A stretch of DNA of 64,000 nt from Nitrospira sp. CR1.1 (GTDB taxonomy: Bacteria > Nitrospirota > Nitrospiria > Nitrospirales > Nitrospiraceae), in the NCBI GenBank assembly GCA_014055465.1, contig WIAF01000007.1, forward strand, positions 62,001-126,000. The letters run 5' to 3'. Each line of letters begins with the position of its first letter. The stretch's first letter is position 1. Position numbers and translations under genes: made by a program. This document shows positions 1-64,000 of this stretch, one piece after another. The notes beneath the pieces were generated by a model. The model was not told where the DNA came from and ran no database searches. It saw nothing but the letters and a program-made list of their open reading frames with translations.

Positions 1-1547
1 TGGCCGGGCATACTTTCGACTCCGATCACCCCGCCCATCTGTTCCACGAGCTGCTTACAAATGGCCAGCCCCAGCCCCGTGCCGCCAAATTTTCGTGTTG
101 TTGATGTATCCGCTTGAGAGAACGGTTTGAACAGCATCTCCTGGACCTCAGGAGATATGCCGATTCCCGTATCCGATACCGCGAATTCAATCGTGACCTG
201 CTGGTCGGTCTCCGCTCCGTGGGTGACGAGGATGATCACTTCTCCCTGCTGGGTAAACTTGATCGCATTGGCGGTCAAATTCACAAGGATCTGTCGCAGC
301 CGGCCCGGGTCTCCCCGCAGCGCCGTGGGCACGTCCGCATGAAGCAGGTACCCGATCTCCAACCCCTTGCTCTGCGCCGGCTCGGCAAAGAGGTCCAACG
401 CCTCCTCGACCATCGCCCGTAAATCGAAATCAATCGACTCCAGGGTCAACCTGCCCGCTTCGAATTTAGAGAAATCCAGGATGTCATTGATGATGTCGAG
501 AAGCGCATCGCTGGACCGGCGCACGATCTCGGCATACTCGCGTTGTTCATCCGTTAACTCCGTATCGAGCAGCAACCCGGTCATCCCGATAATGCCGTTC
601 ATGGGCGTGCGGATTTCATGGCTCATGACGGCCAGGAAGGCCGATTTGGCTTGCGTGGCGGCTTGGGCATCGAACAAGGCTTTGTCGAGGCGCGATGACT
701 GATCACGAACGGTGCGCTCGTACACATCCATCAATTGGTTGAGCACCAGCGCTTGAGAGCGGAGTTGGTCTGCCGTCGGGGCGGCTTGCGATCGCTGAAG
801 CTGCGCCGAACGACGGGGGTTGGAAAAAATCATGTCGGGGGTATCGAAGGGAAGGAGGCTCGCCTTTGCGGCCAGCGCGAATGGCTTAAAGAGCTGCGCC
901 GTTTCCTCAGGGATGTGATTTCTACTGAATAGAATGATGGCAAAGAGCTCCCCTGACGGGAGTAATCCTCCGAACCCCAGCACAGATTTGATGCCGAATG
1001 GAATGACAAAAGTGTTCTGCGCTGGGATGTAGGGGCTTCCTACCGCCTCCGGGACATAAAAGACGTTGTATGCTTGTTGCTCAGCTGCGAGCAGCATAGT
1101 CGGCGTCGGTTTGATCACACAATTGACGTCGATTCCAAGCTGGTGGATGAGCTGCGAGATCATGGGAATACTGGTGAGGACCTGTTCGCTGGGCAGCGGA
1201 ATGACCTGGTGGCCGCTCGACAGGTGCCTGGAGTTCCACGCCGGTTCTTGTCCCACGGTCCCTAACAAGACGAGGCACTTATGCGTAGGGGATTCCTCAA
1301 TATTCCCGAGCATCTGTCGCGCGCGGTTCTGCAACTCTGAATTCAATCCGCCGAATGGTTGAGTGACGAACAGCCGCACGAGTGCACAGGATCGTTGGGA
1401 CGTGCCTTTCATCAGAAAATGGTCATACAGGAATCGCACCATTTGTCCTGCAACCTCCTCCATGCTGGCCGCATCTGCGCCAATTTTCCGGAGGGTGGTG
1501 AGGGTATCTGTCAGTTCGGAGAGCGTGAAGTTGGGCGGATTAAACAT
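1..1547 (-). CDS. Sensor histidine kinase, 3' end cut by window edge
   Basis: The minus-strand frame is open from an ATG at 1547 to the left edge, giving at least 515 residues; the C-terminus (and any receiver domain) lies outside the window. The start is preceded by a purine-rich GAGAGAGAG and an in-frame TAG lies upstream, so no earlier start exists. The N-terminal ~300 residues have no transmembrane segment and look like a GAF-type sensory fold, though I cannot name the family. A coiled linker leads to a HisKA box with [15 protein letters not shown] around residue 335, the histidine being the phosphoacceptor. The HATPase domain follows with an N box (NLTANAIKF), DTGIGI, a FKPFSQAD loop and [15 protein letters not shown]. 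It is a soluble two-component kinase; its ligand and partner regulator are not visible. Confidence 0.9.
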
Positions 1548-2028
1548 CTCTCTCTCGCTAGGCGCGTGGTGGATCAGGGGGGAAGAACGGACGTTTCTCT
1601 ACTGCCGGGCCTTTTTCAGAACCCCGGAGTTTGGCCTGAGACAGCTGGGTCTGATGGTGACAGGAGGAGACAGTGGCGGATGGTGAACGTTTCATGAGCG
1701 GTGCGCAGGGAGCTGAAGCAAACATCTCGCTCCACCTCTCAACCCGGATGGGGATCCACCGCGCCAGTTGAGAAATCACGATAAGATCAGGTTGCCACCA
1801 TCCCAGTAAAAAGTAAAGATGAGGACGCGTTTCGGGATGACGTGCTTCCGGAACCATCCGATCCCTTGACGCAAGTGAGCCCGCGCTATTCACGACACAC
1901 CGTCATGAATCAGGCGGGCTAGATTCCTCTGACAGAGTTGTACGCTGTTCCCGCAGCGCGGGCCGCCACCGGCTGACCTCTTGCGGGTCAATGCTACGGA
2001 GGCTCGCAACGGCAACGGGTAGCTACGC
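1548..2028. other. Intergenic region, no convincing gene
   Basis: This 480-base stretch lies upstream of the kinase and downstream of two small minus-strand genes. The only long open frame (1558-1893, minus) has an erratic composition, no ribosome site and no family resemblance, so I do not call it. It presumably holds the kinase promoter, but I see no clear -35/-10 pair. Confidence 0.5.
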
Positions 2029-2217
2029 TCAGATTGTCCCGACTGCCTCCTCCCGGTCCTGATCGGTGACGACGGCCCGGCCGCGGGTGACTGCTACGAT
2101 GCCGATGTAGATTCTCTGCGCCCCCTTGGACCACTGGGAGTTCAGGGGGAGGCCACGGAATGCGGCCTCAGCGGCTTTGCGTTCGTCATCTGTTAGAAAA
2201 CTCTCATCGATCAACAT
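2029..2217 (-). CDS. Small hypothetical protein (62 aa)
   Basis: A 62-residue charged, soluble protein of unknown function. The start ATG at 2217 was chosen because GAGG lies six to seven bases upstream; a TTG fifteen bases earlier in the same frame would put the ribosome site inside the gene. The sequence begins MLIDESFLTDDERKAAEAAF, a helix-rich, acidic segment, and ends with a beta-rich half (RIYIGIVAVTRGRAVV). It starts 11 bases after the stop of the 65-residue gene at 2229-2426, so the two are probably one transcript. No domain is recognisable. Confidence 0.6.
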   Translation of the reverse strand: MLIDESFLTDDERKAAEAAFRGLPLNSQWSKGAQRIYIGIVAVTRGRAVVTDQDREEAVGTI

Positions 2218-2228
2218 CGTACACCTCA

Positions 2229-2426
2229 TCAATCCTTTCTCGCGCCGTATGCCGCCTGACCGGCAGGCGGCACGCGCGTGAACCGGATACGTGTCCCGGT
2301 CGAACGCAGTCCCGACACGGGGAGCTTCATGAACTCGCGGACCGACAGGGGCCAGAGCCCTTGTTGTCCTCCAGAAGCCGCTGCTGTTGGATGCGACGAA
2401 CCGGGTGCTGTGTCGGCTGCGTTCAT
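2229..2426 (-). CDS. Small hypothetical protein (65 aa)
   Basis: A 65-residue open frame with a strong ribosome site (GAGGAGG, six bases before the ATG at 2426). The N-terminal third is low complexity (Ala/Gly/Ser/Pro) and the rest is basic with a WPLSVREFMKLPVSG segment. No family is recognised. The good ribosome site and tight coupling to the downstream 62-residue gene are the main reasons to believe it is translated. Confidence 0.5.
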   Translation of the reverse strand: MNAADTAPGSSHPTAAASGGQQGLWPLSVREFMKLPVSGLRSTGTRIRFTRVPPAGQAAYGARKD

Positions 2427-2615
2427 GGTGGCCTCCTCGTCACATGAAGAGTCATCAACTGCTCTGTCTCCAGTTCTACCGCCTGTTATCGGAAATCAGG
2501 ACTAGCGGAATCCCTGGACCCCGTCTGCCTTTGCCCTGATTCCGGCATTGAATCTGTGTGCCTGACAGCTTACGCTAGACCGATCGCCGTCAGCCTGTTT
2601 AGAAAGGGGAGCTGC

Positions 2616-3524
2616 ATGCCGGTTTCTACAATGCTTCTCGCGCTGGGACTGATTGGGGTCGTCGGGTGCGCCGGGTCGGCTCCTCCGGTCCGCACCAACA
2701 GCGGCGCCCATCCGCCACAACTTGCCGATGTCATTCCTCCCGACCAGCCGTTCCAACGCCATATGGTTGATCTCGACGGCCTGCATCTCAGCGTTCTGGA
2801 AGCGGGGACCGGTGATCCGATTATTTTCGTGCACGGCGTGGTCACGACCAGCAATATCTTTCCCCAATACGTGGGCGCCTATTCTCCGGAGTTTCGCGGT
2901 ATCGCAGTGGACCTGCGCGGGTACGGCGATTCGGAAAAGCCGGTGACGGGTTTTTCCATCCCCAATTTTTCCCGCGATTTGATCAAATTGGCCGATGTGC
3001 TCCAGATCCAGAAGGCGGTGTGGGTGGGCGTCTCGATGGGCGGCATGATTCTCCAGCAGCTGGCTCTGGATCATCCGGAACGCGTACGGGCCTTGGTGCT
3101 GGTCTCGACGACCGACGGGCCGATGATTCTGGACAAGGATATTTCCTCGATCGGCGCGCCCCGCGACTATCGCGAGGTCTCGAAGAATATGATTGTGGAG
3201 AGTTTTCCCGCCGGCGCGCAGGCGAAGACGTATCAGCCGCTGCTCGACCGCATTTCCACCTGGAACGGCACGGTGATCCGCGAGGCGCTCACGTCCATGT
3301 CGCAATTTTCGGTGCGCGGCCAATTGACCGGCATCCGGGCGCCGACCTTGATCCTGGTCGGGTCGAAGGATGATGTGGCGACGCCGGCCATTGCGAAGGA
3401 CATCCAGGCGCAGATTTCCGGCTCGCAGGTCGTGGCGTTCGATACGGGCCATTTTATGATGGCGGAAGATCCGGCTCGGTTCCGCGCCGTGCTCGGGGAT
3501 TTCTTGAAGAGGTTGCCGCAGTAG
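2616..3524 (+). CDS. Alpha/beta-hydrolase lipoprotein
   Basis: A 302-residue alpha/beta-hydrolase fold enzyme. The start at 2616 is supported by AAAGGGGAG upstream and by the signal peptide it creates: a hydrophobic stretch ends in a lipobox LIGVVGC with Cys18, so the protein is predicted to be lipid-anchored in the envelope. The fold motifs are in order: VHGVVTT (oxyanion loop), the nucleophile elbow GVSMGGM with the catalytic Ser, a SKDD acid region and a DTGHFM segment carrying the catalytic His. It resembles 3-oxoadipate-lactonase/haloperoxidase-like hydrolases, but the substrate cannot be read from the sequence. It stands alone, followed by another secreted protein about 100 bases away. 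Confidence 0.88.
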   Translation: MPVSTMLLALGLIGVVGCAGSAPPVRTNSGAHPPQLADVIPPDQPFQRHMVDLDGLHLSVLEAGTGDPIIFVHGVVTTSNIFPQYVGAYSPEFRGIAVDLRGYGDSEKPVTGFSIPNFSRDLIKLADVLQIQKAVWVGVSMGGMILQQLALDHPERVRALVLVSTTDGPMILDKDISSIGAPRDYREVSKNMIVESFPAGAQAKTYQPLLDRISTWNGTVIREALTSMSQFSVRGQLTGIRAPTLILVGSKDDVATPAIAKDIQAQISGSQVVAFDTGHFMMAEDPARFRAVLGDFLKRLPQ

Positions 3525-3629
3525 ACGCGCAGGGAGCCCCGTGATGCGCTGCCCGTGCGCAGCATCCGGCCCGGATGGTATGATGCCGGAAGACAGTTCA
3601 CCTTGTTCTATTCACTCAGAGGGGACATT

Positions 3630-4046
3630 ATGACCATGCATGTATCGCGGTATCTCATCGGGGTTTCATTGGGCCTGTTGTTATGGTCTGGATCCGGCCT
3701 TGCGACGGAACCCGCCGATGTGGAGAAATTCGTCAATGCCCGTATCGAGATCGGTGAAATGATGACGAACTATTTCAAGGGCGGAGAATCATACGGATCG
3801 GGGCAACGGCCGTCGCCGGAGAAAATGAAGGAAATGGGCGATGATATCAATGGCAAGCTCAGCGAGCTGTTATCAAAGCGCGGCCTGTCATTGGAGGAAT
3901 ATCGCGTGCGCAGCAAAGAAATCTTTGCTGACAAAGAAGCCGTCGACGCGTATTTGGCCGCACATCCCGATCTGAAGACTCGTTATGACGCGCTGCCGCT
4001 GAGCCGGATGGGCGGGGGCGGAGGGAGCACCGGTCGGGGTTATTAG
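3630..4046 (+). CDS. Secreted protein of unknown function (138 aa)
   Basis: A 138-residue protein with a clear signal peptide (hydrophobic core after MTMHVSRYLIG, probable cleavage after GLATE or just before it). The ATG at 3630 was preferred over an upstream in-frame ATG (3555) because GAGGGG sits directly before it and because it starts the signal peptide. The mature part is helical and charged, with a FVNARIEIGEMMTNYF helix and a segment LSKRGLSLEEYR that recalls DUF4168-like helical secreted proteins. The tail is Gly-rich (GGGGGSTGRGY). Function unknown. Confidence 0.75.
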   Translation: MTMHVSRYLIGVSLGLLLWSGSGLATEPADVEKFVNARIEIGEMMTNYFKGGESYGSGQRPSPEKMKEMGDDINGKLSELLSKRGLSLEEYRVRSKEIFADKEAVDAYLAAHPDLKTRYDALPLSRMGGGGGSTGRGY

Positions 4047-4088
4047 CAGACGGGGTAAGGTCTTCCAAATACTGCTTGCTCAGCAATG

Positions 4089-4127
4089 GAACGCCCGGCG
4101 TATGGCGCCAGTCCGCCGGGCGCGTTC
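4089..4127. terminator. Long hairpin between convergent genes
   Basis: GAACGCCCGGCG pairs with CGCCGGGCG plus GTTC (one bulged C), a 13-base loop between. It lies in the gap between two genes that converge from both sides (stop at 4046 on plus, stop at 4169 on minus), where a bidirectional terminator is expected. There is no U tract on either strand, so the terminator role is inferred from position and stem strength. Confidence 0.5.
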
Positions 4128-4168
4128 ATGTCAGCATTGTCTCGCTGGATGGCGGCGAACCAGGTTGG

Positions 4169-4618
4169 CTAGACGACCTGGATGAACAGATTCGTCAAGT
4201 GCTCCATGCCGATGCAGTCGAGAATGCAATAGGCGCGATAGTGCATCCGTCCCTTCTCGCCGGCGAGAAAGCTGATTGTCGATTCCCGGTTCATCATCCA
4301 GAGCGGGCTGGTTTCCTGCTTCCAACCGTCTTCGGCCCGCACGGCAATCTGGTGCGTGTCACCGGCGGCCAGGCTGGTCAGGTCTTCGCCGAAGACGAAG
4401 GTGATCTTTACCATCGTGTCTTTGGGGATCTGTAACATCCGCTTTCCGCCATAGGGCTTGCCCTTCTCATCGAAGAATCCCTTTTCGCTCACGCGCACCT
4501 TGATTTCCAGCGGGGCCTTGTCGGAGCCGCTGGCATAGGTCAGCGCCGGCGCAAGCAAGGCGGCGGCACAGGCCAAGGTGGTGAGGCCGGTGGCGAATCG
4601 CTTCATGATCTCCTTCAT
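4169..4618 (-). CDS. Periplasmic cupredoxin-like protein
   Basis: A 149-residue exported protein with a signal peptide cleaved about residue 30 (TYAS). The mature part is a small beta-rich domain with the layout of cupredoxins: a first His in GDTHQ (His89), then a C-terminal metal loop with Cys131, Cys135, Met138 and His140. A pair of cysteines spaced CxxxC followed by a His resembles the CuA loop of cytochrome oxidase subunit II and nitrous oxide reductase, but the Cys-to-His spacing is one residue longer here (see findings). Two starts are possible: ATG 4618 (AGGAG nine bases upstream) and ATG 4606; the first is given. It is a likely periplasmic copper protein, electron carrier or copper chaperone. 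Confidence 0.75.
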   Translation of the reverse strand: MKEIMKRFATGLTTLACAAALLAPALTYASGSDKAPLEIKVRVSEKGFFDEKGKPYGGKRMLQIPKDTMVKITFVFGEDLTSLAAGDTHQIAVRAEDGWKQETSPLWMMNRESTISFLAGEKGRMHYRAYCILDCIGMEHLTNLFIQVV

Positions 4619-4855
4619 GATCCTGATCTCCTGTCTGCAGACCGGCGTTCAGTTCGAGCCGGCCCTTCCCTGGTCGGGAGCGATGGTGGTGAAATGTCCT
4701 GGAGGTCGAGAGCGGAGTGGGGTGTTCAGTACGATGTGGACTGTGTGCCCGAACGCTTCGCCTGCTGTCTTGACCTTAGCACAGCACCGGTGGTTGGCAA
4801 GTTCTTTCACCGGATGAGCAAACACAGTACGCCGGAAAAGCGGAGAGCGTTCGAC

Positions 4856-5656
4856 TCAGGGTAAACCCTGATCAATCAGGGCCTTGGCATCCGCGATCGG
4901 AAGCTCGCGCCAGGCGCCAGGCTGGAGAGCGCCGAGCGCGAAGGGACCGTATTGAATGCGGCGAAGCCTAGTGACTTCATGGCCCAGCGCCTTGAACAGG
5001 CGCCGGATTTCCCGGTTCTTTCCCTCGGTCAACGTCACGGACATATGCGATTCCCGCCCGGAGCGTTTTTGAATCTCCAGCATCGCGCAGTGCAAGCGCT
5101 CGCCCTGATCGTCATGGCCATCGATGGCCGCCTGCGCCGTTTCATCCGTGACCTCGCCGCGCACGGTCACCAGATAGCGCCGCGGCACCCGCTGCTTCGG
5201 GTCTGTCAAAAAGCTGGAGATCGCAGTGTCGCTGGTGAGCAGGAGAAGGCCGCTGGTGGCTTGGTCTAAGCGTCCGACCGCATGCAGACGTGTGAATTCC
5301 GGAGGCAGCACGTCAAAAATCGTGCGCCGGCCTTTCTCGTCAGCATGCGTCGTGACCAAGCCTTTGGGTTTATGAAAGAGGATGAACCGTGGAGTGCCTT
5401 CCTGCAGCGGGTGCTCATCGAGTGTGACGACATCACCGGGCCAGGCCACCCAGGTCTCGGGCCGGCGCACGAGGCGTTGGTTGATACGGACGCGTCCGGC
5501 CTTGATCCATGCCTGCGCCCGGCTCCGGCTGGCGATGCCGAGTTTCGAGAGGAGACGGTCCAGCGTGACGCGCTGCGCATTGCCCTGATCGGCAGGAGGT
5601 TTTTGGCGAACCGCGAGAGGCGCGGCTCTCCGTTTGCCTGGCTTTTTTCCGAGCAT
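4856..5656 (-). CDS. Pseudouridine synthase, RsuA/RluB family
   Basis: A 266-residue rRNA pseudouridine synthase. A basic N-terminal tail (KKPGKRRAAP) leads to an S4 RNA-binding domain at about residues 30-80 (RLLSKLGIASRSRAQAWIKAG), then the catalytic domain with FHKPKGLVTT and the active-site motif GRLDQATSGLLLL, whose Asp is the nucleophile. Later motifs NREIRRLFKALGH are typical of the RsuA/RluB/RluE/RluF group. It would isomerise uridine in 16S or 23S rRNA in the cytoplasm. Whether it is RsuA (16S) or RluB (23S) cannot be decided from the sequence alone; the S4 domain and length fit RluB slightly better. Confidence 0.92.
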   Translation of the reverse strand: MLGKKPGKRRAAPLAVRQKPPADQGNAQRVTLDRLLSKLGIASRSRAQAWIKAGRVRINQRLVRRPETWVAWPGDVVTLDEHPLQEGTPRFILFHKPKGLVTTHADEKGRRTIFDVLPPEFTRLHAVGRLDQATSGLLLLTSDTAISSFLTDPKQRVPRRYLVTVRGEVTDETAQAAIDGHDDQGERLHCAMLEIQKRSGRESHMSVTLTEGKNREIRRLFKALGHEVTRLRRIQYGPFALGALQPGAWRELPIADAKALIDQGLP

Positions 5657-6024
5657 GGCCTGACTCTACACCGGCGCGCAATGAAAGAGAAGGTGCGGGG
5701 ACGGCTGCATGTCATGCGCCTGCGATGGTATGATGGCGGCGGTTTGGCGAACCGATGGTGCAACGAACCAGGCGCGGGAGCATCGTCACGGTCGATTGTA
5801 CTCCAGTGCGAGGGCCACAAGAGCCGCCCCTTGCAAACCAATATAATGCAAACCAAATGGGGAAGGGGCTCCCGATGCAGTCGGGATAGTCGACACGTGA
5901 ATGGTTGCGGGTCACGCCCGGCAGTGGCGGCGAGGCGGAGTTGAAGATCGCCTGCAAGAAGGTGTCGAGGCGCGCCGTTGAGGCGAGCCGCGCCGACTTC
6001 AGAGGCTTGTGACAGGGAATCTCT
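5657..6024. other. Intergenic region with a short tandem repeat
   Basis: A 368-base divergent gap between the pseudouridine synthase (minus) and the Sel1 protein (plus). It holds two exact copies of TGCAAACCAA (5832-5841 and 5847-5856) separated by TATAA, so that a TATAAT sits between them at 5842-5847. No good -35 element stands 16-18 bases upstream on the plus strand. Open frames on the minus strand (5712-6068) look non-coding. The region should contain promoters for both flanking genes. Confidence 0.4.
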
Positions 6025-6471
6025 ATGACGGTAGGGAGACGGTGGGCGGTCATGCTGACGGCTGTCACAGCGCTGCTCTGCGGCTGGGCGTCGTTCGTTC
6101 AGGCCGATCCCGCGTCCGAATATCAACTGCAGGCCCTGGCCGGCGAGGGGGACGCAAATGCGCAATGGATGTTAGGCCAGGCCTTGCTCACCGGAAACCT
6201 GGGCACCACCGATGAGGCCCAGGCGGTGCGCTGGCTGCAACGGGCGGCAGATCAAGGGCATGCGCTAGCGCAGCGGGACATGGGGATGTTGTACGAACAG
6301 GGGCAGGGCGTGACTCAGGATACGCTGGAAGCGTTCTTCTGGTATTCCCTCGCCAGTCGGCAGGACAGCGGGCGCGCCAAAATGCGGCGCGATGTCCTGG
6401 CGGCCATGCTGACGCCCGATCAGCGTGACGCCATTGCGGCTCGCCTTAAAGGCTGGCGGCCGAGCAGGTAA
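6025..6471 (+). CDS. Secreted Sel1-repeat protein
   Basis: A 148-residue exported protein. The signal peptide (MTVGRRWAVMLTAVTALLCG, cleavage near VQADP) is followed by two to three Sel1-like repeats: GDANAQWMLGQALLTG, DEAQAVRWLQRAADQGHALAQRDMGMLYEQGQG and TLEAFFWYSLASRQ. Sel1 repeats form an alpha/alpha solenoid used for protein-protein contacts in the periplasm. The start follows a GGGAATC site. It is short for the family, so probably an adaptor rather than an enzyme; its partner is unknown. Confidence 0.82.
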   Translation: MTVGRRWAVMLTAVTALLCGWASFVQADPASEYQLQALAGEGDANAQWMLGQALLTGNLGTTDEAQAVRWLQRAADQGHALAQRDMGMLYEQGQGVTQDTLEAFFWYSLASRQDSGRAKMRRDVLAAMLTPDQRDAIAARLKGWRPSR

Positions 6472-6501
6472 TCTTCGCAGGCAAGACCGGACGGCGTTCG
6501 C

Positions 6502-6999
6502 TCACCCCTGCGTCTTCCGCCGAAAGAGGTCCGTGCTGAGCGACTGAATGCGGTCGAGAAACAGCAGGCCGTTCAGGTGGTCCACCTCGTGTTGAAACGC
6601 CAGCGCCTCGAATCCCGACGTAGTGAGTGTCACGCTCCTGCCGTCCGGCGCCAGACCTTCCACTACCGCCTGTTCATGCCGTAGCACGTTGCCGGTATAG
6701 TCCGGCACGCTCAAGCAACCTTCACGCAGAATCTTCGGTCCTTCCAATACGAGCATCACCGGGTTGATCATCACAATCAACCCATGTCCCGTCTCGCCCT
6801 TTTTACGCGACACATCCACGACGATCACCCGCAAGGCATAGCCGATTTGCGGGGCAGCAAGGGCGACTCCGGGAGAAGCAGCGAGGGTATCGAGCAAGTC
6901 TTGCACAACGGCCTGCGTTGCCGGATCGGAGGGCAGGCAGACGGCGCTTTCGGTCTTCAACGTCGGGTGGGGATAGTGGAGGACCGGACGGATCGCCAC
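6502..6999 (-). CDS. def: Peptide deformylase
   Basis: A 165-residue metalloenzyme that removes the formyl group from the N-terminal Met of new proteins. The three family motifs are present: GVALAAPQIG (motif I), EGCLSVP (motif II, with the metal-ligand Cys) and QHEVDHLNG (motif III, HExDH, with two metal His and the catalytic Glu). The start is taken as GTG 6999, which gives the usual N-terminus (MAIRPVLHYPHP) and lies two bases after the stop of the upstream ACT-domain gene; the open frame continues further upstream but that part is the out-of-frame reading of that gene. The coupling implies one transcript. The fmt formyltransferase gene that often accompanies def is not next to it. Confidence 0.93.
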   Translation of the reverse strand: MAIRPVLHYPHPTLKTESAVCLPSDPATQAVVQDLLDTLAASPGVALAAPQIGYALRVIVVDVSRKKGETGHGLIVMINPVMLVLEGPKILREGCLSVPDYTGNVLRHEQAVVEGLAPDGRSVTLTTSGFEALAFQHEVDHLNGLLFLDRIQSLSTDLFRRKTQG

Positions 7000-7001
7000 G
7001 A

Positions 7002-7550
7002 TCAGAACGTCACACTGTCGAGCGGGCGGAACGTGAGATCGACACCCAACAGCGGTTTGAGCGCTTCCAGCGCGTGCTTGAGCGGATCCGCCTGCCGGTC
7101 TTGCGGTAGTTGAATTTCCAGCACCATGACATAGACGGGGACCTCGCCCGAGCCGATGACGCGGGTATTCATGTCGGTGATGTTGCCGCCTTGGTCCGCC
7201 ACGGTGCGCGCAACCTGCGCCACGATTCCAGGATGGTCCGCGCCGTACACCGACAGCATGAAGGTCGGTACCTCCGGTATGTGCCGACGAAGCGCGGCTT
7301 GATCGGGAAGCGCTCTGCACAAAACGGCAAGATCCAACGATCGCGTCGAGGCCATCAGTCGATTGCCTAGTGCTTCTGCGTCGAGTCCCTGCGGCAGGCG
7401 GACCATGAGCATCATGGTGAACTCGCCGCGGAGCCTGGTCATGCAGCTGTCTTCTATATTGCAGCCCAGTTGATAGAGGCTGTCGGCCATGAGGGCGACG
7501 ATGCCGGGACGGTCTTGTCCGAAAGCGGTAATGATGGCGAAATGATCCAT
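7002..7550 (-). CDS. Tandem ACT-domain protein, GcvR-like
   Basis: A 182-residue protein made of two ACT domains (about 1-80 and 90-175). The start MDHFAIITAFGQDRPGIVA is typical of the GcvR family of amino-acid-binding regulators; the second domain begins TFMLSVYGADHPGIVAQ. ACT domains bind amino acids, often glycine or serine, and GcvR proteins act by binding a partner regulator rather than DNA. There is no obvious ribosome site, and longer N-terminal readings are out-of-frame readings of the hrpB 3' region. It is coupled to def (two-base gap). Confidence 0.85.
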   Translation of the reverse strand: MDHFAIITAFGQDRPGIVALMADSLYQLGCNIEDSCMTRLRGEFTMMLMVRLPQGLDAEALGNRLMASTRSLDLAVLCRALPDQAALRRHIPEVPTFMLSVYGADHPGIVAQVARTVADQGGNITDMNTRVIGSGEVPVYVMVLEIQLPQDRQADPLKHALEALKPLLGVDLTFRPLDSVTF

Positions 7551-7660
7551 GCGAGGCTCGTTAGGCGACGGACTGCTGTGCGTGTCGCGTAGCATGCGCG
7601 AATTGCTGACGATTCGCAAGCGGAGAGGCGAGGCCTGTGCGACCGGCTCTCCCTGGATTT

Positions 7661-10159
7661 CTACGTGCGTCGCTTGGTCCGGTTGGTCGGTTGGGCAGTC
7701 AGCGGATCGTCGGGCCAATGGTGGCGCGGGTAGCGCCCGCGCAATTCCTTTTTCACGTCCTGATAGGCCGATCGCCAGAAACTCGCCAGGTCCTTGGTGA
7801 CTTGCACAGGCCTACCGGCCGGCGAGAGCAAATGTACCATGATGGGCACTGTTCCTCCGGCGATCCTTGGCGTCTCCTGACAACCGAACATTTCCTGCAG
7901 GCGTACGGCGAGCACCGGTGAGTCGCCATGCTCGTAATCCAGCCGGACGTGCGATCCGCTCGGCACCGTGATGTGCGTTGGAGCGAGGCGAAGCAACTCC
8001 TGGCGTTGCTGCCAGGTCAACAGGCTGTCGAGCGGAGCCTGCAGATCTATGCGGCGCAGTTGCGCCAGGCTGGTGAGCCCCGACAGGAACGGCCCCAGCC
8101 ACTGTTCGAGGTTTTTCGTCAGCGAATCGTTGGAGAGATCCGGCCAAGCGGGATCGACGCGATGGAGAAAGGCTGCGCGTGCCCGCCACTGCTGCTGCTC
8201 TTTGGTCCAGGGCAGGGCGGCGAGTCCGGCGCGACGGAGGCCAGTGAGCAGCGCGGCCGTGACTTGAGCCTGATCCGGCTCGTGAGCGGCACGGTCTTCC
8301 AGAATCAACTGGCCGAAGCGGCGTTGACGACGCGCGCGGACCGATTCTGACCTGTCATCCCATTCCAGCAGGTCGACGGAACAGATCTGCGCCGCGCAGT
8401 AGCGCTCGAGGTCTTGAAGCCGCACCGGTGCGGCAGCGAGGATGCGCGCCCAGTCGCCCGTGCCATCGAGTTGCGCCACGACGAGGTATTCGTCCTGCGA
8501 CAGACTCTGGTGCCCTTGAAACGCGGCGCCGCGCCCATTGGCCAGGCGGTATCGTCCTTCGCTTCCCGCGAGTCGTTGCGCCACGCGATCCGGATAGGCG
8601 AATGTCAGCAGGATGCCGATCTGGTCGATGTCTTTGCCGGATGGTGAGCCCAATCGCAGTTGCCGTTGCCATTGGTCCGACGCCCGTCGAACCCGTTCAC
8701 AGCCCGCCTGATTGATCGTCGCCCCGGCGAGGTGTTCCTTGTTGCCGTGGAGCGCTTCGATACGCAGCCGCAGATCGGCATTACGCCAGCCGGGGCCGCC
8801 TTGCAAAATGTCGCGCTCACTGAGCAGCGCGGCGAGGTCGCAGGCCAAGGAGCCGAGTCCCAGTGGCACAGCGGCGACCATCATGTGGGCGAGTCGCGGG
8901 TGCACCGTGACATGCGCCAGCCGGCGTCCATGTGCCGTCAACGCATCCTGCGCATCGAGTGCGCCAAGTTGTCTGAGCAGGTCACGCGCCTGGGCCAGCG
9001 CCCCGGCAGGCGGCGGATCGAGCCAGGAGAGTTCGGTGGCATCGCGCACGCCCCATTCCGCCAGATCCAACGCGAGCGGGGCCAGGTCTGCCTCGAGGAT
9101 TTCCGGCGGACGGCGCGGCAGCAACGCCTGGTGTTCGGCGTTGGTCCAGAGACGGTAGCAGGTGCCTGGCTCCAACCGTCCAGCTCGCCCGCGCCGTTGG
9201 TCGGCTGCGTCTTGCGTGACGCGAATCGTGTCGAGCCTGGTGAGTCCGGTGCGCGGATCAAAGCGGGGGACCCGCATGAGTCCGGCGTCGATCACGACGC
9301 GCACGCCTTCGATGGTCAAGCTGGTTTCGGCGATGGAGGTCGCCAGGACGATCTTGCGACGACCTGGGGGCGCGGGACGAATGGCTTGCTCCTGTTCATC
9401 TTGCGGCAGTTCCCCGTGCAGCGGCGCAATGATGATGTCGGGGTTCAGCCGGCTCTCGCGCAGTTGTCGCTCGACGCGCCGGATCTCCGCCATTCCGGGA
9501 AGAAACACCAGCAGGCTGCCTGGTTCCAAGGCCAGTGCCTGCCGGATGCTTCGTACCACCGCCGGTTCAAGATGCTCGTCGATCGGCCGGTCGAGGTACT
9601 GCGTTGTGACGGGAAAGAGCCGGCCTTCGCAGGAGATCGTTGTCGCTTCTGGCAACAACGCGGTGACGGCGGCGCAGTCGAGGGTGGCCGACATCACGAG
9701 GAGACGCAGATCCTCGCGAAAGAGCCGTTGTGATTCCCTTGCGAAGGCCAATCCAAGATCGGCGTGCAGACTGCGTTCGTGAAATTCATCGAAGATCACA
9801 AGCCCATACCCGGCGAGCGAGGGATCGTGCTGCAGGAGACGCGTGAGCACGCCTTCAGTGACGACTTCGATGCGGGTGGCCGCGCTCACCCTGGATTCGT
9901 GCCGAATGCGATAGCCGACAGTTTGCCCTACCGGCTCGCCGAGGCTCGCGGCCATATAGGTCGCAGCGGCGCGCGCGGCGAGCCTGCGGGGCTCCAGCAT
10001 GATCAGCTTCTGGCCGGCCAGCCAGGGTTCGTCGAGTAGAGCCAGAGGCACCCGTGTGGTTTTTCCAGCACCCGGTTGCGCGGTCAGAAGCACCGATCGT
10101 CCTGTGGCTAGACGCTCGCGGAGGGCGGGGATCGCCTCTTCTATTGGTAAGCGGTCCAT
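7661..10159 (-). CDS. hrpB: ATP-dependent helicase HrpB
   Basis: An 832-residue DEAH-type superfamily 2 helicase of the HrpB group (usual length about 800-850). The start MDRLPIEEAIPALRERL at 10159 matches the family; an in-frame upstream start (10288) would add an unrelated tail. Motifs: Walker A TAQPGAGKTTRVPL, motif II DEFHER (the HrpB variant of DEAH), motif III VMSATL, motif VI QRRGRAGRLEPG with the arginine fingers. The C-terminal third is the HrpB-specific domain. HrpB is thought to act on RNA, but its substrate in bacteria is poorly defined. It is divergent from the small protein at 10267. Confidence 0.93.
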   Translation of the reverse strand: MDRLPIEEAIPALRERLATGRSVLLTAQPGAGKTTRVPLALLDEPWLAGQKLIMLEPRRLAARAAATYMAASLGEPVGQTVGYRIRHESRVSAATRIEVVTEGVLTRLLQHDPSLAGYGLVIFDEFHERSLHADLGLAFARESQRLFREDLRLLVMSATLDCAAVTALLPEATTISCEGRLFPVTTQYLDRPIDEHLEPAVVRSIRQALALEPGSLLVFLPGMAEIRRVERQLRESRLNPDIIIAPLHGELPQDEQEQAIRPAPPGRRKIVLATSIAETSLTIEGVRVVIDAGLMRVPRFDPRTGLTRLDTIRVTQDAADQRRGRAGRLEPGTCYRLWTNAEHQALLPRRPPEILEADLAPLALDLAEWGVRDATELSWLDPPPAGALAQARDLLRQLGALDAQDALTAHGRRLAHVTVHPRLAHMMVAAVPLGLGSLACDLAALLSERDILQGGPGWRNADLRLRIEALHGNKEHLAGATINQAGCERVRRASDQWQRQLRLGSPSGKDIDQIGILLTFAYPDRVAQRLAGSEGRYRLANGRGAAFQGHQSLSQDEYLVVAQLDGTGDWARILAAAPVRLQDLERYCAAQICSVDLLEWDDRSESVRARRQRRFGQLILEDRAAHEPDQAQVTAALLTGLRRAGLAALPWTKEQQQWRARAAFLHRVDPAWPDLSNDSLTKNLEQWLGPFLSGLTSLAQLRRIDLQAPLDSLLTWQQRQELLRLAPTHITVPSGSHVRLDYEHGDSPVLAVRLQEMFGCQETPRIAGGTVPIMVHLLSPAGRPVQVTKDLASFWRSAYQDVKKELRGRYPRHHWPDDPLTAQPTNRTKRRT

Positions 10160-10266
10160 GATAGGGTGCGCGCTGCGATGAGGCGCGAACCGGACTGTAG
10201 CAGAAACGGGACCTGCGCGCCGAGTGCGAATCTGTGGCCCCGCGAGATCGAGGAGAGTGGGAGACG

Positions 10267-10467
10267 ATGCAACGATTGATCTGGACAAGCGAGAAGCCGA
10301 AGCAGGCCGGCTGGTATTGGTGGCGAGGGCTCGGAGAGGACCTGGATCCGCTCATTCTCTTCATCGACCAAGTGGGATATTTTCAATGGCCGGATGGAGC
10401 GTCTCAGGAAGTCGGCCTGACCAAGGGCGAATGGGCCGGTCCGATCGCGCCGCCGGAGGAGCCGTGA
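10267..10467 (+). CDS. Small tryptophan-rich hypothetical protein (66 aa)
   Basis: A 66-residue protein rich in Trp (QRLIWTSEKPKQAGWYWWRG, later FQWPDG and EWAGP). The ATG at 10267 follows GGGAGACG. It overlaps the ferritin-like gene by three bases (TGA within GTGA), so the two are translationally coupled. The WYWWRG segment recalls small DUF551-like proteins, but I cannot assign it with confidence. Function unknown; the coupling suggests a shared role with the downstream gene. Confidence 0.7.
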   Translation: MQRLIWTSEKPKQAGWYWWRGLGEDLDPLILFIDQVGYFQWPDGASQEVGLTKGEWAGPIAPPEEP

Positions 10468-11066
10468 GCGCGACGATGATGGCCCTGCCCGCGATCTGCG
10501 AGCGAGCCTTGCTTGAACGGTTCTTGCGCGCCGAAGCGATGGCCCTGTGGGCCGTACGCGCCGCTCAAACCCAACAGCTTCCCCGCCATGTGCAGACCTT
10601 TCTCCAGCGGCATGAGACGGACGAACAGGATCACCTTCGGCAATTCGAAGGCATGCTCGGGACGATGTCTCAACGGCCGGCAACCTTGCCGACGGTGCCT
10701 TCGCAATGGGAAATGCTGGCTGTGTTGTTGTTCGGTTATGAGGCGCTGGGCCTGGAATTCGCCACGTTGCTGGCCGCGATGAGGCCGGATCTCTCCGACA
10801 TCCTGGAAGACGAAGAGGTGCATGTTGGCTTCTTCGAGAAGGAGTTGAAGGCAATTCTGGCCGGTGGAGAGACGGGTGCACAGCAAGCGCGAGAAGCCGC
10901 ACGCACCTGGTGGAAGAAGTTGCCGCGCACGGTGGATCGCTATCTTCAGGATCCTACGCTGGAACCCTATCGAAGCGGCCTTCGAAGACACATCCTGGCA
11001 GTCATCGGACAGCGGTTCGCCAACTTGGGCTTACTCGCCGACGCCACGATTCCGATGGCACACTGA
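10464..11066 (+). CDS. Ferritin-like diiron-type protein
   Basis: A 200-residue all-helical protein. The GTG start at 10464 has GGAGGAGCC in front and overlaps the upstream stop. Four helices carry the pattern of a ferritin-like diiron site: Glu24 (FLRAEAMALWA), E54xxH57 (DEQDHL), Glu93/Glu98 (GYEALGLEF) and E117xxH120 (DEEVHVGFF). Two ExxH motifs on helices 2 and 4 are the hallmark of diiron carboxylate proteins. It could be an oxygenase, a peroxide- or iron-handling protein; the family is not one I can name. The metal site is read from spacing, not from an alignment. Confidence 0.72.
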   Translation: MSATMMALPAICERALLERFLRAEAMALWAVRAAQTQQLPRHVQTFLQRHETDEQDHLRQFEGMLGTMSQRPATLPTVPSQWEMLAVLLFGYEALGLEFATLLAAMRPDLSDILEDEEVHVGFFEKELKAILAGGETGAQQAREAARTWWKKLPRTVDRYLQDPTLEPYRSGLRRHILAVIGQRFANLGLLADATIPMAH

Positions 11067-11345
11067 GGATCCCCGTTCTCATCGAAGGTGCAGGATGGGC
11101 AAACGCACCACCCTGCACGCGAGTTGCTCCCATCTTTTCCTAAAATTGCAGGGTCCCGTTGATCGCCGCCAATACCTGATTCTTGTTCAGGCCGTCGTTG
11201 AAGGGCTGTCGTTGCCCGTCAAACCAATCGGCGCGAGAAATCCGGAAAGGGTGTAGGGGTGCGGGTTTACGGACGAAGATGCAGAGGTGACGGGCGCCGG
11301 AAAGAGCGGGCAGACGTCGTTCCTGATGAACGCCGATCGAATGCG

Positions 11346-12314
11346 CTAGGTGGCGACCGGCGCCAGTCCGCTCACCACGCCGATCTTGCGGAACTTCTGA
11401 TCGCGTTCGGCGATGAGTTGATCGGTCGGCAATTCAACCAGCGCATAGAGCTGATTGGCCAGGGCCTTGGCTACCCGGTCACACATGGCCCGTGGCTCGC
11501 GGTGCGCGCCGCCAAGCGGCTCGGGAATGACTTCGTCCACGATGCCGAGCCCGACGAGGTCTTGCGCGGTCATTCGTAGCGAGGCCGCCGCATCCGGTAC
11601 CTTGGTCGGATCGTCATACAGAATCGCCGCGCACCCTTCCGGGGAAATGACCGAGTAGACGGAATGCTCCAGCATGAGGATGCGGTCGCTCACGCCTAAC
11701 GCCAAGGCGCCGCCGCTACCGCCTTCACCGATGACGACGGAGATAATCGGAACGGTCAGCCGTGACATGACGAACAGGTTACGGGCAATTGCTTCGGCCT
11801 GTCCACGTTCTTCCGCGCCGATGCCGGGATAGGCGCCCGGCGTGTCGATGAGGGTGATGATGGGGCGGTTGAATTTTTCGGCCAGGCGCATGAGCCGTAG
11901 GGCTTTGCGGTAGCCTTCCGGATTGGGCATGCCGAAGTTCCGCTGCATACGCTCCTTGAGCGTCTTGCCCTTTTGGTGCCCGATGATCATGACCGATCGA
12001 TCGTTGAAGCGGGCGAATCCGCCGACGATGGCGCGGTCGTCGCCGAAGGTGCGATCGCCGTGCAGTTCGAGAAATTCGCGGGAGAGTTCATTGATATAGT
12101 CGAGGGTGGTGGGCCGTTGGGGATGACGGGCCAGCTGGGTGCGTTGCCAAGGGGTCAGTGTGGTGTAGAGCTGGTGCTCGACCTGCGCGAGTTTGGTTCG
12201 GAGCTTGCGGATTTCGTCCTGGGACCCGGATTTGGGCGACTCGGCGGACGCCAGCTTCTCGATTTTCTCTTCGAGTTCGCGGATCGGTTTTTCAAAGTCG
12301 AGGTAGTCTCTCAT
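11346..12314 (-). CDS. accA: Acetyl-CoA carboxylase carboxyltransferase subunit alpha
   Basis: A 322-residue subunit (usual length about 315-325) that pairs with AccD to transfer CO2 from carboxybiotin to acetyl-CoA, the first step of fatty acid synthesis. The N-terminus is a coiled helix (MRDYLDFEKPIRELEEKIEKL); then LHGDRTFGDDRAIVGG, GHQKGKTLKERMQRNFGM, TLIDTPGAYPGIGAEERGQ and SVISPEGCAAILYDD, all diagnostic of AccA. It follows dnaE by 37 bases, a gene order (dnaE-accA) found in many bacteria, so both are probably co-transcribed. Confidence 0.97.
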   Translation of the reverse strand: MRDYLDFEKPIRELEEKIEKLASAESPKSGSQDEIRKLRTKLAQVEHQLYTTLTPWQRTQLARHPQRPTTLDYINELSREFLELHGDRTFGDDRAIVGGFARFNDRSVMIIGHQKGKTLKERMQRNFGMPNPEGYRKALRLMRLAEKFNRPIITLIDTPGAYPGIGAEERGQAEAIARNLFVMSRLTVPIISVVIGEGGSGGALALGVSDRILMLEHSVYSVISPEGCAAILYDDPTKVPDAAASLRMTAQDLVGLGIVDEVIPEPLGGAHREPRAMCDRVAKALANQLYALVELPTDQLIAERDQKFRKIGVVSGLAPVAT

Positions 12315-12340
12315 ACTGCTGAACCCCCTTAAGGGTGTTG

Positions 12341-12356
12341 CCTAGGTTCGCCTAGG
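12341..12356. repeat. Perfect small hairpin across the dnaE stop codon
   Basis: CCTAGG-TTCG-CCTAGG is a perfect 6-base-pair hairpin with a four-base loop. It covers the stop codon of dnaE (12352-12354) and lies in the 37-base dnaE-accA junction. It may modulate stability or coupling of the dnaE-accA transcript; no U tract follows, so a terminator is unlikely. Confidence 0.5.
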
Positions 12357-15300
12357 TTACCAAAGTGATGGCGCCTTTGCCCAGCACTTCCTCAATATCG
12401 GCGACGAAATGCTCGCTGGGAGTGATCTTCACATTGGGCAGGGGAGACGTCCGGGCTTCGATGGCGCCGCCGAGCGCCATGATCAGGGCGACGGTCGATG
12501 AACCCGGGTATTTCTGAAACACCTGACGCAGCATCGGAAGCCTGGTGGAAGCCATCGGTCCATCATGCAGGCGAATCATCACCCGCGAGATGCCCTTGTT
12601 CTGGAGCTCGGCCAGCGGTTCGATCTTGGTCCCGCGCAACTTGGTGCCCTTGTCTCCGCGATCCACGGTGCCTGTCAACCGCACGACCCGTTCCGGCACG
12701 ATCATCTCGGCATGGTCTCGATAGAGGTCGGGGAAGGCTATCACTTCTATCACGCCGTGTAAATCCTCGAGGGTGATGTAGGCCATGCGATCGCCCTTTT
12801 TGGTCAGCATGGATTTCACCGCCGTGATGATGCCGCAGAGTTTCACTTCGCGGCCGTCCGGCACATCGGCCACCTGCATGCTCGTCGTGTTGGAGAAGAG
12901 TTGGATGGCGGCTTCGTAGCGGGCCAGCGGATGCGCGCTGATGTAGAAGCCGGTCAACTCGCGCTCATACTTCAACAACTCACCCTGGCTCCACTCGGGC
13001 ACATCGGGCAAGGCCGGTTCATCGAGCGTTTGCGGCAGGCCCGGCATCTCGTCGCCGAAGATGCTGGTTTGGCCGACCGCGCGTTCCTTTTGAATGCTCA
13101 CCCCTTCGTCCATCGCCTGATCGAGGACGGCCAGATATTGCGAGCGCCGCCCGCCCATGGAGTCGAAGGCTCCCGCCTTGATCAACCCTTCCATCATCCG
13201 TTTGTTCAGCTTGCGGAGATCGACGCGGCGGAACAGATCGAAGAACGAGCGGAACGGTCCGCCTTCGTTGCGCGATTCGATGACCGCCTCGACGGCGCCT
13301 TCGCCGACATTTTTGATCGCCGCGAGCCCGAAACGGATACTCTTGTCGACGACGGCAAAATCCTTTTGGCTTTGATTCACGTCCGGCGGCAGCACGGGAA
13401 TACCAAGCCCGCGGCATTCGGTGAAGTAGCCGACGATCTTATCCGCGTTGCCCATGTCGGTCGTCATCAGGGCGGCCATGAACTCCGTCGGGTAGTGTGC
13501 CTTCAGATAGGCCGTGTGGTAGCACACCACGGCGTAGGCCGCCGCGTGCGACTTATTGAACCCGTAGCCGGCGAACTTTTGAATCAGCTCGTACAGTTTG
13601 TCGGCTTTTTTCTCCGGGATTTTTTTCTGCTTCGCGCCTTCCAGGAACTTGACCCGGAGCTTTTCCATCTCCTCCGGCTTCTTTTTTCCCATGGCGCGAC
13701 GGAGAATGTCCGCTTGCCCCAGCGAGAACCCGGCCACAGTGTTCGCGATGGCCATGACCTGTTCCTGGTAGACGATGACGCCATACGTGTCCTTCAGGAT
13801 CGGTTCGAGCTCAGGCATCTCGTAGGCGATCGGAATTTTTCCCTGTTTGCGTTTGATGAAGTCTGGAATCAGATCCATCGGACCGGGACGATACAGCGCG
13901 ATGATGGCGATGATGTCCTCGAACCGGTCGGGCTTGAGGCCCATCAGCAGGTCGCGCATCCCGGAACTTTCCAACTGGAACACCCCGGTGGTTTTGCCGG
14001 ACGAGAGCAGCGCGAAGGTGGCCGGATCATCGAAAGGCAATTGTTCAACCTTGAGAGGCGGCTGGCCGGGGCGGCCCTGGTTGACGAGGGACTCGGCCCG
14101 CTGAATCATCGTCAAAGTCTTCAACCCAAGGAAGTCGAATTTCACCAGGCCGATTTTTTCGACATCGCCCATGGAATATTGGGTGACGATTTCGTCTTTG
14201 GGACCTTTGTAGAGCGGGACATGTTCCGTGAGCGGCTGATCGGAGATGACAATGCCGGCCGCGTGTGTGGAGGCGTGGCGTGCCAGCCCTTCCAGCGACT
14301 GCGCGACCGACATGAGTTCCTTCACCTTGACATCTTTGTCGACGAGTTCCTTGAGGCGCGGTTCCTGCTCGAGCGCCTTGTCGAGGGTCATCTTCAAATC
14401 ATCCGGCACGAGTTTGGCGATCCGGTCCACTTCCGCGTAGGGCATCTCGAGGACGCGGCCCACATCGCGAATGGCCGCCTTGGCCTTCATGGTTCCGAAG
14501 GTAATGATTTGCGCGACGTGGTCTTCGCCGTATTTGTGGATGACGTAGTTGATGACTTCGTCCCGGCGATCCATGCAGAAGTCCATGTCGATGTCGGGGA
14601 GGGACACGCGCTCGGGATTCAAGAATCGCTCGAACAGGAGCGAGTAGACCAAGGGATCGAGGTCGGTGATGCGCAGGGCATAGGCGACGAGGCTGCCGGC
14701 GGCAGAGCCGCGCCCCGGTCCCACGGGGATACCGCGCGAGCGAGCAAACTTGATGATGTCCCACACGATGAGGAAATAGCCGGCGAATCCCATCGAGCAG
14801 ATGACCGCGATTTCTTCTTTCAGCCGGACCTGATAGGCGATCTCGGGAATGGAGCTCGGGCGCTCCTTGAGGCGCGCCGCCAGCCCTTCCATTGCGAGCT
14901 GCTCGACATAGGTTTCGCGCGTGAGCCCTTCCGGCACTTTGAACTGGGGCAGATAGGTTTTATTGAGCGCCAGTTCGAGGGTGCAGGCCTCGGCGATCTT
15001 GACCGTGTTGGAGACGGCCGTCGGCATTTCCTTGAACTCGGCCATCGCCTGCTCGGTGGACTTCACGTACAGCTGGTCCGTGTCAAACTTCATGCGGTTG
15101 GGATCGTTGATCGTTTTCCCGGTCTGCAAGCAGAGCATGAGGTCGTGCGGACGCGAATCTTCTTTTTTGAGGTAGTGGCAGTCGTTGGTGCCGGCGAGGG
15201 GAATACCGAGTTTTTTATGGATGTCGAGCAGCCCGTCGTTGGCGATGCGCTGGTGTTCCAACCCGTTGGCTTGCAGTTCGAGATAATAATTATCCTTGCC

Positions 15301-15804
15301 GAAAATCTCGCGATATTCGCCTGCCGCCTTGGTCGCGCCCGTCAGGTCCTTCTGCCCGATGAGATAGGCAACTTCACCGCTCAGGCAACCGGACAGGCCG
15401 ATTAAGCCTTCGTGGTGCTGTTGCAAAATTTCCTTATCCATCCTTGGTTTATAGTAGAACCCTTCAAGATACGCTTTGCTCACCAATTTAATAAGGTTCT
15501 GGTATCCCTTGAGGTTTGTGGCCAGCAGGATGAGATGGTAGTAGTCGTTGTGTGCGAGGTGTGAGTTTTTCTCCAGCCGGCTGCCAGGCGCCATGTAGGC
15601 TTCGCAGCCGATGATCGGTTTGACGCCGGCCTCCCTGGCCTTCCGGTAAAACTCCACCGCCCCGAACATGTTGCCATGATCGGTCATCGCGACGGCTGGT
15701 TGGCCGAACGACTTCACCTGTTGCATCAGGGGGTCGATCTGATTGGCGCCGTCGAGAAGGCTGTATTGGGTGTGGAGATGGAGATGAACGAATTGTGATG
15801 CCAC
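12352..15804 (-). CDS. dnaE: DNA polymerase III subunit alpha
   Basis: The 1150-residue replicative polymerase catalytic subunit. Domains in order: PHP domain (FVHLHLHTQYSLLDG at the start), the Pol III palm with the catalytic PDIDMDFCMDRRDE, thumb and fingers, a helix-hairpin-helix region, and an OB fold near the C-terminus (VKLCGIITAVKSML, MAYITLEDLHG). Length is normal for the E. coli type. It is the first gene of a dnaE-accA transcript. No polymerase frameshift or intein is seen. Confidence 0.98.
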   Translation of the reverse strand: MASQFVHLHLHTQYSLLDGANQIDPLMQQVKSFGQPAVAMTDHGNMFGAVEFYRKAREAGVKPIIGCEAYMAPGSRLEKNSHLAHNDYYHLILLATNLKGYQNLIKLVSKAYLEGFYYKPRMDKEILQQHHEGLIGLSGCLSGEVAYLIGQKDLTGATKAAGEYREIFGKDNYYLELQANGLEHQRIANDGLLDIHKKLGIPLAGTNDCHYLKKEDSRPHDLMLCLQTGKTINDPNRMKFDTDQLYVKSTEQAMAEFKEMPTAVSNTVKIAEACTLELALNKTYLPQFKVPEGLTRETYVEQLAMEGLAARLKERPSSIPEIAYQVRLKEEIAVICSMGFAGYFLIVWDIIKFARSRGIPVGPGRGSAAGSLVAYALRITDLDPLVYSLLFERFLNPERVSLPDIDMDFCMDRRDEVINYVIHKYGEDHVAQIITFGTMKAKAAIRDVGRVLEMPYAEVDRIAKLVPDDLKMTLDKALEQEPRLKELVDKDVKVKELMSVAQSLEGLARHASTHAAGIVISDQPLTEHVPLYKGPKDEIVTQYSMGDVEKIGLVKFDFLGLKTLTMIQRAESLVNQGRPGQPPLKVEQLPFDDPATFALLSSGKTTGVFQLESSGMRDLLMGLKPDRFEDIIAIIALYRPGPMDLIPDFIKRKQGKIPIAYEMPELEPILKDTYGVIVYQEQVMAIANTVAGFSLGQADILRRAMGKKKPEEMEKLRVKFLEGAKQKKIPEKKADKLYELIQKFAGYGFNKSHAAAYAVVCYHTAYLKAHYPTEFMAALMTTDMGNADKIVGYFTECRGLGIPVLPPDVNQSQKDFAVVDKSIRFGLAAIKNVGEGAVEAVIESRNEGGPFRSFFDLFRRVDLRKLNKRMMEGLIKAGAFDSMGGRRSQYLAVLDQAMDEGVSIQKERAVGQTSIFGDEMPGLPQTLDEPALPDVPEWSQGELLKYERELTGFYISAHPLARYEAAIQLFSNTTSMQVADVPDGREVKLCGIITAVKSMLTKKGDRMAYITLEDLHGVIEVIAFPDLYRDHAEMIVPERVVRLTGTVDRGDKGTKLRGTKIEPLAELQNKGISRVMIRLHDGPMASTRLPMLRQVFQKYPGSSTVALIMALGGAIEARTSPLPNVKITPSEHFVADIEEVLGKGAITLVT

Positions 15805-16204
15805 GGGGTCCGATTGTAGTGAGGGGAAAAGTTGAAGTCAAACGCAAGGGGGAGGGGGAAGAGGGGGGACAGGGAGCGTCGAAGACACGGCCGGCACACC
15901 GCCTCGCCGGCGTGCGCAAGCATGACGCTCATTATTCTTCGCGGCGCGCACCTCGCGCAACGCGCAGCCTCAAAAGGCCCTCGCCTGGGTAAATGGCGCG
16001 TCTTGGCGCGCCAGTGGGTTGGGCGGGTAAGAAGGTGGCGCGCAGCTGGAGGCTTCCCCGATCACCCTCTCCTCGTTCTCTCCATTGACAGTTTCCTTCC
16101 TCAAGTCTAGCCTATCGTTGATTTTGCGTAGAGAGCGATTTTCGGCGCGTCACGCTTGATGGCCGGAACGGCGACTCGATCCGGTTAGTGAACAGGTCGT
16201 TCGA
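15805..16204. other. Divergent intergenic region with a G-quadruplex motif
   Basis: A 400-base gap between dnaE (minus) and the large membrane protein (plus). At 15848-15874 the plus strand carries four G runs (G5-A-G5, then G6 and G3 with short spacers), a strong G-quadruplex motif 44-70 bases upstream of the dnaE start. The rest contains GC-rich inverted patches (for example GGCGCGTCTTGGCGCGCC around 15995). No open frame here is convincing. Confidence 0.45.
16085..16113 (+). promoter_or_regulatory. Candidate sigma70 promoter for the 1036-aa membrane protein
   Basis: A perfect -35 TTGACA (16085-16090), a 17-base spacer and a weak -10 TAGCCT (16108-16113). It lies about 90 bases before the start of the large membrane-protein gene. 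The weak -10 keeps confidence moderate. Confidence 0.4.
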
Positions 16205-19200
16205 ATGGCGGAACCAAAAGACGAGAAACCGAAACTGCCGCTGGCCGGTCTGGTGGCCTTGCTGCTGGCCGCGGTGAGCAGCCTGATCATCTATCAGAGC
16301 CCTATCAAGACTTCCCGGCCGATCGATAAGGAGGCGGAGAAATCTGCCTCGGTCGTTCGTGATCGTGTCCAATCCCGGCTCTGGCAGGACCCGTTCGAAG
16401 CGGTGGCGAGCCATATCCAGAAGGAGAAAGCCGATAAGGGCGACGGGGGGCACGGGCACCATGCTTCGCCCGGTCTGGTGGATGGGGCTCAAGTTACCAA
16501 GGGGCTGTTTCGCTTTCACTTGATGCCGGTGTGTGTCGACGGAAGTCCCTATGCCAGCGGCGTGGAATCGAGACTGCGCGATCGCTATGCGCTGGTGTCG
16601 GCGCTGGGCGCGGCCGGGTATCTGCCGGAGTCCGGAGAATCTATCCGATACTTTGAATGGAAATCGAGCGCAGGCGTATCCACGGTTGTCCCGGCCGAAT
16701 GGTTTGTCCCCGGGCCCAGGCTCTCTCAATTGGATCAGGCATCTAAACCGAATGAGCGGGGGCCGCATGACGCGCCGGCCATTCTGGTCCTGTGGCTGAA
16801 AGAGCAGGATCTTGGTTCCCAGCCGCTGCACGCCCTGACGACCTTGGTTCGCTATCTCAACGAGCAGTTGAACGCGATCCCCTCGGCCTATCGCGTGTTG
16901 GGTCCCCGCACGTCCGGTTCGCTGAGTGCCATGCTGGGGGAACTTAAGCCACGGTTTGTGGCAGGCGCCTCGGTTGCACCCTCTGCTGCGGCGCCCGAGC
17001 CGGTCGTTTGGCCTGTGTTGAGCGGCGCTGAATTCTATTCCTCCTGGGCCACGGCGGCTGATCCGGTGCTCCTAGGCGAGAGTGCGATTCAGCAGACGGA
17101 CAGGCCGGTTGAAGAACGGTTTGCGGCCTCCGGTCTGACGTTGATCAGAACGATCGGCACCGATGACGCGCTGGCGAACGAATTGGTGCTTGAGTTGCAG
17201 CGTCGAAAGATAGACCTGACAACGCCGTCGAAGACTCCCCACATTGCGCTGATCTCCGAATGGGACACGCTTTATGGACGATCGTTGCCACGTACGTTCG
17301 TGGCAGTCGCCAGGAGATTGGCGGAAGCAGCAGAGAAGAAAGCCGAAGCAGCGGAGAAACCTGTTCTGACGTTGGCGCAGCACCTCGATACGCTCCATGA
17401 TGAACAATACCCGGAGTGGGTGCATCGCTATTCGTATCTCGCCGGCCTGGACGGTGAATTGCCGCCGAAGGACAATGGAAAGGATGCGGGCGGCGCCAAG
17501 GGCAAACCGGGTGACAAGGGGGGAGGCGCCGAGGCAGTGGTGTCGGAGACACCGGTCGGCCGGAGCCAGCTTGACTATCTGCGGCGCCTCGTTGAGCAGT
17601 TGAAGCGGGAGGAAATCACGTCCGATGGCGAGTTCAAGGCCATCGGGGTCTTGGGGAGCGACGTGTATGACAAGCTTATGCTCTTGCAGGCGTTGCGCAA
17701 AGATTTTCCCCATGCCCTGTTTTTCACCACTGATCTGGATTCCAGGCTCACTCATCCCTCCCAGTTGCCGTGGACGCGCAATCTGGTCGTCGCTTCCCAT
17801 TTCGGCCTCGAACTCGATCCCCGGCTGCAGACGCCCATTCCGCCGTTCCGCGACAGTTATCAAACTGCGCTTTTTTTTTCGGTGCTGCGGGCGGTGGGCG
17901 CTCTTGAAGCCGTGGCCGAAACGCCCGCGTTGAAGCTGTCCACCGGCGCGATGTTTTCCGGGGAGGTCATGCCGCGTCTGTATGAAGTCGGCCGGCATGG
18001 CGCCGTGGATCTCAGTCCTGATCCGATCCCTGCGGCTGGCGCGCCGCCCAGTATTCATTTGCCTCGTTCCGATGTGGATCCGTCGACCGGCGGGTTGCGG
18101 CTGCCGTCGGCCCGCACGATCGGCCTCCTGCTGTCTGCCGCCGCGCTGATGTTCCTCTGCGCGATCCTGATTAATAGCGAGATCTGGGCGTTGTGCCGGG
18201 GGCGTGCGCTCGCTGGTCTCCTGGCCATGCCGGCCCTGTTGGGCGTGATGGTGGTCGCATTGCTGGCCGGCGCCCGACTGGATGGGACAGGCGGCGAACC
18301 GTTTACCTTCACCGATGGGATCAGTGTCTGGCCCACGGCGAGTCTGCGGCTCCTCGCGTTCGTGCTGTGCGTCATCTTCTTTGCCCATTCGTGGTGGCGG
18401 CTGTGGGAAAGCGATACGGCCCTGATCCGGATATTTCGTTTCCTCCGCCCCAAGACTGCGGTTCCCCGCCCGTCCCATTCCATAATCAGCATCCATCATT
18501 GGCGTCCGCACCCGTCCGGTCAGGCGGAGGTCCGGCAACTGTGGCGCGAGTATCGATGGCTCGGTGAGTGGCAGGAGCGGGCCCTACGCGTGGCGCCGCA
18601 GGTGGTGGTGTATGGGCTCTTTGGCATCGTGGTGATGCTGCAGCTTGGTTTTCCCGTCATGCCCTGTCGCGGAGACGCCTGTTTTACGCTCAACTACATC
18701 ATTCTCGGAGTGAGTGTGGTTGCCATGACGCTGCTCATGTTTTATGTCGTTGACGCGACACGCCTGTGCCGTCGCCTGATTACGATCATGATCGGGACCA
18801 CGATCGAATGGCCGCAACGGCTGCTCGCGAGGGAAGCCGCCAAGTATGATGTGGATCAGGCATACGTACACGAATGGCTGGGCATTCAGTTCATTGCGAA
18901 ACGGACGGCCGTCATCAGCGCCATGATCTACTATCCGTTTGTGATTGTGTTCCTGATGGCGGTGGCGCGGCATAGTTACTTCGACCGCTGGGACTTTCCG
19001 GCCGGTTTGCTCGTGATCTTTACCCTCAACGCGCTCTATGCCTTCGGCAACGGAGTGCTACTGCGCCGGTCGGCCGAAGAGGCGAAACGGGAAGCGGTTC
19101 GGCAATTGAAACGCCGGCTCAAGAGCCTGTCCGGTGCGCCGGTATCTCAGCAGGGTCAACCACAGCAAATCGAGCGGATGATGGAGCTGATCGAACAGAC

Positions 19201-19315
19201 GCGGGACGGCGCCTTTCTGCCGTTTACCCAGCATCCGTTGTTCGGTGCGATCGCGTTACCGACGGGCGGCACCGGCCTGGTGTTCCTGCTGGAGTATCTG
19301 GCCACGCTCTTCTGA
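16205..19315 (+). CDS. Large polytopic membrane protein, function unknown
   Basis: A 1036-residue protein I cannot assign to a named family. One N-terminal membrane segment (LAGLVALLLAAVSSLIIYQ, about 13-31) is followed by some 600 residues outside the membrane, with an acidic/Gly-rich linker near 420-440. The part around 470-570 (IGVLGSDVYDKLMLLQALR, ALFFTTDLDSRLTHP, NLVVASHFGLELD) has the alternating beta/alpha style of a periplasmic-binding-protein-like fold and is the best conserved-looking block. About seven more membrane segments lie between 640 and 955, then a soluble helical stretch and a final hydrophobic tail. This suggests an envelope sensor or a channel with a large outer domain. 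It starts a run of plus-strand genes (TPR protein 43 bases downstream, NnrS, subtilase, hydrolase). Confidence 0.85.
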   Translation: MAEPKDEKPKLPLAGLVALLLAAVSSLIIYQSPIKTSRPIDKEAEKSASVVRDRVQSRLWQDPFEAVASHIQKEKADKGDGGHGHHASPGLVDGAQVTKGLFRFHLMPVCVDGSPYASGVESRLRDRYALVSALGAAGYLPESGESIRYFEWKSSAGVSTVVPAEWFVPGPRLSQLDQASKPNERGPHDAPAILVLWLKEQDLGSQPLHALTTLVRYLNEQLNAIPSAYRVLGPRTSGSLSAMLGELKPRFVAGASVAPSAAAPEPVVWPVLSGAEFYSSWATAADPVLLGESAIQQTDRPVEERFAASGLTLIRTIGTDDALANELVLELQRRKIDLTTPSKTPHIALISEWDTLYGRSLPRTFVAVARRLAEAAEKKAEAAEKPVLTLAQHLDTLHDEQYPEWVHRYSYLAGLDGELPPKDNGKDAGGAKGKPGDKGGGAEAVVSETPVGRSQLDYLRRLVEQLKREEITSDGEFKAIGVLGSDVYDKLMLLQALRKDFPHALFFTTDLDSRLTHPSQLPWTRNLVVASHFGLELDPRLQTPIPPFRDSYQTALFFSVLRAVGALEAVAETPALKLSTGAMFSGEVMPRLYEVGRHGAVDLSPDPIPAAGAPPSIHLPRSDVDPSTGGLRLPSARTIGLLLSAAALMFLCAILINSEIWALCRGRALAGLLAMPALLGVMVVALLAGARLDGTGGEPFTFTDGISVWPTASLRLLAFVLCVIFFAHSWWRLWESDTALIRIFRFLRPKTAVPRPSHSIISIHHWRPHPSGQAEVRQLWREYRWLGEWQERALRVAPQVVVYGLFGIVVMLQLGFPVMPCRGDACFTLNYIILGVSVVAMTLLMFYVVDATRLCRRLITIMIGTTIEWPQRLLAREAAKYDVDQAYVHEWLGIQFIAKRTAVISAMIYYPFVIVFLMAVARHSYFDRWDFPAGLLVIFTLNALYAFGNGVLLRRSAEEAKREAVRQLKRRLKSLSGAPVSQQGQPQQIERMMELIEQTRDGAFLPFTQHPLFGAIALPTGGTGLVFLLEYLATLF

Positions 19316-19358
19316 GGACGGCGATGGCCGACAGGCCTGGTGGAAGGAGTGCCGTTGT

Positions 19359-20177
19359 ATGAACAAGCGATCTCAGCGTGCCGGTACGCAGCAGAAACGG
19401 GCTGCCGCGCGGCCGCCTGTGAGTCGTATGCTGAAAGAACGCGGCAGGCTGGAACAGGCTCAAGGATTGATTTATCGGGCGTGGGAGGCAACGACCGACC
19501 GGCAAGCGGCGTCACTGGCCCGGCAGGCGCTGGCGATCTGTCCCGATTGTGCGGATGCCTACACAGTGCTGGCGGAATCTGCGGCCGGGTCGGCAGAGGA
19601 AGCCTGTCGGTTGTATCAGCAAGGCGTCGATGCCGGGCGACGCGCTCTGGGCGAGGCGGTGTTTGATCAAGAGGCGGGCCACTTCTGGGGGCTGATTGAG
19701 ACCAGGCCGTACATGCGCGCGCGTCAGGGATTGGCCGAGTGCCTTTGGGCGCTCGGCCGGAGAGAAGAATCTCTCGCGCATTGCGAAGCCTTATTGGCGC
19801 TGAATCCCGACGATAACCAGGGCATTCGTCACGGGTTGCTGAGTCGCTACCTTGCAGTCGGGGATGAGGCGGGAGCAGCAGGTCTCTTTCATCGGTATCC
19901 GCAGGATGCATCCGCCGCGTTTCTCTGGAGCCTGGTTCTGCTCGACCTTCGCCGGGGAGATCAGGCCGCGGCAAAGCGGGCTTTGCTGGCGGCGATGCGA
20001 GGCAATCCGCACGTGGCCGACTTGTTCACCGGCAAACGGACACCACCGACTCGGTTGCCTGAACACTACTCTCCTGGAGATCGGCATGAGGCGGCGTGCT
20101 ATTTTGCGGGGTTTGCCGAAGCCTGGCTCGCGTCATCGGATGCGATGGAGTGGCTGATGGATCAATTGACGGATTGA
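19359..20177 (+). CDS. TPR protein of the ST7-like type
   Basis: A 272-residue soluble helical-repeat protein. The ATG at 19359 has GAAGGAG ten bases upstream. After a basic tail, repeats appear as SLARQALAICPDCADAYTVLAE, HFWGLIETRPYMRARQGLAE, CLWALGRREESLAHCEALLA and LNPDDNQGIRHGLLSRYLA. The block WGLIETRPYMRARQGLA...LNPDDNQGIRHGLL is the pattern of bacterial proteins related to the ST7 TPR domain, which usually end in a segment like this one (HYSPGDRHEAACYFAGFAEAW). Such proteins are probably scaffolds. It is 43 bases after the membrane protein and likely co-transcribed. Confidence 0.82.
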   Translation: MNKRSQRAGTQQKRAAARPPVSRMLKERGRLEQAQGLIYRAWEATTDRQAASLARQALAICPDCADAYTVLAESAAGSAEEACRLYQQGVDAGRRALGEAVFDQEAGHFWGLIETRPYMRARQGLAECLWALGRREESLAHCEALLALNPDDNQGIRHGLLSRYLAVGDEAGAAGLFHRYPQDASAAFLWSLVLLDLRRGDQAAAKRALLAAMRGNPHVADLFTGKRTPPTRLPEHYSPGDRHEAACYFAGFAEAWLASSDAMEWLMDQLTD

Positions 20178-20267
20178 GTCACAGGATGGGAGTCGAGCCG
20201 TTGCTCTGCGGCAAGCGTCCTGTCGCGCAAGCACGTGTCGTGATGGTAAAGGAACGGGTGAGGGCAT

Positions 20268-21458
20268 GTGGTGAAGAGTGATGTAGTCGAAGGTCGCGGA
20301 ACCTCGCCGGGGGCGGCAGTGTTTTCGTATGGATTCCGCCCGTTTTTTCTGGGGGCCGCAGTATTTGCGGGCCTGGCTGTTCCTGTCTGGGTTGTCATGT
20401 TGGCGGTCGGGGGTGGTTCAACCAATCTGGCTGCGCCTCGCGAATGGCATGTGCACGAAATGTTGTTCGGATTTCTGCCTGCGGTGATCACCGGTTTTGT
20501 GCTGACGGCCCTGCCCAACTGGACGGACCGTCCGGCCATCAAAGGACGCCTTCTGATGGGGCTGTTCGCGGTGTGGTTCGCCGGCCGGATCGTGCTGGCG
20601 CGGCCCTGGTTTCCGCCGGGCCTGGCGGCCGTTATCGATTCGGCCTATCTTTTGATGTTGGCGGGATTGCTGTGGCGCGAGATTGCGGGGGGAAAGAGCT
20701 GGAATCATGCGCCGATCGGCGTCTTGCTCAGTCTTTATGCGGTCGCGAACATGCTGTTTCATCTCTTCGCTCTCAACGGCATGGCAACGGATCTTCCCGA
20801 ACGACTGGCGCTGGGACTGGACCTGACGCTGCTGGCGTTCATCGGCGGCCGTGTGACGCCGAATTTTACACGCGAGTTTCTTGTTCAGGCGAGAAGGCCG
20901 GAGCAACCGGCGCCGTTTTCTCCTCTCGATATGGCGGCGATAGGATTGGTCGCGTTGGCCTCGACGATCTGGGTGATGCTCCCGGAAGGGGCCATAGCCG
21001 GGTCGGTCCTCATCCTTGCCGGAGTGGTCAATCTGGTTCGGCTGTCGCGATGGTACGGCTGGCTCGCGTGGCGAGAGCCGCTGGTGTTTGTGCTGCACTG
21101 GGGATATGGGTGGCTCGCGCTGGCGCTTTTCCTGCTCGGTTGCGCCGCGCTTGGCGTCGGGTTGCCGAAGGAAGATGCCGTGCATGCGTTAACCACAGGA
21201 GCGGTGGGCGTGATGACGCTCGGTATCATGACCCGCGCGAGCCTCGGCCATACCGGCCGTTCACGGCACGCCGACACTCCAACGGTCGCCATGTATGTGT
21301 TAGTCACCTGCGGAGCAATTCTGCGGGTATTCGGACCGGCCACCGGCCTGCCGACCACTCTCGTACTGGGTATTGCCGCCTCTTGTTGGAGCGGCGCGTA
21401 TCTTTTGTTCGCCTTGATCTATGGCCCGTACCTTCTACGTCCGAGTGTCGATGAGTGA
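20268..21458 (+). CDS. nnrS: NnrS family membrane protein
   Basis: A 396-residue integral membrane protein of the NnrS family with about 12 predicted membrane segments. The diagnostic motif is REWHVHEMLFGFLPAVITGF followed by LTALPNWT; the histidines are thought to bind haem and copper. NnrS proteins are linked to nitric oxide stress and denitrification regulation. The start is a GTG at 20268 with GAGGG before it. In a nitrite oxidiser an NO-protective role would be sensible, but that is inference. It lies 90 bases after the TPR gene, and whether it belongs functionally to the flanking cluster is unclear. Confidence 0.9.
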   Translation: MVKSDVVEGRGTSPGAAVFSYGFRPFFLGAAVFAGLAVPVWVVMLAVGGGSTNLAAPREWHVHEMLFGFLPAVITGFVLTALPNWTDRPAIKGRLLMGLFAVWFAGRIVLARPWFPPGLAAVIDSAYLLMLAGLLWREIAGGKSWNHAPIGVLLSLYAVANMLFHLFALNGMATDLPERLALGLDLTLLAFIGGRVTPNFTREFLVQARRPEQPAPFSPLDMAAIGLVALASTIWVMLPEGAIAGSVLILAGVVNLVRLSRWYGWLAWREPLVFVLHWGYGWLALALFLLGCAALGVGLPKEDAVHALTTGAVGVMTLGIMTRASLGHTGRSRHADTPTVAMYVLVTCGAILRVFGPATGLPTTLVLGIAASCWSGAYLLFALIYGPYLLRPSVDE

Positions 21459-21719
21459 ACAACACACATGCCTGCCGGTTGACCGCCTGTCTCACCAGGA
21501 CGCGTATCGATTTCGATACGATGACGCATGCGTGGAGATACGGCGCCCCTCCTCGAAGTTTGCTCAGAACAATGACACGTATTTCTATCGATCGAATAAC
21601 GTGGACATGACTTCTCGCTCATCTTCCGGTACAACCGTTGCTGCCTCACCGCTTGATGGGGCGCCTCAAGGATCCCGTGCCCGGCGCGCGGCAGCGTTTT
21701 TCTGTTCGTGAGGGAGTCT

Positions 21720-23471
21720 ATGGCCAAAAAGAAATCGAGCGCATCAAGGGCAGGGCAGAAAAAAACACGCCGGCCGCCTGAGCGGATGGCTTCTGACACG
21801 GTATCCGAGGCGGCTCCGCATCCGGCTCCCGTACCGGACCGATCCTCAGAATCAGCCGCACCGACCGGGCCCATTGTCCCTCCCAATCCTCCCGGGGATG
21901 CTCTCGGGACTGAGCACGAAGAGCGGTTGGCAAAGAATCTCATCAAGACCGTCATTGCCCTGCCGCTCCTCGACAAACTGTACTATGAAACGAAGGCGCG
22001 AGTGGCGGACACCTCCCGCCGTCCGGGCATCTATGAGGTGATCATTGATTTGAATCTGGAATACCCCAAGGGCCGGGAGGCGGCGCGAGACTGGGTGTTC
22101 AAGACGATCGAGGAACTGATCGCGCAAGCAGGACGGAAGGAGGCCGGCCAACGGCTCGACCGCAAGAAGAGCGAGTTCAACGAGCAATACGTGTTTGCCG
22201 CTCTTGAGGCGCGCGTGATTCGCGAATTGGTCGAGCTGGATGCGAAGGCCAAACCCGACGTGCCCGGCAAGGACGGCAAGCCACGAACGACTCGGGCCAT
22301 CTACCAGATCTGGGAAGATTTCAAGCTGAAGGCGTTCATCACCAGCTCTGTCACCACGGTGAAAGCCGATGCGGCGAAAGTGGCCTTCTCCGCGTTGGGC
22401 GACAAGATCGTCTGGGCCGTCGTCGATTCCGGAATTAAAGGGGACCATCCGCATTTCGGCGCACACCAGAATCTTGCCGGCCAGGTCGAGGAGTGGCACT
22501 ACGATTTTACGGACGGTGTTGATCCGACGAAGACCGCGTTGGTGGATGGCATGGGGCATGGTACCCATGTGGCCGGCATCATCGCCGGAGAGATTCCTGC
22601 CGATACGAAGCTGCGCCCCGGCGAATCACATCCTGACATTCTTGCCTATTCCCGATCGCTCAAGCCTGACGGGGATCAGGCGGAGCGGGAAGTCGTCTAT
22701 GAGCAGATCAAGGCCCCATCCATTGCCGGGATGGCTTCGCGGTGCAAGCTGGTGAGCCTGAAGGTCTTAAACGAGGCCGGCGAAGGCAGCGTGAGCAACA
22801 TCATTGCCGCGATCGGGCACATTCAGCGCATCAACAGTTTCGGGCGGCACATTCGCATTCATGGGGTGAACTTGAGTGTCGGCTACCCATTCGAGCCCGA
22901 ATGGTTTGCCTGTGGCCAAAGCCAACTCTGCGTGGAGGTAAACCGTCTTGTGCGCTCCGGCGTCATCGTGGTGGTGGCGGCCGGGAACTCCGGATATGGC
23001 GTCCTCTCCACTGATTTTACGGGACTGCGCTCGGCCGGAATCGGTCTGACGATCAACGATCCGGGGAATGCCGACCTCGCGATCACCGTCGGGTCGACCC
23101 ATCGCAACATGCCGCATATCTACGGGGTCTCGTATTTTTCATCGAAGGGGCCTACGGGCGACGGACGCCTGAAGCCGGATCTGGTTGCGCCGGGGGAGAA
23201 GATCCTCTCCTGTGCGGCGGGGCGGATGGAGCAGGACATTCAGGAAAAAATCGAGAAGGATGTGACCTACCTGGAACATTCCGGGACGAGCATGGCCGCG
23301 CCGCATGTGTCGGGTGTCATCGCCGCGTTCTTGTCCGTCCGTCGAGAATTCATTGGGCAGCCGGAACGGATCAAAGAAGTCTTTGTTTCGACCGCGACGG
23401 ATCTCCGTCGGGAACGGTACTTTCAGGGAGCCGGGCTCGTGGATCTCATGCGCGCGATTCAATCCATCTAG
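21720..23471 (+). CDS. Subtilisin-like S8 peptidase without signal peptide
   Basis: A 583-residue serine protease. The ATG at 21720 has GAGGGAG upstream. The first ~45 residues are basic and low complexity (MAKKKSSASRAGQKKTRRPP) with no signal peptide. A charged helical N-terminal domain (about 65-215) precedes the catalytic domain: Asp236 in AVVDSGI, His283 in GHGTHVAGI, the oxyanion AAGNSG, and Ser524 in SGTSMAAPHVSG, so the triad is complete. About 80 residues are inserted between the Asp and Ser blocks relative to minimal subtilases. Lack of an export signal implies a cytoplasmic enzyme or an unusual export route. Its neighbours are a large membrane protein and a GxSxG hydrolase. Confidence 0.9.
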   Translation: MAKKKSSASRAGQKKTRRPPERMASDTVSEAAPHPAPVPDRSSESAAPTGPIVPPNPPGDALGTEHEERLAKNLIKTVIALPLLDKLYYETKARVADTSRRPGIYEVIIDLNLEYPKGREAARDWVFKTIEELIAQAGRKEAGQRLDRKKSEFNEQYVFAALEARVIRELVELDAKAKPDVPGKDGKPRTTRAIYQIWEDFKLKAFITSSVTTVKADAAKVAFSALGDKIVWAVVDSGIKGDHPHFGAHQNLAGQVEEWHYDFTDGVDPTKTALVDGMGHGTHVAGIIAGEIPADTKLRPGESHPDILAYSRSLKPDGDQAEREVVYEQIKAPSIAGMASRCKLVSLKVLNEAGEGSVSNIIAAIGHIQRINSFGRHIRIHGVNLSVGYPFEPEWFACGQSQLCVEVNRLVRSGVIVVVAAGNSGYGVLSTDFTGLRSAGIGLTINDPGNADLAITVGSTHRNMPHIYGVSYFSSKGPTGDGRLKPDLVAPGEKILSCAAGRMEQDIQEKIEKDVTYLEHSGTSMAAPHVSGVIAAFLSVRREFIGQPERIKEVFVSTATDLRRERYFQGAGLVDLMRAIQSI

Positions 23472-23473
23472 CC

Positions 23474-23595
23474 GGATGGTGAAGAAGTCCGCCAGCGGTG
23501 CTCACCGACTCGCGCCCGTTCGCAGACGTGACGCTTATTCTTCCTCGCGTTGCGGACCTCGCTGCGGCCGCGCTGGACAGTCTGTTTGACCATCC
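23474..23595 (+). repeat. Palindromic intergenic element R1
   Basis: About 122 nt, beginning three bases after the subtilase stop codon. Ends pair as GGATGGT/ACCATCC. Internally it has the family layout: tgaagaagtccgccagc, then a variable middle, then ctgcggccgcgctgg. It belongs to the same family as elements at 29202, 43720, 43940 and 61337. It may act as a 3' structure of the subtilase mRNA or be a remnant of a mobile short repeat. Confidence 0.65.
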
Positions 23596-23691
23596 TGCGA
23601 CTGCGTTCGACGTCGTTTCCAGCTCCTCTCCATCAGTGCGTGTGGAGGTGGCGGAAGATCTTTTCAACAGCCGTTATCGAGGGAGGTCGTC

Positions 23692-25008
23692 ATGGAACAG
23701 TTATCAGGGTTTGCTTATTTTCCCGTGGAGTTTACCAAGGACGCCGCCGTCCATGATCAGGCCGATGTCGCAGCCTTGCAGGAGTATGTCCAACGCGAGG
23801 GCACAACCGATCTCATCGTCATCTCGCATGGCTGGAACAATAATATGGAGGAGGCCAAGGCGCTCTACGCCGAGTTTTTGCGTAACTTCCGCTCGTTACT
23901 CGACGCCGGTTCGCTCCCGACCCTCGCGAACCGGAAATGGGCGGTCCTCGGCGTGTTGTGGCCCTCGAAGAAGTTTGAGGAGAAGGAGCTGATTCCGAGC
24001 GGCGCCGCCGGGGCCGGTTCAGCGGTCGGCATGGCGGCCATGAAGGCGAAGCTGGACAGCCTCAAAGGCGTCTTTGATTCACCGCAGGCTGACCGAACGC
24101 TCGACGAGCTGCAACGACTCCTGCCGAAACTGGAGGATAGTACATCCGCCCAAAAGGAATTCGTGGACAAAGTCCGCTCGCTGGTTCACAAGCGCGCCCC
24201 GGATCAAGAAGACGGGTCGGAGGCCTTTTTCACGGTGCCGTCGGGCGAGCTGCTGGGCAAATTGCGCAAGCCCGTGTCGTTCACGGTAGCGCGGCCACCG
24301 GCGAATGCGGGTGGGGCGGCGGGAATCGGTTCCGGAGGCGCCGCTGGATTGGGGGAATTTTTCAGCGGGATCTGGTCCGGCGTGCGGAATGCGCTGAACT
24401 ATACCACCTACTATCAGATGAAGGAGCGGGCGGGATTGGTCGGAACGAACGGGGTGAATCCGATCCTCCGCGCCCTTCAAGTCGATCGGCCGAATATGAA
24501 GTTGCATCTGATCGGCCACAGTTTCGGAGGGCGCCTCGTGACCGCCGCCGTGGCCGGTTCCAGCGAGGCCACGCTCCTCCGCGTGAGGACGCTCTCCTTG
24601 TTGCAAGCGGCCTTCTCTCACTACGGATTCGCGGAGAAGTGGGACGGCGTGAACAACGGATTTTTTCATCGAGTGGTCAGCGCACGTGCGGTAGCAGGCC
24701 CGACGATTATCACCTGCACGGCAAACGACAAGGCCGTCGGTCTCGCCTATCCCATTGCGTCCCTGCTGGCTGGCCAGGTGGCCGCCGGGATCGGGGATAA
24801 GAATGACAAGTACGGCGGCATCGGCCGCAACGGGGCCCAGAAGACCCCTCGCACCGTGGATCTGACTCTGCTTGAGGCGACTGGCTCCTATCAGCTGACC
24901 AACGGCATGCTGCATAACCTTGCGACGGATCGACTCATCACCAGTCATGGAGACGTGGCCAACAAGTCAGTCGCCTATGCCGTGGCGTCGGCCATCGCGG
25001 TCACGTAA
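23692..25008 (+). CDS. Alpha/beta-hydrolase (esterase/lipase-like), cytoplasmic
   Basis: A 438-residue protein with a strong ribosome site (GGGAGG) and no signal peptide. Fold marks: VISHGWNNN in the oxyanion position (about residues 43-51) and the nucleophile elbow LIGHSFGGRL with Ser277. A long insertion (about 90-250) that includes a coiled helix and a Gly/Ala-rich loop separates them. A His for the triad may be in the ITSHGD segment near the C-terminus. It resembles DUF900-like or PGAP1-like esterases that act on lipids or acylated substrates. It follows the subtilase, separated by element R1. Substrate unknown. Confidence 0.82.
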   Translation: MEQLSGFAYFPVEFTKDAAVHDQADVAALQEYVQREGTTDLIVISHGWNNNMEEAKALYAEFLRNFRSLLDAGSLPTLANRKWAVLGVLWPSKKFEEKELIPSGAAGAGSAVGMAAMKAKLDSLKGVFDSPQADRTLDELQRLLPKLEDSTSAQKEFVDKVRSLVHKRAPDQEDGSEAFFTVPSGELLGKLRKPVSFTVARPPANAGGAAGIGSGGAAGLGEFFSGIWSGVRNALNYTTYYQMKERAGLVGTNGVNPILRALQVDRPNMKLHLIGHSFGGRLVTAAVAGSSEATLLRVRTLSLLQAAFSHYGFAEKWDGVNNGFFHRVVSARAVAGPTIITCTANDKAVGLAYPIASLLAGQVAAGIGDKNDKYGGIGRNGAQKTPRTVDLTLLEATGSYQLTNGMLHNLATDRLITSHGDVANKSVAYAVASAIAVT

Positions 25009-25151
25009 ACGATGATCGGCAGGTCGAACTGCGGAAGGTGACGAGGGGGGGCGAGAGACGACTCGTTGTTCAGGCGGAGGAGTTTTGGCGATGCGCCGGC
25101 GAGCGGGCTGGATTCTCGAGAAGGAACGGCGAGGCGTTGAGGGGCATCGTC

Positions 25152-26402
25152 CTACAGTTCTTCGCCGTATTTCAGAAAATGTTGTTCCTTGGCGCCGGCG
25201 ATCCAATTGTCGTGGCGGATGCGATCCGGGAACGTGTCGAGTTCCGAAGCCATATGTTCGACGTCTTGATCCTTCCATTCGGCGATCTGCCGGAAGGTAA
25301 ACATGCCCATGCGATTCAAGACGCGCTCCATCACCGGCCCGATCCCGTGAATCTGTTTGAGGTCGTCTTTCTGCGCGGCGCGTGATTTTCCGGCGGTGCG
25401 CGCGACGGTAGCGGAACTGTGCGACACAGGTTCGGCGGGGCTGGTCCCTTTGGCTTGCGCATGGTGCCGCTGGGCGACCCGGTATTCGACGAGCCGCTTG
25501 CGCAGCGCGGCGATTTCTTCCTCCCGTTCACTGACCTCCATCACCCGGCGTTCTTCAGCCTCGCGGAGGGCGATCTCCTTTTTTTCTACCTCACCCCGGA
25601 ACACCTCCAGTTCTTCCATCGTGGCGCGGAGGCGTTGAATATCCTGATCCCGCTGGTGCACCGTTTCGGTGAAGCGCGCGAGGTCCTCCTGATTCTGTGT
25701 CCGCAGGCGAGCGAGTTCCGATTCTTTCTCATCGAGCTGTGTCTGGCGCCGGGCGAGTTCCTGGTCCTTCCCTTGGATGACGGCGGAAGCCCGGGCGCGA
25801 TCCTGTTCGAGTTCCCGCTCCAACTGGCGGGTGTGCTCCCGGAATGGCTCCAGCTCTTCGGCGCGCGCCCGTAGGCGGGCGATCTCGGCGTCTTTCGGCG
25901 CCAGTTGCTCGACCCAGGTCTTGAGTGTGGCGATCTCCTGGTCCCGGCTGATCAACACGTCTTCCGCATTTTCCATCTGCGTCTGCATTTCGGTGAACCC
26001 CGCCGACTGCGCCACAAGCCTGGCTTCAGCTTCCTCGAGTTCCCGTCTGAGGGTATCCCGTTCACGTTCGGCCGCATGGAGGTGTACCCCTTTCTCCCGG
26101 ACTTCGGTCTGCAGCGTGGAGAGTTGGTCGACCTTCGTCGCGAGATCGGCGGTCAGGTCTTTGAGCGCCGCTTCGGAGGCGATCATCTTCCCTTCCAACA
26201 TCTGGACGGCCGAGGTGCGCACTTTTAATTCATGGTTCAGCGTGTCCAATTCATGTTCGCGGCCGCGGAGCCTGGTGGCAATTTCGGACAACTGCTGACG
26301 TTTCTCCGACGTGGCGAAACTGCGCAGCAGCCACCCCATCATGAGACCGATGGTCGTTGCCACCAGTAAGCAGCCGATCATTTGCAGAATTAAGGCTCCC
26401 AT
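25152..26402 (-). CDS. Membrane-anchored coiled-coil protein with C-terminal H3TH domain
   Basis: A 416-residue protein with three parts. An N-terminal membrane segment (about 4-27, QMIGCLLVATTIGLMMGWLL) is followed by basic residues, so the rest should be cytoplasmic. Residues ~35-325 form a very long heptad coiled coil (many Glu/Arg/Leu/Gln). The last ~65 residues are a helix-hairpin-helix domain: DLKQIHGIGPVMERVLNRMG, TFRQIAEWKDQDVEHMA, FPDRI...DNWIAGAK, matching the COG3743 flap-endonuclease-like H3TH type. Its GIGP turn is a typical DNA-backbone contact. It starts four bases after the stop of the BON-OmpA gene (26407), so the two are one operon. Confidence 0.85.
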   Translation of the reverse strand: MGALILQMIGCLLVATTIGLMMGWLLRSFATSEKRQQLSEIATRLRGREHELDTLNHELKVRTSAVQMLEGKMIASEAALKDLTADLATKVDQLSTLQTEVREKGVHLHAAERERDTLRRELEEAEARLVAQSAGFTEMQTQMENAEDVLISRDQEIATLKTWVEQLAPKDAEIARLRARAEELEPFREHTRQLERELEQDRARASAVIQGKDQELARRQTQLDEKESELARLRTQNQEDLARFTETVHQRDQDIQRLRATMEELEVFRGEVEKKEIALREAEERRVMEVSEREEEIAALRKRLVEYRVAQRHHAQAKGTSPAEPVSHSSATVARTAGKSRAAQKDDLKQIHGIGPVMERVLNRMGMFTFRQIAEWKDQDVEHMASELDTFPDRIRHDNWIAGAKEQHFLKYGEEL

Positions 26403-26406
26403 ACGA

Positions 26407-27300
26407 TCACCGTTCCTCTTTCACGCGAAATTCAATCCGCCGGTTCTTTTTCGACGCGGCGCGCGTCCGGTCCTGGCTCAACGGGCGGGATGCTCCATAT
26501 CCCACGGCGGTCAATCGATTGGTGACCCCATGATCAATCAGGTATTGCCGAACCGACTCCGCTCGTGTTCGGCTGAGTTGGAGGTTATACTCCGGGTCGC
26601 CATACGAATCGGTATGACCGCCGATTTCGATGACCGCTTCGGGCGAGCGCTTGAGGGATGGAATGACTTTATCGATAACGGCTCGTCCCTTGGAGGTGAG
26701 CCCGGCGCTGTTGCTTTCAAAGGCGATATGTTCTCCGCGCAGGATGTCATCCAACCCTGCCTGGATCTTGGCACGGGAGGCGTGCGCAGGCGGAGGGGCC
26801 GGCGCGGATGACGGGGAGACGGGGCCTGACGAGGCGACAGTGACGTGATCCTGGACGTGCATCGAGGCGCCGAGCAGCGAGGTCATCTCCTGCACGAGTT
26901 TGGTTTTGGTGTCGCCGTTGGCGGCCGCGCCCGTGACCGTCGCCGTCTGGCCGGAAACGGAGAGGGTGGCCTGGTGTTGATGGAGCGCCGCGACCTGTGT
27001 CAGCAGCGCCGGGACGGCGCTTTCCCACGCAGAGGCTCCGCCGTCTTCAAGGATGTCGAGATTGTCCGTGACGCGCAACTTGAGGTGTTTGGCGAGCTCC
27101 TGCGCGCGGGCGACGGCCGCGAGTTTTGCCTCTTCGCTTCCCATGGCGCCCGAGAGCGTGAGGTGCCCGTTTTCAATATGAGCGCTGAACGATGAGTGGC
27201 CGGTCGCCGACGACGTGACCGGCAGGTGTCGAGGGATACAGATGAACGCCAACAAGGTGAGTGCAAATAGCCCTACGCCAAAAATAATTCCGCGCGACAT
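26407..27300 (-). CDS. BON-OmpA envelope protein, OmpATb/ArfA-like
   Basis: A 297-residue protein: N-terminal membrane anchor (about 5-22), two BON-type segments (about 33-90, HSSFSAHIENGHLTLSGAMG, and 95-150, ATLSVSGQTATVTGAA), a Pro/Ala linker, and a C-terminal OmpA peptidoglycan-binding domain (about 175-297) with IEIGGHTDSYGDPEYNLQLS, RAESVRQYLIDHGV and KKNRRIEFRV. This layout matches mycobacterial OmpATb/ArfA. It is probably anchored in the inner membrane and binds peptidoglycan. It is co-transcribed with the coiled-coil H3TH protein. Confidence 0.87.
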   Translation of the reverse strand: MSRGIIFGVGLFALTLLAFICIPRHLPVTSSATGHSSFSAHIENGHLTLSGAMGSEEAKLAAVARAQELAKHLKLRVTDNLDILEDGGASAWESAVPALLTQVAALHQHQATLSVSGQTATVTGAAANGDTKTKLVQEMTSLLGASMHVQDHVTVASSGPVSPSSAPAPPPAHASRAKIQAGLDDILRGEHIAFESNSAGLTSKGRAVIDKVIPSLKRSPEAVIEIGGHTDSYGDPEYNLQLSRTRAESVRQYLIDHGVTNRLTAVGYGASRPLSQDRTRAASKKNRRIEFRVKEER

Positions 27301-27527
27301 GCGCCAGCCCTTATCGCCCCGGGGACGGGGCTTCGCTGCGGCGTCCTACGCCACAGGAATGGTGTTGGTTACAGACTTCGAGTGATACTTGATTTCCTTG
27401 ATTGCGCAACGCCAGGGTGCCCAATCGCCAATCTTCGAAGGGTATCACATCGCCAGGGCGCATGCTAGCCCGGATTCTCCAGGACGAGCCGCGTGTGAAT
27501 CACTGACCGGAGCGCGAGGAGGCTGCG

Positions 27528-27632
27528 ATGAATCGGGTGTGGATCTCGATCAACTTGCAGTGGCGTCGAGGCATCTGCTATTGTCACGGCGTTTTTTCGT
27601 CCAATGTGATCCCACCCACACGATATCCATAG
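27528..27632 (+). CDS. Possible 34-residue leader peptide before purH
   Basis: The frame starts at an ATG with GAGGAGG five bases upstream, a better ribosome site than many genes here, and ends in TAG fifteen bases before the purH start. The product begins MNRVWISINLQWRRGICYCH. No family match. It may be a leader peptide or a coupling ORF, or a chance frame; the strong ribosome site is the only positive evidence. Confidence 0.35.
   Translation: MNRVWISINLQWRRGICYCHGVFSSNVIPPTRYP
27555..27584 (+). promoter_or_regulatory. Weak promoter candidate for purH
   Basis: TTGCAG (27555-27560), 18-base spacer, TATTGT (27579-27584). It would start transcription close to position 27590, inside the small leader frame, giving purH a leader of about 55 bases. 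If this is the promoter, the leader peptide frame is not translated from it. Confidence 0.3.
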
Positions 27633-27647
27633 TTGAAGGAGTTCATC

Positions 27648-29201
27648 ATGGCCAGCATTGCGCGGGCACTGATCAGTGTTTCTGACAAGACCGGAGTGGT
27701 CGAGATGGCCAAAGGGCTAGCAGCCCTCGGCGCGGAAATTCTATCCACGGGCGGAACAGCCAAAGCCTTGCGTGACGCGGGCGTGGCCGTGACGGATGTC
27801 GCCGCATACACGGGGTCTCCGGAGATTCTCGATGGCCGCGTGAAAACCTTGCATCCGAAAATTCACGGCGGCTTATTGGGGAGACGGGGCGTTCCCGGCC
27901 ACGTCAAGCAGATGCAGCAACACGGCATCGGCAACATCGATGTGGTTGTGGTGAATCTCTATCCGTTCGAAGCAACGATCGCCAAACCCGATTGTCCGTT
28001 CGAAGAGGCCATCGAAAATATCGATATCGGCGGCCCGTCGATGCTGCGCTCAGCCGCGAAGAACCATGAAGACGTGCTCGTCGTCGTCGATCCGACCGAT
28101 TATGCCCGCGTGTTGGAGGCCGTCAAGGCCGGTTCTGTCACGCCCGCCTTGCGCCGTGAACTGGCCATGAAAGTGTTTCAGCACACCGCGCGCTATGACA
28201 GCCTGATCGCCGGCTATCTCGAAAAGCAGGTGCAGGGGAGCGAGGTGAAGTTTCCCGCCGTGCTCTCGCTGCAGTTCGAGCGGGTGGAGACGCTTCGCTA
28301 TGGGGAGAATCCGCACCAACAGGGCGCGTTCTATCGGGAAATGCACGCGAAGGAGCCGGCGGTGTCGCGCGGAAAAATTCTGCACGGCAAGGCCATGTCC
28401 TATAACAATTTCCTCGATTCGAACTCAGCGCTCGAGCTCGTGAAGGAATTCGATCAGACGGCGGTGGCCATCATCAAACACAACAATCCCTGCGGCTGTG
28501 CGTTGGGTGCAACGCCGGTCGAGGCCTACGTCAAGGCGCGCGCGACGGATCCTGTGTCGGCGTTCGGCGGGGTGATTGCGTTTAATCGTCCCGTGGATCT
28601 GGCGGCGGCGAAGGAGATTACCTCGACGTTTGTCGAAGTGGTCATCGCGCCGGGTTTTGCGGACGATGCGCTGGCGGAACTGAAGCGGAAGAAAGACATT
28701 CGCCTTCTGGATGTCGGCCCGCTTAGCAAGGCGACGGCGGAAGGGTATGACCTCAAGAAATTGGTCGGCGGATTAATCGTGCAGGATCGTGATCTGGGCG
28801 TCATCAAGGACATCAAAGCCTTGGCGGTGCCGACCTCGCGCAAACCGACCGAGCAGGAATATGCGGCCTGCGCATTTGCCTGGGTAGTCTGCAAACATGT
28901 GAAGTCGAATGCCATCATTTACGGCCGTCCCGGTGAAATCGTCGGCATCGGCGCCGGGCAAATGAGTCGGGTGGATTCGGTGAAGCTCGCGGCCATGAAA
29001 GCCCAGTCGTCCATGAAGGGCTGCATCATGGCCTCGGATGCATTTTTTCCGTTCCGGGACGGCATCGATGCGGCGGCGGAAGCCGGTATTACCTGTGTGA
29101 TTCAGCCCGGCGGGTCGATCCGTGATGCGGAAGTGACCAAGGCAGTGGACGAGCATGGGATGGCGATGATTCTCACGGGTATGCGCCACTTCCGCCATTG
29201 A
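27648..29201 (+). CDS. purH: Bifunctional AICAR transformylase/IMP cyclohydrolase
   Basis: A 517-residue enzyme (usual 510-530) for the last two steps of IMP synthesis. The MGS-like cyclohydrolase domain comes first ([50 protein letters not shown]), then the transformylase domain ([64 protein letters not shown]). The ATG at 27648 has GAAGGAG seven bases before it. purD follows 230 bases downstream, after repeat element R2. Confidence 0.97.
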
Positions 29202-29323
29202 GGGACGTTGAAACGGGCTTCCGACTACGTTCTCGATTCGAAAAAATCCTCAACGTAGCCCTGAGGCTACGCCTGCGGTTTTTTCTCGTTTGCGGCCTTG
29301 TTGGCAGGCCCGTTTGAACGCCC
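29202..29323 (+). repeat. Palindromic intergenic element R2
   Basis: About 122 nt starting at the base after the purH stop. Terminal arms CGTTgAAACGGGC and GCCCGTTTgAACG pair over 12 positions with one central mismatch. Inside it holds a perfect hairpin CGTAGCC-CTGA-GGCTACG (29254-29271), then CCTGCGG and a T6 run (29279-29284), which makes it a plausible intrinsic terminator for purH. The middle sequence matches element R5 near carA/sppA. Confidence 0.75.
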
Positions 29324-29432
29324 TCAGGAACGTCGATGGTTCAGGCTGAGTGGGTCCAGTTCGAAGCTTCCCGGCGGGTTCCTCGAGTCTATTCGAACCG
29401 TGTGCGTACTTCATTCAAGTAACGGTTGATCT

Positions 29433-30710
29433 GTGAAGATTCTTGTCGTCGGCAGTGGTGGACGTGAACATGCGCTGGTCTGGAAGATTGCCCAGAGTCC
29501 GCGGAAGCCGCAGATCTTTTGCGCGCCGGGAAATGCGGGAATCGAAGGCCTGGCGACCTGCGTCCCGATCAAGGCGGACGACATTGCCGGGATCAAGGCC
29601 TTTGCGCTGAAGGAGCAGATCGATCTCACCGTGGTCGGTCCGGAAGCGCCGCTTGCACTCGGGATCGCCGATGAATTCAGGAAGTCGCGGCTGAAAATCT
29701 TTGGTCCAACGAAGGCCGCGGCGCGCTTGGAATCCAGCAAAAGTTTCTCGAAAGACATCATGGCGGCCAGCGGGATTCCCACGGCTGTGTCGAGCAGCTT
29801 CGAGCGGATGGACCAGGCGCTGGCCTATCTGGATGCTCAGCCTGTGCCTATTGTGGTGAAGGCGGACGGCCTTGCGCAGGGCAAAGGGGTGGTCGTGGCG
29901 ACGACCCGCGAGGAAGCCAGGCAGGCGGTGCGTGACGCCATGGAAAAGTCTATCTTCGGCCAGGCCGGCCAACGAGTGTTGATCGAAGAGTTTCTCGACG
30001 GTGAAGAACTGACCATCATGGCGTTCACCGATGGGAAAACTGTCGTGCCGATGATCCCCGCACAGGATCACAAACGTATCGGGGACGGTGATGCCGGACC
30101 CAATACCGGCGGCATGGGCGCCTATGCTCCGGCTCCCATTGCGACGGCGGCGATTCGCGATCAGGTCATGCGAGAGGTGCTGCAACCGACGGTTGATGCG
30201 ATGGCCCGTCTCGGGTGCCCGTTTCAAGGGGTACTGTACGCCGGCCTGATGATCGTAAACGGGACGCCCTACGTGTTGGAATTCAATGCGCGGATGGGGG
30301 ATCCGGAAACGGAAGTGGTGCTGCCATTGCTGAAGACCGACCTGGTGGACGTGATGGAGGCCGTCGTTGAACATCGCCTCGATCAGCTTCCGGTTGAATG
30401 GCGGCAGGACACTGCCGTCTGTGTGGTCATGACCTCGCCCGGATATCCCGGGTCTTATCAAACCGGGTTTCCGATTCAGGGGTTGCCTGCGCCGTCCGGC
30501 ACGTCAGCCATTGCAGTATTTCACGCCGGCACCAAGCGGGAGGCCGGGCAGGTCGTGACGGCGGGCGGTCGCGTGTTGGCCGTAGCGGCCTGGGCCCCGT
30601 CCTTGCTTCAAGCGCGGGCGCAGGTCTATCAGGCTGTGCCGACGATCACCTTCCAGGGGCGCCACTATCGCACCGACATCGCCCACCGAGCCCTTCCGCG
30701 CCAGTCTTAA
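29433..30710 (+). CDS. purD: Phosphoribosylamine-glycine ligase
   Basis: A 425-residue ATP-grasp enzyme that joins phosphoribosylamine and glycine in purine synthesis. Motifs: KILVVGSGGREHALVWK at the N-terminus, KADGLAQGKGVVVA (ATP-grasp), NTGGMGAYAP and EFNARMGDPETEVVLPLL. The start is GTG 29433, fixed by the family N-terminus; its ribosome site is poor. It is followed at 22 bases by a Sua5-type gene. Confidence 0.97.
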   Translation: MKILVVGSGGREHALVWKIAQSPRKPQIFCAPGNAGIEGLATCVPIKADDIAGIKAFALKEQIDLTVVGPEAPLALGIADEFRKSRLKIFGPTKAAARLESSKSFSKDIMAASGIPTAVSSSFERMDQALAYLDAQPVPIVVKADGLAQGKGVVVATTREEARQAVRDAMEKSIFGQAGQRVLIEEFLDGEELTIMAFTDGKTVVPMIPAQDHKRIGDGDAGPNTGGMGAYAPAPIATAAIRDQVMREVLQPTVDAMARLGCPFQGVLYAGLMIVNGTPYVLEFNARMGDPETEVVLPLLKTDLVDVMEAVVEHRLDQLPVEWRQDTAVCVVMTSPGYPGSYQTGFPIQGLPAPSGTSAIAVFHAGTKREAGQVVTAGGRVLAVAAWAPSLLQARAQVYQAVPTITFQGRHYRTDIAHRALPRQS

Positions 30711-30732
30711 CCCGATTGCGACAGGCCGTGAC

Positions 30733-31380
30733 ATGGCTCTGGTTCTTCCCTTCATCGACAAAACCTTCGACACCATCCTGCCGGAAGTGCGCCGTGTGTT
30801 GGCCGCGCAGGGGCTCCTCGCCCTGCCGACCGAAACCTATTATGGCTTAGCCGTTCGACCCACCAACGAAAGGGCGTTGCGCCGACTGATTGACGTCAAA
30901 GGCCGGCCCGACGACAAGCCCATTCTTGTGCTCATCGGCGGGCGCGATCAATTGTCTTCATTGGTGGAATCGGTTCCTCCGGCCGCGGCCGCGCTGATGG
31001 ATCGGTTTTGGCCGGGGCCCTTGACCATCGTGTTGCCCGCCGCAACCGGCTTGTCCCCGTTGCTGACGGCGGGAACCGGCACGATTGGGGTTCGATGGTC
31101 GCCGCTGGCGATCCTGCAACGCTTGTTGATGCAGACTGGTCCTCTGACCGGGACCAGTGCCAACCGGTCATCCGAACCCGCTCTCGCCGATGCAGACTCG
31201 GTGCAGCAGACGCTCGGGCCGCTCCTTGATCTGATTCTTGATGGCGGGCGCACGCCGGGCGGCACCGCGTCGACGATCGTCGATGCGCGCGACCAGCCGC
31301 GCGTGCTGCGAGCGGGGGTGCTGTCGACGGACCGGATCCGCGCAGCCCTGGAGCCACTGGGGTACACACTTTCATCATGA
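30733..31380 (+). CDS. L-threonylcarbamoyladenylate synthase (YrdC/Sua5 family)
   Basis: A 215-residue YrdC-domain enzyme that makes threonylcarbamoyl-AMP for the t6A37 modification of tRNAs. Key motifs: LLALPTETYYGLAV (substrate and ATP binding), RPDDKPILVLIGG, FWPGPLTIVL, GVRWSP and GPLTGTSANRSSEP. It is the short (YrdC/TsaC) type without the C-terminal Sua5 domain. It is probably co-transcribed with purD. Confidence 0.93.
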   Translation: MALVLPFIDKTFDTILPEVRRVLAAQGLLALPTETYYGLAVRPTNERALRRLIDVKGRPDDKPILVLIGGRDQLSSLVESVPPAAAALMDRFWPGPLTIVLPAATGLSPLLTAGTGTIGVRWSPLAILQRLLMQTGPLTGTSANRSSEPALADADSVQQTLGPLLDLILDGGRTPGGTASTIVDARDQPRVLRAGVLSTDRIRAALEPLGYTLSS

Positions 31381-31393
31381 TTTGGCAATTCGT

Positions 31394-31414
31394 TGTGGGT
31401 ATAATTCACCCACA
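31394..31414 (+). promoter_or_regulatory. Perfect 7-bp inverted repeat over a TATAAT
   Basis: TGTGGGT-ATAATTC-ACCCACA has perfect arms. The last T of the left arm and the spacer form TATAAT (31400-31405). The spacing suits a dimeric regulator that would cover the -10 of the lipoprotein gene at 31429; a -35 at 17 bases is weak, so the promoter itself is uncertain. Confidence 0.4.
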
Positions 31415-31428
31415 CGGGAGGACCACTT

Positions 31429-31869
31429 ATGCTCATTCGTTCACGCCGCGCGGTGATGGGATTGTCGATGCTCGGGTTCAGCAGTCTGATGGTGCTGGCT
31501 GGGTGTGATTTTTGGCCGCCGGCTCTCCAGGCTCAAATCGAACAACTGCATTCCGAAGCCCAACAAGCTGCGGCGGATAAGGCGCTCTTGCAGAATCAGC
31601 TCAACGCAGCGAATAAAGCTAAGGAAGAACTGCAAATTCGCGTGGAGGATTTGACACGAGTGAATAAAGAAAAGTCGGCGATGATTGCGAATTTGGAGCG
31701 TACGATCACTGCGGCCAGGGAACGAGCCGTGAAAGCAAAGCCTCCTGTCGTCAAGCCGAACGCGAAACCCAGCGCGAAGAAGCCGGTCAAATCGACCTCC
31801 AAGGCGACCTCGAAATCCTCGGCGAAATCCTCGACCATCAAGAAATCGAAACCCGCCCAGGTTCGATAA
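31429..31869 (+). CDS. Coiled-coil lipoprotein with Lys/Ser-rich tail
   Basis: A 146-residue lipoprotein with a very good ribosome site (GGGAGG). The signal peptide ends in a lipobox LMVLAGC at about Cys26. Residues 33-105 form a coiled coil (QAQIEQLHSEAQQAAADKAL, NQLNAANKAKEELQIRVEDL), and the final 40 residues are a Lys/Ser/Pro tail (AKKPVKSTSKATSKSSAK). This is the shape of Lpp-like or spacer lipoproteins that bridge the outer membrane to peptidoglycan, or of a nucleic-acid/LPS-binding tail. Exact function unknown. Confidence 0.8.
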   Translation: MLIRSRRAVMGLSMLGFSSLMVLAGCDFWPPALQAQIEQLHSEAQQAAADKALLQNQLNAANKAKEELQIRVEDLTRVNKEKSAMIANLERTITAARERAVKAKPPVVKPNAKPSAKKPVKSTSKATSKSSAKSSTIKKSKPAQVR

Positions 31870-31973
31870 GCCTGCGGCAGGCAGTGGTCGATACCGGCAG
31901 GCTCGTTTCGCATGCCTCCGTCCGAAGACTCCGGCGGTTGTGGGTCTCCTGTCTGATGGAACGGGGTTCCCGG

Positions 31974-32384
31974 TCAGGGTTTACTAGCGGATGAAGCGGA
32001 AGATTGAGAACCGGATGCGCCGGCGCCGGATGTGCTCGTGCTGGGTGATGAGGGTGAACTGGCTGTGGCCGAAGGCGTGGGCGCGGCAGGGGTCGAGGTC
32101 GCGGCAGGACTGGAGCTTGCTCCTTCCGACGAAGCTGGAGCGGCCGCTTTCTCCGTGCCGGTTGCCGCCGGCTTGTCGGACGTATCGCTTCCTCCCGGCT
32201 TCATTTTGTCCGAATAGTCGGTAATATACCATCCACTGCCCTTGAACATAATTGCCGGGGGCGAAATCAGTTTCGTGACTTCCTTCCCGCACCGCACACA
32301 TTCCTTGATGGGGTCATCCTTGATGCTTTGCTTCACCTCGAACCGGTGAGCGCAGCTGGCACATTGATACTCATAGATGGGCAC
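31974..32384 (-). CDS. FmdB-type zinc ribbon protein
   Basis: A 136-residue protein. The first ~50 residues are the FmdB regulatory-protein zinc ribbon: PIYEYQCASCAHRFEV, then KECVRCGKEV, four cysteines for one zinc, followed by MFKGSGWYITDY, a conserved FmdB tail. The remaining ~75 residues are low-complexity Ser/Ala/Pro/Thr. The start is GTG 32384 with AGGAGG upstream. FmdB domains are widespread and their role is unclear; regulation of formamidase was the original case. Confidence 0.9.
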   Translation of the reverse strand: MPIYEYQCASCAHRFEVKQSIKDDPIKECVRCGKEVTKLISPPAIMFKGSGWYITDYSDKMKPGGSDTSDKPAATGTEKAAAPASSEGASSSPAATSTPAAPTPSATASSPSSPSTSTSGAGASGSQSSASSASKP

Positions 32385-32512
32385 GGGTCTTCCTCCTCTG
32401 GTCGTACAGCGTTGCTCGGTGTTCTATGGCTCGATGCGGTCTCTACGGAACCTTTCCCTGATAACCTCATGTGATGCACAGTCAAGTGGCTGCGGTGCCG
32501 AGATTTGCGTGA

Positions 32513-33706
32513 TCAAGACAGCCGGCGGAGGGCTGCTTCGATGCGCGTCAATCCGCGTTCGATGGCTTCCATAGAGGTCGCATACGACAGCCGGATATGG
32601 ACATCGCTTCCAAACGGTTCGCCCGGTACCAACGCCACTTGCGCCTCATTCAGTAAATAGGTCGCCAGATTCGCCGCCGAGCCGATAGGTTGATCCTTCC
32701 AGCTCTTGGCCAGCAGACCGCTCACATTCGGAAATGCATAGAATGCCCCGGTTGGCATGCGACAGGTGACGCCGGGTATTTTGTTGAGGCGCTCGACCAT
32801 GAGGCGTCGCCGCCGATCGAATTCCGCCACCATCACGGTCGTGAAAGGGTTCCCGAGACGGAGCGCCGCCACCGCAGCCTTTTGCGAAATGGAGCAGGGG
32901 TTCGAGGTGCTTTGACTTTGGATATTGGCCATGGCCGTCAATAACGACTTCGGTCCAGCGGCATAGCCGATGCGCCAGCCGGTCATGGCATAGGCCTTGG
33001 AGACACCGTTAATCACCACCGTGCGTGCTGCAACTTCGGGGCTCAGGCTGGCGATGCTGATGTGCTGCACACCGTCGTACAACACCTTCTCGTAAATCTC
33101 GTCTGAAATGATGACGAGGTCATGGCGCAAGGCGACGGCAGCGATGCGTTCCAGAGTGTCCCGGTCGTACGTGGCGCCGGTAGGATTACACGGGCTGTTG
33201 ACGATAATCGCTTTGGTGCGCGGGGTGATGACGGCTTCCAGGGCCTCTTGCGAAATCGTGTACCCATCCCGCTCCTGCGTCTGAAGCAGCACCGGCGTGG
33301 CATCGTTCAGCAGGGTTTGATCTTGGTAGGACACCCAGAAGGGGACCGGGATAATCAGTTCATCGCCCGCCTCCAACAGCGCTTCCGCGACGTTGTAGAG
33401 GGAATGTTTAGCGCCGCAAGACACCAAAATCTGGGACTTGTCATACTGAAGTCCCTGTTCGTCTTTTAACTTCTCGACAATCGCGGTACGCAGTTCGTCG
33501 ATACCTGACGACGGCGTATACTTCGTAAAGCCCGCGCGGATGGCGGCTTCGGCCGCGGCTTTCACCGGTTCCGGCGTATCGAAGTCCGGTTCTCCGGAGG
33601 CAAAATCGATCACATCGATGCCTTGTGCCGCCATGGCTTTCGCGGTGGCGGTGATACTCAGGGTAGGAGAGGGCACAATACGTCCGACACGGGCTGCCAG
33701 TTTCAT
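32513..33706 (-). CDS. Class I aminotransferase, aspartate aminotransferase type
   Basis: A 397-residue PLP enzyme of fold type I, subgroup I-beta/gamma AspC-like. Motifs: IDFASGEPDFDTP at the N-terminus, NSPCNPTGATYD, ISDEIYEKVLYDG and the PLP lysine in NGVSKAYAMTGWRIGYAAG. It transfers the amino group between aspartate (possibly also prephenate in the dual enzymes) and 2-oxoglutarate. Its start overlaps the coaD stop by four bases (ATGA), making a coupled trio rsmD-coaD-aat. Confidence 0.93.
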   Translation of the reverse strand: MKLAARVGRIVPSPTLSITATAKAMAAQGIDVIDFASGEPDFDTPEPVKAAAEAAIRAGFTKYTPSSGIDELRTAIVEKLKDEQGLQYDKSQILVSCGAKHSLYNVAEALLEAGDELIIPVPFWVSYQDQTLLNDATPVLLQTQERDGYTISQEALEAVITPRTKAIIVNSPCNPTGATYDRDTLERIAAVALRHDLVIISDEIYEKVLYDGVQHISIASLSPEVAARTVVINGVSKAYAMTGWRIGYAAGPKSLLTAMANIQSQSTSNPCSISQKAAVAALRLGNPFTTVMVAEFDRRRRLMVERLNKIPGVTCRMPTGAFYAFPNVSGLLAKSWKDQPIGSAANLATYLLNEAQVALVPGEPFGSDVHIRLSYATSMEAIERGLTRIEAALRRLS

Positions 33707-34191
33707 CCTTTGAAACTCCGAATTCGTTCTTGGAGCCTCCGCGCCACTTCCGGGTGCAGAAAGTCTTGAAGCGACCCGCCGTGGCTGGCGACATCCTTGA
33801 TGATGGTGGAAGAGAGATAGGAATATTCTTCACTGGGCATGAGAAACACCGTCTCGACGGTTTCCGCCAGTTTTCGATTGACCAGTGCCATTTGAAATTC
33901 GTGTTCGAAATCAGAAATCGCGCGCAGTCCCCGCAGAATAGCATGAGCGCCGCTGGCGCGCACAAAATCCACCAACAGTCCCTCGAAGGTCGTGACCTCC
34001 AGGTTTGGCAGATCCTTGGTGACGAGGCGCACCATGTCCAATCGTTCTGTCGTGCTGAACAGCGGATGTTTGCCCGGATTGGGGGCGATGGCCACGATGA
34101 CACGCGAAAACATCCGAAATCCGCGCCGGATGATATCACTGTGACCATGCGTGATCGGATCGAATGTGCCGGGGTAGACGGCGGTTTTCAT
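33703..34191 (-). CDS. coaD: Pantetheine-phosphate adenylyltransferase
   Basis: A 162-residue nucleotidyltransferase for the penultimate step of CoA synthesis. YPGTFDPITHGHSDIIRR at the N-terminus contains the T/HxGH adenylyl-transfer motif, and YSYLSSTIIKDVASHGG is the family's ISSTxVKE block. Length is usual. It overlaps rsmD upstream and the aminotransferase downstream by four bases each. Confidence 0.97.
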   Translation of the reverse strand: MKTAVYPGTFDPITHGHSDIIRRGFRMFSRVIVAIAPNPGKHPLFSTTERLDMVRLVTKDLPNLEVTTFEGLLVDFVRASGAHAILRGLRAISDFEHEFQMALVNRKLAETVETVFLMPSEEYSYLSSTIIKDVASHGGSLQDFLHPEVARRLQERIRSFKG

Positions 34192-34766
34192 GCCGGTTGG
34201 ACTTCTTTCGGCGCGACGTGAAATCGGGTCAGTGCGGTGTCGCCGTAGTCGTAGCGCTTCACCTGCGAGAGCGGACCCAGAACGGAGGGAATGTCCGCTT
34301 TCCGTCCATGTTCCAGGATGACCACGGCGTCATCCGACAGCCAGCCCGCGTGCCATTGCCATTCTGTTGCCAGGGCAATCAATTCAGGCGTGAGTTGATA
34401 GGGTGGATCGCAGAAGACAATGTCGTAGGGGCCTGACCATTGGGTGCCGCGGCGAAAAAACTGACTCACCTGACAGGCGCAGATGTTGGAGGACTGTTCC
34501 AACCCGCATTGCCGGAGGTTGGACTGGACCAGGCGTAACGCGTCGCGATTGGCTTCCACAAAGGTCACATGCGTCGCCCCGCGGCTCAAGGCCTCAATGC
34601 CGATCGAACCGGTCCCCGCATAGAGGTCGAGCACGCGCGCCCCCATGATGCGTTCGCCAAGGATGGAAAAGAGCGCTTCTTTGACTCGATCGGAGGTCGG
34701 GCGGATAGCCTGTCCCCTGGGACCCAGCAACCGTCGGCCCCGATGAAGCCCAGCGATGACACGCAT
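34188..34766 (-). CDS. rsmD: 16S rRNA guanine-N2 methyltransferase RsmD
   Basis: A 192-residue SAM-dependent enzyme that methylates G966 of 16S rRNA (E. coli numbering). MRVIAGLHRGRRLLGPRG starts the protein and fixes the start at 34766; a longer reading from 34796 is less likely. Then RPTSDRVKEALFSIL, the SAM site VLDLYAGTGSIGIEALSRG, and the catalytic FCDPPYQ. rsmD followed by coaD is a common bacterial pair. Confidence 0.95.
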   Translation of the reverse strand: MRVIAGLHRGRRLLGPRGQAIRPTSDRVKEALFSILGERIMGARVLDLYAGTGSIGIEALSRGATHVTFVEANRDALRLVQSNLRQCGLEQSSNICACQVSQFFRRGTQWSGPYDIVFCDPPYQLTPELIALATEWQWHAGWLSDDAVVILEHGRKADIPSVLGPLSQVKRYDYGDTALTRFHVAPKEVQPA

Positions 34767-34941
34767 GATCGTATTCAGGTGAGAGCCATTCGTCACTGGC
34801 TAAGCAGTGAGAGAATGTAACACAGCGTTTTTGAAGGGGTCAAGGTGATGGGACGCGATGAGAGGGGCGGGAAGCCGGAAAGGTCTTCTCCCCGCCGCGG
34901 GGCGGGGAGCGCTGTAGACGTCGAGGAGGCGTTCGTGCGCT

Positions 34942-34970
34942 TTGACGCGTGACAGGAGGCTCGCTATAAT
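34942..34970 (+). promoter_or_regulatory. Strong sigma70-type promoter without a downstream gene
   Basis: TTGACG (34942-34947), exactly 17 bases, then a perfect TATAAT (34965-34970). Transcription would begin near 34977. The next plus-strand ORF (35009-35200) is antisense to a zinc-ribbon gene and has a poor ribosome-site arrangement, so the product is more likely an RNA. Confidence 0.6.
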
Positions 34971-34976
34971 CGGGCG

Positions 34977-35119
34977 ACACCAAGACTCGGTTCAAGCGGG
35001 CTGAGGAGGTGGCCACATCCCGGGCCGTCACACCACCACATCACACGGAGAACAGAGCGAGGGATCCGCGTTTAGCGGGTCGCCACCGGCTGAGCGTCGC
35101 GAGCCGCGAGGCTCTTTCT
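34977..35119 (+). ncRNA. Candidate small RNA, about 140 nt
   Basis: It runs from the expected start of the 34942-34970 promoter to a hairpin GAGCC-GCGA-GGCTC (35101-35114) followed by TTTCT, an intrinsic-terminator-like end on the plus strand. The interval contains self-complementary GGTGG/CCACC blocks. Its last ~50 bases are antisense to the 3' end of the zinc-ribbon gene (35072-35245). It is not a recognisable 6S, tmRNA, RNase P or SRP RNA. Prediction only. Confidence 0.35.
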
Positions 35120-35245
35120 ACGATTGGCCGAAATGGTTCTATCGATGATGGCTCCGCAGTTGATGCATTTCCAGGCGTAAAAAATGAGGAAGAAGTCTGA
35201 GAACCGTTCCAACATCATCATGCCTTTGCATTTCGGACATTCCAT
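35072..35245 (-). CDS. Small zinc ribbon protein (57 aa)
   Basis: A 57-residue protein with an excellent ribosome site (AGGAGG, five bases before the ATG). MECPKCKGMMMLERF and AWKCINCGAIID give two CxxC pairs separated by ~20 residues, one zinc-binding ribbon, with an aromatic, hydrophobic middle (SDFFLIFYAW). The C-terminus is basic (ISANRRKSLAARD). Proteins of this type are common as short hypothetical zinc ribbons in Nitrospira-like and deltaproteobacterial genomes; a role in RNA or protein binding is a guess. Confidence 0.8.
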   Translation of the reverse strand: MECPKCKGMMMLERFSDFFLIFYAWKCINCGAIIDRTISANRRKSLAARDAQPVATR

Positions 35246-35383
35246 TGTTTCCTCCTGGGTATTGACGTTTACAGCTGTGTCTGCTCTCAAGCAAGAGCTG
35301 CACCAAAATGTCAAGTGTTTATATTTCAATAGGTTACACGAGGAAAGTGCCATACATGACACGCGCCAGGCGTCAAGTCTCCG

Positions 35384-35416
35384 GCACAAAAAAGTGCAGG
35401 CTGACATTTTTTTGTC
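35384..35416. repeat. Twin mini-hairpins just upstream of radC
   Basis: GCAC-A6-GTGC (35384-35397) and GACA-T6-TGTC (35403-35416). The A6 and T6 loops are complementary to each other, so alternative pairings are possible. They end 13 bases before the radC start and would cover the ribosome-loading region. Confidence 0.4.
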
Positions 35417-35429
35417 GTAGAAAGCTGCC

Positions 35430-36146
35430 ATGACCTTCAAAAAAGCAGGGGGTGGAATCGGGGATTGGCCGGAAACTGAGCGGCCGCGTGAACGATTGCT
35501 CAGCGAGGGGGCAGAAAGCCTGTCCGATGCGCAATTGCTGGCGATTCTTTTACGCGTGGGCCGGCAGGACGCATCGGCCGTCAAGGTCGGCATGGAGGTG
35601 CTCGGCCGTGTCGGGGGTATTTTCGGGCTCTTGCATTGCAGCACCGAAGAGCTCTGCGCCATTCCCGGGGTAGGACCGGCCAAAGCTGCGCAATTGAAGG
35701 CGGCGGTGGAGGTCGGCAAACGGGCCGTCTCTGCGCCATTGACGACCGGGACGCGCATCAATTCGAGCGCGGATTTGTTTAAGCATTACCACGCAGGCTT
35801 GCGGGATCTGCGTCATGAGATTTTCGCTGTGGTCTTGCTGGATGCCAAGAATCAGGTCATTCGCGACGTGACGATTTCGGAAGGCAGCCTGACGCTGAGT
35901 ATCGTGCATCCGCGGGAAGTGTTTATCCCCGCCATGCGCGCCTCGGCCGCCGGAGTGATTTTTCTTCACAACCATCCCAGCGGAGACCCCACGCCAAGCC
36001 AGGAAGATCGTGTGCTGACGGCCAGGCTCGTGTCAGCGGGAGCGCTTCTGGGAATTCAGGTGCTGGATCACCTCATTGTGGGCGACGGTCGGTATGTGAG
36101 TTTCGCCGACCAGGGATGGCTCGGCGCAGAGGCGCCGAAAACATGA
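35430..36146 (+). CDS. radC: RadC/JAB-domain protein
   Basis: A 238-residue protein of the RadC family. An N-terminal helix-hairpin-helix part (about 1-90: RPRERLLSEGAESLSDAQLLAILL, CAIPGVGPAKAAQLKAA) precedes the JAMM metallopeptidase-like domain (about 110-235) with FLHNHPSGDPTPSQED, whose His/His/Asp bind zinc, and an upstream Glu for catalysis. RadC is long associated with DNA repair, but its true role is unsettled. Confidence 0.95.
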   Translation: MTFKKAGGGIGDWPETERPRERLLSEGAESLSDAQLLAILLRVGRQDASAVKVGMEVLGRVGGIFGLLHCSTEELCAIPGVGPAKAAQLKAAVEVGKRAVSAPLTTGTRINSSADLFKHYHAGLRDLRHEIFAVVLLDAKNQVIRDVTISEGSLTLSIVHPREVFIPAMRASAAGVIFLHNHPSGDPTPSQEDRVLTARLVSAGALLGIQVLDHLIVGDGRYVSFADQGWLGAEAPKT

Positions 36147-36278
36147 CCGGCTGGACCCAGTGCGCGCATCGCCTGTCACCGCAGGAGGAGACGGCACAGA
36201 TCGAGAAAGGAAGGTGTCGCTCGCAAGTCTTTCTCTAACCAGGCCCCCAGCGGCCGCCGACTACCGGAGGAGGTCATG

Positions 36279-38384
36279 ATGAATGTTCCCCTCGCCGAAT
36301 CCATCAGGAATGTGGCTGTGGTATCGAATGCGGGATCGGGTAAAACCTCATTAGTCGAAGCGTTAGCCTGCTGCGCAGGCAGTCTTTCCTCTCCCGGTTC
36401 TATCCAGGCCGGAACTACCGTCTCCGATTTTGAACCGGAAGAAATCCAGCACCGAACATCCGTCCATACCGGCGTGGTTCGCTGCCTGTGCCACGACACC
36501 GTGCTCAATCTCCTCGATACCCCGGGATCGCCCAGTTTCATTGCCGAGGTGCGGTCGGCATTGCGCGTCGCTGATGGTGTGGTGCTGGTGGTGAACGCGG
36601 CAACAGGCGTCCGTAGCGAACTGCAGCGCCTCTGGTCGCTCATCCGGGCGGCCGGCCTTCCATGCATGGTCTTCGTAAATGATCTGGATAAGGAGGGGAC
36701 GATATTTGCGACGATGCTCGAACAGGTGACGAAAGAACTGGAAATGCCAGCGGTCCCCTTAATCCTCACGAATGGAGAAGGCGCGGAGTTGAGGGACATT
36801 GTGGATCTCCTTCAGGACTGCGTCCTGACAGCACGGCAGGACCGTCCGCAGGCAGATCCGTCTCCGGTTCCGTCCGAGTGGCGCGACCGCATCGATCAGG
36901 CCCGGCGCCGCCTGATCGAAATGGTGGCCGAACGCGACGAAGTCTTGCTTGAACGGTACCTCACCGACGGGACATTGACGGAAGCAGCCTTGCGGGAGGG
37001 ATTACGGGCCGGTGTCCAACGAGGAGCCCTGGTGCCGGTGGTTGGAGGATCGGCGCTGCGCAACCTGGGCGTGCAGACACTGTTACAGGGCCTGCTCCAG
37101 CTCATGCCGTCACCGGTCGATCGGGCGCACATCGCGCCGGTGCAGGGGATCGGTCTCACTGAGGGCTCCCAGCCCGTCGCGAGGGAGCCGCTGGCGACGG
37201 CGCCCTTCTCGGGACTGGTGTTCAAGACCATCATTGATCCATTCGTCGGGCGCCTGTCCTACGTACGGCTCTATTCAGGCACCTTGCAGGCGGATAGCAG
37301 CCTGTACAATGCGACTAGGCAGGTACGGGAACGCGGTGGTCATCTGTTTTCGATATTCGGGAAAAAGTACACCCCTGTGTCTCGCGCGGTGGCCGGCGAT
37401 ATCGTGGCGATCGGGAAGCTGAAAGACAGCCTGACCGGCGATACGCTGTGTGATGAGCAGGCACCGATCCTATTGCCGGGGATTCACCTCGGGCGACCGG
37501 TAATGTCCTTCGCCATCGAGCCGAAGTCCAACTCTGAAATCGAAAAGGTCAGTGTGGGGTTGCACAAGTTGATCGAGGAAGATCCGAGCCTTGAATTCAA
37601 TCGCCACATGGAGACCAAGGAAATGGTGCTGAGCGGAATGGGTCAACTGCATATCGACGTCGCCCTGGAAAAACTACACCGTAAGTACGGCGCGGCAGTG
37701 ACGCTGCATGCGCCGAAAATTCCCTACCGCGAAACGATTCGCAGTGTGGCGCAGGCGCAGGGGAAGTATAAAAAACAGACCGGCGGACACGGGCAATATG
37801 GGGATTGCTGGGTGGAAGTCGGACCGCTCCCCCGCGGCCAGGGATTTGAGTTCCAGAATAAAATTGTCGGTGGCGCCATTCCGCGCAATTTCGTGCCGGC
37901 CGTCGAAAAGGGGGTCGTAGAGGCACTCCATGAAGGCCCGTTGGCAGGATATCCCGCCGTTGACGTGCGGGTGACCGTGTACGATGGTTCATACCATGTG
38001 GTCGATTCATCCGAAATGGCCTTTAAGATCGCCGGATCGATGGGCGTCAAAAAGGCGATGGAAGCGGCACACCCGGTTCTGCTGGAGCCGCTCATGAGCG
38101 TGGAGGTTGAGGTTCCGGCTGAAGGCGTCGGCACGGTACTCGGCGATCTCAACGCGAGGCGCGGACGGATCGTCCTGGTGGAGGCCAGCGGCCATATGGA
38201 AACCGTGAAGGCGCTCGTGCCCCAGGCAGAGTTGGTCAGTTATGCCACTTCGTTAAACTCGATGACTGGAGGACAAGGCAGTTATGTGATGGAATTTGCC
38301 CACTACGAAGAGGTCCCCCGAGAGCTGGCTACGCGCATCGTCGAAGAGCGCAAAGCGGAGCGTCATGGGGTGGTTGCCCATTGA
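36279..38384 (+). CDS. Elongation factor G-like GTPase paralogue
   Basis: A 701-residue five-domain translational-GTPase-like protein (close to full-length EF-G). The second of two adjacent ATGs is chosen because GGAGGAGG is five bases before it. G1 is SNAGSGKTS (16-24), G3 DTPG (80-83); the G4 motif NKxD is replaced by NDLD (134-137). Later domains are intact, with GHGQYGDCWVEV, MGVKKAMEAAHPVLLEPLM and NARRGRI. It is a paralogue, not the housekeeping EF-G, whose gene is normally near rpsL/rpsG. It may act as a ribosome rescue, hibernation or antibiotic-type factor. Confidence 0.85.
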   Translation: MNVPLAESIRNVAVVSNAGSGKTSLVEALACCAGSLSSPGSIQAGTTVSDFEPEEIQHRTSVHTGVVRCLCHDTVLNLLDTPGSPSFIAEVRSALRVADGVVLVVNAATGVRSELQRLWSLIRAAGLPCMVFVNDLDKEGTIFATMLEQVTKELEMPAVPLILTNGEGAELRDIVDLLQDCVLTARQDRPQADPSPVPSEWRDRIDQARRRLIEMVAERDEVLLERYLTDGTLTEAALREGLRAGVQRGALVPVVGGSALRNLGVQTLLQGLLQLMPSPVDRAHIAPVQGIGLTEGSQPVAREPLATAPFSGLVFKTIIDPFVGRLSYVRLYSGTLQADSSLYNATRQVRERGGHLFSIFGKKYTPVSRAVAGDIVAIGKLKDSLTGDTLCDEQAPILLPGIHLGRPVMSFAIEPKSNSEIEKVSVGLHKLIEEDPSLEFNRHMETKEMVLSGMGQLHIDVALEKLHRKYGAAVTLHAPKIPYRETIRSVAQAQGKYKKQTGGHGQYGDCWVEVGPLPRGQGFEFQNKIVGGAIPRNFVPAVEKGVVEALHEGPLAGYPAVDVRVTVYDGSYHVVDSSEMAFKIAGSMGVKKAMEAAHPVLLEPLMSVEVEVPAEGVGTVLGDLNARRGRIVLVEASGHMETVKALVPQAELVSYATSLNSMTGGQGSYVMEFAHYEEVPRELATRIVEERKAERHGVVAH

Positions 38385-38427
38385 CGAGCGGCCTTCCGCG
38401 ATGCCCCGCTGCGACTCCGCGGAGCGG

Positions 38428-39834
38428 CTAGTGATCGGCTGGTTTCAGCACAACGTAAAAGGCCCGTCCTTCGCGTAAGACGCGCAAGAGAATGGTGTCG
38501 CCGCGTTTGACCTTGGCGACAGCGATGGTAAATTCTCCGACCGTGCCGGTGTCGACGCGGTTGACCTCTTTGATCAAATCGCCTTCCCGCAACCCTTCGG
38601 CCTGGGCAAGACTTCCTGCGTCCACTTTCGAGATCAGCACGCCACGGCTTTCATTCAGTCGAAACTTTTCGGCCAGACCAGCCGTTAAGTCCTGCACATC
38701 GATGCCCAACTTCAAGTCGGTACGGCTTTGGGGCAGCGAGGCCATAACAACCGTATCCCGGCGCTCGCTCAGCGCCACCTGGAGATTGATGCGTTTCCCG
38801 TCGCGCACCACTTCGACGCGGGTGGTGGAACCGGGGTCCAAGGCGGCCACCAGGCGAGACAGTTTATTCGGCGTGTCTACGAGCGCGCCATCAACCTTCG
38901 TAATCACATCGCCGGGCTTGATGCCGGCCAGTGCCGCCGGATCCCGCTCGAACACTTCATTGACCAGCACGCCCTCGTTCTCCTCCACGCCGAACTTACT
39001 GGCCAGATCCGGCGTCAGCGGTTGTAACCCGACGCCCAACCAGGCTCGCACGACTTTGCCTTTGGCGATCAACTGGGTCATCACCTGCTTGGCCATGTTG
39101 GACGGGATGGCGAACCCGATACCCTGTGCAAAATTGATGATCGCGGTATTGATGCCGATGATGTCCCCTCTGAGATCGAAGAGCGGGCCGCCGGAGTTGC
39201 CGGGGTTGATCGAAGCATCAGTCTGAATAAAATTTTCGTAGCGGGAGAGATTGATATTTTCCCGTCCGATGCCGCTGACCACGCCCAGCGTCACGGTGCG
39301 GTCTAGGCCGAACGGATTCCCGACGGCCAGCACCCATTGGCCGACTTTCACGCCGGACGAGTCACCGAAATGGGCCGCGGGGAGGGGATGGTCGGTCGTG
39401 ACTTTCAGCACCGCCAGATCGGTATCGGGATCCTTGCCGATCACCTGCGCAAATAATTTGGTTTTATCTGAGAGGCGGACCTCCACCTCCGCGGCCTCGC
39501 CCACCACATGATTGTTCGTAATGATATGACCCATGGCATCGACGATGACGCCGGACCCGGAGCCGGTCGAACTGGGAACGCGCTCTCCTGACCCGTCTCG
39601 CGACCGTCCGGTGGCGGGGATCGGAAAGATGCTGACGACCGACGGCTTGGCCTGTTCTGCCAGGTCTGTAATGACGGTCTGCAGTTCTTCGAGGAGGCGC
39701 AATCCGGGAGACACGGCTCGCGGAGTGGACGCGATCTCAGCGGCGGCAACGGTGGTGAAGGGCATTCCAACGAACGATTCAGCAAGGCAAAGTCCGACAA
39801 GCAGTAGTGCCGAGATGGAGTTCGGTGTTTTCAT
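38428..39834 (-). CDS. degP: Periplasmic serine protease, DegP/HtrA family
   Basis: A 468-residue exported protease/chaperone (usual 450-490). The start at 39834 creates a signal peptide (SISALLLVGLCLAESFVG, cleavage near AAAE). The trypsin-like domain has the triad His in TNNHVVGEA, Asp in DPDTDLAVLKV and Ser in NPGNSGGPLFD. Two PDZ domains follow (FGVEENEGVLVNEVFERDP and FRLNESRGVLISKVDAGS). It degrades or refolds misfolded periplasmic and outer-membrane proteins. It is convergent with the EF-G-like gene. Confidence 0.95.
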   Translation of the reverse strand: MKTPNSISALLLVGLCLAESFVGMPFTTVAAAEIASTPRAVSPGLRLLEELQTVITDLAEQAKPSVVSIFPIPATGRSRDGSGERVPSSTGSGSGVIVDAMGHIITNNHVVGEAAEVEVRLSDKTKLFAQVIGKDPDTDLAVLKVTTDHPLPAAHFGDSSGVKVGQWVLAVGNPFGLDRTVTLGVVSGIGRENINLSRYENFIQTDASINPGNSGGPLFDLRGDIIGINTAIINFAQGIGFAIPSNMAKQVMTQLIAKGKVVRAWLGVGLQPLTPDLASKFGVEENEGVLVNEVFERDPAALAGIKPGDVITKVDGALVDTPNKLSRLVAALDPGSTTRVEVVRDGKRINLQVALSERRDTVVMASLPQSRTDLKLGIDVQDLTAGLAEKFRLNESRGVLISKVDAGSLAQAEGLREGDLIKEVNRVDTGTVGEFTIAVAKVKRGDTILLRVLREGRAFYVVLKPADH

Positions 39835-39923
39835 GGTGAGGCAAGCTCCGAAGGCCATACCTATACAGTCTGACAACGCCTCAGGATACCAGATTTTCTC
39901 GTAACGGCGAAAGGCAGGACGGC

Positions 39924-40562
39924 TCAGGCTGTTTTGGATGCGGCCGGGTGTTGGAAATGCGGGACCCAGTGGGCCAAGTCATGGCGAAGTCCGACAAGGA
40001 TCACGATGTCATCGGGACGCAGGGTCATGGAATGGGAGAGAGGCAGGAGAAACGGTCCGCGAAAAACCGCGACGATGTGAGTTGTGGCCGGCAAGTCGAA
40101 TTCGCCGATCGGATGGCCGATCACCGGGGCGCCTCTGGCGACCACCACGCGTTCGATGCCCGCGTCGCGTAAACCCAAGTCACGCTGCATGGTCAGTAGG
40201 TCTTCATGAGCCAGTTCGACCTTGAGCTCGCGAATCTGACGTTCAACCAGCTGCAAAGCGGCTTGTTGTCCCTTGATGCGGTCGGAGGCGGAGCGGATCG
40301 CGTCCTGCAACGATGCCAATTCGGACGGCGCCACCGGATGCGCTCCGGCAACTGGTTTGGCCGCGAAGGCGGCGATGCGTTGTCCGATGTGGCAATGAAT
40401 AACGTGCCTCTGGCTCAGGATCGTCGCGGCCTGGCCATGGAGGCGTAAGACATGGACTTTGCGGTTGACGCGTTCCGCTATCGCGACAATCGTCTCGTAG
40501 AGTGCGCTGCCGGTCAGTGAGAGTTCTTTGCGGATGCGAGCTAAGAGCTCAAAAGACAGCAT
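39924..40562 (-). CDS. TrkA-C (RCK_C) domain protein
   Basis: A 212-residue cytoplasmic protein. The N-terminal ~130 residues are helical, with a coiled region (ELASLQDAIRSASDRIKGQQ). The C-terminal ~75 residues form a TrkA-C ligand-binding domain: RVVVARGAPVIGHPIGEFDLP, THIVAVFRG, TLRPDDIVILVG. Such domains bind nucleotides and gate K+ or other transport. No channel or Trk partner gene is near. It lies 29 AT-rich bases downstream of plsY. Confidence 0.75.
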   Translation of the reverse strand: MLSFELLARIRKELSLTGSALYETIVAIAERVNRKVHVLRLHGQAATILSQRHVIHCHIGQRIAAFAAKPVAGAHPVAPSELASLQDAIRSASDRIKGQQAALQLVERQIRELKVELAHEDLLTMQRDLGLRDAGIERVVVARGAPVIGHPIGEFDLPATTHIVAVFRGPFLLPLSHSMTLRPDDIVILVGLRHDLAHWVPHFQHPAASKTA

Positions 40563-40591
40563 CGTGTTAATGTCTGATAAGATATATTATG

Positions 40592-41194
40592 TTAACTTGT
40601 CTGTCCGATTCGAGATTCCGTGCCACTCCACAAACGAATCAAATTGTCCTTGTGTCTCATCCAGATCAAGAGACTCACGACACAGGCAAATCCGATAAAC
40701 GTCCATGACCGATGGAAGAACAGCGCGACGACCGGAAACATCCCGAAGGCGAACAGCGCGCCTCCGGATGAATACTTCCACAGAAAGACGGCGCCGATCC
40801 ACAGGGCCATCAGTGTCAGTCCGATCCAAGGGGCAACACCCAAGGCTGCGCCCAAGGCCGTGGCCACGCCTTTTCCGCCCTTGAACCCGAGAAAGACCGA
40901 GTGCAAATGGCCGATGATCGAAGCCAGGGCAACCCACAGAATGGCGGTTTCCCCATGCAGGACCATCGTCCCCACCCACCCTGCCAGCCAGCCTTTTCCG
41001 ATGTCCCCGAGGAGTGTCAGGACACCCGCTTTTTTTCCGCTCACCCGCAGGACGTTGGTGAAGCCGACATTCTTGCTACCGGCGGTTCGCGGATCAACGG
41101 CGCCCAACAGTCGTGACACGACGACCCCGAACGGAACCGACCCGAGGAGATAGGCGAAGAGGATGAGGAGACCGATGAGCCAGAGACTGTCCAT
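40592..41194 (-). CDS. plsY: Glycerol-3-phosphate acyltransferase PlsY
   Basis: A 200-residue membrane enzyme with five predicted membrane segments. It transfers an acyl group from acyl-phosphate to glycerol-3-phosphate, the first step of phospholipid synthesis. Motifs: AYLLGSVPFGVVVSRLLG (motif 1), RTAGSKNVGFTNVLRVSGKK (motif 2, phosphate binding), and FLGFKGGKGVATALGA (motif 3). It follows pgsA, so phospholipid genes are grouped. Confidence 0.96.
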   Translation of the reverse strand: MDSLWLIGLLILFAYLLGSVPFGVVVSRLLGAVDPRTAGSKNVGFTNVLRVSGKKAGVLTLLGDIGKGWLAGWVGTMVLHGETAILWVALASIIGHLHSVFLGFKGGKGVATALGAALGVAPWIGLTLMALWIGAVFLWKYSSGGALFAFGMFPVVALFFHRSWTFIGFACVVSLLIWMRHKDNLIRLWSGTESRIGQTS

Positions 41195-41223
41195 TACCGG
41201 GTGACTGCCGCCGGGTTGTCCAC

Positions 41224-41838
41224 CTAGAGGCCTTTTGCTCCCACCTGACGCCAGAAGCTCCAGACATATTGTGCGCCCGATACATAGCCAAGGATCAGAG
41301 AGAGGTACAGGGTGACGATACCAGCCAGATGCAGGTTGCCGATGGTCTCCACGACGGTGCCCTCAAGCACCAGAAGGACGATAGCGATGACCTGCAACGC
41401 CATTTTGTATTTGCCGGTGACTTCGGCTGACATGATCAGTCCTTCGGACGCGGCGATCGCCCGCAATCCTGTCACGGCCACTTCCCGCGCGATGATCAGA
41501 ATGGCCGCCAGCGCGCTGACGCGATCGACTTGCACCAGGAGAATTAAGGCAGACAACACCAGCAGCTTGTCGGCAATGGGATCCAGGAGGCGTCCAAGCT
41601 TCGTGATCTGGCCGGTTTTCCTGGCCACGTAGCCGTCCAGCAGATCCGTCACGGCAGCCACGACGAACACGATGGCCGCGCTCAAGGCACGGTCCGGCGT
41701 GGGATCGATGAGCAACATGACGAACACCGGAATCAACAGAATCCGGACAAGCGTCAGCACATTCGGCAGATTGACGTTACTTTCCCGCCCCGCCGACCGC
41801 ATCAGGACTAGCCCAGCTTCTTTCCAGCTCTCTCCCAT
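41224..41838 (-). CDS. pgsA: CDP-diacylglycerol-glycerol-3-phosphate phosphatidyltransferase
   Basis: A 204-residue membrane enzyme of the CDP-alcohol phosphatidyltransferase family. The signature DLLDGYVARKTGQITKLGRLLDPIADK (D-x2-DG-x2-AR-x8-G-x3-D-x3-D) begins at about residue 65 and binds the metal and CDP group. Its length and closeness to plsY fit PgsA, which starts phosphatidylglycerol synthesis; another CDP-alcohol transferase cannot be excluded by sequence alone. GGAAGAG precedes the ATG. Confidence 0.9.
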   Translation of the reverse strand: MGESWKEAGLVLMRSAGRESNVNLPNVLTLVRILLIPVFVMLLIDPTPDRALSAAIVFVVAAVTDLLDGYVARKTGQITKLGRLLDPIADKLLVLSALILLVQVDRVSALAAILIIAREVAVTGLRAIAASEGLIMSAEVTGKYKMALQVIAIVLLVLEGTVVETIGNLHLAGIVTLYLSLILGYVSGAQYVWSFWRQVGAKGL

Positions 41839-41871
41839 GGTCTCTTCCGCCTGTTATCCTTGAGGACTCTC

Positions 41872-42909
41872 CTATACAATGCCGTGTTTGAGCAGGTCAT
41901 GCAAGTGCACCACCCCGGCCAGGCGATTCGGGGGTTCGATGACCACCAGCGCCGTGATGGAGAAACGCTCCATCAGCGCGACGGCGGTCGTGGCCAGTTC
42001 GTCCGGGCCGATGGTCTTCGGATGGCGGCTGGCCAGGTCACCGGCCGTGATGCGGCTGAAATCCCCCCCGGCTTGAATGAATCGCCGTAAGTCGCCATCG
42101 GTCACAATTCCGTACAGCGCCCCCTTCGCATTGACCACCGTCGTCAGACCGAGTTTCTTCGAGGTCATCTCCAGGATCGTATCCGCTCCCGACACGTCGG
42201 CGCGCACGCGCGGCAAATGGTCGCCGTGCTGCATGAGATCGCGCACCTTCACGAGCAGGCGCCGCCCGAGGCTGCCGCCGGGATGAAATTGCGCGAAATC
42301 GTCGTGTTTAAACCCGCGCTGTTGCAGCAAGGCTACGGCCAGGGCATCACCCATCGCGAGGGTGGCGGTCGTGCTGGCGGTCGGGGCCAGGCCCAGCGGG
42401 CAGGCTTCTTCATCGACGGACACATCCAGCGTGACATCGCTGTTTTTCGCGAGTGTCGAGGTCATCTTCCCCGTCATACCGACGACCGGCACATTCAGCC
42501 GCTTGACGAATGGCAGCAATTGGAGCACTTCCTGCGTCTCCCCGCTGTTGGAAATGGCGATGAGCACATCACGCCGCGCGAGCATGCCCAGGTCGCCATG
42601 GACTCCTTCAGCCGGATGTAAAAAGAAGGAGGGCGTGCCGGTGCTGGCTAGCGTCGCCGCGATTTTCTGGCCGATGAGGCCGGATTTGCCCATGCCCGAA
42701 ATGACGACTTTTCCCTGGCACTCGTAGAGCAGCGTCACGGCCCGGGCGAATCGCTCATCCAGACGGGCCTTGAGATCGAGCACCGCGCGCGCCTCGATAT
42801 CGAGTACGCGAATCCCCTCGCGCACGCTCGCATCGACTTTGGCGGAATGCACGGCGGATGGTCTGGTCTTGCCTGTTACCGGACCGGCTGTGTGGCGGCT
42901 GCGTCGCAT
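41872..42909 (-). CDS. kdsD: Arabinose-5-phosphate isomerase
   Basis: A 345-residue enzyme that makes D-arabinose 5-phosphate for Kdo. SIS domain at about 45-185 ([42 protein letters not shown]), then two CBS domains (about 220-340). The start overlaps the kdsA 3' end by 34 bases. The Kdo-8-phosphate phosphatase gene kdsC, often nearby, is absent from this window. Confidence 0.95.
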
Positions 42910-43709
42910 ATGCGTAGTACCCGTTCAAGGAGTGAGTGAAGCGCGTGAAGCGGGACCATGTTTGGTCCATCGGACAGGGCGGAATCGGGATCGGGGTGCA
43001 CCTCCATGAAGAATCCGTCGCAGCCGGCTCCCGCCGCCGCGCAAGCGAGGGGTTCGACGAATTCACGCTGGCCGCTGGATTTTGTGCCGCCTCCACCCGG
43101 TAGTTGCACGCTATGGGTCGCGTCGAAGACCACTGGATACCCGAAGCGGCGCATGATCGGAAACGAGCGCATGTCGACGACCAGATTGTTGTAGCCGAAC
43201 GAGGAGCCACGTTCCGTCAGGATAATCCGGCGGTTGCCGGCGTCTTCCACTTTCTTGATGGCGTTGCCCATTTCCGGCGGCGACAGGAACTGCCCCTTCT
43301 TGATGTTCACGACCTTGCCGGTGTTGGCCGCAGCAATCAGGAGGTCGGTCTGACGACAAAGAAACGCGGGAATCTGGAGAATATCCACCACGCGGCCGGC
43401 CTCTGTGGCCTGCTCCTCCGAATGGACATCGGTCAGAATCGGCACGCCGATCTGGTGCTTGACCTTCGCAAGGACGGCCAAACCCTTCTCCAGCCCTGGT
43501 CCGCGAAAAGACGAGATGGAGGTGCGATTGGCCTTATCGAAGGATGATTTAAATACGTAGGGCATGCCGAGCGTCTTGGTGATTTCCGCGATGCGTCCCG
43601 CCGTGTCCATGGCGAGTTGCTCGCTTTCAATCACGCACGGTCCGGCGATCAAAAACGGCCGATGCCCCGCCCCGATCTTAAACTGTCCTAAATTCACTTC
43701 GTGCGCCAT
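42876..43709 (-). CDS. kdsA: 3-deoxy-8-phosphooctulonate synthase
   Basis: A 277-residue TIM-barrel enzyme that condenses arabinose-5-phosphate with phosphoenolpyruvate. Motifs: [77 protein letters not shown] is before the ATG. Repeat element R3 ends only eleven bases upstream of this start, so it makes up the leader of the kdsA transcript. Confidence 0.97.
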
Positions 43710-43719
43710 AGTCTCCTAG

Positions 43720-43842
43720 CAGAATGCGGAAAAAGCCCGCCAGCTGCGTTCTCGCATCGCTCAGCGGCTCACCGTACCGCACGGGTACGATTCGCCGTTT
43801 CGCTCGCTGCGGCCTTGCTGGACGGCCATTTTACGCATCCTG
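43720..43842 (+). repeat. Palindromic intergenic element R3
   Basis: About 123 nt; end arms CAGaATGCGgAAAA and TTTTaCGCATcCTG match at 12 of 14 positions. The body has the family blocks gcccgccagctgcgttctcgc and cgctgcggccttgctggac. By those blocks it lies in plus orientation, opposite to the neighbouring kdsA and pyrG, and sits between them with element R4. Confidence 0.75.
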
Positions 43843-43939
43843 CGCGTTAGGTTGCTACCAACCCGCTACCTAGGCTGTTCTCGCCGTAGGGTAGTGAATC
43901 AAGCGTTTCTCAAGCCTGTTGAGTGTCCGCTGTTCCCGA

Positions 43940-44055
43940 GATGCTCAAACTGATCTTTCAGCAAGGCCGCAGACGAGACAGAACCGCAGTCGTAGCGGAG
44001 CTACGTCGAAGATTGTGTCGGGTCGAGAACGCCGCAGAAAGGCAGTTTCAGCATC
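43940..44055 (-). repeat. Palindromic intergenic element R4
   Basis: About 116 nt on the minus strand, starting a few bases after the pyrG stop. Arms GATGCTgAAACTG and CAGTTTgAGCATC pair with a single mismatch. The middle keeps the gttctcg...cgacgtagctccgctacg...tctgcggccttgctg layout of R2. It is in the same orientation as pyrG. Confidence 0.75.
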
Positions 44056-44059
44056 CCAT

Positions 44060-45661
<1,602 letters not shown>

Positions 45662-45692
45662 CGTGACACCTTTTTGTGAATGCGGCTTGTGG

Positions 45693-46463
45693 TCATGGTT
45701 GAGTTCTCCCCGGTCCGTTCGTATGGGCGCGAAGTTGTGCCAAGGCTACGGGCACGTCCTCGGGGCTATCGATACGCAAAGACCTCTGCGCGGTTTCCCA
45801 GACGCGAATCCGGATCCCGTTCTCCAGTGCGCGTAGCTGTTCGAGTTTTTCCGACTCTTCCAGGATCCCGGTCGGTAACGCCGCCAGGCGCGCGAGGGTC
45901 TCGCGCGTATAGATATACAGACCCAGATGAATGAAGTGTAATCCCGGCACGGCCGACCGTTTTGGATCGTCCCGAACCAGCGGGATTGGTGCTCGAGAAA
46001 AATACAGGGCATTACCCTCCCGGTCGGTCGTGACCTTGACCACTCCGGGATTCTGCAAGTCCTGGTCGGAGTCGATCCGCCGTTTGAGGGTGCCCATTGG
46101 CGCGTCGCTACCCAGGAACGGTTCGACCAGGTCCGTGATCAGATCGGGATGGAGTAGAACTTCATCCCCCTGCAGGTCCACGTAACAATCGCCGCCACGG
46201 GTGCCGGCGACGGCCGCCACGCGGTCGGTGCCGGTGCGATAGGGTTCGGTCATCATGAGGACCTGGCCTCCGAATCCCTCGACTGCCCTCTTGATACGGT
46301 CGTCGTCCGTGGCAACCACCACATCATCCACCACGCGGCAGGCCTTCGCCTGCTCATACACATGTTGGATCATCGGCTTGCCCATCAGTTCGACGAGGGG
46401 CTTGCCCGGAAACCGCGAAGATCCGTACCGGGCTGGAATGACCACCGTAACCGAGCGTTTCAC
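45693..46463 (-). CDS. kdsB: 3-deoxy-manno-octulosonate cytidylyltransferase
   Basis: A 256-residue enzyme that activates Kdo as CMP-Kdo using the CTP made by its neighbour pyr[27 protein letters not shown] opens the protein, followed by [31 protein letters not shown] and the family tail. A GTG at 46463 is chosen because it gives the standard N-terminus and lies one base after the rfaE1 stop; an upstream ATG (46484) that overlaps that gene is possible. Confidence 0.93.
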
Positions 46464-46464
46464 C

Positions 46465-47445
46465 TCAGCTTTGCCCCAAGGCATCCGTCAATTGAGCGGC
46501 GGTGACCGTGGCGGTGCCGATCATGCCGACCACAACCCCGGCCGCTTGATTGGCCAGCACGGCCGCCTCGCGCATGCTGGCTCCGGTCGAGAGCGCCAGC
46601 GCCAGGGTGCCGACTACCGTGTCGCCGGCTCCTGTGACGTCATAGACCTGCCTGGCTCGCGTGGGGATATGCCAGTGGTCGCCATGGCCCTGGTAGACAC
46701 TCATCCCCCGCTCGCCTCTGGTCACCAGCACGGTCTGGCACCCCAGTCGCTGGCGAAGGATCATGCCGGCTTTATTGATCGTCTTGTCGTCCTCCCCTTG
46801 CACGCCGGCCGCTTGGGTGGCTTCGAGATGGTTGGGGGTGACGACGGTCACGCCCTTGTAATAGCTGAAATGTTCCACCTTGGGATCGACGACAATGGGG
46901 ATCTTGCGCTGTCCTGCCAAACGAGTCAACTCCGTCATCAGTGACGCGGTGACCACGCCCTTGGCATAGTCGGAGACCACCAGGCAGGAGAGTTCCTTCA
47001 GGCGTGATTCGACGTATCGGAGGATACGACGCTGCAGGAGGCTGGAGAGTTCGTTGCGGCGCTCCACGTCGTAGCGGACGATTTGCTGGTTATGCGCGAC
47101 GACGCGCGACTTCCTTGTGGTTGGCCGGCTCTGATCGATGATCACCCCGCCGCGCCCTTGACGCCGTCCGCCCAATTCTTTCAACAGCAGCCGCCCGCTT
47201 TCGTCCGCCCCGATGACCCCGCAGATGTCCGCCTGACCGCCCAGCGCCAGAATGTTGTTGAAGACGTTGGCCGCGCCGCCGAGCTTGAGTGATTCCGATT
47301 CGACGTGGACCACCGGCACGGGGGCCTCCGGAGAAATCCTGCTGACCCGTCCCCACACATAGTGATCCAGGATCAAGTCCCCGATGACCAGCACACTGGC
47401 CTGCGGGAAGCGCTGGATGTACGTGCTGAGGGCGGCCTGATCCAC
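46465..47445 (-). CDS. rfaE1: D-glycero-beta-D-manno-heptose-7-phosphate kinase
   Basis: A 326-residue PfkB-fold sugar kinase. VLVIGDLILDHYVWGRVSRISPEAPVPVV and LGGAANVFNNILALGG are typical of the HldE kinase half; the C-terminal GAGDTVVGTLALAL is the PfkB signature with the catalytic Asp. The HldE adenylyltransferase half is missing, so the split form is used. The GTG start at 47445 (GAGG before it) avoids an N-terminal tail that overlaps lepB; an ATG at 47565 is the alternative. Confidence 0.88.
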   Translation of the reverse strand: MDQAALSTYIQRFPQASVLVIGDLILDHYVWGRVSRISPEAPVPVVHVESESLKLGGAANVFNNILALGGQADICGVIGADESGRLLLKELGGRRQGRGGVIIDQSRPTTRKSRVVAHNQQIVRYDVERRNELSSLLQRRILRYVESRLKELSCLVVSDYAKGVVTASLMTELTRLAGQRKIPIVVDPKVEHFSYYKGVTVVTPNHLEATQAAGVQGEDDKTINKAGMILRQRLGCQTVLVTRGERGMSVYQGHGDHWHIPTRARQVYDVTGAGDTVVGTLALALSTGASMREAAVLANQAAGVVVGMIGTATVTAAQLTDALGQS

Positions 47446-47498
47446 CGACGCATCCTCGCCCGCGTGTCCGTTCGACGGTCCGGCATGCCCGAATCGCC

Positions 47499-48278
47499 CT
47501 ACTGGATGGCTTTTCCTAACCTTTCCCATCGTACCCATTCTGTCCACGATCCTTGGCCGCTCCACGACCAGTAAATGCGAAAGGCTTTGCCGCGCACCTT
47601 CTCCGTGCGCACATACCCCCAGAACCGACTGTCGAGACTGTGATCCCGGTTGTCTCCCATGACGAAGTACGCGTCTTCCGGCACCGTGACGGGGCCGAAG
47701 TTGTCCCGCGGACTGATGTGCCCGTCATGGACGGGCGGATCGGTGTGCTGAGTAAAGGCCTGATCCTCGAACGGCGTCCCGTTGATATGTACCACCTTGT
47801 TGCGCACGTGTATGGTGTCGCCCGGCAGTCCGATCACACGTTTGATGAAGTCCTTGTCTTCATCCTCGGGAAATCGAAACACGATGATGTCGCCACGCTG
47901 GATCGAACTGAACGGGATCACGGTCCGCGAGGAATAGCAGGTGACTGGTGGAAAGCCTGGCTGAATTTTGCAGTCGGTCGGCCACTGCAGCCCGTAGGAT
48001 AACTTGCTGACCAGAATATGGTCACCGACCAGCAGCGTGGGAATCATCGAGCCGGAGGGAATCTTGAAGGCCTGGACCACGAAGACGCGGATCGCGAATG
48101 CGAGCAACATCGCAATGATGATGGCTTCCGCATACTCGCGCAGAATCGACTTGTGGGCCGGTTGGTCGGCCACGACGAGGCGTGGTTCGCTGGTCGTCTG
48201 TTCGGAGGGCGTGGGCGGCGTCGTCGGGCCGTTCGTCGCGGGAACCTCATCGGGACGAGCATTGGGATCGACGCTCAT
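47499..48278 (-). CDS. lepB: Signal peptidase I
   Basis: A 259-residue inner-membrane protease that removes signal peptides. A Pro/Thr/Ser-rich N-terminal tail precedes the membrane segment (about 50-70, [19 protein letters not shown]). The catalytic Ser is in [11 protein letters not shown] and the Lys in [27 protein letters not shown] is the last family box. The ATG at 48278 overlaps the lepA stop by four bases. Confidence 0.95.
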
Positions 48279-50086
48279 TCCTCGCCCACCTTCAAGATGG
48301 CCAGAAATGCTTCTTGCGGCACTTCCACGCGTCCCACCGCCTTCATGCGTTTTTTGCCTTCCTTCTGCTTCTCCCACAGTTTGCGCTTGCGGGAAATGTC
48401 GCCGCCGTAACACTTGGCCGTGACATTTTTCTTAATGGCGCCGATGGTCTCGCGGGCAATGATCTTGTTCCCGATGGCCGCTTGAATGGCGATTTCGAAC
48501 ATCTGTTTGGGAATGAGCTCTTTCATTTTTTCGGCGACCTGGCGCCCGCGCTGATAGGCCCGTTCTTTATGCGTGATGAACGAGAGCGCATCCACCGGCT
48601 CGCCGTTGAGTAGAATGTCCAGGCGCACGAGTTCGGATTCCCGATACCCAAGCAGTTCGTAATCGAGCGACGCATAGCCCTGGGTCTTGGATTTGAGCTT
48701 GTCGTAAAAATCCAGAATCACTTCATTGAGCGGCAATTCGTACGCGATGACGACGCGGGTTGGGTCCAAATAGTGGATGCTCCGCTGAATGCCGCGCCGT
48801 TCCTGGCACAGTTGCAACAACGTCCCGAGGTACCGTTCCGGTGCAATCAGTGTGGCCAGAATGAATGGTTCTTCGAATGAGGCGATTGAACTCGGCTCGG
48901 GCAATTCCGCCGGGTTATTTAGTTCCAGGACATCCCCTTTGGTGGTGAGGATCCGGTAGATGACGGTCGGCGCCGTCGTGATCAGGGTCAGCCCATATTC
49001 TCGCTCCAGCCGCTCCTGAATGATTTCCATATGGAGCAGGCCGAGGAACCCGCAACGGAATCCGAATCCGAGCGCCAGCGAGGTTTCCGGTTCGTAAATG
49101 AAGGACGAGTCGTTCAGCCGCAATTTCAGCAAGGCATCCCGCAGGTCTTCGTAGCGGGCGGTGTCCGTCGAGTAGAGGCCGCAAAAGACCAGCGGCTTCA
49201 CTTCCTTGTAGCCCGGGAACGGCTGGTCGGTTGGGCGGGCGGCATCGGTCAGCGTATCGCCGATCTTGACGTCAGCCACTTCCTTCATGTTGGCGCAGAG
49301 ATACCCGACCTCTCCCGTCAGGAGCTGCGTGCCCTTTGTTCGTTTCGGGGTGAATTGCCCGACTTCCGTCACTTCGAACAACCGGTCGTTCGACATGACC
49401 TTGATCTTCATACCCGGGCGCACGGACCCGTCGATGATGCGGGTCAACACGATCACTCCCTGGTAGTTGTCGAACCAGGAATCAAAAATGAGCGCCTTGA
49501 GCGGGCGAGCCGGATCGCCGGACGGAGGGGGAATGCGTTTGACGATGGCTTCGAGCACCTCCGGAACGCCGAGTCCCTCCTTCGCGCTCACGAGCATGGC
49601 ATCGGTGGCATCCAATGTCAGCACGTCGGAAATCTGTTGCTTGGTGCCTTCGACGTCGGCGCTGGCGAGGTCGATCTTATTGATGACCGGGATGATGGTG
49701 TGATGGCTGCCCATGGCCAGGTTCACGTTGGCGATCGTCTGCGCCTGCACGCCCTGCGTGGCGTCAACCAGCAGGAGCGAGCCCTCGCAGGCCGCAAGGC
49801 TGCGCGACACTTCGTACGTGAAATCGACGTGCCCCGGCGTATCGATCAAATGCAGTAAATAGGTCTTCCCGTCCAGAGCCTTGTACCGGATGGCCACGGC
49901 GTGAGCTTTGATGGTGATACCACGCTCACGCTCCAGGTCCATCGCATCGAGGATCTGCTCTTTCGCTTCCCGGGCGGTGACTGCGCCAGTCGCGTCGAGG
50001 AGCCGGTCGGCGAGGGTCGATTTACCGTGATCGATATGGGCGATGATCGAGAAATTTCGGATGAGACTTTGCAAATCCTGGCTCAT
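48275..50086 (-). CDS. lepA: Elongation factor 4 (LepA)
   Basis: A 603-residue ribosome-bound GTPase (usual 595-605). G1 [15 protein letters not shown]3 [17 protein letters not shown]4 NKIDL, and the LepA-specific C-terminal domain with [23 protein letters not shown] and [21 protein letters not shown]. The start at 50086 ([18 protein letters not shown]) has GGGGAAC before it. lepA-lepB order is as in E. coli. It is the first gene behind a consensus promoter. Confidence 0.97.
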
Positions 50087-50104
50087 GTTCCCCAAAATCG
50101 GCTC

Positions 50105-50133
50105 ATTATAGTGACCCCCTCCAACGTTGTCAA
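50105..50133 (-). promoter_or_regulatory. Consensus sigma70 promoter for the lepA operon
   Basis: On the minus strand: TTGACA (50133-50128), 17-base spacer, TATAAT (50110-50105); both hexamers are perfect. Transcription would start near 50098, only ~12 bases before the lepA ATG. The transcript would carry lepA-lepB-rfaE1-kdsB and probably pyrG (gaps of -4, 53, 1 and 31 bases). Confidence 0.75.
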
Positions 50134-50229
50134 AGAAATCGCCTCCCGGTATAATCCGCGCGCGGCGCCGCGAGTCATGCATCAGACGCGCTCCTGCCGC
50201 GCAGTTGTTGTATCACGCCCCGTCATCCC

Positions 50230-51612
50230 ATGACACGAACATCCACCCGTCTTCCGCTGGCCGCCTGGGATCACACGTATCTCTGGCACCCCTTCACGCA
50301 GATGCAGGAGTGGGAAGCCGAAACTCCGCTGATCATCGAGAAGGGCCAGGGCTCCTATCTTATCGATACGGAGGGTCGGAAGTATCTCGACGGCACCTCC
50401 TCAATCTGGGTCAACCTGCACGGGCATCGGCATCCGCATCTTGATCGCGCGCTCACGGCGCAGCTCCGACGGATCGCACACTCGACATTCCTGGGGCTCT
50501 CCAATCCTCCGGCCATTCGCCTGGCGAGGGAACTGATCCGGATTGCGCCGAAGGGCCTTCGCCGCGTGTTTTATTCCGACAACGGCTCGACGGCGGTCGA
50601 AGTGGCGCTCAAGATGGCGGTGCAATATTGGCAACAAATCCAGCCAACGGCGGGACCGAAGCAGTCCTTTGCCCATTTGAAGATGGCCTATCACGGCGAC
50701 ACGGTGGGCGCCGTGAGTGTGGGCAACATTGAACTCTTCCACGGGCGGTTCAAGCCACTCCTCTTTCCCACGCATCAGGTCGAGCCGCCCTACTGTTACC
50801 GTTGCCCGCTCGGCCTGACCTACCCGGCTTGTGGCATGGCCTGCATCGATCCGCTCGAGACTCTCCTGAAGACCCGGCATCGCGAATTGGCCGGGGTGAT
50901 CCTTGAACCGTTGGTACAGGCGGCAGCCGGGATGATGGTGGCCCCGCCAGGGTACCTAGCACGTATACGCGAGATCTGCACTGCCTACAACGTACTGCTC
51001 ATCGTCGACGAAGTGGCGACCGGATTCGGACGGACCGGGAAGATGTTCGCCTGTCAGCACGAGGGGGTGACTCCGGATCTGATGGCGATTAGCAAGGGGT
51101 TGACCGGCGGGTATATGCCGCTCGCCGCGACACTGGCGACGGAAGACATCTATCGCGCCTTCCTGGGACGGTATGAGGAATGGAAGACGTTCTTTCACGG
51201 CCATAGCTACACCGGAAATCCCTTAGGCTGCGCAGTCGCCCTGGCCAATCTCGACATCTTCCGGCGCGAACAGACCCTCGCGCAGGTGCGGAAGAAGTCT
51301 CGCCTGCTGGCCCGGCTCCTAAAGCCCATAGCCGATGTGATGCATGTGGGCGACATTCGCCAATGCGGGTTCATGGTCGGTATTGAATTGGTGCAAGATC
51401 GTGAGACGAAAACTCCCTATCCGCTCGAAGATCGCATCGGGCATCGTGTGGCGCAGGCGTGCCGGCTCCGCGGATTGTTGCTGCGGCCGCTCGGCAACGT
51501 CATGACGCTCGTCCCTCCCCTTTCCATCTCGCCTCGTGAGCTCACCAAGATGGTGGCAATTTTGCACAGGGCGATTCGCGAGACGACCGAGAGTTTTCCC
51601 ACCTCCACGTAG
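50230..51612 (+). CDS. bioA: Adenosylmethionine-8-amino-7-oxononanoate aminotransferase
   Basis: A 460-residue class III PLP aminotransferase that makes DAPA in biotin synthesis. HLWHPFTQMQEW-like start (YLWHPFTQMQEWEAE), WVNLHGHRHPHLDRAL, YSDNGSTAVEVALKMA, YHGDTVGAVSVG, IVDEVATGFGRTGKMFAC and the PLP Lys in AISKGLTGGYMPLA. The other bio genes are not adjacent, so it is isolated here. It diverges from lepA. Confidence 0.94.
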   Translation: MTRTSTRLPLAAWDHTYLWHPFTQMQEWEAETPLIIEKGQGSYLIDTEGRKYLDGTSSIWVNLHGHRHPHLDRALTAQLRRIAHSTFLGLSNPPAIRLARELIRIAPKGLRRVFYSDNGSTAVEVALKMAVQYWQQIQPTAGPKQSFAHLKMAYHGDTVGAVSVGNIELFHGRFKPLLFPTHQVEPPYCYRCPLGLTYPACGMACIDPLETLLKTRHRELAGVILEPLVQAAAGMMVAPPGYLARIREICTAYNVLLIVDEVATGFGRTGKMFACQHEGVTPDLMAISKGLTGGYMPLAATLATEDIYRAFLGRYEEWKTFFHGHSYTGNPLGCAVALANLDIFRREQTLAQVRKKSRLLARLLKPIADVMHVGDIRQCGFMVGIELVQDRETKTPYPLEDRIGHRVAQACRLRGLLLRPLGNVMTLVPPLSISPRELTKMVAILHRAIRETTESFPTST

Positions 51613-51787
51613 AACTGCTTGTCCTTACCGCTGATTTCCGTTCATGGGCCGCGTCCTGCACGTGTTCACGCTGGAACAGTGCGCCGACGTTTTTTGTGCA
51701 GGGCCAAGATCGCGCCGGAAGCTGAAATTCGAGTGCTAGACTTGATTTCATGCTGTGTTACGCGATAGCTCCGGCGAGCCGCCTGTC

Positions 51788-53014
51788 ATGATATCCGGTC
51801 GGATGGTCTGGGCGCTGCTCCTGGTTCTGACCCTCCCGTTGACGGTGCTCGCTGCAGACCCACACGAGTCGGACCTGCTGCTGCAACGCATCCAATTCAG
51901 CGACACCGCGCGCGAATCGGGTAGCGCCGCCATTCCTTTTTCGATCGCCTCTCCGGTCTTGCATACGTCTTTTCAGGCGACGTCGTTTGCGCCGCCGTCG
52001 ACGTCCACCCGGTTGAAGGATCTGGTTCCTGATTCCGAACGGCCTCAAACAAAGGGCGTTGGCGCCAGTTCCACCTGGATCAAGGGGCAGCTGACGGCAG
52101 AAGGAGAAGTGGCGAACAACGCGACGAATGATGCCGGCCTCACCTCACGCATCGATCAACGCGATGATGGCGCCAAACGCATGGTCCGCATGGCGCTGAC
52201 CGGCACCAACGGTACGGTACGATACGGCATCAATTATCGATCGGCGGGCAAAGCCTTCTTCAACTCGCCGGATCAGACCGTTCGGGAAATGTGGGCTGAA
52301 TGGGGGCTGGGAATTGCCAAGCTGCGCAGTTCCTCTGGCCAGACCTGGAACAATGTGGATCTGGAGCCGAACCGGCCGCGCATTCAACAGAACGTCAACC
52401 GTATCGGCATCGCGTTGGCGAAGCCGGCTTGGCCTGAGCTCAGCCTGACCTATGCTCGGAGCGCCCTGGCGAGCAGTTTCATTCCTGCAGGAATGACCCC
52501 TCAGCGTAGTCAGAGTAACAGCATGGAAGCGGCTTTGACCTATACGGGCCTGACCTGGAATGCCAGGCTCTCATCGAGTTATATCCTGACGAATGATGAA
52601 ATGCGGGGGGGCGCCCAATCCACCGCCTTCGCCCAGACCCTAGTCGCGGCCTATCGTCCGCTCAATACCCTGACCCTTGCTCCGACGCTCAGCTACCGTT
52701 CGGAAACGCAGAGCTGGTCCGGCGCGAAGATTCAGACGCCGATGGCGTCCGTGTCCCTGCTGTACAAACAAAGCCAGCGATTACTGGTGAGCGCGATAGG
52801 CGGATACACCAGCACGAAGTCGAGCGACGGGTTGATTGAAACGGAGAGTATTGTGGGCCGGGGGATGTTTGCGTTCCATCTCAATCCGATTTACGGACAC
52901 CCGACCACCCTTTCACTGGAAGCTTCGTATACCAACACGACAAATCGGGCAGTGGCGGGAGTGGATACCGAAGATTTGTCGGGCTTGGTGCGGATTCTCG
53001 TCGCGGCGTTATAG
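51788..53014 (+). CDS. Exported protein, probable outer-membrane beta-barrel
   Basis: A 408-residue protein with a signal peptide (VWALLLVLTLPLTVLAA, cleavage after LAA). The mature protein has many alternating hydrophobic/polar beta strands, e.g. RMVRMALTGTNGTVRYGINY, ELSLTYARSAL, ASVSLLYKQSQRLLVSAIGGY and TTLSLEASYTN, as in a porin-like barrel of unknown specificity. The last residues (LSGLVRILVAAL) do not end in the usual Phe/Trp, a small departure from classic porins. No family is recognised. The start is chosen from the signal peptide; a GTG at 51755 is less likely. Confidence 0.7.
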   Translation: MISGRMVWALLLVLTLPLTVLAADPHESDLLLQRIQFSDTARESGSAAIPFSIASPVLHTSFQATSFAPPSTSTRLKDLVPDSERPQTKGVGASSTWIKGQLTAEGEVANNATNDAGLTSRIDQRDDGAKRMVRMALTGTNGTVRYGINYRSAGKAFFNSPDQTVREMWAEWGLGIAKLRSSSGQTWNNVDLEPNRPRIQQNVNRIGIALAKPAWPELSLTYARSALASSFIPAGMTPQRSQSNSMEAALTYTGLTWNARLSSSYILTNDEMRGGAQSTAFAQTLVAAYRPLNTLTLAPTLSYRSETQSWSGAKIQTPMASVSLLYKQSQRLLVSAIGGYTSTKSSDGLIETESIVGRGMFAFHLNPIYGHPTTLSLEASYTNTTNRAVAGVDTEDLSGLVRILVAAL

Positions 53015-53050
53015 GAGAGGCAGGGCTTCCTCGTCAGCCTCTTGTTCGTC

Positions 53051-54199
53051 CTAGGCCCCACCGGCTGAGGTGTCGCTGGCAGCGAGGTGGTTGAGAGATG
53101 CTGGGCTGAGGACGATGCGTTCTCCCGTCGTGACTCCCTCCCGAATCGTCACCTGATTGTCCGTCACGCTGTCGATGGTCACGGGGCGTTCCTCAAATCG
53201 GCCTGGTTCGAGTTCCACTACAATCCATTGCCTCCCGGATCGTTCCAACACCGCCTGTTTGGGAATCACAATCTTCGGGCGCATGGTGTGGCCTGCCACC
53301 GTGAGTCGGGCAAACATTTCCGGCTTCAACCGGCGATCCTGATTTGAGACGGTGGCGCGAATTTTGATCGTCCTGGTCGCCGGATCAACGACATCGCCGA
53401 TGACGGCAATCTTTGCCGGAAATTCAACGGCCGGATAGGCTTCGACCGTCATGGCCGCGACCGCGCCGACCTGGATGCCAGAGAGGTCGTGCTCATACAC
53501 ATCCGCCACCACCTGGAGCCGATCCAGATTGGCTACGGTGAACAGCGGCTGGTCCGAAGCGGTCCCGACGATTTGCCCCGGTGTCACATTGCGTTCCACG
53601 ACGGTGCCCGTCAATGGGCTCCGGAGCTCGAAACGCGACGTAATCTGCTGTTGCGCCAGCGGCTTGCTGAGTTCGGCGGACGGCACCCGCAGGGAGAGGA
53701 GTCGTTCCTTCGCCTGCTTGAATTCGGCTCGCTCGCGATTCAGGTCGTTTTCCGCATGTTCGAGATCCTTCAGAGCCATGGCTTGAGCGTCGTACAGATC
53801 CTTGGTCAGTTCATAGTTCCGTTCAGCCAGCCCCAACTCCGAAATTTCCTCGACATAGGCTGCGTAGGCGCGAGCGATATCAGCGGCGTCGATGACCATC
53901 AGGATGTCCCCGGCCTTGACCGCCTGGCCGAGTTTGACCCGCACGTCGAGCACCGGACCTTGAAGGGGTGAGGAAATTTTCGAGAATCCGTCCTCCGCAT
54001 ACGTCACTCTGGCCGACAGGGTCAAGCCTGGCTGCGACGTCGATGCATCGATGCGCATCGTCTGGATATCCGGTTGGCGGCCGGCGACGACTGAGGGCGG
54101 AACCTGTTTGGCGGCCGGCGCCGGGGGATCCGGCCTTGTGCAGGCCACCAGGGTCAGGCCGAGGAGAATGACAGACACATGTCGCAGAGATCGTTTCAT
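53051..54199 (-). CDS. RND/HlyD-type periplasmic adaptor lipoprotein
   Basis: A 382-residue membrane-fusion protein. The lipobox LTLVAC fixes an N-terminal lipid anchor (about Cys20). Family order: a biotinyl-lipoyl half (VRVKLGQAVKAGDILMVIDAADI), a long helical hairpin (about 115-165), the other lipoyl half (LRSPLTGTVVERNVTPGQIV), a beta-barrel (LQVVADVYEHDLSGI) and a membrane-proximal domain. It resembles CzcB/CusB-type metal efflux adaptors. No RND pump or TolC gene is nearby within the window; the convergent beta-barrel at 51788 may be unrelated. Confidence 0.9.
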   Translation of the reverse strand: MKRSLRHVSVILLGLTLVACTRPDPPAPAAKQVPPSVVAGRQPDIQTMRIDASTSQPGLTLSARVTYAEDGFSKISSPLQGPVLDVRVKLGQAVKAGDILMVIDAADIARAYAAYVEEISELGLAERNYELTKDLYDAQAMALKDLEHAENDLNRERAEFKQAKERLLSLRVPSAELSKPLAQQQITSRFELRSPLTGTVVERNVTPGQIVGTASDQPLFTVANLDRLQVVADVYEHDLSGIQVGAVAAMTVEAYPAVEFPAKIAVIGDVVDPATRTIKIRATVSNQDRRLKPEMFARLTVAGHTMRPKIVIPKQAVLERSGRQWIVVELEPGRFEERPVTIDSVTDNQVTIREGVTTGERIVLSPASLNHLAASDTSAGGA

Positions 54200-54550
54200 G
54201 AAACCCGGTTTCCTCTTCTGTCATATCGGTCGATCTGTCGTTCGACCACAGTCCTGGCTCGTGGTGCCGGGTCCGCTCGATGCTGTCCTGCCGGCATAAA
54301 TCCCTCATGACAGCTCATACCATTTTGCAGGGACGGTAAGGGCGGGACGCAGGACCATCGGGAATGGGGCGATTGGCATATGCTGGACCAAATATGCACG
54401 GAAAATCAGCCTATTCCGTGGTGGCCACGTCATGCATACCGGCCTGCGAGCGCACAATCTTATTAAAACACCGGCCACTTTCGACTGTCAATTCCAGGAG
54501 ATCGGAATGGGTCGCAGAAGGAGCCTGACTGGGATTGAAGATGCCGTGGG
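54200..54550. other. Leader region of the adaptor gene with two inverted repeats
   Basis: About 350 bases upstream of the adaptor. Two perfect dyads lie next to each other: GCATAT (54376-54381) with ATATGC (54392-54397), and CACGGAA (54397-54403) with TTCCGTG (54414-54420). Both spacers are 10 bases, so centres are about 22 bases apart, as for two regulator dimers. No other gene is visible. Confidence 0.4.
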
Positions 54551-55351
54551 TCAGCTGAGCTCGATTCGCGCGCCTCTGGCCACATGTAACCGGTCGGCCG
54601 CACGACCTTCCTTGAGGAACACCTCAACGTATCCGTTGCTGTTGATTAGAGCGTGGGGGGCATCGGTTGAACCTTCCCCGTAGGTATGCACCAGACGGTC
54701 GATCGTCAGGCCGCCGATGCGAATGTATGGGTCGGAGCGTTTGGTGACACCGCGGACTTCCCGGATGTGGTAGGCGGTGAGATTTGAAATCAGATTGCCG
54801 AACCGATCGATATAGACGATCTCTCCCGCCATGGCATGTTTGTCCCAGGCCGGTTCGGAAATCGGCAGACGTTCGTAATTGGGGACGAGTCGGCCGAACG
54901 AACCGATCGGTTGGCCTTTGGTCAACCAGGCGGCGGCGGGGGCGAAGAGATCGCGCCCGTCAAATGTGGCGCCTTCCGAGTCCAGCCGGTACTGCCGGTT
55001 TTCGAGGTGTCGTACTTCGACGCCCGTTTCTTCCTGATAGATGTGGGTGAACAGGCCGTTGTCCGGTCCGACAAACACGTAGCGCGAGGACGATACCAGC
55101 AGCGGCCGCCTGGCGGTGCCCACGCCGGGATCCACGACCGCGACATGGATGGTGCCATCCGGAAAATAGCGATAGCAGGATTTGAGCAGATACGCGGCAT
55201 CCGCCACATCGTGCGGCGTGACGTGATGAGAGAGATCCACGATCTGCGCCTGAGGATTGATGTTGAGGATCACGCCCTTCACACTGGCCACGAAATAATC
55301 GCGGTCGCCGAAATCCGTCAACAGTGTGATCAGGGGAATGGTTACCGGCAT
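54551..55351 (-). CDS. SAM hydroxide adenosyltransferase (DUF62 family)
   Basis: A 266-residue SAM hydrolase-type enzyme of the SAM_adeno_trans family (related to fluorinase/chlorinase). LITLLTDFGDRDYFVASVKGVIL, IVDLSHHVTPHDVADAAYLL, VAVVDPGVGTARRPLL and FVGPDNGLFTH are typical. The DUF62 reaction is SAM plus hydroxide to adenosine and methionine. It also contains YIDRFGNLISNL, common to the family's second domain. It lies ~80 bases after greA. Confidence 0.93.
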   Translation of the reverse strand: MPVTIPLITLLTDFGDRDYFVASVKGVILNINPQAQIVDLSHHVTPHDVADAAYLLKSCYRYFPDGTIHVAVVDPGVGTARRPLLVSSSRYVFVGPDNGLFTHIYQEETGVEVRHLENRQYRLDSEGATFDGRDLFAPAAAWLTKGQPIGSFGRLVPNYERLPISEPAWDKHAMAGEIVYIDRFGNLISNLTAYHIREVRGVTKRSDPYIRIGGLTIDRLVHTYGEGSTDAPHALINSNGYVEVFLKEGRAADRLHVARGARIELS

Positions 55352-55430
55352 GACATCAACCCGGCCCCGGCATGCGAACGAAATCTGGCGCGGAAGGAGC
55401 GCGAAAAAGGTGCGGGCGACACCATGACGT

Positions 55431-55907
55431 CTACAATTCCTCGAAACGGATTTCCATCACTTCGTATTCCACCACCTTGACGGGAGTCGTCACCTCTACC
55501 AGGTCCCCGACCCGCTTACCGATGAGTGCCCGGCCAACCGGGGATTGAACGGAAATGCGGGAAAACTTGAGGTCCGCTTCATCCTGCCCGACCAGGGTAT
55601 ATTGCTTCTTGGCCTGGGCTTCCTGTTCGATCAACACGACGGTGGCGCCGAACACCACGGTGTCGCTGGTGCGGCCGGCAATGTCGATGATCCGGCAGTC
55701 GGCCAGTTTCCCCTTCAACTCCGCCAGGCGCGCCTCGATAAACCCCTGCCGCTCTTTCGCGGCATCGTATTCGGCATTTTCGCTCAGATCGCCATGTGCG
55801 CGCGCTTCTGCAATCGCCTCGATGACGCGCGGACGTTCCACTTTATGGAGTCGGTCCAATTCGGCTTTCAGCGCTTCGTATCCCTTTTTCGTGATCGGTG
55901 TCGGCAT
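55431..55907 (-). CDS. greA: Transcription elongation factor GreA
   Basis: A 158-residue factor that lets RNA polymerase cleave backtracked RNA. The N-terminal coiled-coil (PTPITKKGYEALKAELDRLHKVERP, then EAIAEARAHGDLSENAEYDAAKERQGFIEARL, with the acidic tip DLSENAEYD) is typical, and the C-terminal FKBP-like domain ends GDLVEVTTPVKVVEYEV. Length is normal. Confidence 0.96.
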   Translation of the reverse strand: MPTPITKKGYEALKAELDRLHKVERPRVIEAIAEARAHGDLSENAEYDAAKERQGFIEARLAELKGKLADCRIIDIAGRTSDTVVFGATVVLIEQEAQAKKQYTLVGQDEADLKFSRISVQSPVGRALIGKRVGDLVEVTTPVKVVEYEVMEIRFEEL

Positions 55908-56050
55908 ATCTTCCCCCCGATGACCATTGAAACCGGCTTCCGGTCGCGCCTTTCGGTCGTCACACCGGTTACCTCGCGTTCAGGAAAGTCTTCGATATGT
56001 ATGTCCTTCCTGGAACCTGTTGTCAATTGTCCCTCTGTCAGGACCTTCGC

Positions 56051-59000
56051 TCAATTCACCCGGTGATACTCCTGCAATGCTCGAATGGCAAGCCCCTTTT
56101 TCAGCAGCGCTTCGATCCCCATGACGGCGGCCAGGGCTCCCCGCATCGTGGTGTAGTACGGCACGCCTTTGTGCAAGGCCTCGCGTCGAATGGATAAGGA
56201 GTCGGTCTGCGCGGATGCCGTCCGCACGGTATTGACGACCAGGGCTACATCGCCATTCTTGATATGGTCCACAATGTGCGGCCGCCCTTCCTGCACCTTG
56301 TTGACTACATCCACCTGCATCCCCTGCTCGGTCAGATACGCAGCCGTTCCGGAGGTGGCGGTGATCCGGAATCCGAGCGCGACCAACCGTTGGGCGACGT
56401 CGCAGGCCCCGGCGCGGTCCTCGCTTTTCACGCTGAGAAATGCGGTGCCGGAGGTGGGCAGGATGGCGCCGGCGCCGGCTTGGGATTTGACGAATGCCCA
56501 GCCGAAATCGCTGTCGATGCCCATCACTTCCCCGGTGGACTTCATTTCCGGGCCGAGCAGGACGTCGACGCCGGCGAATTTCGTAAATGGGAACACGGCT
56601 TCCTTGACGGAAAGATGCGTCGGTGTGGGGGCCGTCATGAAATTCAATTGCTTCAACGATTTGCCGACCATGACCTTCATGGCCAGTTTGGCCAGCGGGA
56701 CGCCGATGGCCTTGCTGACGAACGGCACTGTGCGCGATCCGCGCGGATTGACCTCCAGCACATAGATGGTCTGATCCTTCACGGCGAACTGCGCGTTCAT
56801 CAGTCCGATCACGCCGAGTTCCAATGCCAGCGCGGTCATCTGACGGCGGATTTCTTCGATCGTCGCGGAGTCGAGCGTATAGGGCGGAAGGGAACAGGCC
56901 GAGTCCCCCGAGTGCACACCGGCTTCCTCGATGTGTTCCATGATGCCCGCCACGACCACAGTCGTGCCGTCGGAAATCGCGTCGGCATCGATTTCGATGG
57001 CATCGCGCAAATACTTATCGATCAGCACGGGGTGTTTCTCCGACGCCTTGACCGCCGTATTCATATAGTGGAGCAGTCCCGCCTCGTCGTAGACGATCTG
57101 CATCGACCGTCCACCAAGGACATACGACGGCCGCACCATCACGGGATAGGTAATGTCGGCGGCGATCTTCAAGGCTTCATCGACGGAATGGGCCATCCCG
57201 CTTTCCGCCTGACGCAAACCGAGTGTATCGAGGAGGTCGCGGAACCGCGCGCGGTCTTCCGCGCGGTCGATGGCATCCGGACTTGTGCCCAGAATAGTGA
57301 CACCGGCGCGTGACAGGGAGAGCGCGAGTTTCAGGGGCGTCTGCCCGCCGAATTGGAGCACCACGCCCATCGGTTGTTCGCGCGCCACGATATTCAACAC
57401 ATCTTCCTCCGTCAGCGGCTCGAAGTAGAGGCGATCGGAGGTGTCATAGTCCGTGCTGACCGTTTCCGGATTGCAATTGACCATGATAGTTTCGATCTGT
57501 TCCTCGCGCAACGCCATGGCGGCGTGCACGCAGCAATAGTCGAACTCAATCCCCTGCCCGATCCGGTTTGGTCCGCCGCCCAGAATCACGACCTTTTTCC
57601 TGTCGGTCGGGCGCGCCTCGCACTCGCGCTCATAGGTGGAATAGAGGTATGGCGTATGGGCTTCAAACTCGGCGGCGCAGGTATCGACGCGCTTGTAGGT
57701 TACGCTGCGAGGGGTGCTGCCTTGTCCCAGGGCCAAGCGCCAACGTCGAACCGTACCTTGCGGAACTCCCAGCAATTGAGCCAGGCGTTCGTCGGCGAAG
57801 CCCAATTCTTTCGCTTCGACGAGGAGGTCCGGCCGGAGGCCAGGGTCGCCGAGCCTGCCGCGTTCTGCCACGAGGCGCGGCTCGAACTCGACGATTTCAC
57901 GAATCTGATCCAGGAACCAGGGATCGATTTTGGTCAGGGCGAAGAGTTCCTGATTCGTCATGCCGAGACGCATGCCGTCGGCCAGGCGCCACAGCCGGTC
58001 TGGGAGCGGTGTGCGCACGGCCTTGCGAACCTGTTCCGCCGCCTCTTCGCGATCGAGCGTCGGCGGCACGCCGAGATCGAGGCCCATCTTCGAACTGAAG
58101 CCGAACTGATCGACTTCCATGGAACGGATCGCCTTCTGCAGCGATTCTTTAAACGTACGCCCGATCGCCATGACTTCCCCGACCGATTTCATCTGGGTGG
58201 TCAGCGTGGGATCGGCGCCGGGGAATTTCTGGAAGGCAAAGCGGGGAATTTTCACGACGACGTAATCGATGGTCGGTTCGAAGGACGCTTTCGTCACGCC
58301 GGTGATGTCGTTCGTGATTTCATCCAGGGTATACCCGACGGCCAGCTTGGCGGCAATTTTTGCGATGGGGAATCCCGTCGCTTTGGACGCCAGGGCTGAG
58401 CTTCGGGAGACGCGTGGATTCATTTCGATCACGACCATGTCTCCGTTCACCGGGTTCATGCCGAACTGAATATTGGCTCCGCCTGTATCGACGCCGATTT
58501 CGCGAATAATGCGCACGGCCGCATCGCGCAGCATCTGATATTCCTTATCGGTCAGCGTGAGTGCCGGCGCCACGGTGATGCTGTCGCCGGTGTGGACGCC
58601 CATCGGATCGAGATTCTCGATAGGGCAGATGATGACCACGTTGTCTTTCAGGTCGCGCATCACTTCGAGCTCGAACTCTTTCCAGCCGATGACGGACTGT
58701 TCGACGAGCACCTGGCGGACCGGGCTCATGGCCAGGCCCCATTCCACCTGTGTCCGGAATTCTTCAATGTTGTAGGCGATGTTGCCGCCGGTTCCGCCCA
58801 TGGTGAATGATGGCCGTACAATCGCCGGGAACTGCACGCGCCGGACCACTTCTTCGGCTTCTTGGAGCGACGTGGCCACGCCGCTATCCGGTACGCGCAG
58901 GCCGATTTTCCACATCGCCTGCCGGAACGCGTCGCGATCCTCGGCCTTATGGATGGCTTCGATCGATGCCCCAATTAGCTGTACTCCGTATTTTTCCAGG

Positions 59001-59320
59001 ACGCCCCGTTTGGCCAGCCCGATGGCGGTATTCAAGGCCGTCTGCCCGCCCATGGTCGGCAACAGCGCGTCCGGGCGTTCGCTTTCGATGACCTTTTCCA
59101 CCACGTCGAGCGTGATCGGTTCAATGTAGGTCCGGTCGGCAAAATCCGGATCGGTCATGATTGTGGCCGGATTGCTGTTGATCAGGATGACGCGGTACCC
59201 CTCCTCCTTGAGCGCTTTGCACGCCTGGGTTCCCGAATAGTCGAATTCGCAGGCCTGCCCGATCACGATGGGGCCGGAGCCGATCAAGAGAATGGAGCGG
59301 ATGTCTGTCCGTCGTGGCAC
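56051..59320 (-). CDS. carB: Carbamoyl-phosphate synthase large subunit
   Basis: A 1089-residue enzyme (usual about 1070). Two ATP-grasp halves, each with a [19 protein letters not shown]-like start (second [20 protein letters not shown]) and [10 protein letters not shown] / [10 protein letters not shown], an oligomerisation domain between them ([11 protein letters not shown]), and a C-terminal MGS allosteric domain. It makes carbamoyl phosphate for pyrimidine and arginine synthesis. It follows the M48 gene at 22 bases. Confidence 0.98.
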
Positions 59321-59342
59321 AATTGACCTCGAATAAAAGAAG

Positions 59343-60323
59343 TTAGCCGGTTGGCAGAGGCGCCTCTGGCATGGGCCCCACCGGCGGCCGGTAGGGTTGG
59401 ATCGGACCGGACGGGATTGCCGGGGCCTTTCCTGCGGGATGATAGTGTTTCATGGCGTCGGGGATCCAGGCCTCGATCTGGTTGATGCGGGTGACATCGG
59501 ACGGATGCGTCGAGAGGAACTCCGGAATCGCCTGCTGCGAGCGGAAACAGAGCTTGTTGATCATGGCGCGCGGACAGCCGCTCATCCGTTCCCAGAACGC
59601 CACCGCTTCGCGCGGATCGTACCCCGCCTCGGCCATCAGGCGCAGGCCGACAAAATCCGCTTCCGATTCCTGGCGGCGGTCGAAGGGCAGGGAGACGCCG
59701 ACGCCATAGACGGTCATCGCGGCCATGGCCGCATCCGGCCGTCCCACGGCGGCGCCGGCGCCCAAGGCGGCCAGTTGCCCAATTTGTTCGAGAATGCCGC
59801 GACTCATCCGTTCCGCCCCATGGCGCTGGAGCGCATGCGCCACTTCATGACCCATGACCGTCGCCAGTCCGTCTTCGTTCTTGGTTACCTTCAAAATTCC
59901 GGTGAATACCGCGACCTTGCCTCCTGGCAGCGCGAACGCGTTGATCGTGCGATCGTCCTGAATCACGGCGAATTCCCATTGGTATTCCGGTTTGTTCGCC
60001 GCCTTGGCGATGCGGTTGCCGACACGGTGCACCATCTCGTTGAGCTCCGGGTTGTCGCTCAAGGGCGCTTGCCTGAGCACCTCCCGAAAGGCCGAGAGGC
60101 CCATGGCCATTTCTTTTTCTTCCGACAGATAAATGAATTGGTCGCGCGCCGTGCCGGGCGCTCGTTGACAGCCGCCGAGCGATTGCAGCAAGCCCATCGT
60201 TGCGCCAATCCCCATGACGCTGGCCAACAGCGAAGCCGCGCGCGCCCCCAGCGCGAGCGCCGAGCGTCGCCCCATCGGCGTCTTGAGCAGCGTTTCGATT
60301 GAATGTTGGTCTGACGGATACAT
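59343..60323 (-). CDS. M48-family metalloprotease, membrane-anchored
   Basis: A 326-residue zinc protease. A hydrophobic segment ([17 protein letters not shown], about 20-40) precedes a possible lipobox (SLGGC). The zinc motif is HEVAHAL (two His, catalytic Glu), with the third ligand in ESEADFVG. It resembles loiP/bepA-type M48B peptidases of the envelope. A Pro-rich tail ends the protein. The start is taken as ATG 60323; a TTG 18 bases earlier is less likely. It sits between sppA and carB in an otherwise pyrimidine operon. Confidence 0.9.
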
Positions 60324-60373
60324 CACGTCTATTCCATTCAATCAGCACCGGGCGACGGAAGCAACTCACCGCC

Positions 60374-61528
60374 TCAAGGCATCCACAGATACATGAATTG
60401 CGGCGATCCGCCTCGCACGACCGACAGCAGATCCACGTTCGCCAGACTGGCAAGGCTGGGCGCCGGGGCAACCAGCCGCGAATACACATTGTTCTGATAT
60501 TCGCCGGGCCGGCGATAGGTCACGACCTTCGCCTCCAGCAATCCGGCTTTTTTCTTGGCCAGCTCAATCGCATCGTCGAGGTATCCGATCTCGTCGACCA
60601 GCCCCGAGGATTTGGCCTGGTCGCCGGAATAAATCCGGCCGTCGGCCAGCTTCTTGATGGTTTCGCCGGTCAACCCCGGGCGTCCTTCCTGCACGACCTG
60701 GAGAAATCGCTGGTAAAAGCCATCGATCACGCCTTGGAAAATCGCGCGTTCTTCCGGCAGCATCGCCCGGAACGGGGAGCCCATATCTTTGCGTGGACCG
60801 GAGGTGACGGCATTGGTTTCCACGCCGACTTTCTCGAGCAATCCCCTGGCATTCACGGTCAGCATAATGACGCCGATGCTGCCGGTGACCGATGAGGGAT
60901 GGGCCAGCACGGCATCGGCGGCGGCCGCAATGTAGTAGCCGCCGGAGGCGCCCACATCCATGATGGACGCGACGATCGGAATTTTCCGGCTGGTCTTGAA
61001 GTGTTTGAGTTCGTGATAAATGATGTCGGATGCCGTGACGGTCCCTCCCGGGCTATTGATCCGGAGCACGATCGCTTTGACGCGTTCGTCTTTGGCGGCA
61101 CGTTCCAATTCTTCCTTCACGGTAGCCAGCATGCCTGGCGAGGAATAGAATCCGTCCTTGTTTTCTGAGCTGATCACGCCAGACACATCGATCATCAGGA
61201 CCTTGTCCTTGCCGGTGCCGCTGACTTTGTGTTCTTCCAGGGCGCCGGGACCCGGCGGGAGATTGATCGTGACGCAGGCGGCTTGCATCAGCGCCAGGGC
61301 CAGCACCACAAGACCGGTCGAGAGCTGCCAGACGCCGGGAGCCTGACCGACGTTGCGCTTCGTAGCGAGGCGAAGGAGCTGCGGCCAGGTGCGAGGCCGC
61401 AGGCCGGAAAAAACCGGAAGTGTATTCGCAGAATTACATTGAGGATTTTTGAGGGCCGAGAACGACGCAGATGGTCGCAGGTCATTCGCCGCAGCAGAGC
61501 GGTCAATGTCGGACAGGCTCCTACGCAT
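60374..61528 (-). CDS. sppA: Signal peptide peptidase SppA (S49), with repeat-derived N-terminus
   Basis: A 384-residue S49 peptidase. The ATG at 61528 overlaps the carA stop by eight bases. The first ~65 residues come from palindromic element R5 (61337-61521) and have no family counterpart; a hydrophobic segment and lipobox [10 protein letters not shown] follow at about 75-85. The peptidase domain has GSSGGYY-like DVGASGGYY with the nucleophile Ser, [10 protein letters not shown], and the catalytic Lys in the [11 protein letters not shown] region. SppA degrades signal peptides in the membrane. Whether the repeat-derived tail is translated, or a later start (GTG in the VVLALALM segment) is used, is unresolved. 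Confidence 0.88.
61337..61521 (-). repeat. Palindromic element R5 between carA and the sppA domain
   Basis: A 185-nt member of the repeat family. Its arms (61337-61354 and 61504-61521) are inverted copies at 16 of 18 positions: GGAGCCTGACCGACGTTG against GGAGCCTGTCCGACATTG when read 5' to 3'. The left end begins on the last base of the carA stop codon. The middle holds the blocks gtcgttctcg, tcaaaaatcctcaatgta and cggttttttccggcctgcggcc, shared with R2. Confidence 0.78.
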
Positions 61529-62705
61529 GGTGTGTCTCCATCAATGTGACAAATTGTTCAAATAGGTAGGCGGAATCATGTGGGCCAGGAGACGCTTCGG
61601 GATGGTATTGCACCGAAAAGACGGGGCGATCCAGGCAGCGCATGCCTTCGACCGATCCGTCGTTCAGGCTGGTGTGCGTCAATTGCACGCGCCCGAACGG
61701 CGTGTCCACGACGGGCAGGTCCTGTCCGGTGGCCGGTGTCCTACCGGGGAACCGCACGGCAAAGTTGTGATTCTGAGACGTGATTTCCACTTTTCTCGTG
61801 CGCAAATCGATGACCGGATGATTGGCGCCATGATGACCGAACTTCAGTTTGTAGGTGGAAAATCCCAGCGCGAGCCCCAGCAATTGGTGCCCCAGGCAGA
61901 TGCCGAAAATCGGCACGCGGCCGATGAGCTCACGGAGCGCCGTCATGGCGTAGGGCACACCTTCCGGGTCACCGGGACCATTCGAGAGGAACAACCCTTG
62001 CGGCTTCAGGGCCAACACCTCCTTCGCCGGAGTCGAGGCCGGCACCACGGTGACCTCGCAGCCGACATCGACCAGCCGCCGGAGAATATTCTGTTTGACG
62101 CCGAAATCGTAGGCGACGACGCGCCAGGTTTTTTTTGTGGCCTGTGCGGCGCCCTGTTCCGGCATCGTGATCTTCGGCGCCCAATCACCCGTTCCTTCCG
62201 TCCAGGGATAAGGAAGTTCGCAGGTGACGGTCGCTGCCAGATCACGCCCGATGATGCTCGGCGCCTGCCGGGCTTTTTCCGCCACGCGGCGGGGGTCGAG
62301 ATCGATGTGGGAAATGACTCCCGGTTGGGCGCCCCGTTCGCGCAAGTGCCTGGTGAGAGCTCTGGTATCGATGCCCTCTATCGCCACGATATTCGCCGCC
62401 TGCAGATACTCTTGCAGCGTCGCCTTGCCGCGCCAGTTACTCGCCAGACGGCTGGACTCCTTGACGACGAACCCTTCGGCCCAGATTTTCCTTGATTCGA
62501 CGTCCTCCGGTGTGACGCCATAGTTGCCGATCTGTGGAGAGGTCATGGTGACGATTTGCCCGCGATACGAGGGATCGGTCAGCACTTCCTGATAGCCGGT
62601 CATGGCCGTGTTGAACACGACTTCACCGCCGGTCTCCCCTTCCGCGCCCAAAGCTCGTCCTTCGAACCAGGTTCCATCGGCGAGCGCAAGAATCGCTTTC
62701 TTCAC
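61521..62705 (-). CDS. carA: Carbamoyl-phosphate synthase small subunit
   Basis: A 394-residue glutaminase subunit that delivers ammonia to CarB. N-terminal [19 protein letters not shown] and [15 protein letters not shown]-terminal GATase with the nucleophile Cys in [12 protein letters not shown] and [11 protein letters not shown]. The start is GTG 62705: AAGGAG lies five bases before it, inside the end of the DUF4149 gene. A GTG at 62711 is the alternative. Confidence 0.97.
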
Positions 62706-62707
62706 GA

Positions 62708-63217
62708 TCACTCCTTCACTCGGATCCAGGATCGCACGCGCAGGGTCACCAGCGCGATACCGAGCCCCACATTCAGGATATACAGCACCCGTACCGGTTT
62801 ATGTAGCTGAAAGAACGCCTCGAAGGCGGCTTTCCTCGCCTCTTCGCCTTTGGAGGCAAAGGCCTGCGCTTGCAAGGCGGCCGCCTGAGGGTGCAGCACA
62901 AATGTGATCACACCGGCGGTGAGCAGCATCGCGCCGAGCAGCAACCATTCGGTTCTAGTGATGGCCTCATCCGCCAGTCCTTGTTGATACAGCCAGGCGC
63001 GCCAGAGGATGCCGGCGATCAGGATCGCCGCTGCGCCGAGCACCAGCCGATTGTACCCGTCGAACGCGCGAGTCAAAAAAAACCCGCCCGTATCCTGCCC
63101 GCCGAAAGTGTTGAACACGGCGGGAATCACGGCTGCCACGAGCACCAGAAGCCCGCCGATCCAGACGGCCAGGGCCAACATCTCGCAGGTGACACAGGCG
63201 ATTAATCCTTGCCGCAC
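62708..63217 (-). CDS. DUF4149 membrane protein
   Basis: A 169-residue membrane protein with four predicted segments: [60 protein letters not shown] and [17 protein letters not shown] long helix ([25 protein letters not shown]) links the last two. It matches the DUF4149/CopD-like small family with unknown function. GTG start at 63217, thirteen bases after the pyrC stop; its stop is two bases before carA, so it is translated with the pyrimidine genes. Confidence 0.85.
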
Positions 63218-63229
63218 AATCGTCTGTTC

Positions 63230-64000
63230 CTACGCCGGCCGCCCGGGGCGGTCGAGTTCGTAGACGACCCGCCCGGAGACGATCGTCGTGGTGACGCGCC
63301 CTTTGACCTTCCACCCGGCGAACGGCGTGTTCCGGCTCTTAGAACGGAACCGCGCCGGATCCACTTCCCACTCAAGCGTGGGATCGACGATAGCCACGTC
63401 GGCCGGAGCGCCGGCGGCCAGGGTGCCGGCGTTGAGGCTAAAGGCCTTTGCCGGCGCCGTCGCAAGCTTATCGACCGCCGATTCCAGCGTGAGCACGCCT
63501 TCTTCGACCAACGCCAGGGTCAGCGGCAAGGCCGTTTCCAGGCCCACGATGCCGAACGGGGCTTCGGTGAATTCCTGTTGTTTCTCCTGCGTCGCATGCG
63601 GCGCATGGTCGGTCGCAATCACGTCGATCGTGCCGTCGCGCAATCCCTCCTTGATCGCCTGCACATCCTGACTGGTCCTCAACGGAGGATTCATTTTGGC
63701 GTGCGTATTGTAGCCGCGCGTGGTTTCCTCCGTGAGGGTAAAGTGATGTGGACAGGCTTCCGCCGTGACCTTGAGGCCGCGCGCCTTGGCTTCGCGCACC
63801 ATGCGGACCGAGCCGGCGGTGCTGATGTGCGCCAGATGCAGACGTGCTCCGGTCAGTTCGGCCAGGGAGACGTTGCGCGCCACCATCACATCCTCCGCGG
63901 CCGAAGGAATGCCCGGCAATCCGAGTTCGGTCGAGATCACCCCTTCATTCATGCATCCGCCTTCGGAGAGATGCAAATCCTCGCAGTGATCGACAACCGG
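63230..64000 (-). CDS. pyrC: Dihydroorotase, 5' end cut by window edge
   Basis: The last ~255 residues of dihydroorotase, open to the right edge. [52 protein letters not shown] and [20 protein letters not shown] include metal-site His residues and the conserved Asp. This is the class I/type of long PyrC, which catalyses N-carbamoyl-aspartate to dihydroorotate. pyrB or pyrR would be expected upstream outside the window. Confidence 0.97.

Follow-up and report, generated by a model that had tools for sequence, protein, structure and literature searches.

A gene coding for a subtilisin-family (S8) protease and an adjacent gene coding for a lipase-like alpha/beta hydrolase form a conserved, portable two-gene unit, whose pairing is well supported and which spans about a dozen bacterial phyla. 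The pair is part of a 64,000-nucleotide stretch of Nitrospira sp. CR1.1 DNA (hereafter, the window). Eighty genomic loci were gathered using the hydrolase alone as a query, and an S8 protease of the same subfamily was adjacent to or fused with the hydrolase in 71 of them, with a median gap of 22 nucleotides (60 nucleotides or less in 60 out of 67 measurable cases). The protease is usually encoded first; in one fusion, a 1028-residue open reading frame of a Phycisphaerae metagenome-assembled genome, the hydrolase precedes the protease, i.e., the order is reversed. In Nitrospira and relatives, the hydrolase adjoins this protease in all eight S8-bearing genomes. Protease and hydrolase distances are correlated across 59 loci (Mantel r 0.68, permutation maximum 0.23, with species relatedness left uncorrected). 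The presence of the pair is patchy (7 of 29 same-genus genomes), phyla are mixed on the tree (12 groups requiring 26 changes against a minimum of 11), and carriage of the pair or of family members on plasmids was seen. A viral origin was rejected, since none of 31 pattern matches in viral contigs was confirmed as a relative. No earlier description of the pair was found in open-licence papers.

The pair closes a run of five plus-strand genes at positions 16205-25008, whose presence, noted in a preliminary description, is borne out. The three upstream genes are neighbours only:

16205..19315, plus strand: membrane protein, 1036 residues, outside the pair; homologue in 40 of 80 relatives
19359..20177, plus strand: TPR protein; weak TPR/ST7 Pfam matches, ATG at 19359 is the likely start
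20268..21458, plus strand: NnrS; Pfam NnrS E 6e-106

The membrane protein contains one N-terminal and approximately eight C-terminal hydrophobic segments, and searches of Pfam, NCBIfam, PADLOC, and PDB sequences returned no match to it (in PDB, none at E <= 1). Its homologues occur mostly in genomes without the S8-hydrolase pair, and NnrS, which had been identified correctly, is also found in relatives lacking the pair. The TPR assignment holds, but the ST7 label attached to it was dropped, the Pfam match being below threshold (E 7e-4, 18.6 bits versus a cut-off of 24.3 bits). The other neighbours of the pair in the window are genes for an OmpA protein and for a protein with coiled coils.

The preliminary description treated the run as one membrane-sensed stress or defence system, with a membrane sensor, a scaffold, and two effectors. 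The membrane protein, NnrS, protease, and hydrolase genes do adjoin one another in the window and in three other Nitrospira genomes (G006, G016, and G025), though the TPR gene, by homology, is present only in the window among these four. Out of 29 same-genus genomes, however, the pair is present in 5 of 25 with the membrane protein versus 2 of 4 without it (Fisher p 0.24), which is not a positive association. The pair occurs without the membrane protein in genomes G001 and G007, no match to the TPR protein was obtained in pair-bearing G004, and in G009, G011, and G026 the membrane protein, TPR, and NnrS genes are at the same place with the pair absent. None of the three is among recurrent neighbours of the pair in other phyla. 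With no positive association between membrane protein and pair, and with each occurring without the other, the five genes are not one unit; the first three are bystanders, and a five-gene system, rejected on synteny and on the lack of positive association in the 29 genomes, is extremely improbable. The membrane protein is also unlikely to be the trigger of the pair. Thus, the co-occurrence on which the preliminary description was to be checked is rare for the five-gene set and holds for the protease and hydrolase (the 71 of 80 loci above).

Both enzymes are catalytically intact, judging by sequence. The protease features are as follows:

21720..23471, plus strand: S8 (subtilisin-family) protease, 583 residues; Pfam Peptidase_S8 E 5e-44
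22425..22427, plus strand: codon of catalytic Asp236, invariant column
22557..22559, plus strand: codon of catalytic His280, first His of HGTH, invariant column
23289..23291, plus strand: codon of catalytic Ser524, GTSM motif, invariant column

The start codon is the ATG at 21720, which is conserved in relatives (counted from the GTG, this is an invariant Met5). Numbered from this ATG, the Asp236, His280, and Ser524 triad and the oxyanion Asn423 are all invariant in 71 sequences. Asp236 and Ser524 had been assigned as such before; His283, proposed as the third residue, is the second histidine of HGTH, and the catalytic one is His280. The triad and the oxyanion Asn, placed in a predicted subtilisin fold, make the protein a member of family S8. 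Rows from plasmid records were left out of the structure predictions. In the AlphaFold2 model (pLDDT 79.5, pTM 0.81), residues 1-60 are disordered, residues ca. 62-205 form helices and a beta-alpha-beta prodomain, and a linker leads to the catalytic domain, which carries several insertions. Linker residues 208-216 are modelled with low confidence and are a candidate self-processing region. ProN-Tk-SP (3afg, E 2.7e-25) and unprocessed pro-subtilisin E (3whi), both pro-forms, are the closest folds, and the protease appears zymogen-like. Like Tk-subtilisin, ProN-Tk-SP, and pro-subtilisin E, it would combine a prodomain with the S8 catalytic fold; unlike intracellular and pro-form subtilisins, it combines the absence of a secretion signal with a conserved partner gene and several catalytic-domain insertions. 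Neither protease nor hydrolase has a signal-peptide-like N-terminus (maximum 15-residue hydropathy -0.11 and 0.49, respectively), in agreement with the preliminary description, and both look cytoplasmic.

The hydrolase and its catalytic residues are encoded at:

23692..25008, plus strand: alpha/beta hydrolase of lipase-like fold, 438 residues; AlphaFold2 pLDDT 87.8, pTM 0.90; weak DUF900 match
24520..24522, plus strand: codon of nucleophile Ser277 (GHSFGG), invariant in 81 sequences
24727..24729, plus strand: codon of Asp346, invariant in 81 sequences
24946..24948, plus strand: codon of His419, at least 90% conserved in 81 sequences

Ser277 is thus the nucleophile, as proposed earlier, and the nucleophile elbow with the Ser-Asp-His triad makes the protein an alpha/beta hydrolase by sequence and predicted structure; the oxyanion motif is His46-Gly47. 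The best VIA-align rows are lipases, a type VI secretion lipase effector (Tle3), DDHD/NirD domains, and phospholipase A1 (Z 13-14). Most of the fold rows are lipases or phospholipases, with esterases and thioesterases also present (Z up to 13.9 against lipases). The enzyme is a putative lipase. The hydrolase profile also matched dodecins (E 5e-4, residues 217-258), over a short stretch that was treated as chance.

The modelled hydrolase has a cap insertion at residues ca. 92-226 with two disordered loops (pLDDT < 50 at residues 102-110, loop 1, and 207-223, loop 2). Three candidate cleavage motifs, proposed from loop disorder and motif enrichment, are located there:

23998..24009, plus strand: SGAA, residues 103-106, loop 1
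24310..24321, plus strand: GGAA, residues 207-210, loop 2
24334..24345, plus strand: second GGAA, residues 215-218, loop 2, followed by GLG

Among 64 S8-paired hydrolases, [GS]GAA is present in loop 1 of 35 (shuffled mean 2.0, maximum 7) and in loop 2 of 43 (shuffled mean 4.8, maximum 11). The relaxed motif [GS]G[AV][AS] was found 126 times in 4,012 loop residues versus 8 times in 28,015 residues elsewhere. In the tree set, the motif is present in 52 of 66 S8-paired rows versus 1 of 11 S8-less rows; the state of S8 changes independently only three times on this tree, so a sign test of motif against S8 presence cannot reach significance. Approximately one-fifth of S8-paired hydrolases are without the strict motif, and one paired row scored as motif-less (L075) is an artefact of loop bounding. 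From topology, we infer that the loops cover Ser277. Alternatively, the motif could serve as a flexible hinge or a degron.

We lean, by a small measure, towards the view that the pair is a portable protease-effector module, in which a pro-lipase, presumably gated by its loops, is unlocked by the S8 protease. The hydrolase would be made inactive, with its active site gated by the two cap loops. Upon a stress or infection signal, the protease would lose its prodomain and cut the loops at [G/S]GAA sites, and the hydrolase, once freed, would attack acyl esters of the cell, probably those of membrane lipids. Some lineages carry additional genes: SIR2 or SIR2-caspase proteins would probably act as sensors or as second effectors, and dioxygenases could oxygenate the released fatty acids; in the window's Nitrospira genome, the pair appears to stand without either addition.

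The genes surrounding the pair bear on this proposal. In Nitrospira G004, a SIR2-caspase gene overlaps the end of the hydrolase gene, and another SIR2-caspase is present in G007; an Acidobacteriota bin has a relative of the SIR2 part of this protein close to its pair, and SIR2-TPR genes are directly downstream of the pair in two Novosphingobium. PADLOC matches to defence genes among 101 immediate neighbours were only scattered. Five S8-less relatives of the hydrolase, carried on plasmids, adjoin C25 or CHAT proteins, i.e., the protease partner is swapped between lineages. Together, the SIR2 and SIR2-caspase, fatty-acid dioxygenase, and (in S8-less cases) CHAT/C25 neighbours suggest a role in immunity or lipid-damage signalling. 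What stands of the defence-type regulated system of the preliminary description is, therefore, its two cytoplasmic degradative enzymes, now a unit spread over about a dozen phyla with such neighbours; its sensor and scaffold do not.

The partner swap also bears on a reading with roles reversed or equal, in which the hydrolase would control the protease (e.g., by chaperoning it, inhibiting it, or anchoring it to the membrane), and the effector activity would be general proteolysis carried out by S8. The protease is more conserved than the hydrolase in pairwise identities to the window, is usually the first gene, and is modelled with a prodomain of its own. However, the hydrolase triad is kept across lineages and the hydrolase elsewhere has partners from unrelated protease families, as a substrate or effector of proteases would, which leaves this reading very unlikely. 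An unregulated housekeeping pair for peptide and ester degradation, acting in nutrient scavenging or protein turnover, would agree with the hydrolytic nature of both enzymes and with loci placed among metabolic genes (e.g., thiM-thiE-thiD on Rhizobium plasmids). It fits poorly with the likely cytoplasmic location, patchy presence (7/29), phylum mixing, plasmid carriage, SIR2/caspase neighbours, and motif-bearing disordered loops, and we consider it highly improbable.

Nine of 49 pair-bearing genomes have a PF03098 match no more than 20 kb from the pair (P 4e-6 after lineage collapse). Animal-type haem peroxidases occur near the pair in Nitrosospira/Nitrosovibrio, Mycobacterium and relatives, two Actinomycetota bins, Phycicoccus, and Sinorhizobium medicae, and one adjoins an S8-less hydrolase relative in Nostoc. 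The Mycobacterium peroxidase resembles plant alpha-dioxygenase (E 3e-111) and that of Nitrosovibrio resembles prostaglandin H synthase (E 2e-66), both over nearly the full length; the latter adjoins a lipoxygenase, and in S. medicae a P450 is beside the peroxidase. These neighbours favour a lipid-signalling module, in which the hydrolase would free fatty acids for conversion to oxylipins by the dioxygenases, with S8 setting the timing and phage defence being secondary or absent. Against it, 25 of the 49 genomes have no PF03098 match, nor does the window's own genome by profile search, and polyunsaturated fatty acids are absent in many bacteria; this reading is unlikely. The peroxidase was likewise rejected as an obligate third component, PF03098 being missing from half of pair-bearing genomes, and the pair apparently works without a PF03098 dioxygenase in the window's genome, since no match to this family is found there. 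Distinctly unlikely is that bacteria have an equivalent of inflammatory lipid signalling, where a protease would unlock a gated lipase and, next to cyclooxygenase-like, alpha-dioxygenase, or lipoxygenase genes, the fatty acids set free would be turned into oxylipin danger signals or toxins. The repeated cyclooxygenase-like and alpha-dioxygenase neighbours nevertheless offer an entry point to bacterial roles of oxygenated fatty acids. For a catalase-like neighbour in Mycobacterium and Nitrosovibrio, considered as a known allene oxide synthase, there was only a weak Pfam catalase match of the Mycobacterium protein, and no PDB sequence matched.

The protease-effector module we favour has parallels among known systems. 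Trypsin or caspase partners open nucleases whose gates are cleavable disordered loops near the active site (Tuck et al. 2025, PMC12799240); in CanC, the gating loops have conserved glycines, and the protease family is swapped between lineages (PMC12799240). As in Hachiman, AVAST, Lamassu, and Canu, a protease is combined with a partner enzyme predicted to carry disordered insertions, here motif-bearing loops, but the effector is a lipase-like alpha/beta hydrolase and not an MBL nuclease, the protease is S8 and not trypsin or caspase, and no sensor gene is fixed in the unit. The gating of effectors by proteases has only recently been recognised in bacterial immunity, so far for nucleases, and other proteolytically activated enzyme classes have been raised as a possibility (PMC12799240). 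The pair, which is widely distributed, is a concrete candidate for a gated lipase with a subtilisin as its key; the named candidate cut sites make the gating idea directly testable.

According to Kaur et al. (2020, PMC7159879), a caspase in VMAP systems is always accompanied by a neighbouring alpha/beta hydrolase, and a joint role of the two in immunity was proposed; in the passages considered, subtilisin is mentioned once, in the context of NucA. The pair resembles MoxR-vWA/VMAP and GTPase-centric conflict systems in having a protease gene beside an alpha/beta-hydrolase gene (PMC7159879). S8-less members of the hydrolase family, like VMAP caspase pairs, adjoin caspase-fold CHAT/C25 proteins, with nSTAND1 beside them in two cyanobacteria. 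The partner here, in contrast, is S8, the unit is a stand-alone pair, and inspection of the loci (made without profiles) showed no MoxR-vWA or VMAP gene, nor is there one beside the window pair. IetAS consists of an S8 peptidase, IetS, and an ATPase. The window protease shares the S8 peptidase class and a weak profile similarity (PADLOC 49 bits), but membership was rejected, the NCBIfam score being 31.9 bits where the IteS equivalog requires 900. Unlike in IetAS, there is no adjacent IetA ATPase: the window protease is flanked by NnrS upstream and the hydrolase downstream, the latter being its conserved partner.

The gap between the two genes is ca. 20 bp in most close relatives, ca. 160-230 bp in a few, and ca. 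220 bp in the window, where it holds one further feature:

23500..23598, strand unassigned: interspersed genomic repeat, no functional part

This repeat has 23 more matching places in the window's genome, six of them at 78-81% identity over ca. 98 bp.

The five plus-strand genes claimed in the preliminary description were all found in the window, whose genome (G000) is 4.44 Mb in size:

16205-25008 (+): run of genes for a 1036-aa membrane protein, a TPR protein, NnrS, an S8 protease and an alpha/beta hydrolase
21720-23471 (+): S8 protease, 583 aa
23500-23598: interspersed genomic repeat in the S8-hydrolase gap, with 23 further matching places in G000
23692-25008 (+): alpha/beta hydrolase, 438 aa
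25152-26402 (-): coiled-coil protein

The view that the five genes form one membrane-sensed defence or proteolysis system was not borne out. Among 80 relatives (Nitrospira and others), a membrane protein homologue was present in 40, while an S8 of the window subfamily and the hydrolase were found only in the same 8 genomes, further S8 matches being weak and coming from other subtilases. The five-gene unit is ruled out by the pair occurring without the membrane protein (G001, G007), and by the other three genes occurring without the pair (G009, G011, G026; the G026 contig stops soon past NnrS, and a search of that genome with S8 and hydrolase revealed the pair nowhere else). In G004 the pair is present, though no TPR match was obtained. 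Across 29 same-genus genomes, the association of the membrane protein with the pair was negative if anything (Fisher p 0.24). As far as their stretches extend, all Nitrospira loci examined lie in one shared neighbourhood flanked by dnaE and purH, where the pair is a cassette that is either present or absent. The window hydrolase and that of Nitrospira MAGs share 86% identity.

The membrane protein family, widespread across the genus, has no Pfam match; a paralogue (ca. 35% identity) lies at G000:C1:686421-689633. Directly upstream of S8 in G001 and G007 is a 635-aa protein (loci L128, 12510-14417, and L129, 6525-8432); it shows a metalloprotease motif of the HELGHTAFGLADE type and, at its C-terminus, a repeated unit. 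The 23500-23598 repeat, which a stretch near 15920 resembles, helps widen the S8-hydrolase gap (ca. 220 bp in the window versus ca. 20 bp in several relatives). The C-terminal part of the 25152-26402 protein matches, below cut-off (best E 1e-20), NCBIfam NADH-quinone oxidoreductase subunit E and ribosomal protein L21 models with such tails.

A scan of genome contigs with a hydrolase alignment revealed at least 415 relatives; the best 80 were retained. A same-subfamily S8 was adjacent or fused in 71 of these 80; eight had no S8 (two being cut by a contig end) and one had S8 6 kb off. The gap was 60 nt or less in 60 of 67 cases, and in one Phycisphaerae bin a single 1028-aa ORF contained hydrolase and S8 in reversed order. 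S8 and hydrolase distances were correlated (Mantel r 0.68, permutation maximum 0.23, species relatedness uncorrected). Of the co-occurrence proposed earlier, that of S8 with hydrolase held, and that of the membrane protein with the pair did not. We conclude that S8 and hydrolase are a co-inherited unit. Phyla are intermingled on the tree (26 label changes for 12 groups; minimum 11, shuffled mean 36.8), and Rhizobium, Sinorhizobium and Rhodococcus have copies on plasmids; both observations suggest transfer. On Rhodococcus rhodochrous pNit (L043, 3924-5891), the S8 beside the hydrolase may be broken: a 114-aa S8-like fragment (57.9% identity) just upstream was the only S8 sequence found there.

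Numbered from the ATG at 21720, Asp236 and Ser524 of the proposed S8 triad were confirmed, the catalytic His being His280 instead of His283; the hydrolase nucleophile, Ser277, had been named correctly. Judging by the alignments, the hydrolase nucleophile, Asp and His are conserved across relatives, as are the catalytic residues of S8. A signal-peptide-like start is absent from both proteins, which are likely cytoplasmic. The S8 model has a disordered N-terminus, a predicted beta-alpha-beta prodomain, a low-confidence linker and a catalytic domain; unprocessed pro-subtilisins are the folds that it matches best. In structural comparison, the hydrolase model (pLDDT 88) reached Z 13-14 with lipases, a T6SS lipase effector, DDHD/NirD domains and phospholipase A1. 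A search by Foldseek alone returned nothing at E <= 0.001.

The modelled hydrolase cap insertion (ca. residues 92-226) contains two predicted disordered loops (pLDDT <50 at 102-110 and 207-223). Otherwise variable among S8-paired relatives, they carry [G/S]GAA in 35 of 64 (loop 1) and 43 of 64 (loop 2), compared to means of 2.0 (maximum 7) and 4.8 (maximum 11) in composition-preserving shuffles. The related motif [GS]G[AV][AS] occurred 126 times in 4,012 loop residues versus 8 times in the 28,015 residues outside the loops. A motif was present in 52 of the 66 S8-paired rows of the tree set and in 1 of its 11 S8-less rows; since the tree has only three changes of S8 state, this association allows no significance test. 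In a Rhizobium clade and in some mycobacteria, AQGLG-like sequences take the place of the motif.

We propose that the loops would gate the lipase site, that S8 would, after a signal, cut them at [G/S]GAA, and that the freed hydrolase would attack lipids. This scheme parallels gated nuclease-protease pairs (PMC12799240) and caspase-hydrolase pairs of conflict systems (PMC7159879). Pfam, NCBIfam and PADLOC named S8 in general terms only and gave no system matching the pair, and no description was found in open-licence literature. The role of the S8-hydrolase pair is possibly anti-phage defence, stress-triggered membrane damage or oxylipin signalling.

Of 49 genomes searched, 9 have animal-type haem peroxidases no more than 20 kb from the pair; these amount to 10 genes, versus 0.31 expected under random placement. 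With related genomes collapsed, 5 lineages remain (P 4e-6). The assignment of contigs to loci used coordinates and record numbers, except for L121, where only the record number served. The peroxidases include an alpha-dioxygenase and, next to a lipoxygenase, a cyclooxygenase-like protein. PF03098 had no match in G000, and a lipoxygenase search there reads neither way, controls being silent too. Cyclooxygenase-like, alpha-dioxygenase, lipoxygenase and catalase-like genes near the pair (L067, 2010-5490; L101, 3182-6359; L049, 1626-3383; L055, 103-2697) possibly form an oxylipin gene neighbourhood, one absent from the papers found.

On plasmids of Nostoc, Sinorhizobium terangae, Bradyrhizobium, Planktothrix and Gemmobacter, S8-less relatives have C25 peptidases and/or CHAT proteins as neighbours; nSTAND1 is also present in the two cyanobacteria (Nostoc, Planktothrix). 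The protease partner of the hydrolase family therefore changes between members. In Nitrospira, G004 and G007 have a SIR2-caspase protein beside the pair. The G004 gene (L130, 12647-14878) overlaps the 3' end of the hydrolase gene; the G007 match (70% identity) runs over one stop, and G001 has a short, remnant-like match. SIR2-TPR adjoins the pair in two Novosphingobium, where related ca. 1350-aa proteins (L102, 9291-13406, SIR2-TPR by Pfam; L096, 1946-5974) are encoded immediately downstream of the hydrolase. In an Acidobacteriota bin, a relative of the SIR2 part is found upstream of S8.

What the first reader, a model, noticed from the sequence alone, without database searches (positions are those of the whole stretch)
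23474..61521. A family of five long palindromic elements, four of which begin at a stop codon
R1 (23474-23595), R2 (29202-29323), R3 (43720-43842), R4 (43940-44055) and R5 (61337-61521) share a layout: outer arms that pair, a gttctcg block, a middle hairpin, and a tgcggcc(ttgctgg) block. The outer arms differ in sequence between copies but still pair (R2 CGTTgAAACGGGC/GCCCGTTTgAACG, R4 GATGCTgAAACTG/CAGTTTgAGCATC, R5 18-nt arms), which is compensatory change and argues for a selected RNA or DNA structure. R1, R2, R4 and R5 start within five bases of the stop of subtilase, purH, pyrG and carA and lie in that gene's orientation. Such precise placement suggests either a 3'-end function or insertion targeted to stop codons.
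Basis: seen in the sequence. Interest (0 to 1): 0.72.

Follow-up and report, generated by a model that had tools for sequence, protein, structure and literature searches.

The report
Nitrospira hairpin repeats capping gene ends
A large family of about 120-letter hairpin repeats in Nitrospira bacteria most likely descends from small jumping DNA pieces that land at CTAG, a word that is rare inside genes but common at their stop codons; older copies mostly point the same way as the gene before them and two gene ends carry one in most related species examined, so some may now act on the messenger RNA of that gene.

Summary
The window lies in a Nitrospira genome. A covariance model finds 109 copies at E<0.0012 there, 77 in relative G009 and some in 24 of 24 congeners searched. 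The arms covary. A stop ending a frame of at least 100 codons lies 0-6 nt before the element, in its orientation, in 54/109, 42/77 and 63/109 copies.

Origin: a young 199-nt subfamily has the terminal repeats and 4-nt target duplication (mostly CTAG) of IS1182-type insertion sequences of congeners; one empty site shows the target. CTAG is depleted eightfold, and 14 of 33 CTAGs outside genes are TAG stops. So these are MITEs, and "stop-codon targeting" is mostly CTAG targeting.

Not explained by insertion alone: older copies are sense-biased, young ones are not; purH and pyrG carry a hairpin in 25/27 and 24/26 genomes examined. That suggests a 3'-end role. Against selection on RNA pairing: no G-U excess, and little retention of stability beyond neutral simulation.

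The parts
23468..23471 (+). CTAG target word that contains the TAG stop of the gene before R1
   Evidence: sequence
23474..23595 (+). R1, family member with a different central part
   Evidence: model match 69.8 bits; 2 nt after the stop
29202..29323 (+). R2, hairpin directly after the purH stop TGA 29199-29201
   Evidence: 118.8 bits; hairpin at the same stop in 25 of 27 genomes with a purH locus
43716..43719 (+). CTAG at the left end of R3
   Evidence: sequence
43720..43918 (+). R3, probable 199-nt MITE (hairpin 43721-43840 plus tail); right flank TTGA is not a clean duplication
   Evidence: 100.8 bits; 87-88% identical to the young copies; absent from G009
43940..44055 (-). R4, hairpin 4 nt after the pyrG stop TAA 44060-44062(-)
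   Evidence: 111.2 bits; hairpin at the same stop in 24 of 26 genomes examined
61337..61521 (-). R5, family core 61369-61491 inside a longer palindrome that begins at the carA stop TAG 61521-61523(-)
   Evidence: 59.5 bits; also present at the matching place in G009 and G044

Best explanation
The elements are MITEs (non-autonomous transposons) of IS1182-type insertion sequences in Nitrospira. The outer arms of the hairpin are or include the terminal repeats; young copies are 199 nt with a 4-nt duplication, mostly CTAG. CTAG is rare inside genes and outside them is often a TAG stop preceded by C, so tolerated insertions land at stop codons and leave gene and stop intact with the hairpin about one base downstream (shown or directly read from sequence). 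Inferred: stops later mutate to TAA or TGA, and a CTAG left at a stop can be hit again, giving tandem arrays. Inferred with less confidence (about 0.5): copies in sense after a gene were kept preferentially because the hairpin near the 3' end of the coding region affects decay, processing or translation termination of that mRNA, as reported for ERIC and REP.
For: Young copies: 199 nt, ends CTAG|CAGGATGCGGAAAAA...TTTTTCCGCAGCCTG|CTAG, flanking words that vary together, CTAA/CTAA and CTAT/CTAT. Empty site in G009, CCTCTAAGTAG, where this genome has CCTCTAG|element|CTAGGTAG. A broken element at C1:861 starts CTAGCAGGCTGTTGACAAA and encodes a 204-aa fragment matching the IS1182 model NF033551 (E 8e-43; 147 bits, under the whole-protein cut-off of 270). 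Of 11 congener loci examined, 5 show both ends, four of them with CAGGCTGCGGAAAAACTC as in the young MITEs; their transposases are 44-46% identical to the C1:861 fragment. CTAG 55 v about 443 expected; 14 of 33 outside genes are stops. TAG is 34 of 54 stops at hairpins v 31 of 107 gene stops (p 4e-5). Sense bias: 54 v 2, 42 v 0, 63 v 6. Shared sites at purH 25/27 and pyrG 24/26, hairpins there more alike than 4-fold sites of the gene (0.955 v 0.621; 0.888 v 0.568).
Against: The IS1182 label of the best-matching elements rests on 44-46% identity to the fragment; they were not run against the family model. One young copy has unequal flanks (TTAA/TTAG), and R3 has CTAG/TTGA. Most older copies have no recognisable right end or duplication, so their origin is by family likeness. 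For the functional part: no G-U excess; pairs at least 80% identical keep no more stability than neutral simulation (1 of 23 in the best 5%); sharing with G009 is not higher at stops (29/42) than elsewhere (27/35); the pyrG hairpin does not clearly follow gene distance (rho 0.16, p 0.14), so horizontal spread is possible; antisense counts are low partly because tails hide such cases.
Confidence: 0.75

Rival explanations
1. Purely parasitic MITEs: placement follows from the CTAG target and from loss of insertions inside genes; no host function.
For: CTAG at stops; no copy of 109 inside a called gene; no G-U excess; stability decays about as in neutral simulation in the more alike pairs; sharing not higher at stops; G004 has only 2 copies under the stricter filters.
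Against: CTAG is its own reverse complement, so both orientations are expected, and young copies show both (2 v 3; 4 v 5), but the other 93 own copies give 53 v 3, or 56 v 14 if every antisense stop at tail distance is counted (p 4e-7; p 0.03 against the young ones). Hairpins at purH and pyrG are far more alike than 4-fold sites.
Confidence: 0.4
2. A structured RNA element selected for its pairing in the mRNA, with mobility secondary.
For: Covarying arms and conserved unpaired stretches in 61 sequences; sense bias; conserved sites.
Against: G-T v A-C 32 v 47 among relatives and 59 v 68 in orthologous pairs; no Rfam family; terminal repeats and target duplication show a transposon.
Confidence: 0.2
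3. REP/REPIN elements moved by a RAYT (Y1) transposase.
For: High copy number, palindromic, extragenic; one Y1 gene in this genome at C6:115426.
Against: G005, G009 and G011 have 72, 73 and 65 copies and no Y1_Tnp match; a true target duplication; no copy within about 8 kb of the Y1 gene by the hit list.
Confidence: 0.03
4. Intrinsic transcription terminators.
For: Hairpins at gene 3' ends in sense.
Against: No terminator-like site in the sense strand of R1, R2, R4 or R5 (the two hits at R2 are on the other strand inside the element); no T-run after the hairpins listed. Some copies end 3-50 nt before the next co-directional start.
Confidence: 0.08

Closest known systems
IS1182-family insertion sequences and their MITEs
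   Same: Terminal repeats CAGGCTG..., CTAG or YTAR 4-nt duplication, transposase fragment matching NF033551.
   Different: The MITE core, a long hairpin with conserved unpaired stretches, is not seen in the ends of the insertion sequences examined; sense placement after stops across a genus.
ERIC/IRU of enterobacteria
   Same: About 120-130 nt imperfect palindrome, MITE, extragenic and transcribed; orientation is reported as crucial for its effect on the upstream transcript (passages of PMC2229807).
   Different: ERIC has TA at its termini (same passages); other sequence and hosts; an effect is not tested here.
REP/BIME
   Same: Palindromes near stops; those within 15 nt are reported to stall ribosomes (passages of PMC12306157; the primary paper was not seen).
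   Different: REPs are 20-40 bp (abstract of PMC3733652 in a listing) and here no Y1 transposase is needed.
Correia/NEMIS of Neisseria
   Same: MITE of about 107 or 155 bp with a proposed RNase III effect on neighbouring transcripts (passages of PMC2229807).
   Different: TA termini; no stop-codon adjacency in the passages seen.

Membership tests
MITE of an IS1182-type element | terminal repeats shared with an insertion sequence | tested here: met
   young copies against congener elements; older copies only by likeness of the hairpin
MITE of an IS1182-type element | target duplication and empty site | tested here: met
   4-nt duplication in most young copies (TTAA/TTAG is an exception) and one empty site; not met cleanly for R3
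MITE of an IS1182-type element | helper belongs to the IS1182 family | tested here: inconclusive
   C1:861 fragment matches NF033551, below the whole-protein cut-off; the elements with identical ends are 44-46% identical to it
MITE of an IS1182-type element | movement by the helper transposase | not testable with these tools
   needs an assay; this genome holds only broken IS1182 matches
REP/REPIN with RAYT | a Y1 (RAYT) transposase in genomes with the repeats | tested here: not met
   G005, G009, G011: 65-73 copies, no PF01797 match
ERIC | TA termini and ERIC sequence | tested here: inconclusive
   duplication is CTAG-type; no sequence comparison with ERIC was run
Rfam RNA family | match at the gathering score | tested here: not met
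   none in the window; none on a hairpin in five own loci at E up to 0.1
intrinsic terminator | hairpin followed by a T-run, in sense | tested here: not met
   R1, R2, R4, R5:

The most novel reading that the evidence does not exclude
A transposon-derived hairpin has become a genus-wide 3'-end element: in the two genomes counted over forty genes end in one, nearly always in sense; the site is held while the occupant is exchanged for another family member; and the hairpin controls mRNA decay or translation termination of the gene before it.
Probability: 0.3. Interest if true: 0.75.

Novelty: new variant of a known kind. Interest (0 to 1): 0.5.

Why it matters
It offers a simple route by which a transposon comes to cap genes: a target word that survives mainly as a stop codon. 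It also supplies many natural hairpins at the same place and in the same orientation, in a genus central to nitrification, with a natural near-loss (G004, 2 copies), so that the old question whether bacterial MITEs serve their host could be tested directly. I found no description of the family in print in the searches made (listings only); most subscription papers are outside that library.

Tried and rejected
REP/RAYT: rejected. IS630: the one DDE_3 transposase found has other ends. Known RNA family: none. Intrinsic terminator: none in sense at R1, R2, R4, R5. The first consensus structure (19 pairs) was incomplete; the fuller fold is. Insertion directed at stop codons as such: not needed, since CTAG explains most of it; in nine tandem arrays the copy next to the stop scores higher than the second in six (scores), suggestive only. 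Better retention of at-stop copies: not found. Selection on RNA pairing: not supported by G-U counts or simulation.
Full report
WHAT WAS CHECKED. The five elements exist as described and fold into long hairpins. Blastn with R2 found about 20 copies in the 4.44-Mb genome. A covariance model of 22 copies gave 120 matches at E up to 1 and 109 at E<0.0012 (150 of 1882 first-look candidates were scored, so this is a lower bound). In the window it finds the same five and no other at E<0.001. In a wider search 40 of 41 genomes, own included, have matches; 24 of 24 congeners do, from 2 (G004) to the scoring limit of 88 (stricter filters). The organism is taken to be a Nitrospira on that ground.

STRUCTURE. 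In 61 sequences under 88% identity the consensus is one long hairpin: outer helices that vary and covary (A-T 28 and C-G 22 of 61 at one pair), conserved stretches that do not pair or pair weakly (around CGTTCTCG and CTGCGGCCT; CTCAA and CCTC) and an apical CGTAC/GTACG helix. In four helices of 31 pairs, 1692 of 1875 scored cells are Watson-Crick, 32 G-T, 47 A-C, 104 other. Selection on one RNA strand would favour G-U over A-C; that is not seen here, nor in 22 orthologous pairs with G009 (59 v 68, p 0.48; 16 paired Watson-Crick changes). Covariation among relatives is also what matching transposon ends would give.

PLACEMENT. With frames open for at least 100 codons, a stop ends 0-6 nt before the element in sense in 54 of 109 own copies (36 at exactly 1 nt) and at the other end in antisense in 2 of 109. 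G009: 42 and 0 of 77 (one of 78 hits was the reverse strand of another and was dropped). GTDB loci: 63 and 6 of 109 (taken from the 150 best of 167 matches, without the syntenic stretches, with 11 short-flanked copies left out and duplicates counted once). Shifted points give 1-4 sense and 0-1 antisense. No own copy of 109 lies inside a called gene (simple gene caller of my own).

ORIGIN. About twenty own copies are near-identical 199-nt elements, CTAG|CAGGATGCGGAAAAA...hairpin...tail...TTTTTCCGCAGCCTG|CTAG; the flanking words vary together in some (CTAA/CTAA, CTAT/CTAT), though one reads TTAA/TTAG. G009 has the empty target CCTCTAAGTAG where this genome has CCTCTAG|element|CTAGGTAG. A broken element at C1:861 begins CTAGCAGGCTGTTGACAAA and matches the IS1182 model over a 204-aa fragment. 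Among 11 congener loci found with that fragment, 5 show both ends by my pattern; four of these (G001 twice, G020, G023; the last with a stop inside its frame) have CAGGCTGCGGAAAAACTC, as in the right end of the young MITEs, and one (G022) CAGGCTGTTGACAAA. This genome holds only broken IS1182 matches. R3 reads as a 199-nt element with CTAG on the left and TTGA on the right.

WHY STOP CODONS. In 124 kb of this genome CTAG occurs 55 times against about 443 expected: 22 inside genes, 14 at stops, 19 elsewhere (words next to elements were not removed). TAG is 34 of 54 stops at hairpins against 31 of 107 gene stops. A CTAG-seeking element that is not tolerated inside genes will thus often sit right after a stop. 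TAA and TGA at other copies can be later mutations of TAG; that step is inferred.

WHAT INSERTION ALONE DOES NOT EXPLAIN. CTAG is its own reverse complement, so neither orientation should be favoured, and young copies favour none (2 sense, 3 antisense among 16; 4 and 5 by another rule). The other 93, which include a few young-looking copies that failed the end criterion, give 53 and 3. Antisense copies with a tail put the hairpin 76-115 nt from the stop; counting every such case the ratio is 56:14 (p 4e-7), and p 0.03 against the young copies.

CONSERVED SITES. At the purH stop 25 of 27 genomes with a locus have a hairpin 0-3 nt after it, of at least four sequence types, read by eye; two of the 29 genomes had no purH match. 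At pyrG it is 24 of 26 examined, one truncated (G012); G004 and G021 keep short remnants of the outer arms; G006, cut near the contig start, was not entered. In 16 syntenic stretches of about 18 kb the matches lie only at these two gene ends, apart from one extra copy beside each of two of them; G004 has none. Within a type the hairpin is more alike than 4-fold sites of the gene: pyrG type 1 0.955 v 0.621 (12 of 14 genomes; G009 failed the motif, G002 was not entered), purH type 1 0.888 v 0.568 (13 genomes). Hairpin distance follows gene distance at purH (rho 0.38, p 0.003), not clearly at pyrG (rho 0.16, p 0.14), where horizontal spread is possible. Of 77 G009 copies 56 have a partner at the matching place here, 29 of 42 at stops and 27 of 35 elsewhere. 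For 28 pairs at stops the hairpin beats 4-fold sites in 21 (means 0.777 and 0.663) and the 3' flanks of 25 genes without a hairpin (mean 0.669; p 0.006), with the bias that both hairpins had to be detected. Of 50 pairs simulated, those at least 80% identical keep no more stability than neutral change (1 of 23 in the best 5%), while 9 of 20 at 65-80% and 0 of 7 below do; the middle group fits exchange of one family member for another, or compensation.

HOW IT PROBABLY WORKS. Shown: transposon ends and target, stop adjacency, sense bias, shared sites. Inferred: a sense hairpin at 0-4 nt meets the terminating ribosome and the enzymes of mRNA decay. Precedents are ERIC, where orientation is called crucial for the effect on the upstream transcript (passages of PMC2229807), and REP within 15 nt of a stop, reported to stall ribosomes (passages of PMC12306157). 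The purely parasitic reading remains open at about 0.4.

Noticed in passing
window C7:62001-186000 stretch (window plus L325-L327): CTAG occurs 55 times against about 443 expected from base composition.
   Followed up: partly
C4:118554, C4:141198, C13:12137, C5:222894, C4:82891, C13:54254 and R1 at window 23474-23595: A second central module (GACAC-GCCGGCTCACCG...GTGGACCTCGCTGCGG-like) stands in or beside the usual core.
   Followed up: no
C7:160337, C1:609891, C2:114835, C2:493901, C1:672310: Another insert in the apical part with the motif GGGTGGGCGGGTAAGA or close to it.
   Followed up: no
G021 and G004 at pyrG (L285, L294): Only short remnants of the outer arms remain after the stop; in G021 this looks like deletion between direct repeats in the arms.
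   Followed up: no
C1:861-4216 (L322, L415, L416): An IS1182 copy split by two large frames that look like an IS21-type pair (recognised by eye only).
   Followed up: no
L277, L278, L282, L286: Genomes with pyrG hairpin type 2 also have another start of the next gene (kdsA-like), suggesting recombination of the region.
   Followed up: no
L127 8886-9177: Rfam match to the 5_ureB sRNA family (93.5 bits, gathering 40) between hairpin copies.
   Followed up: no
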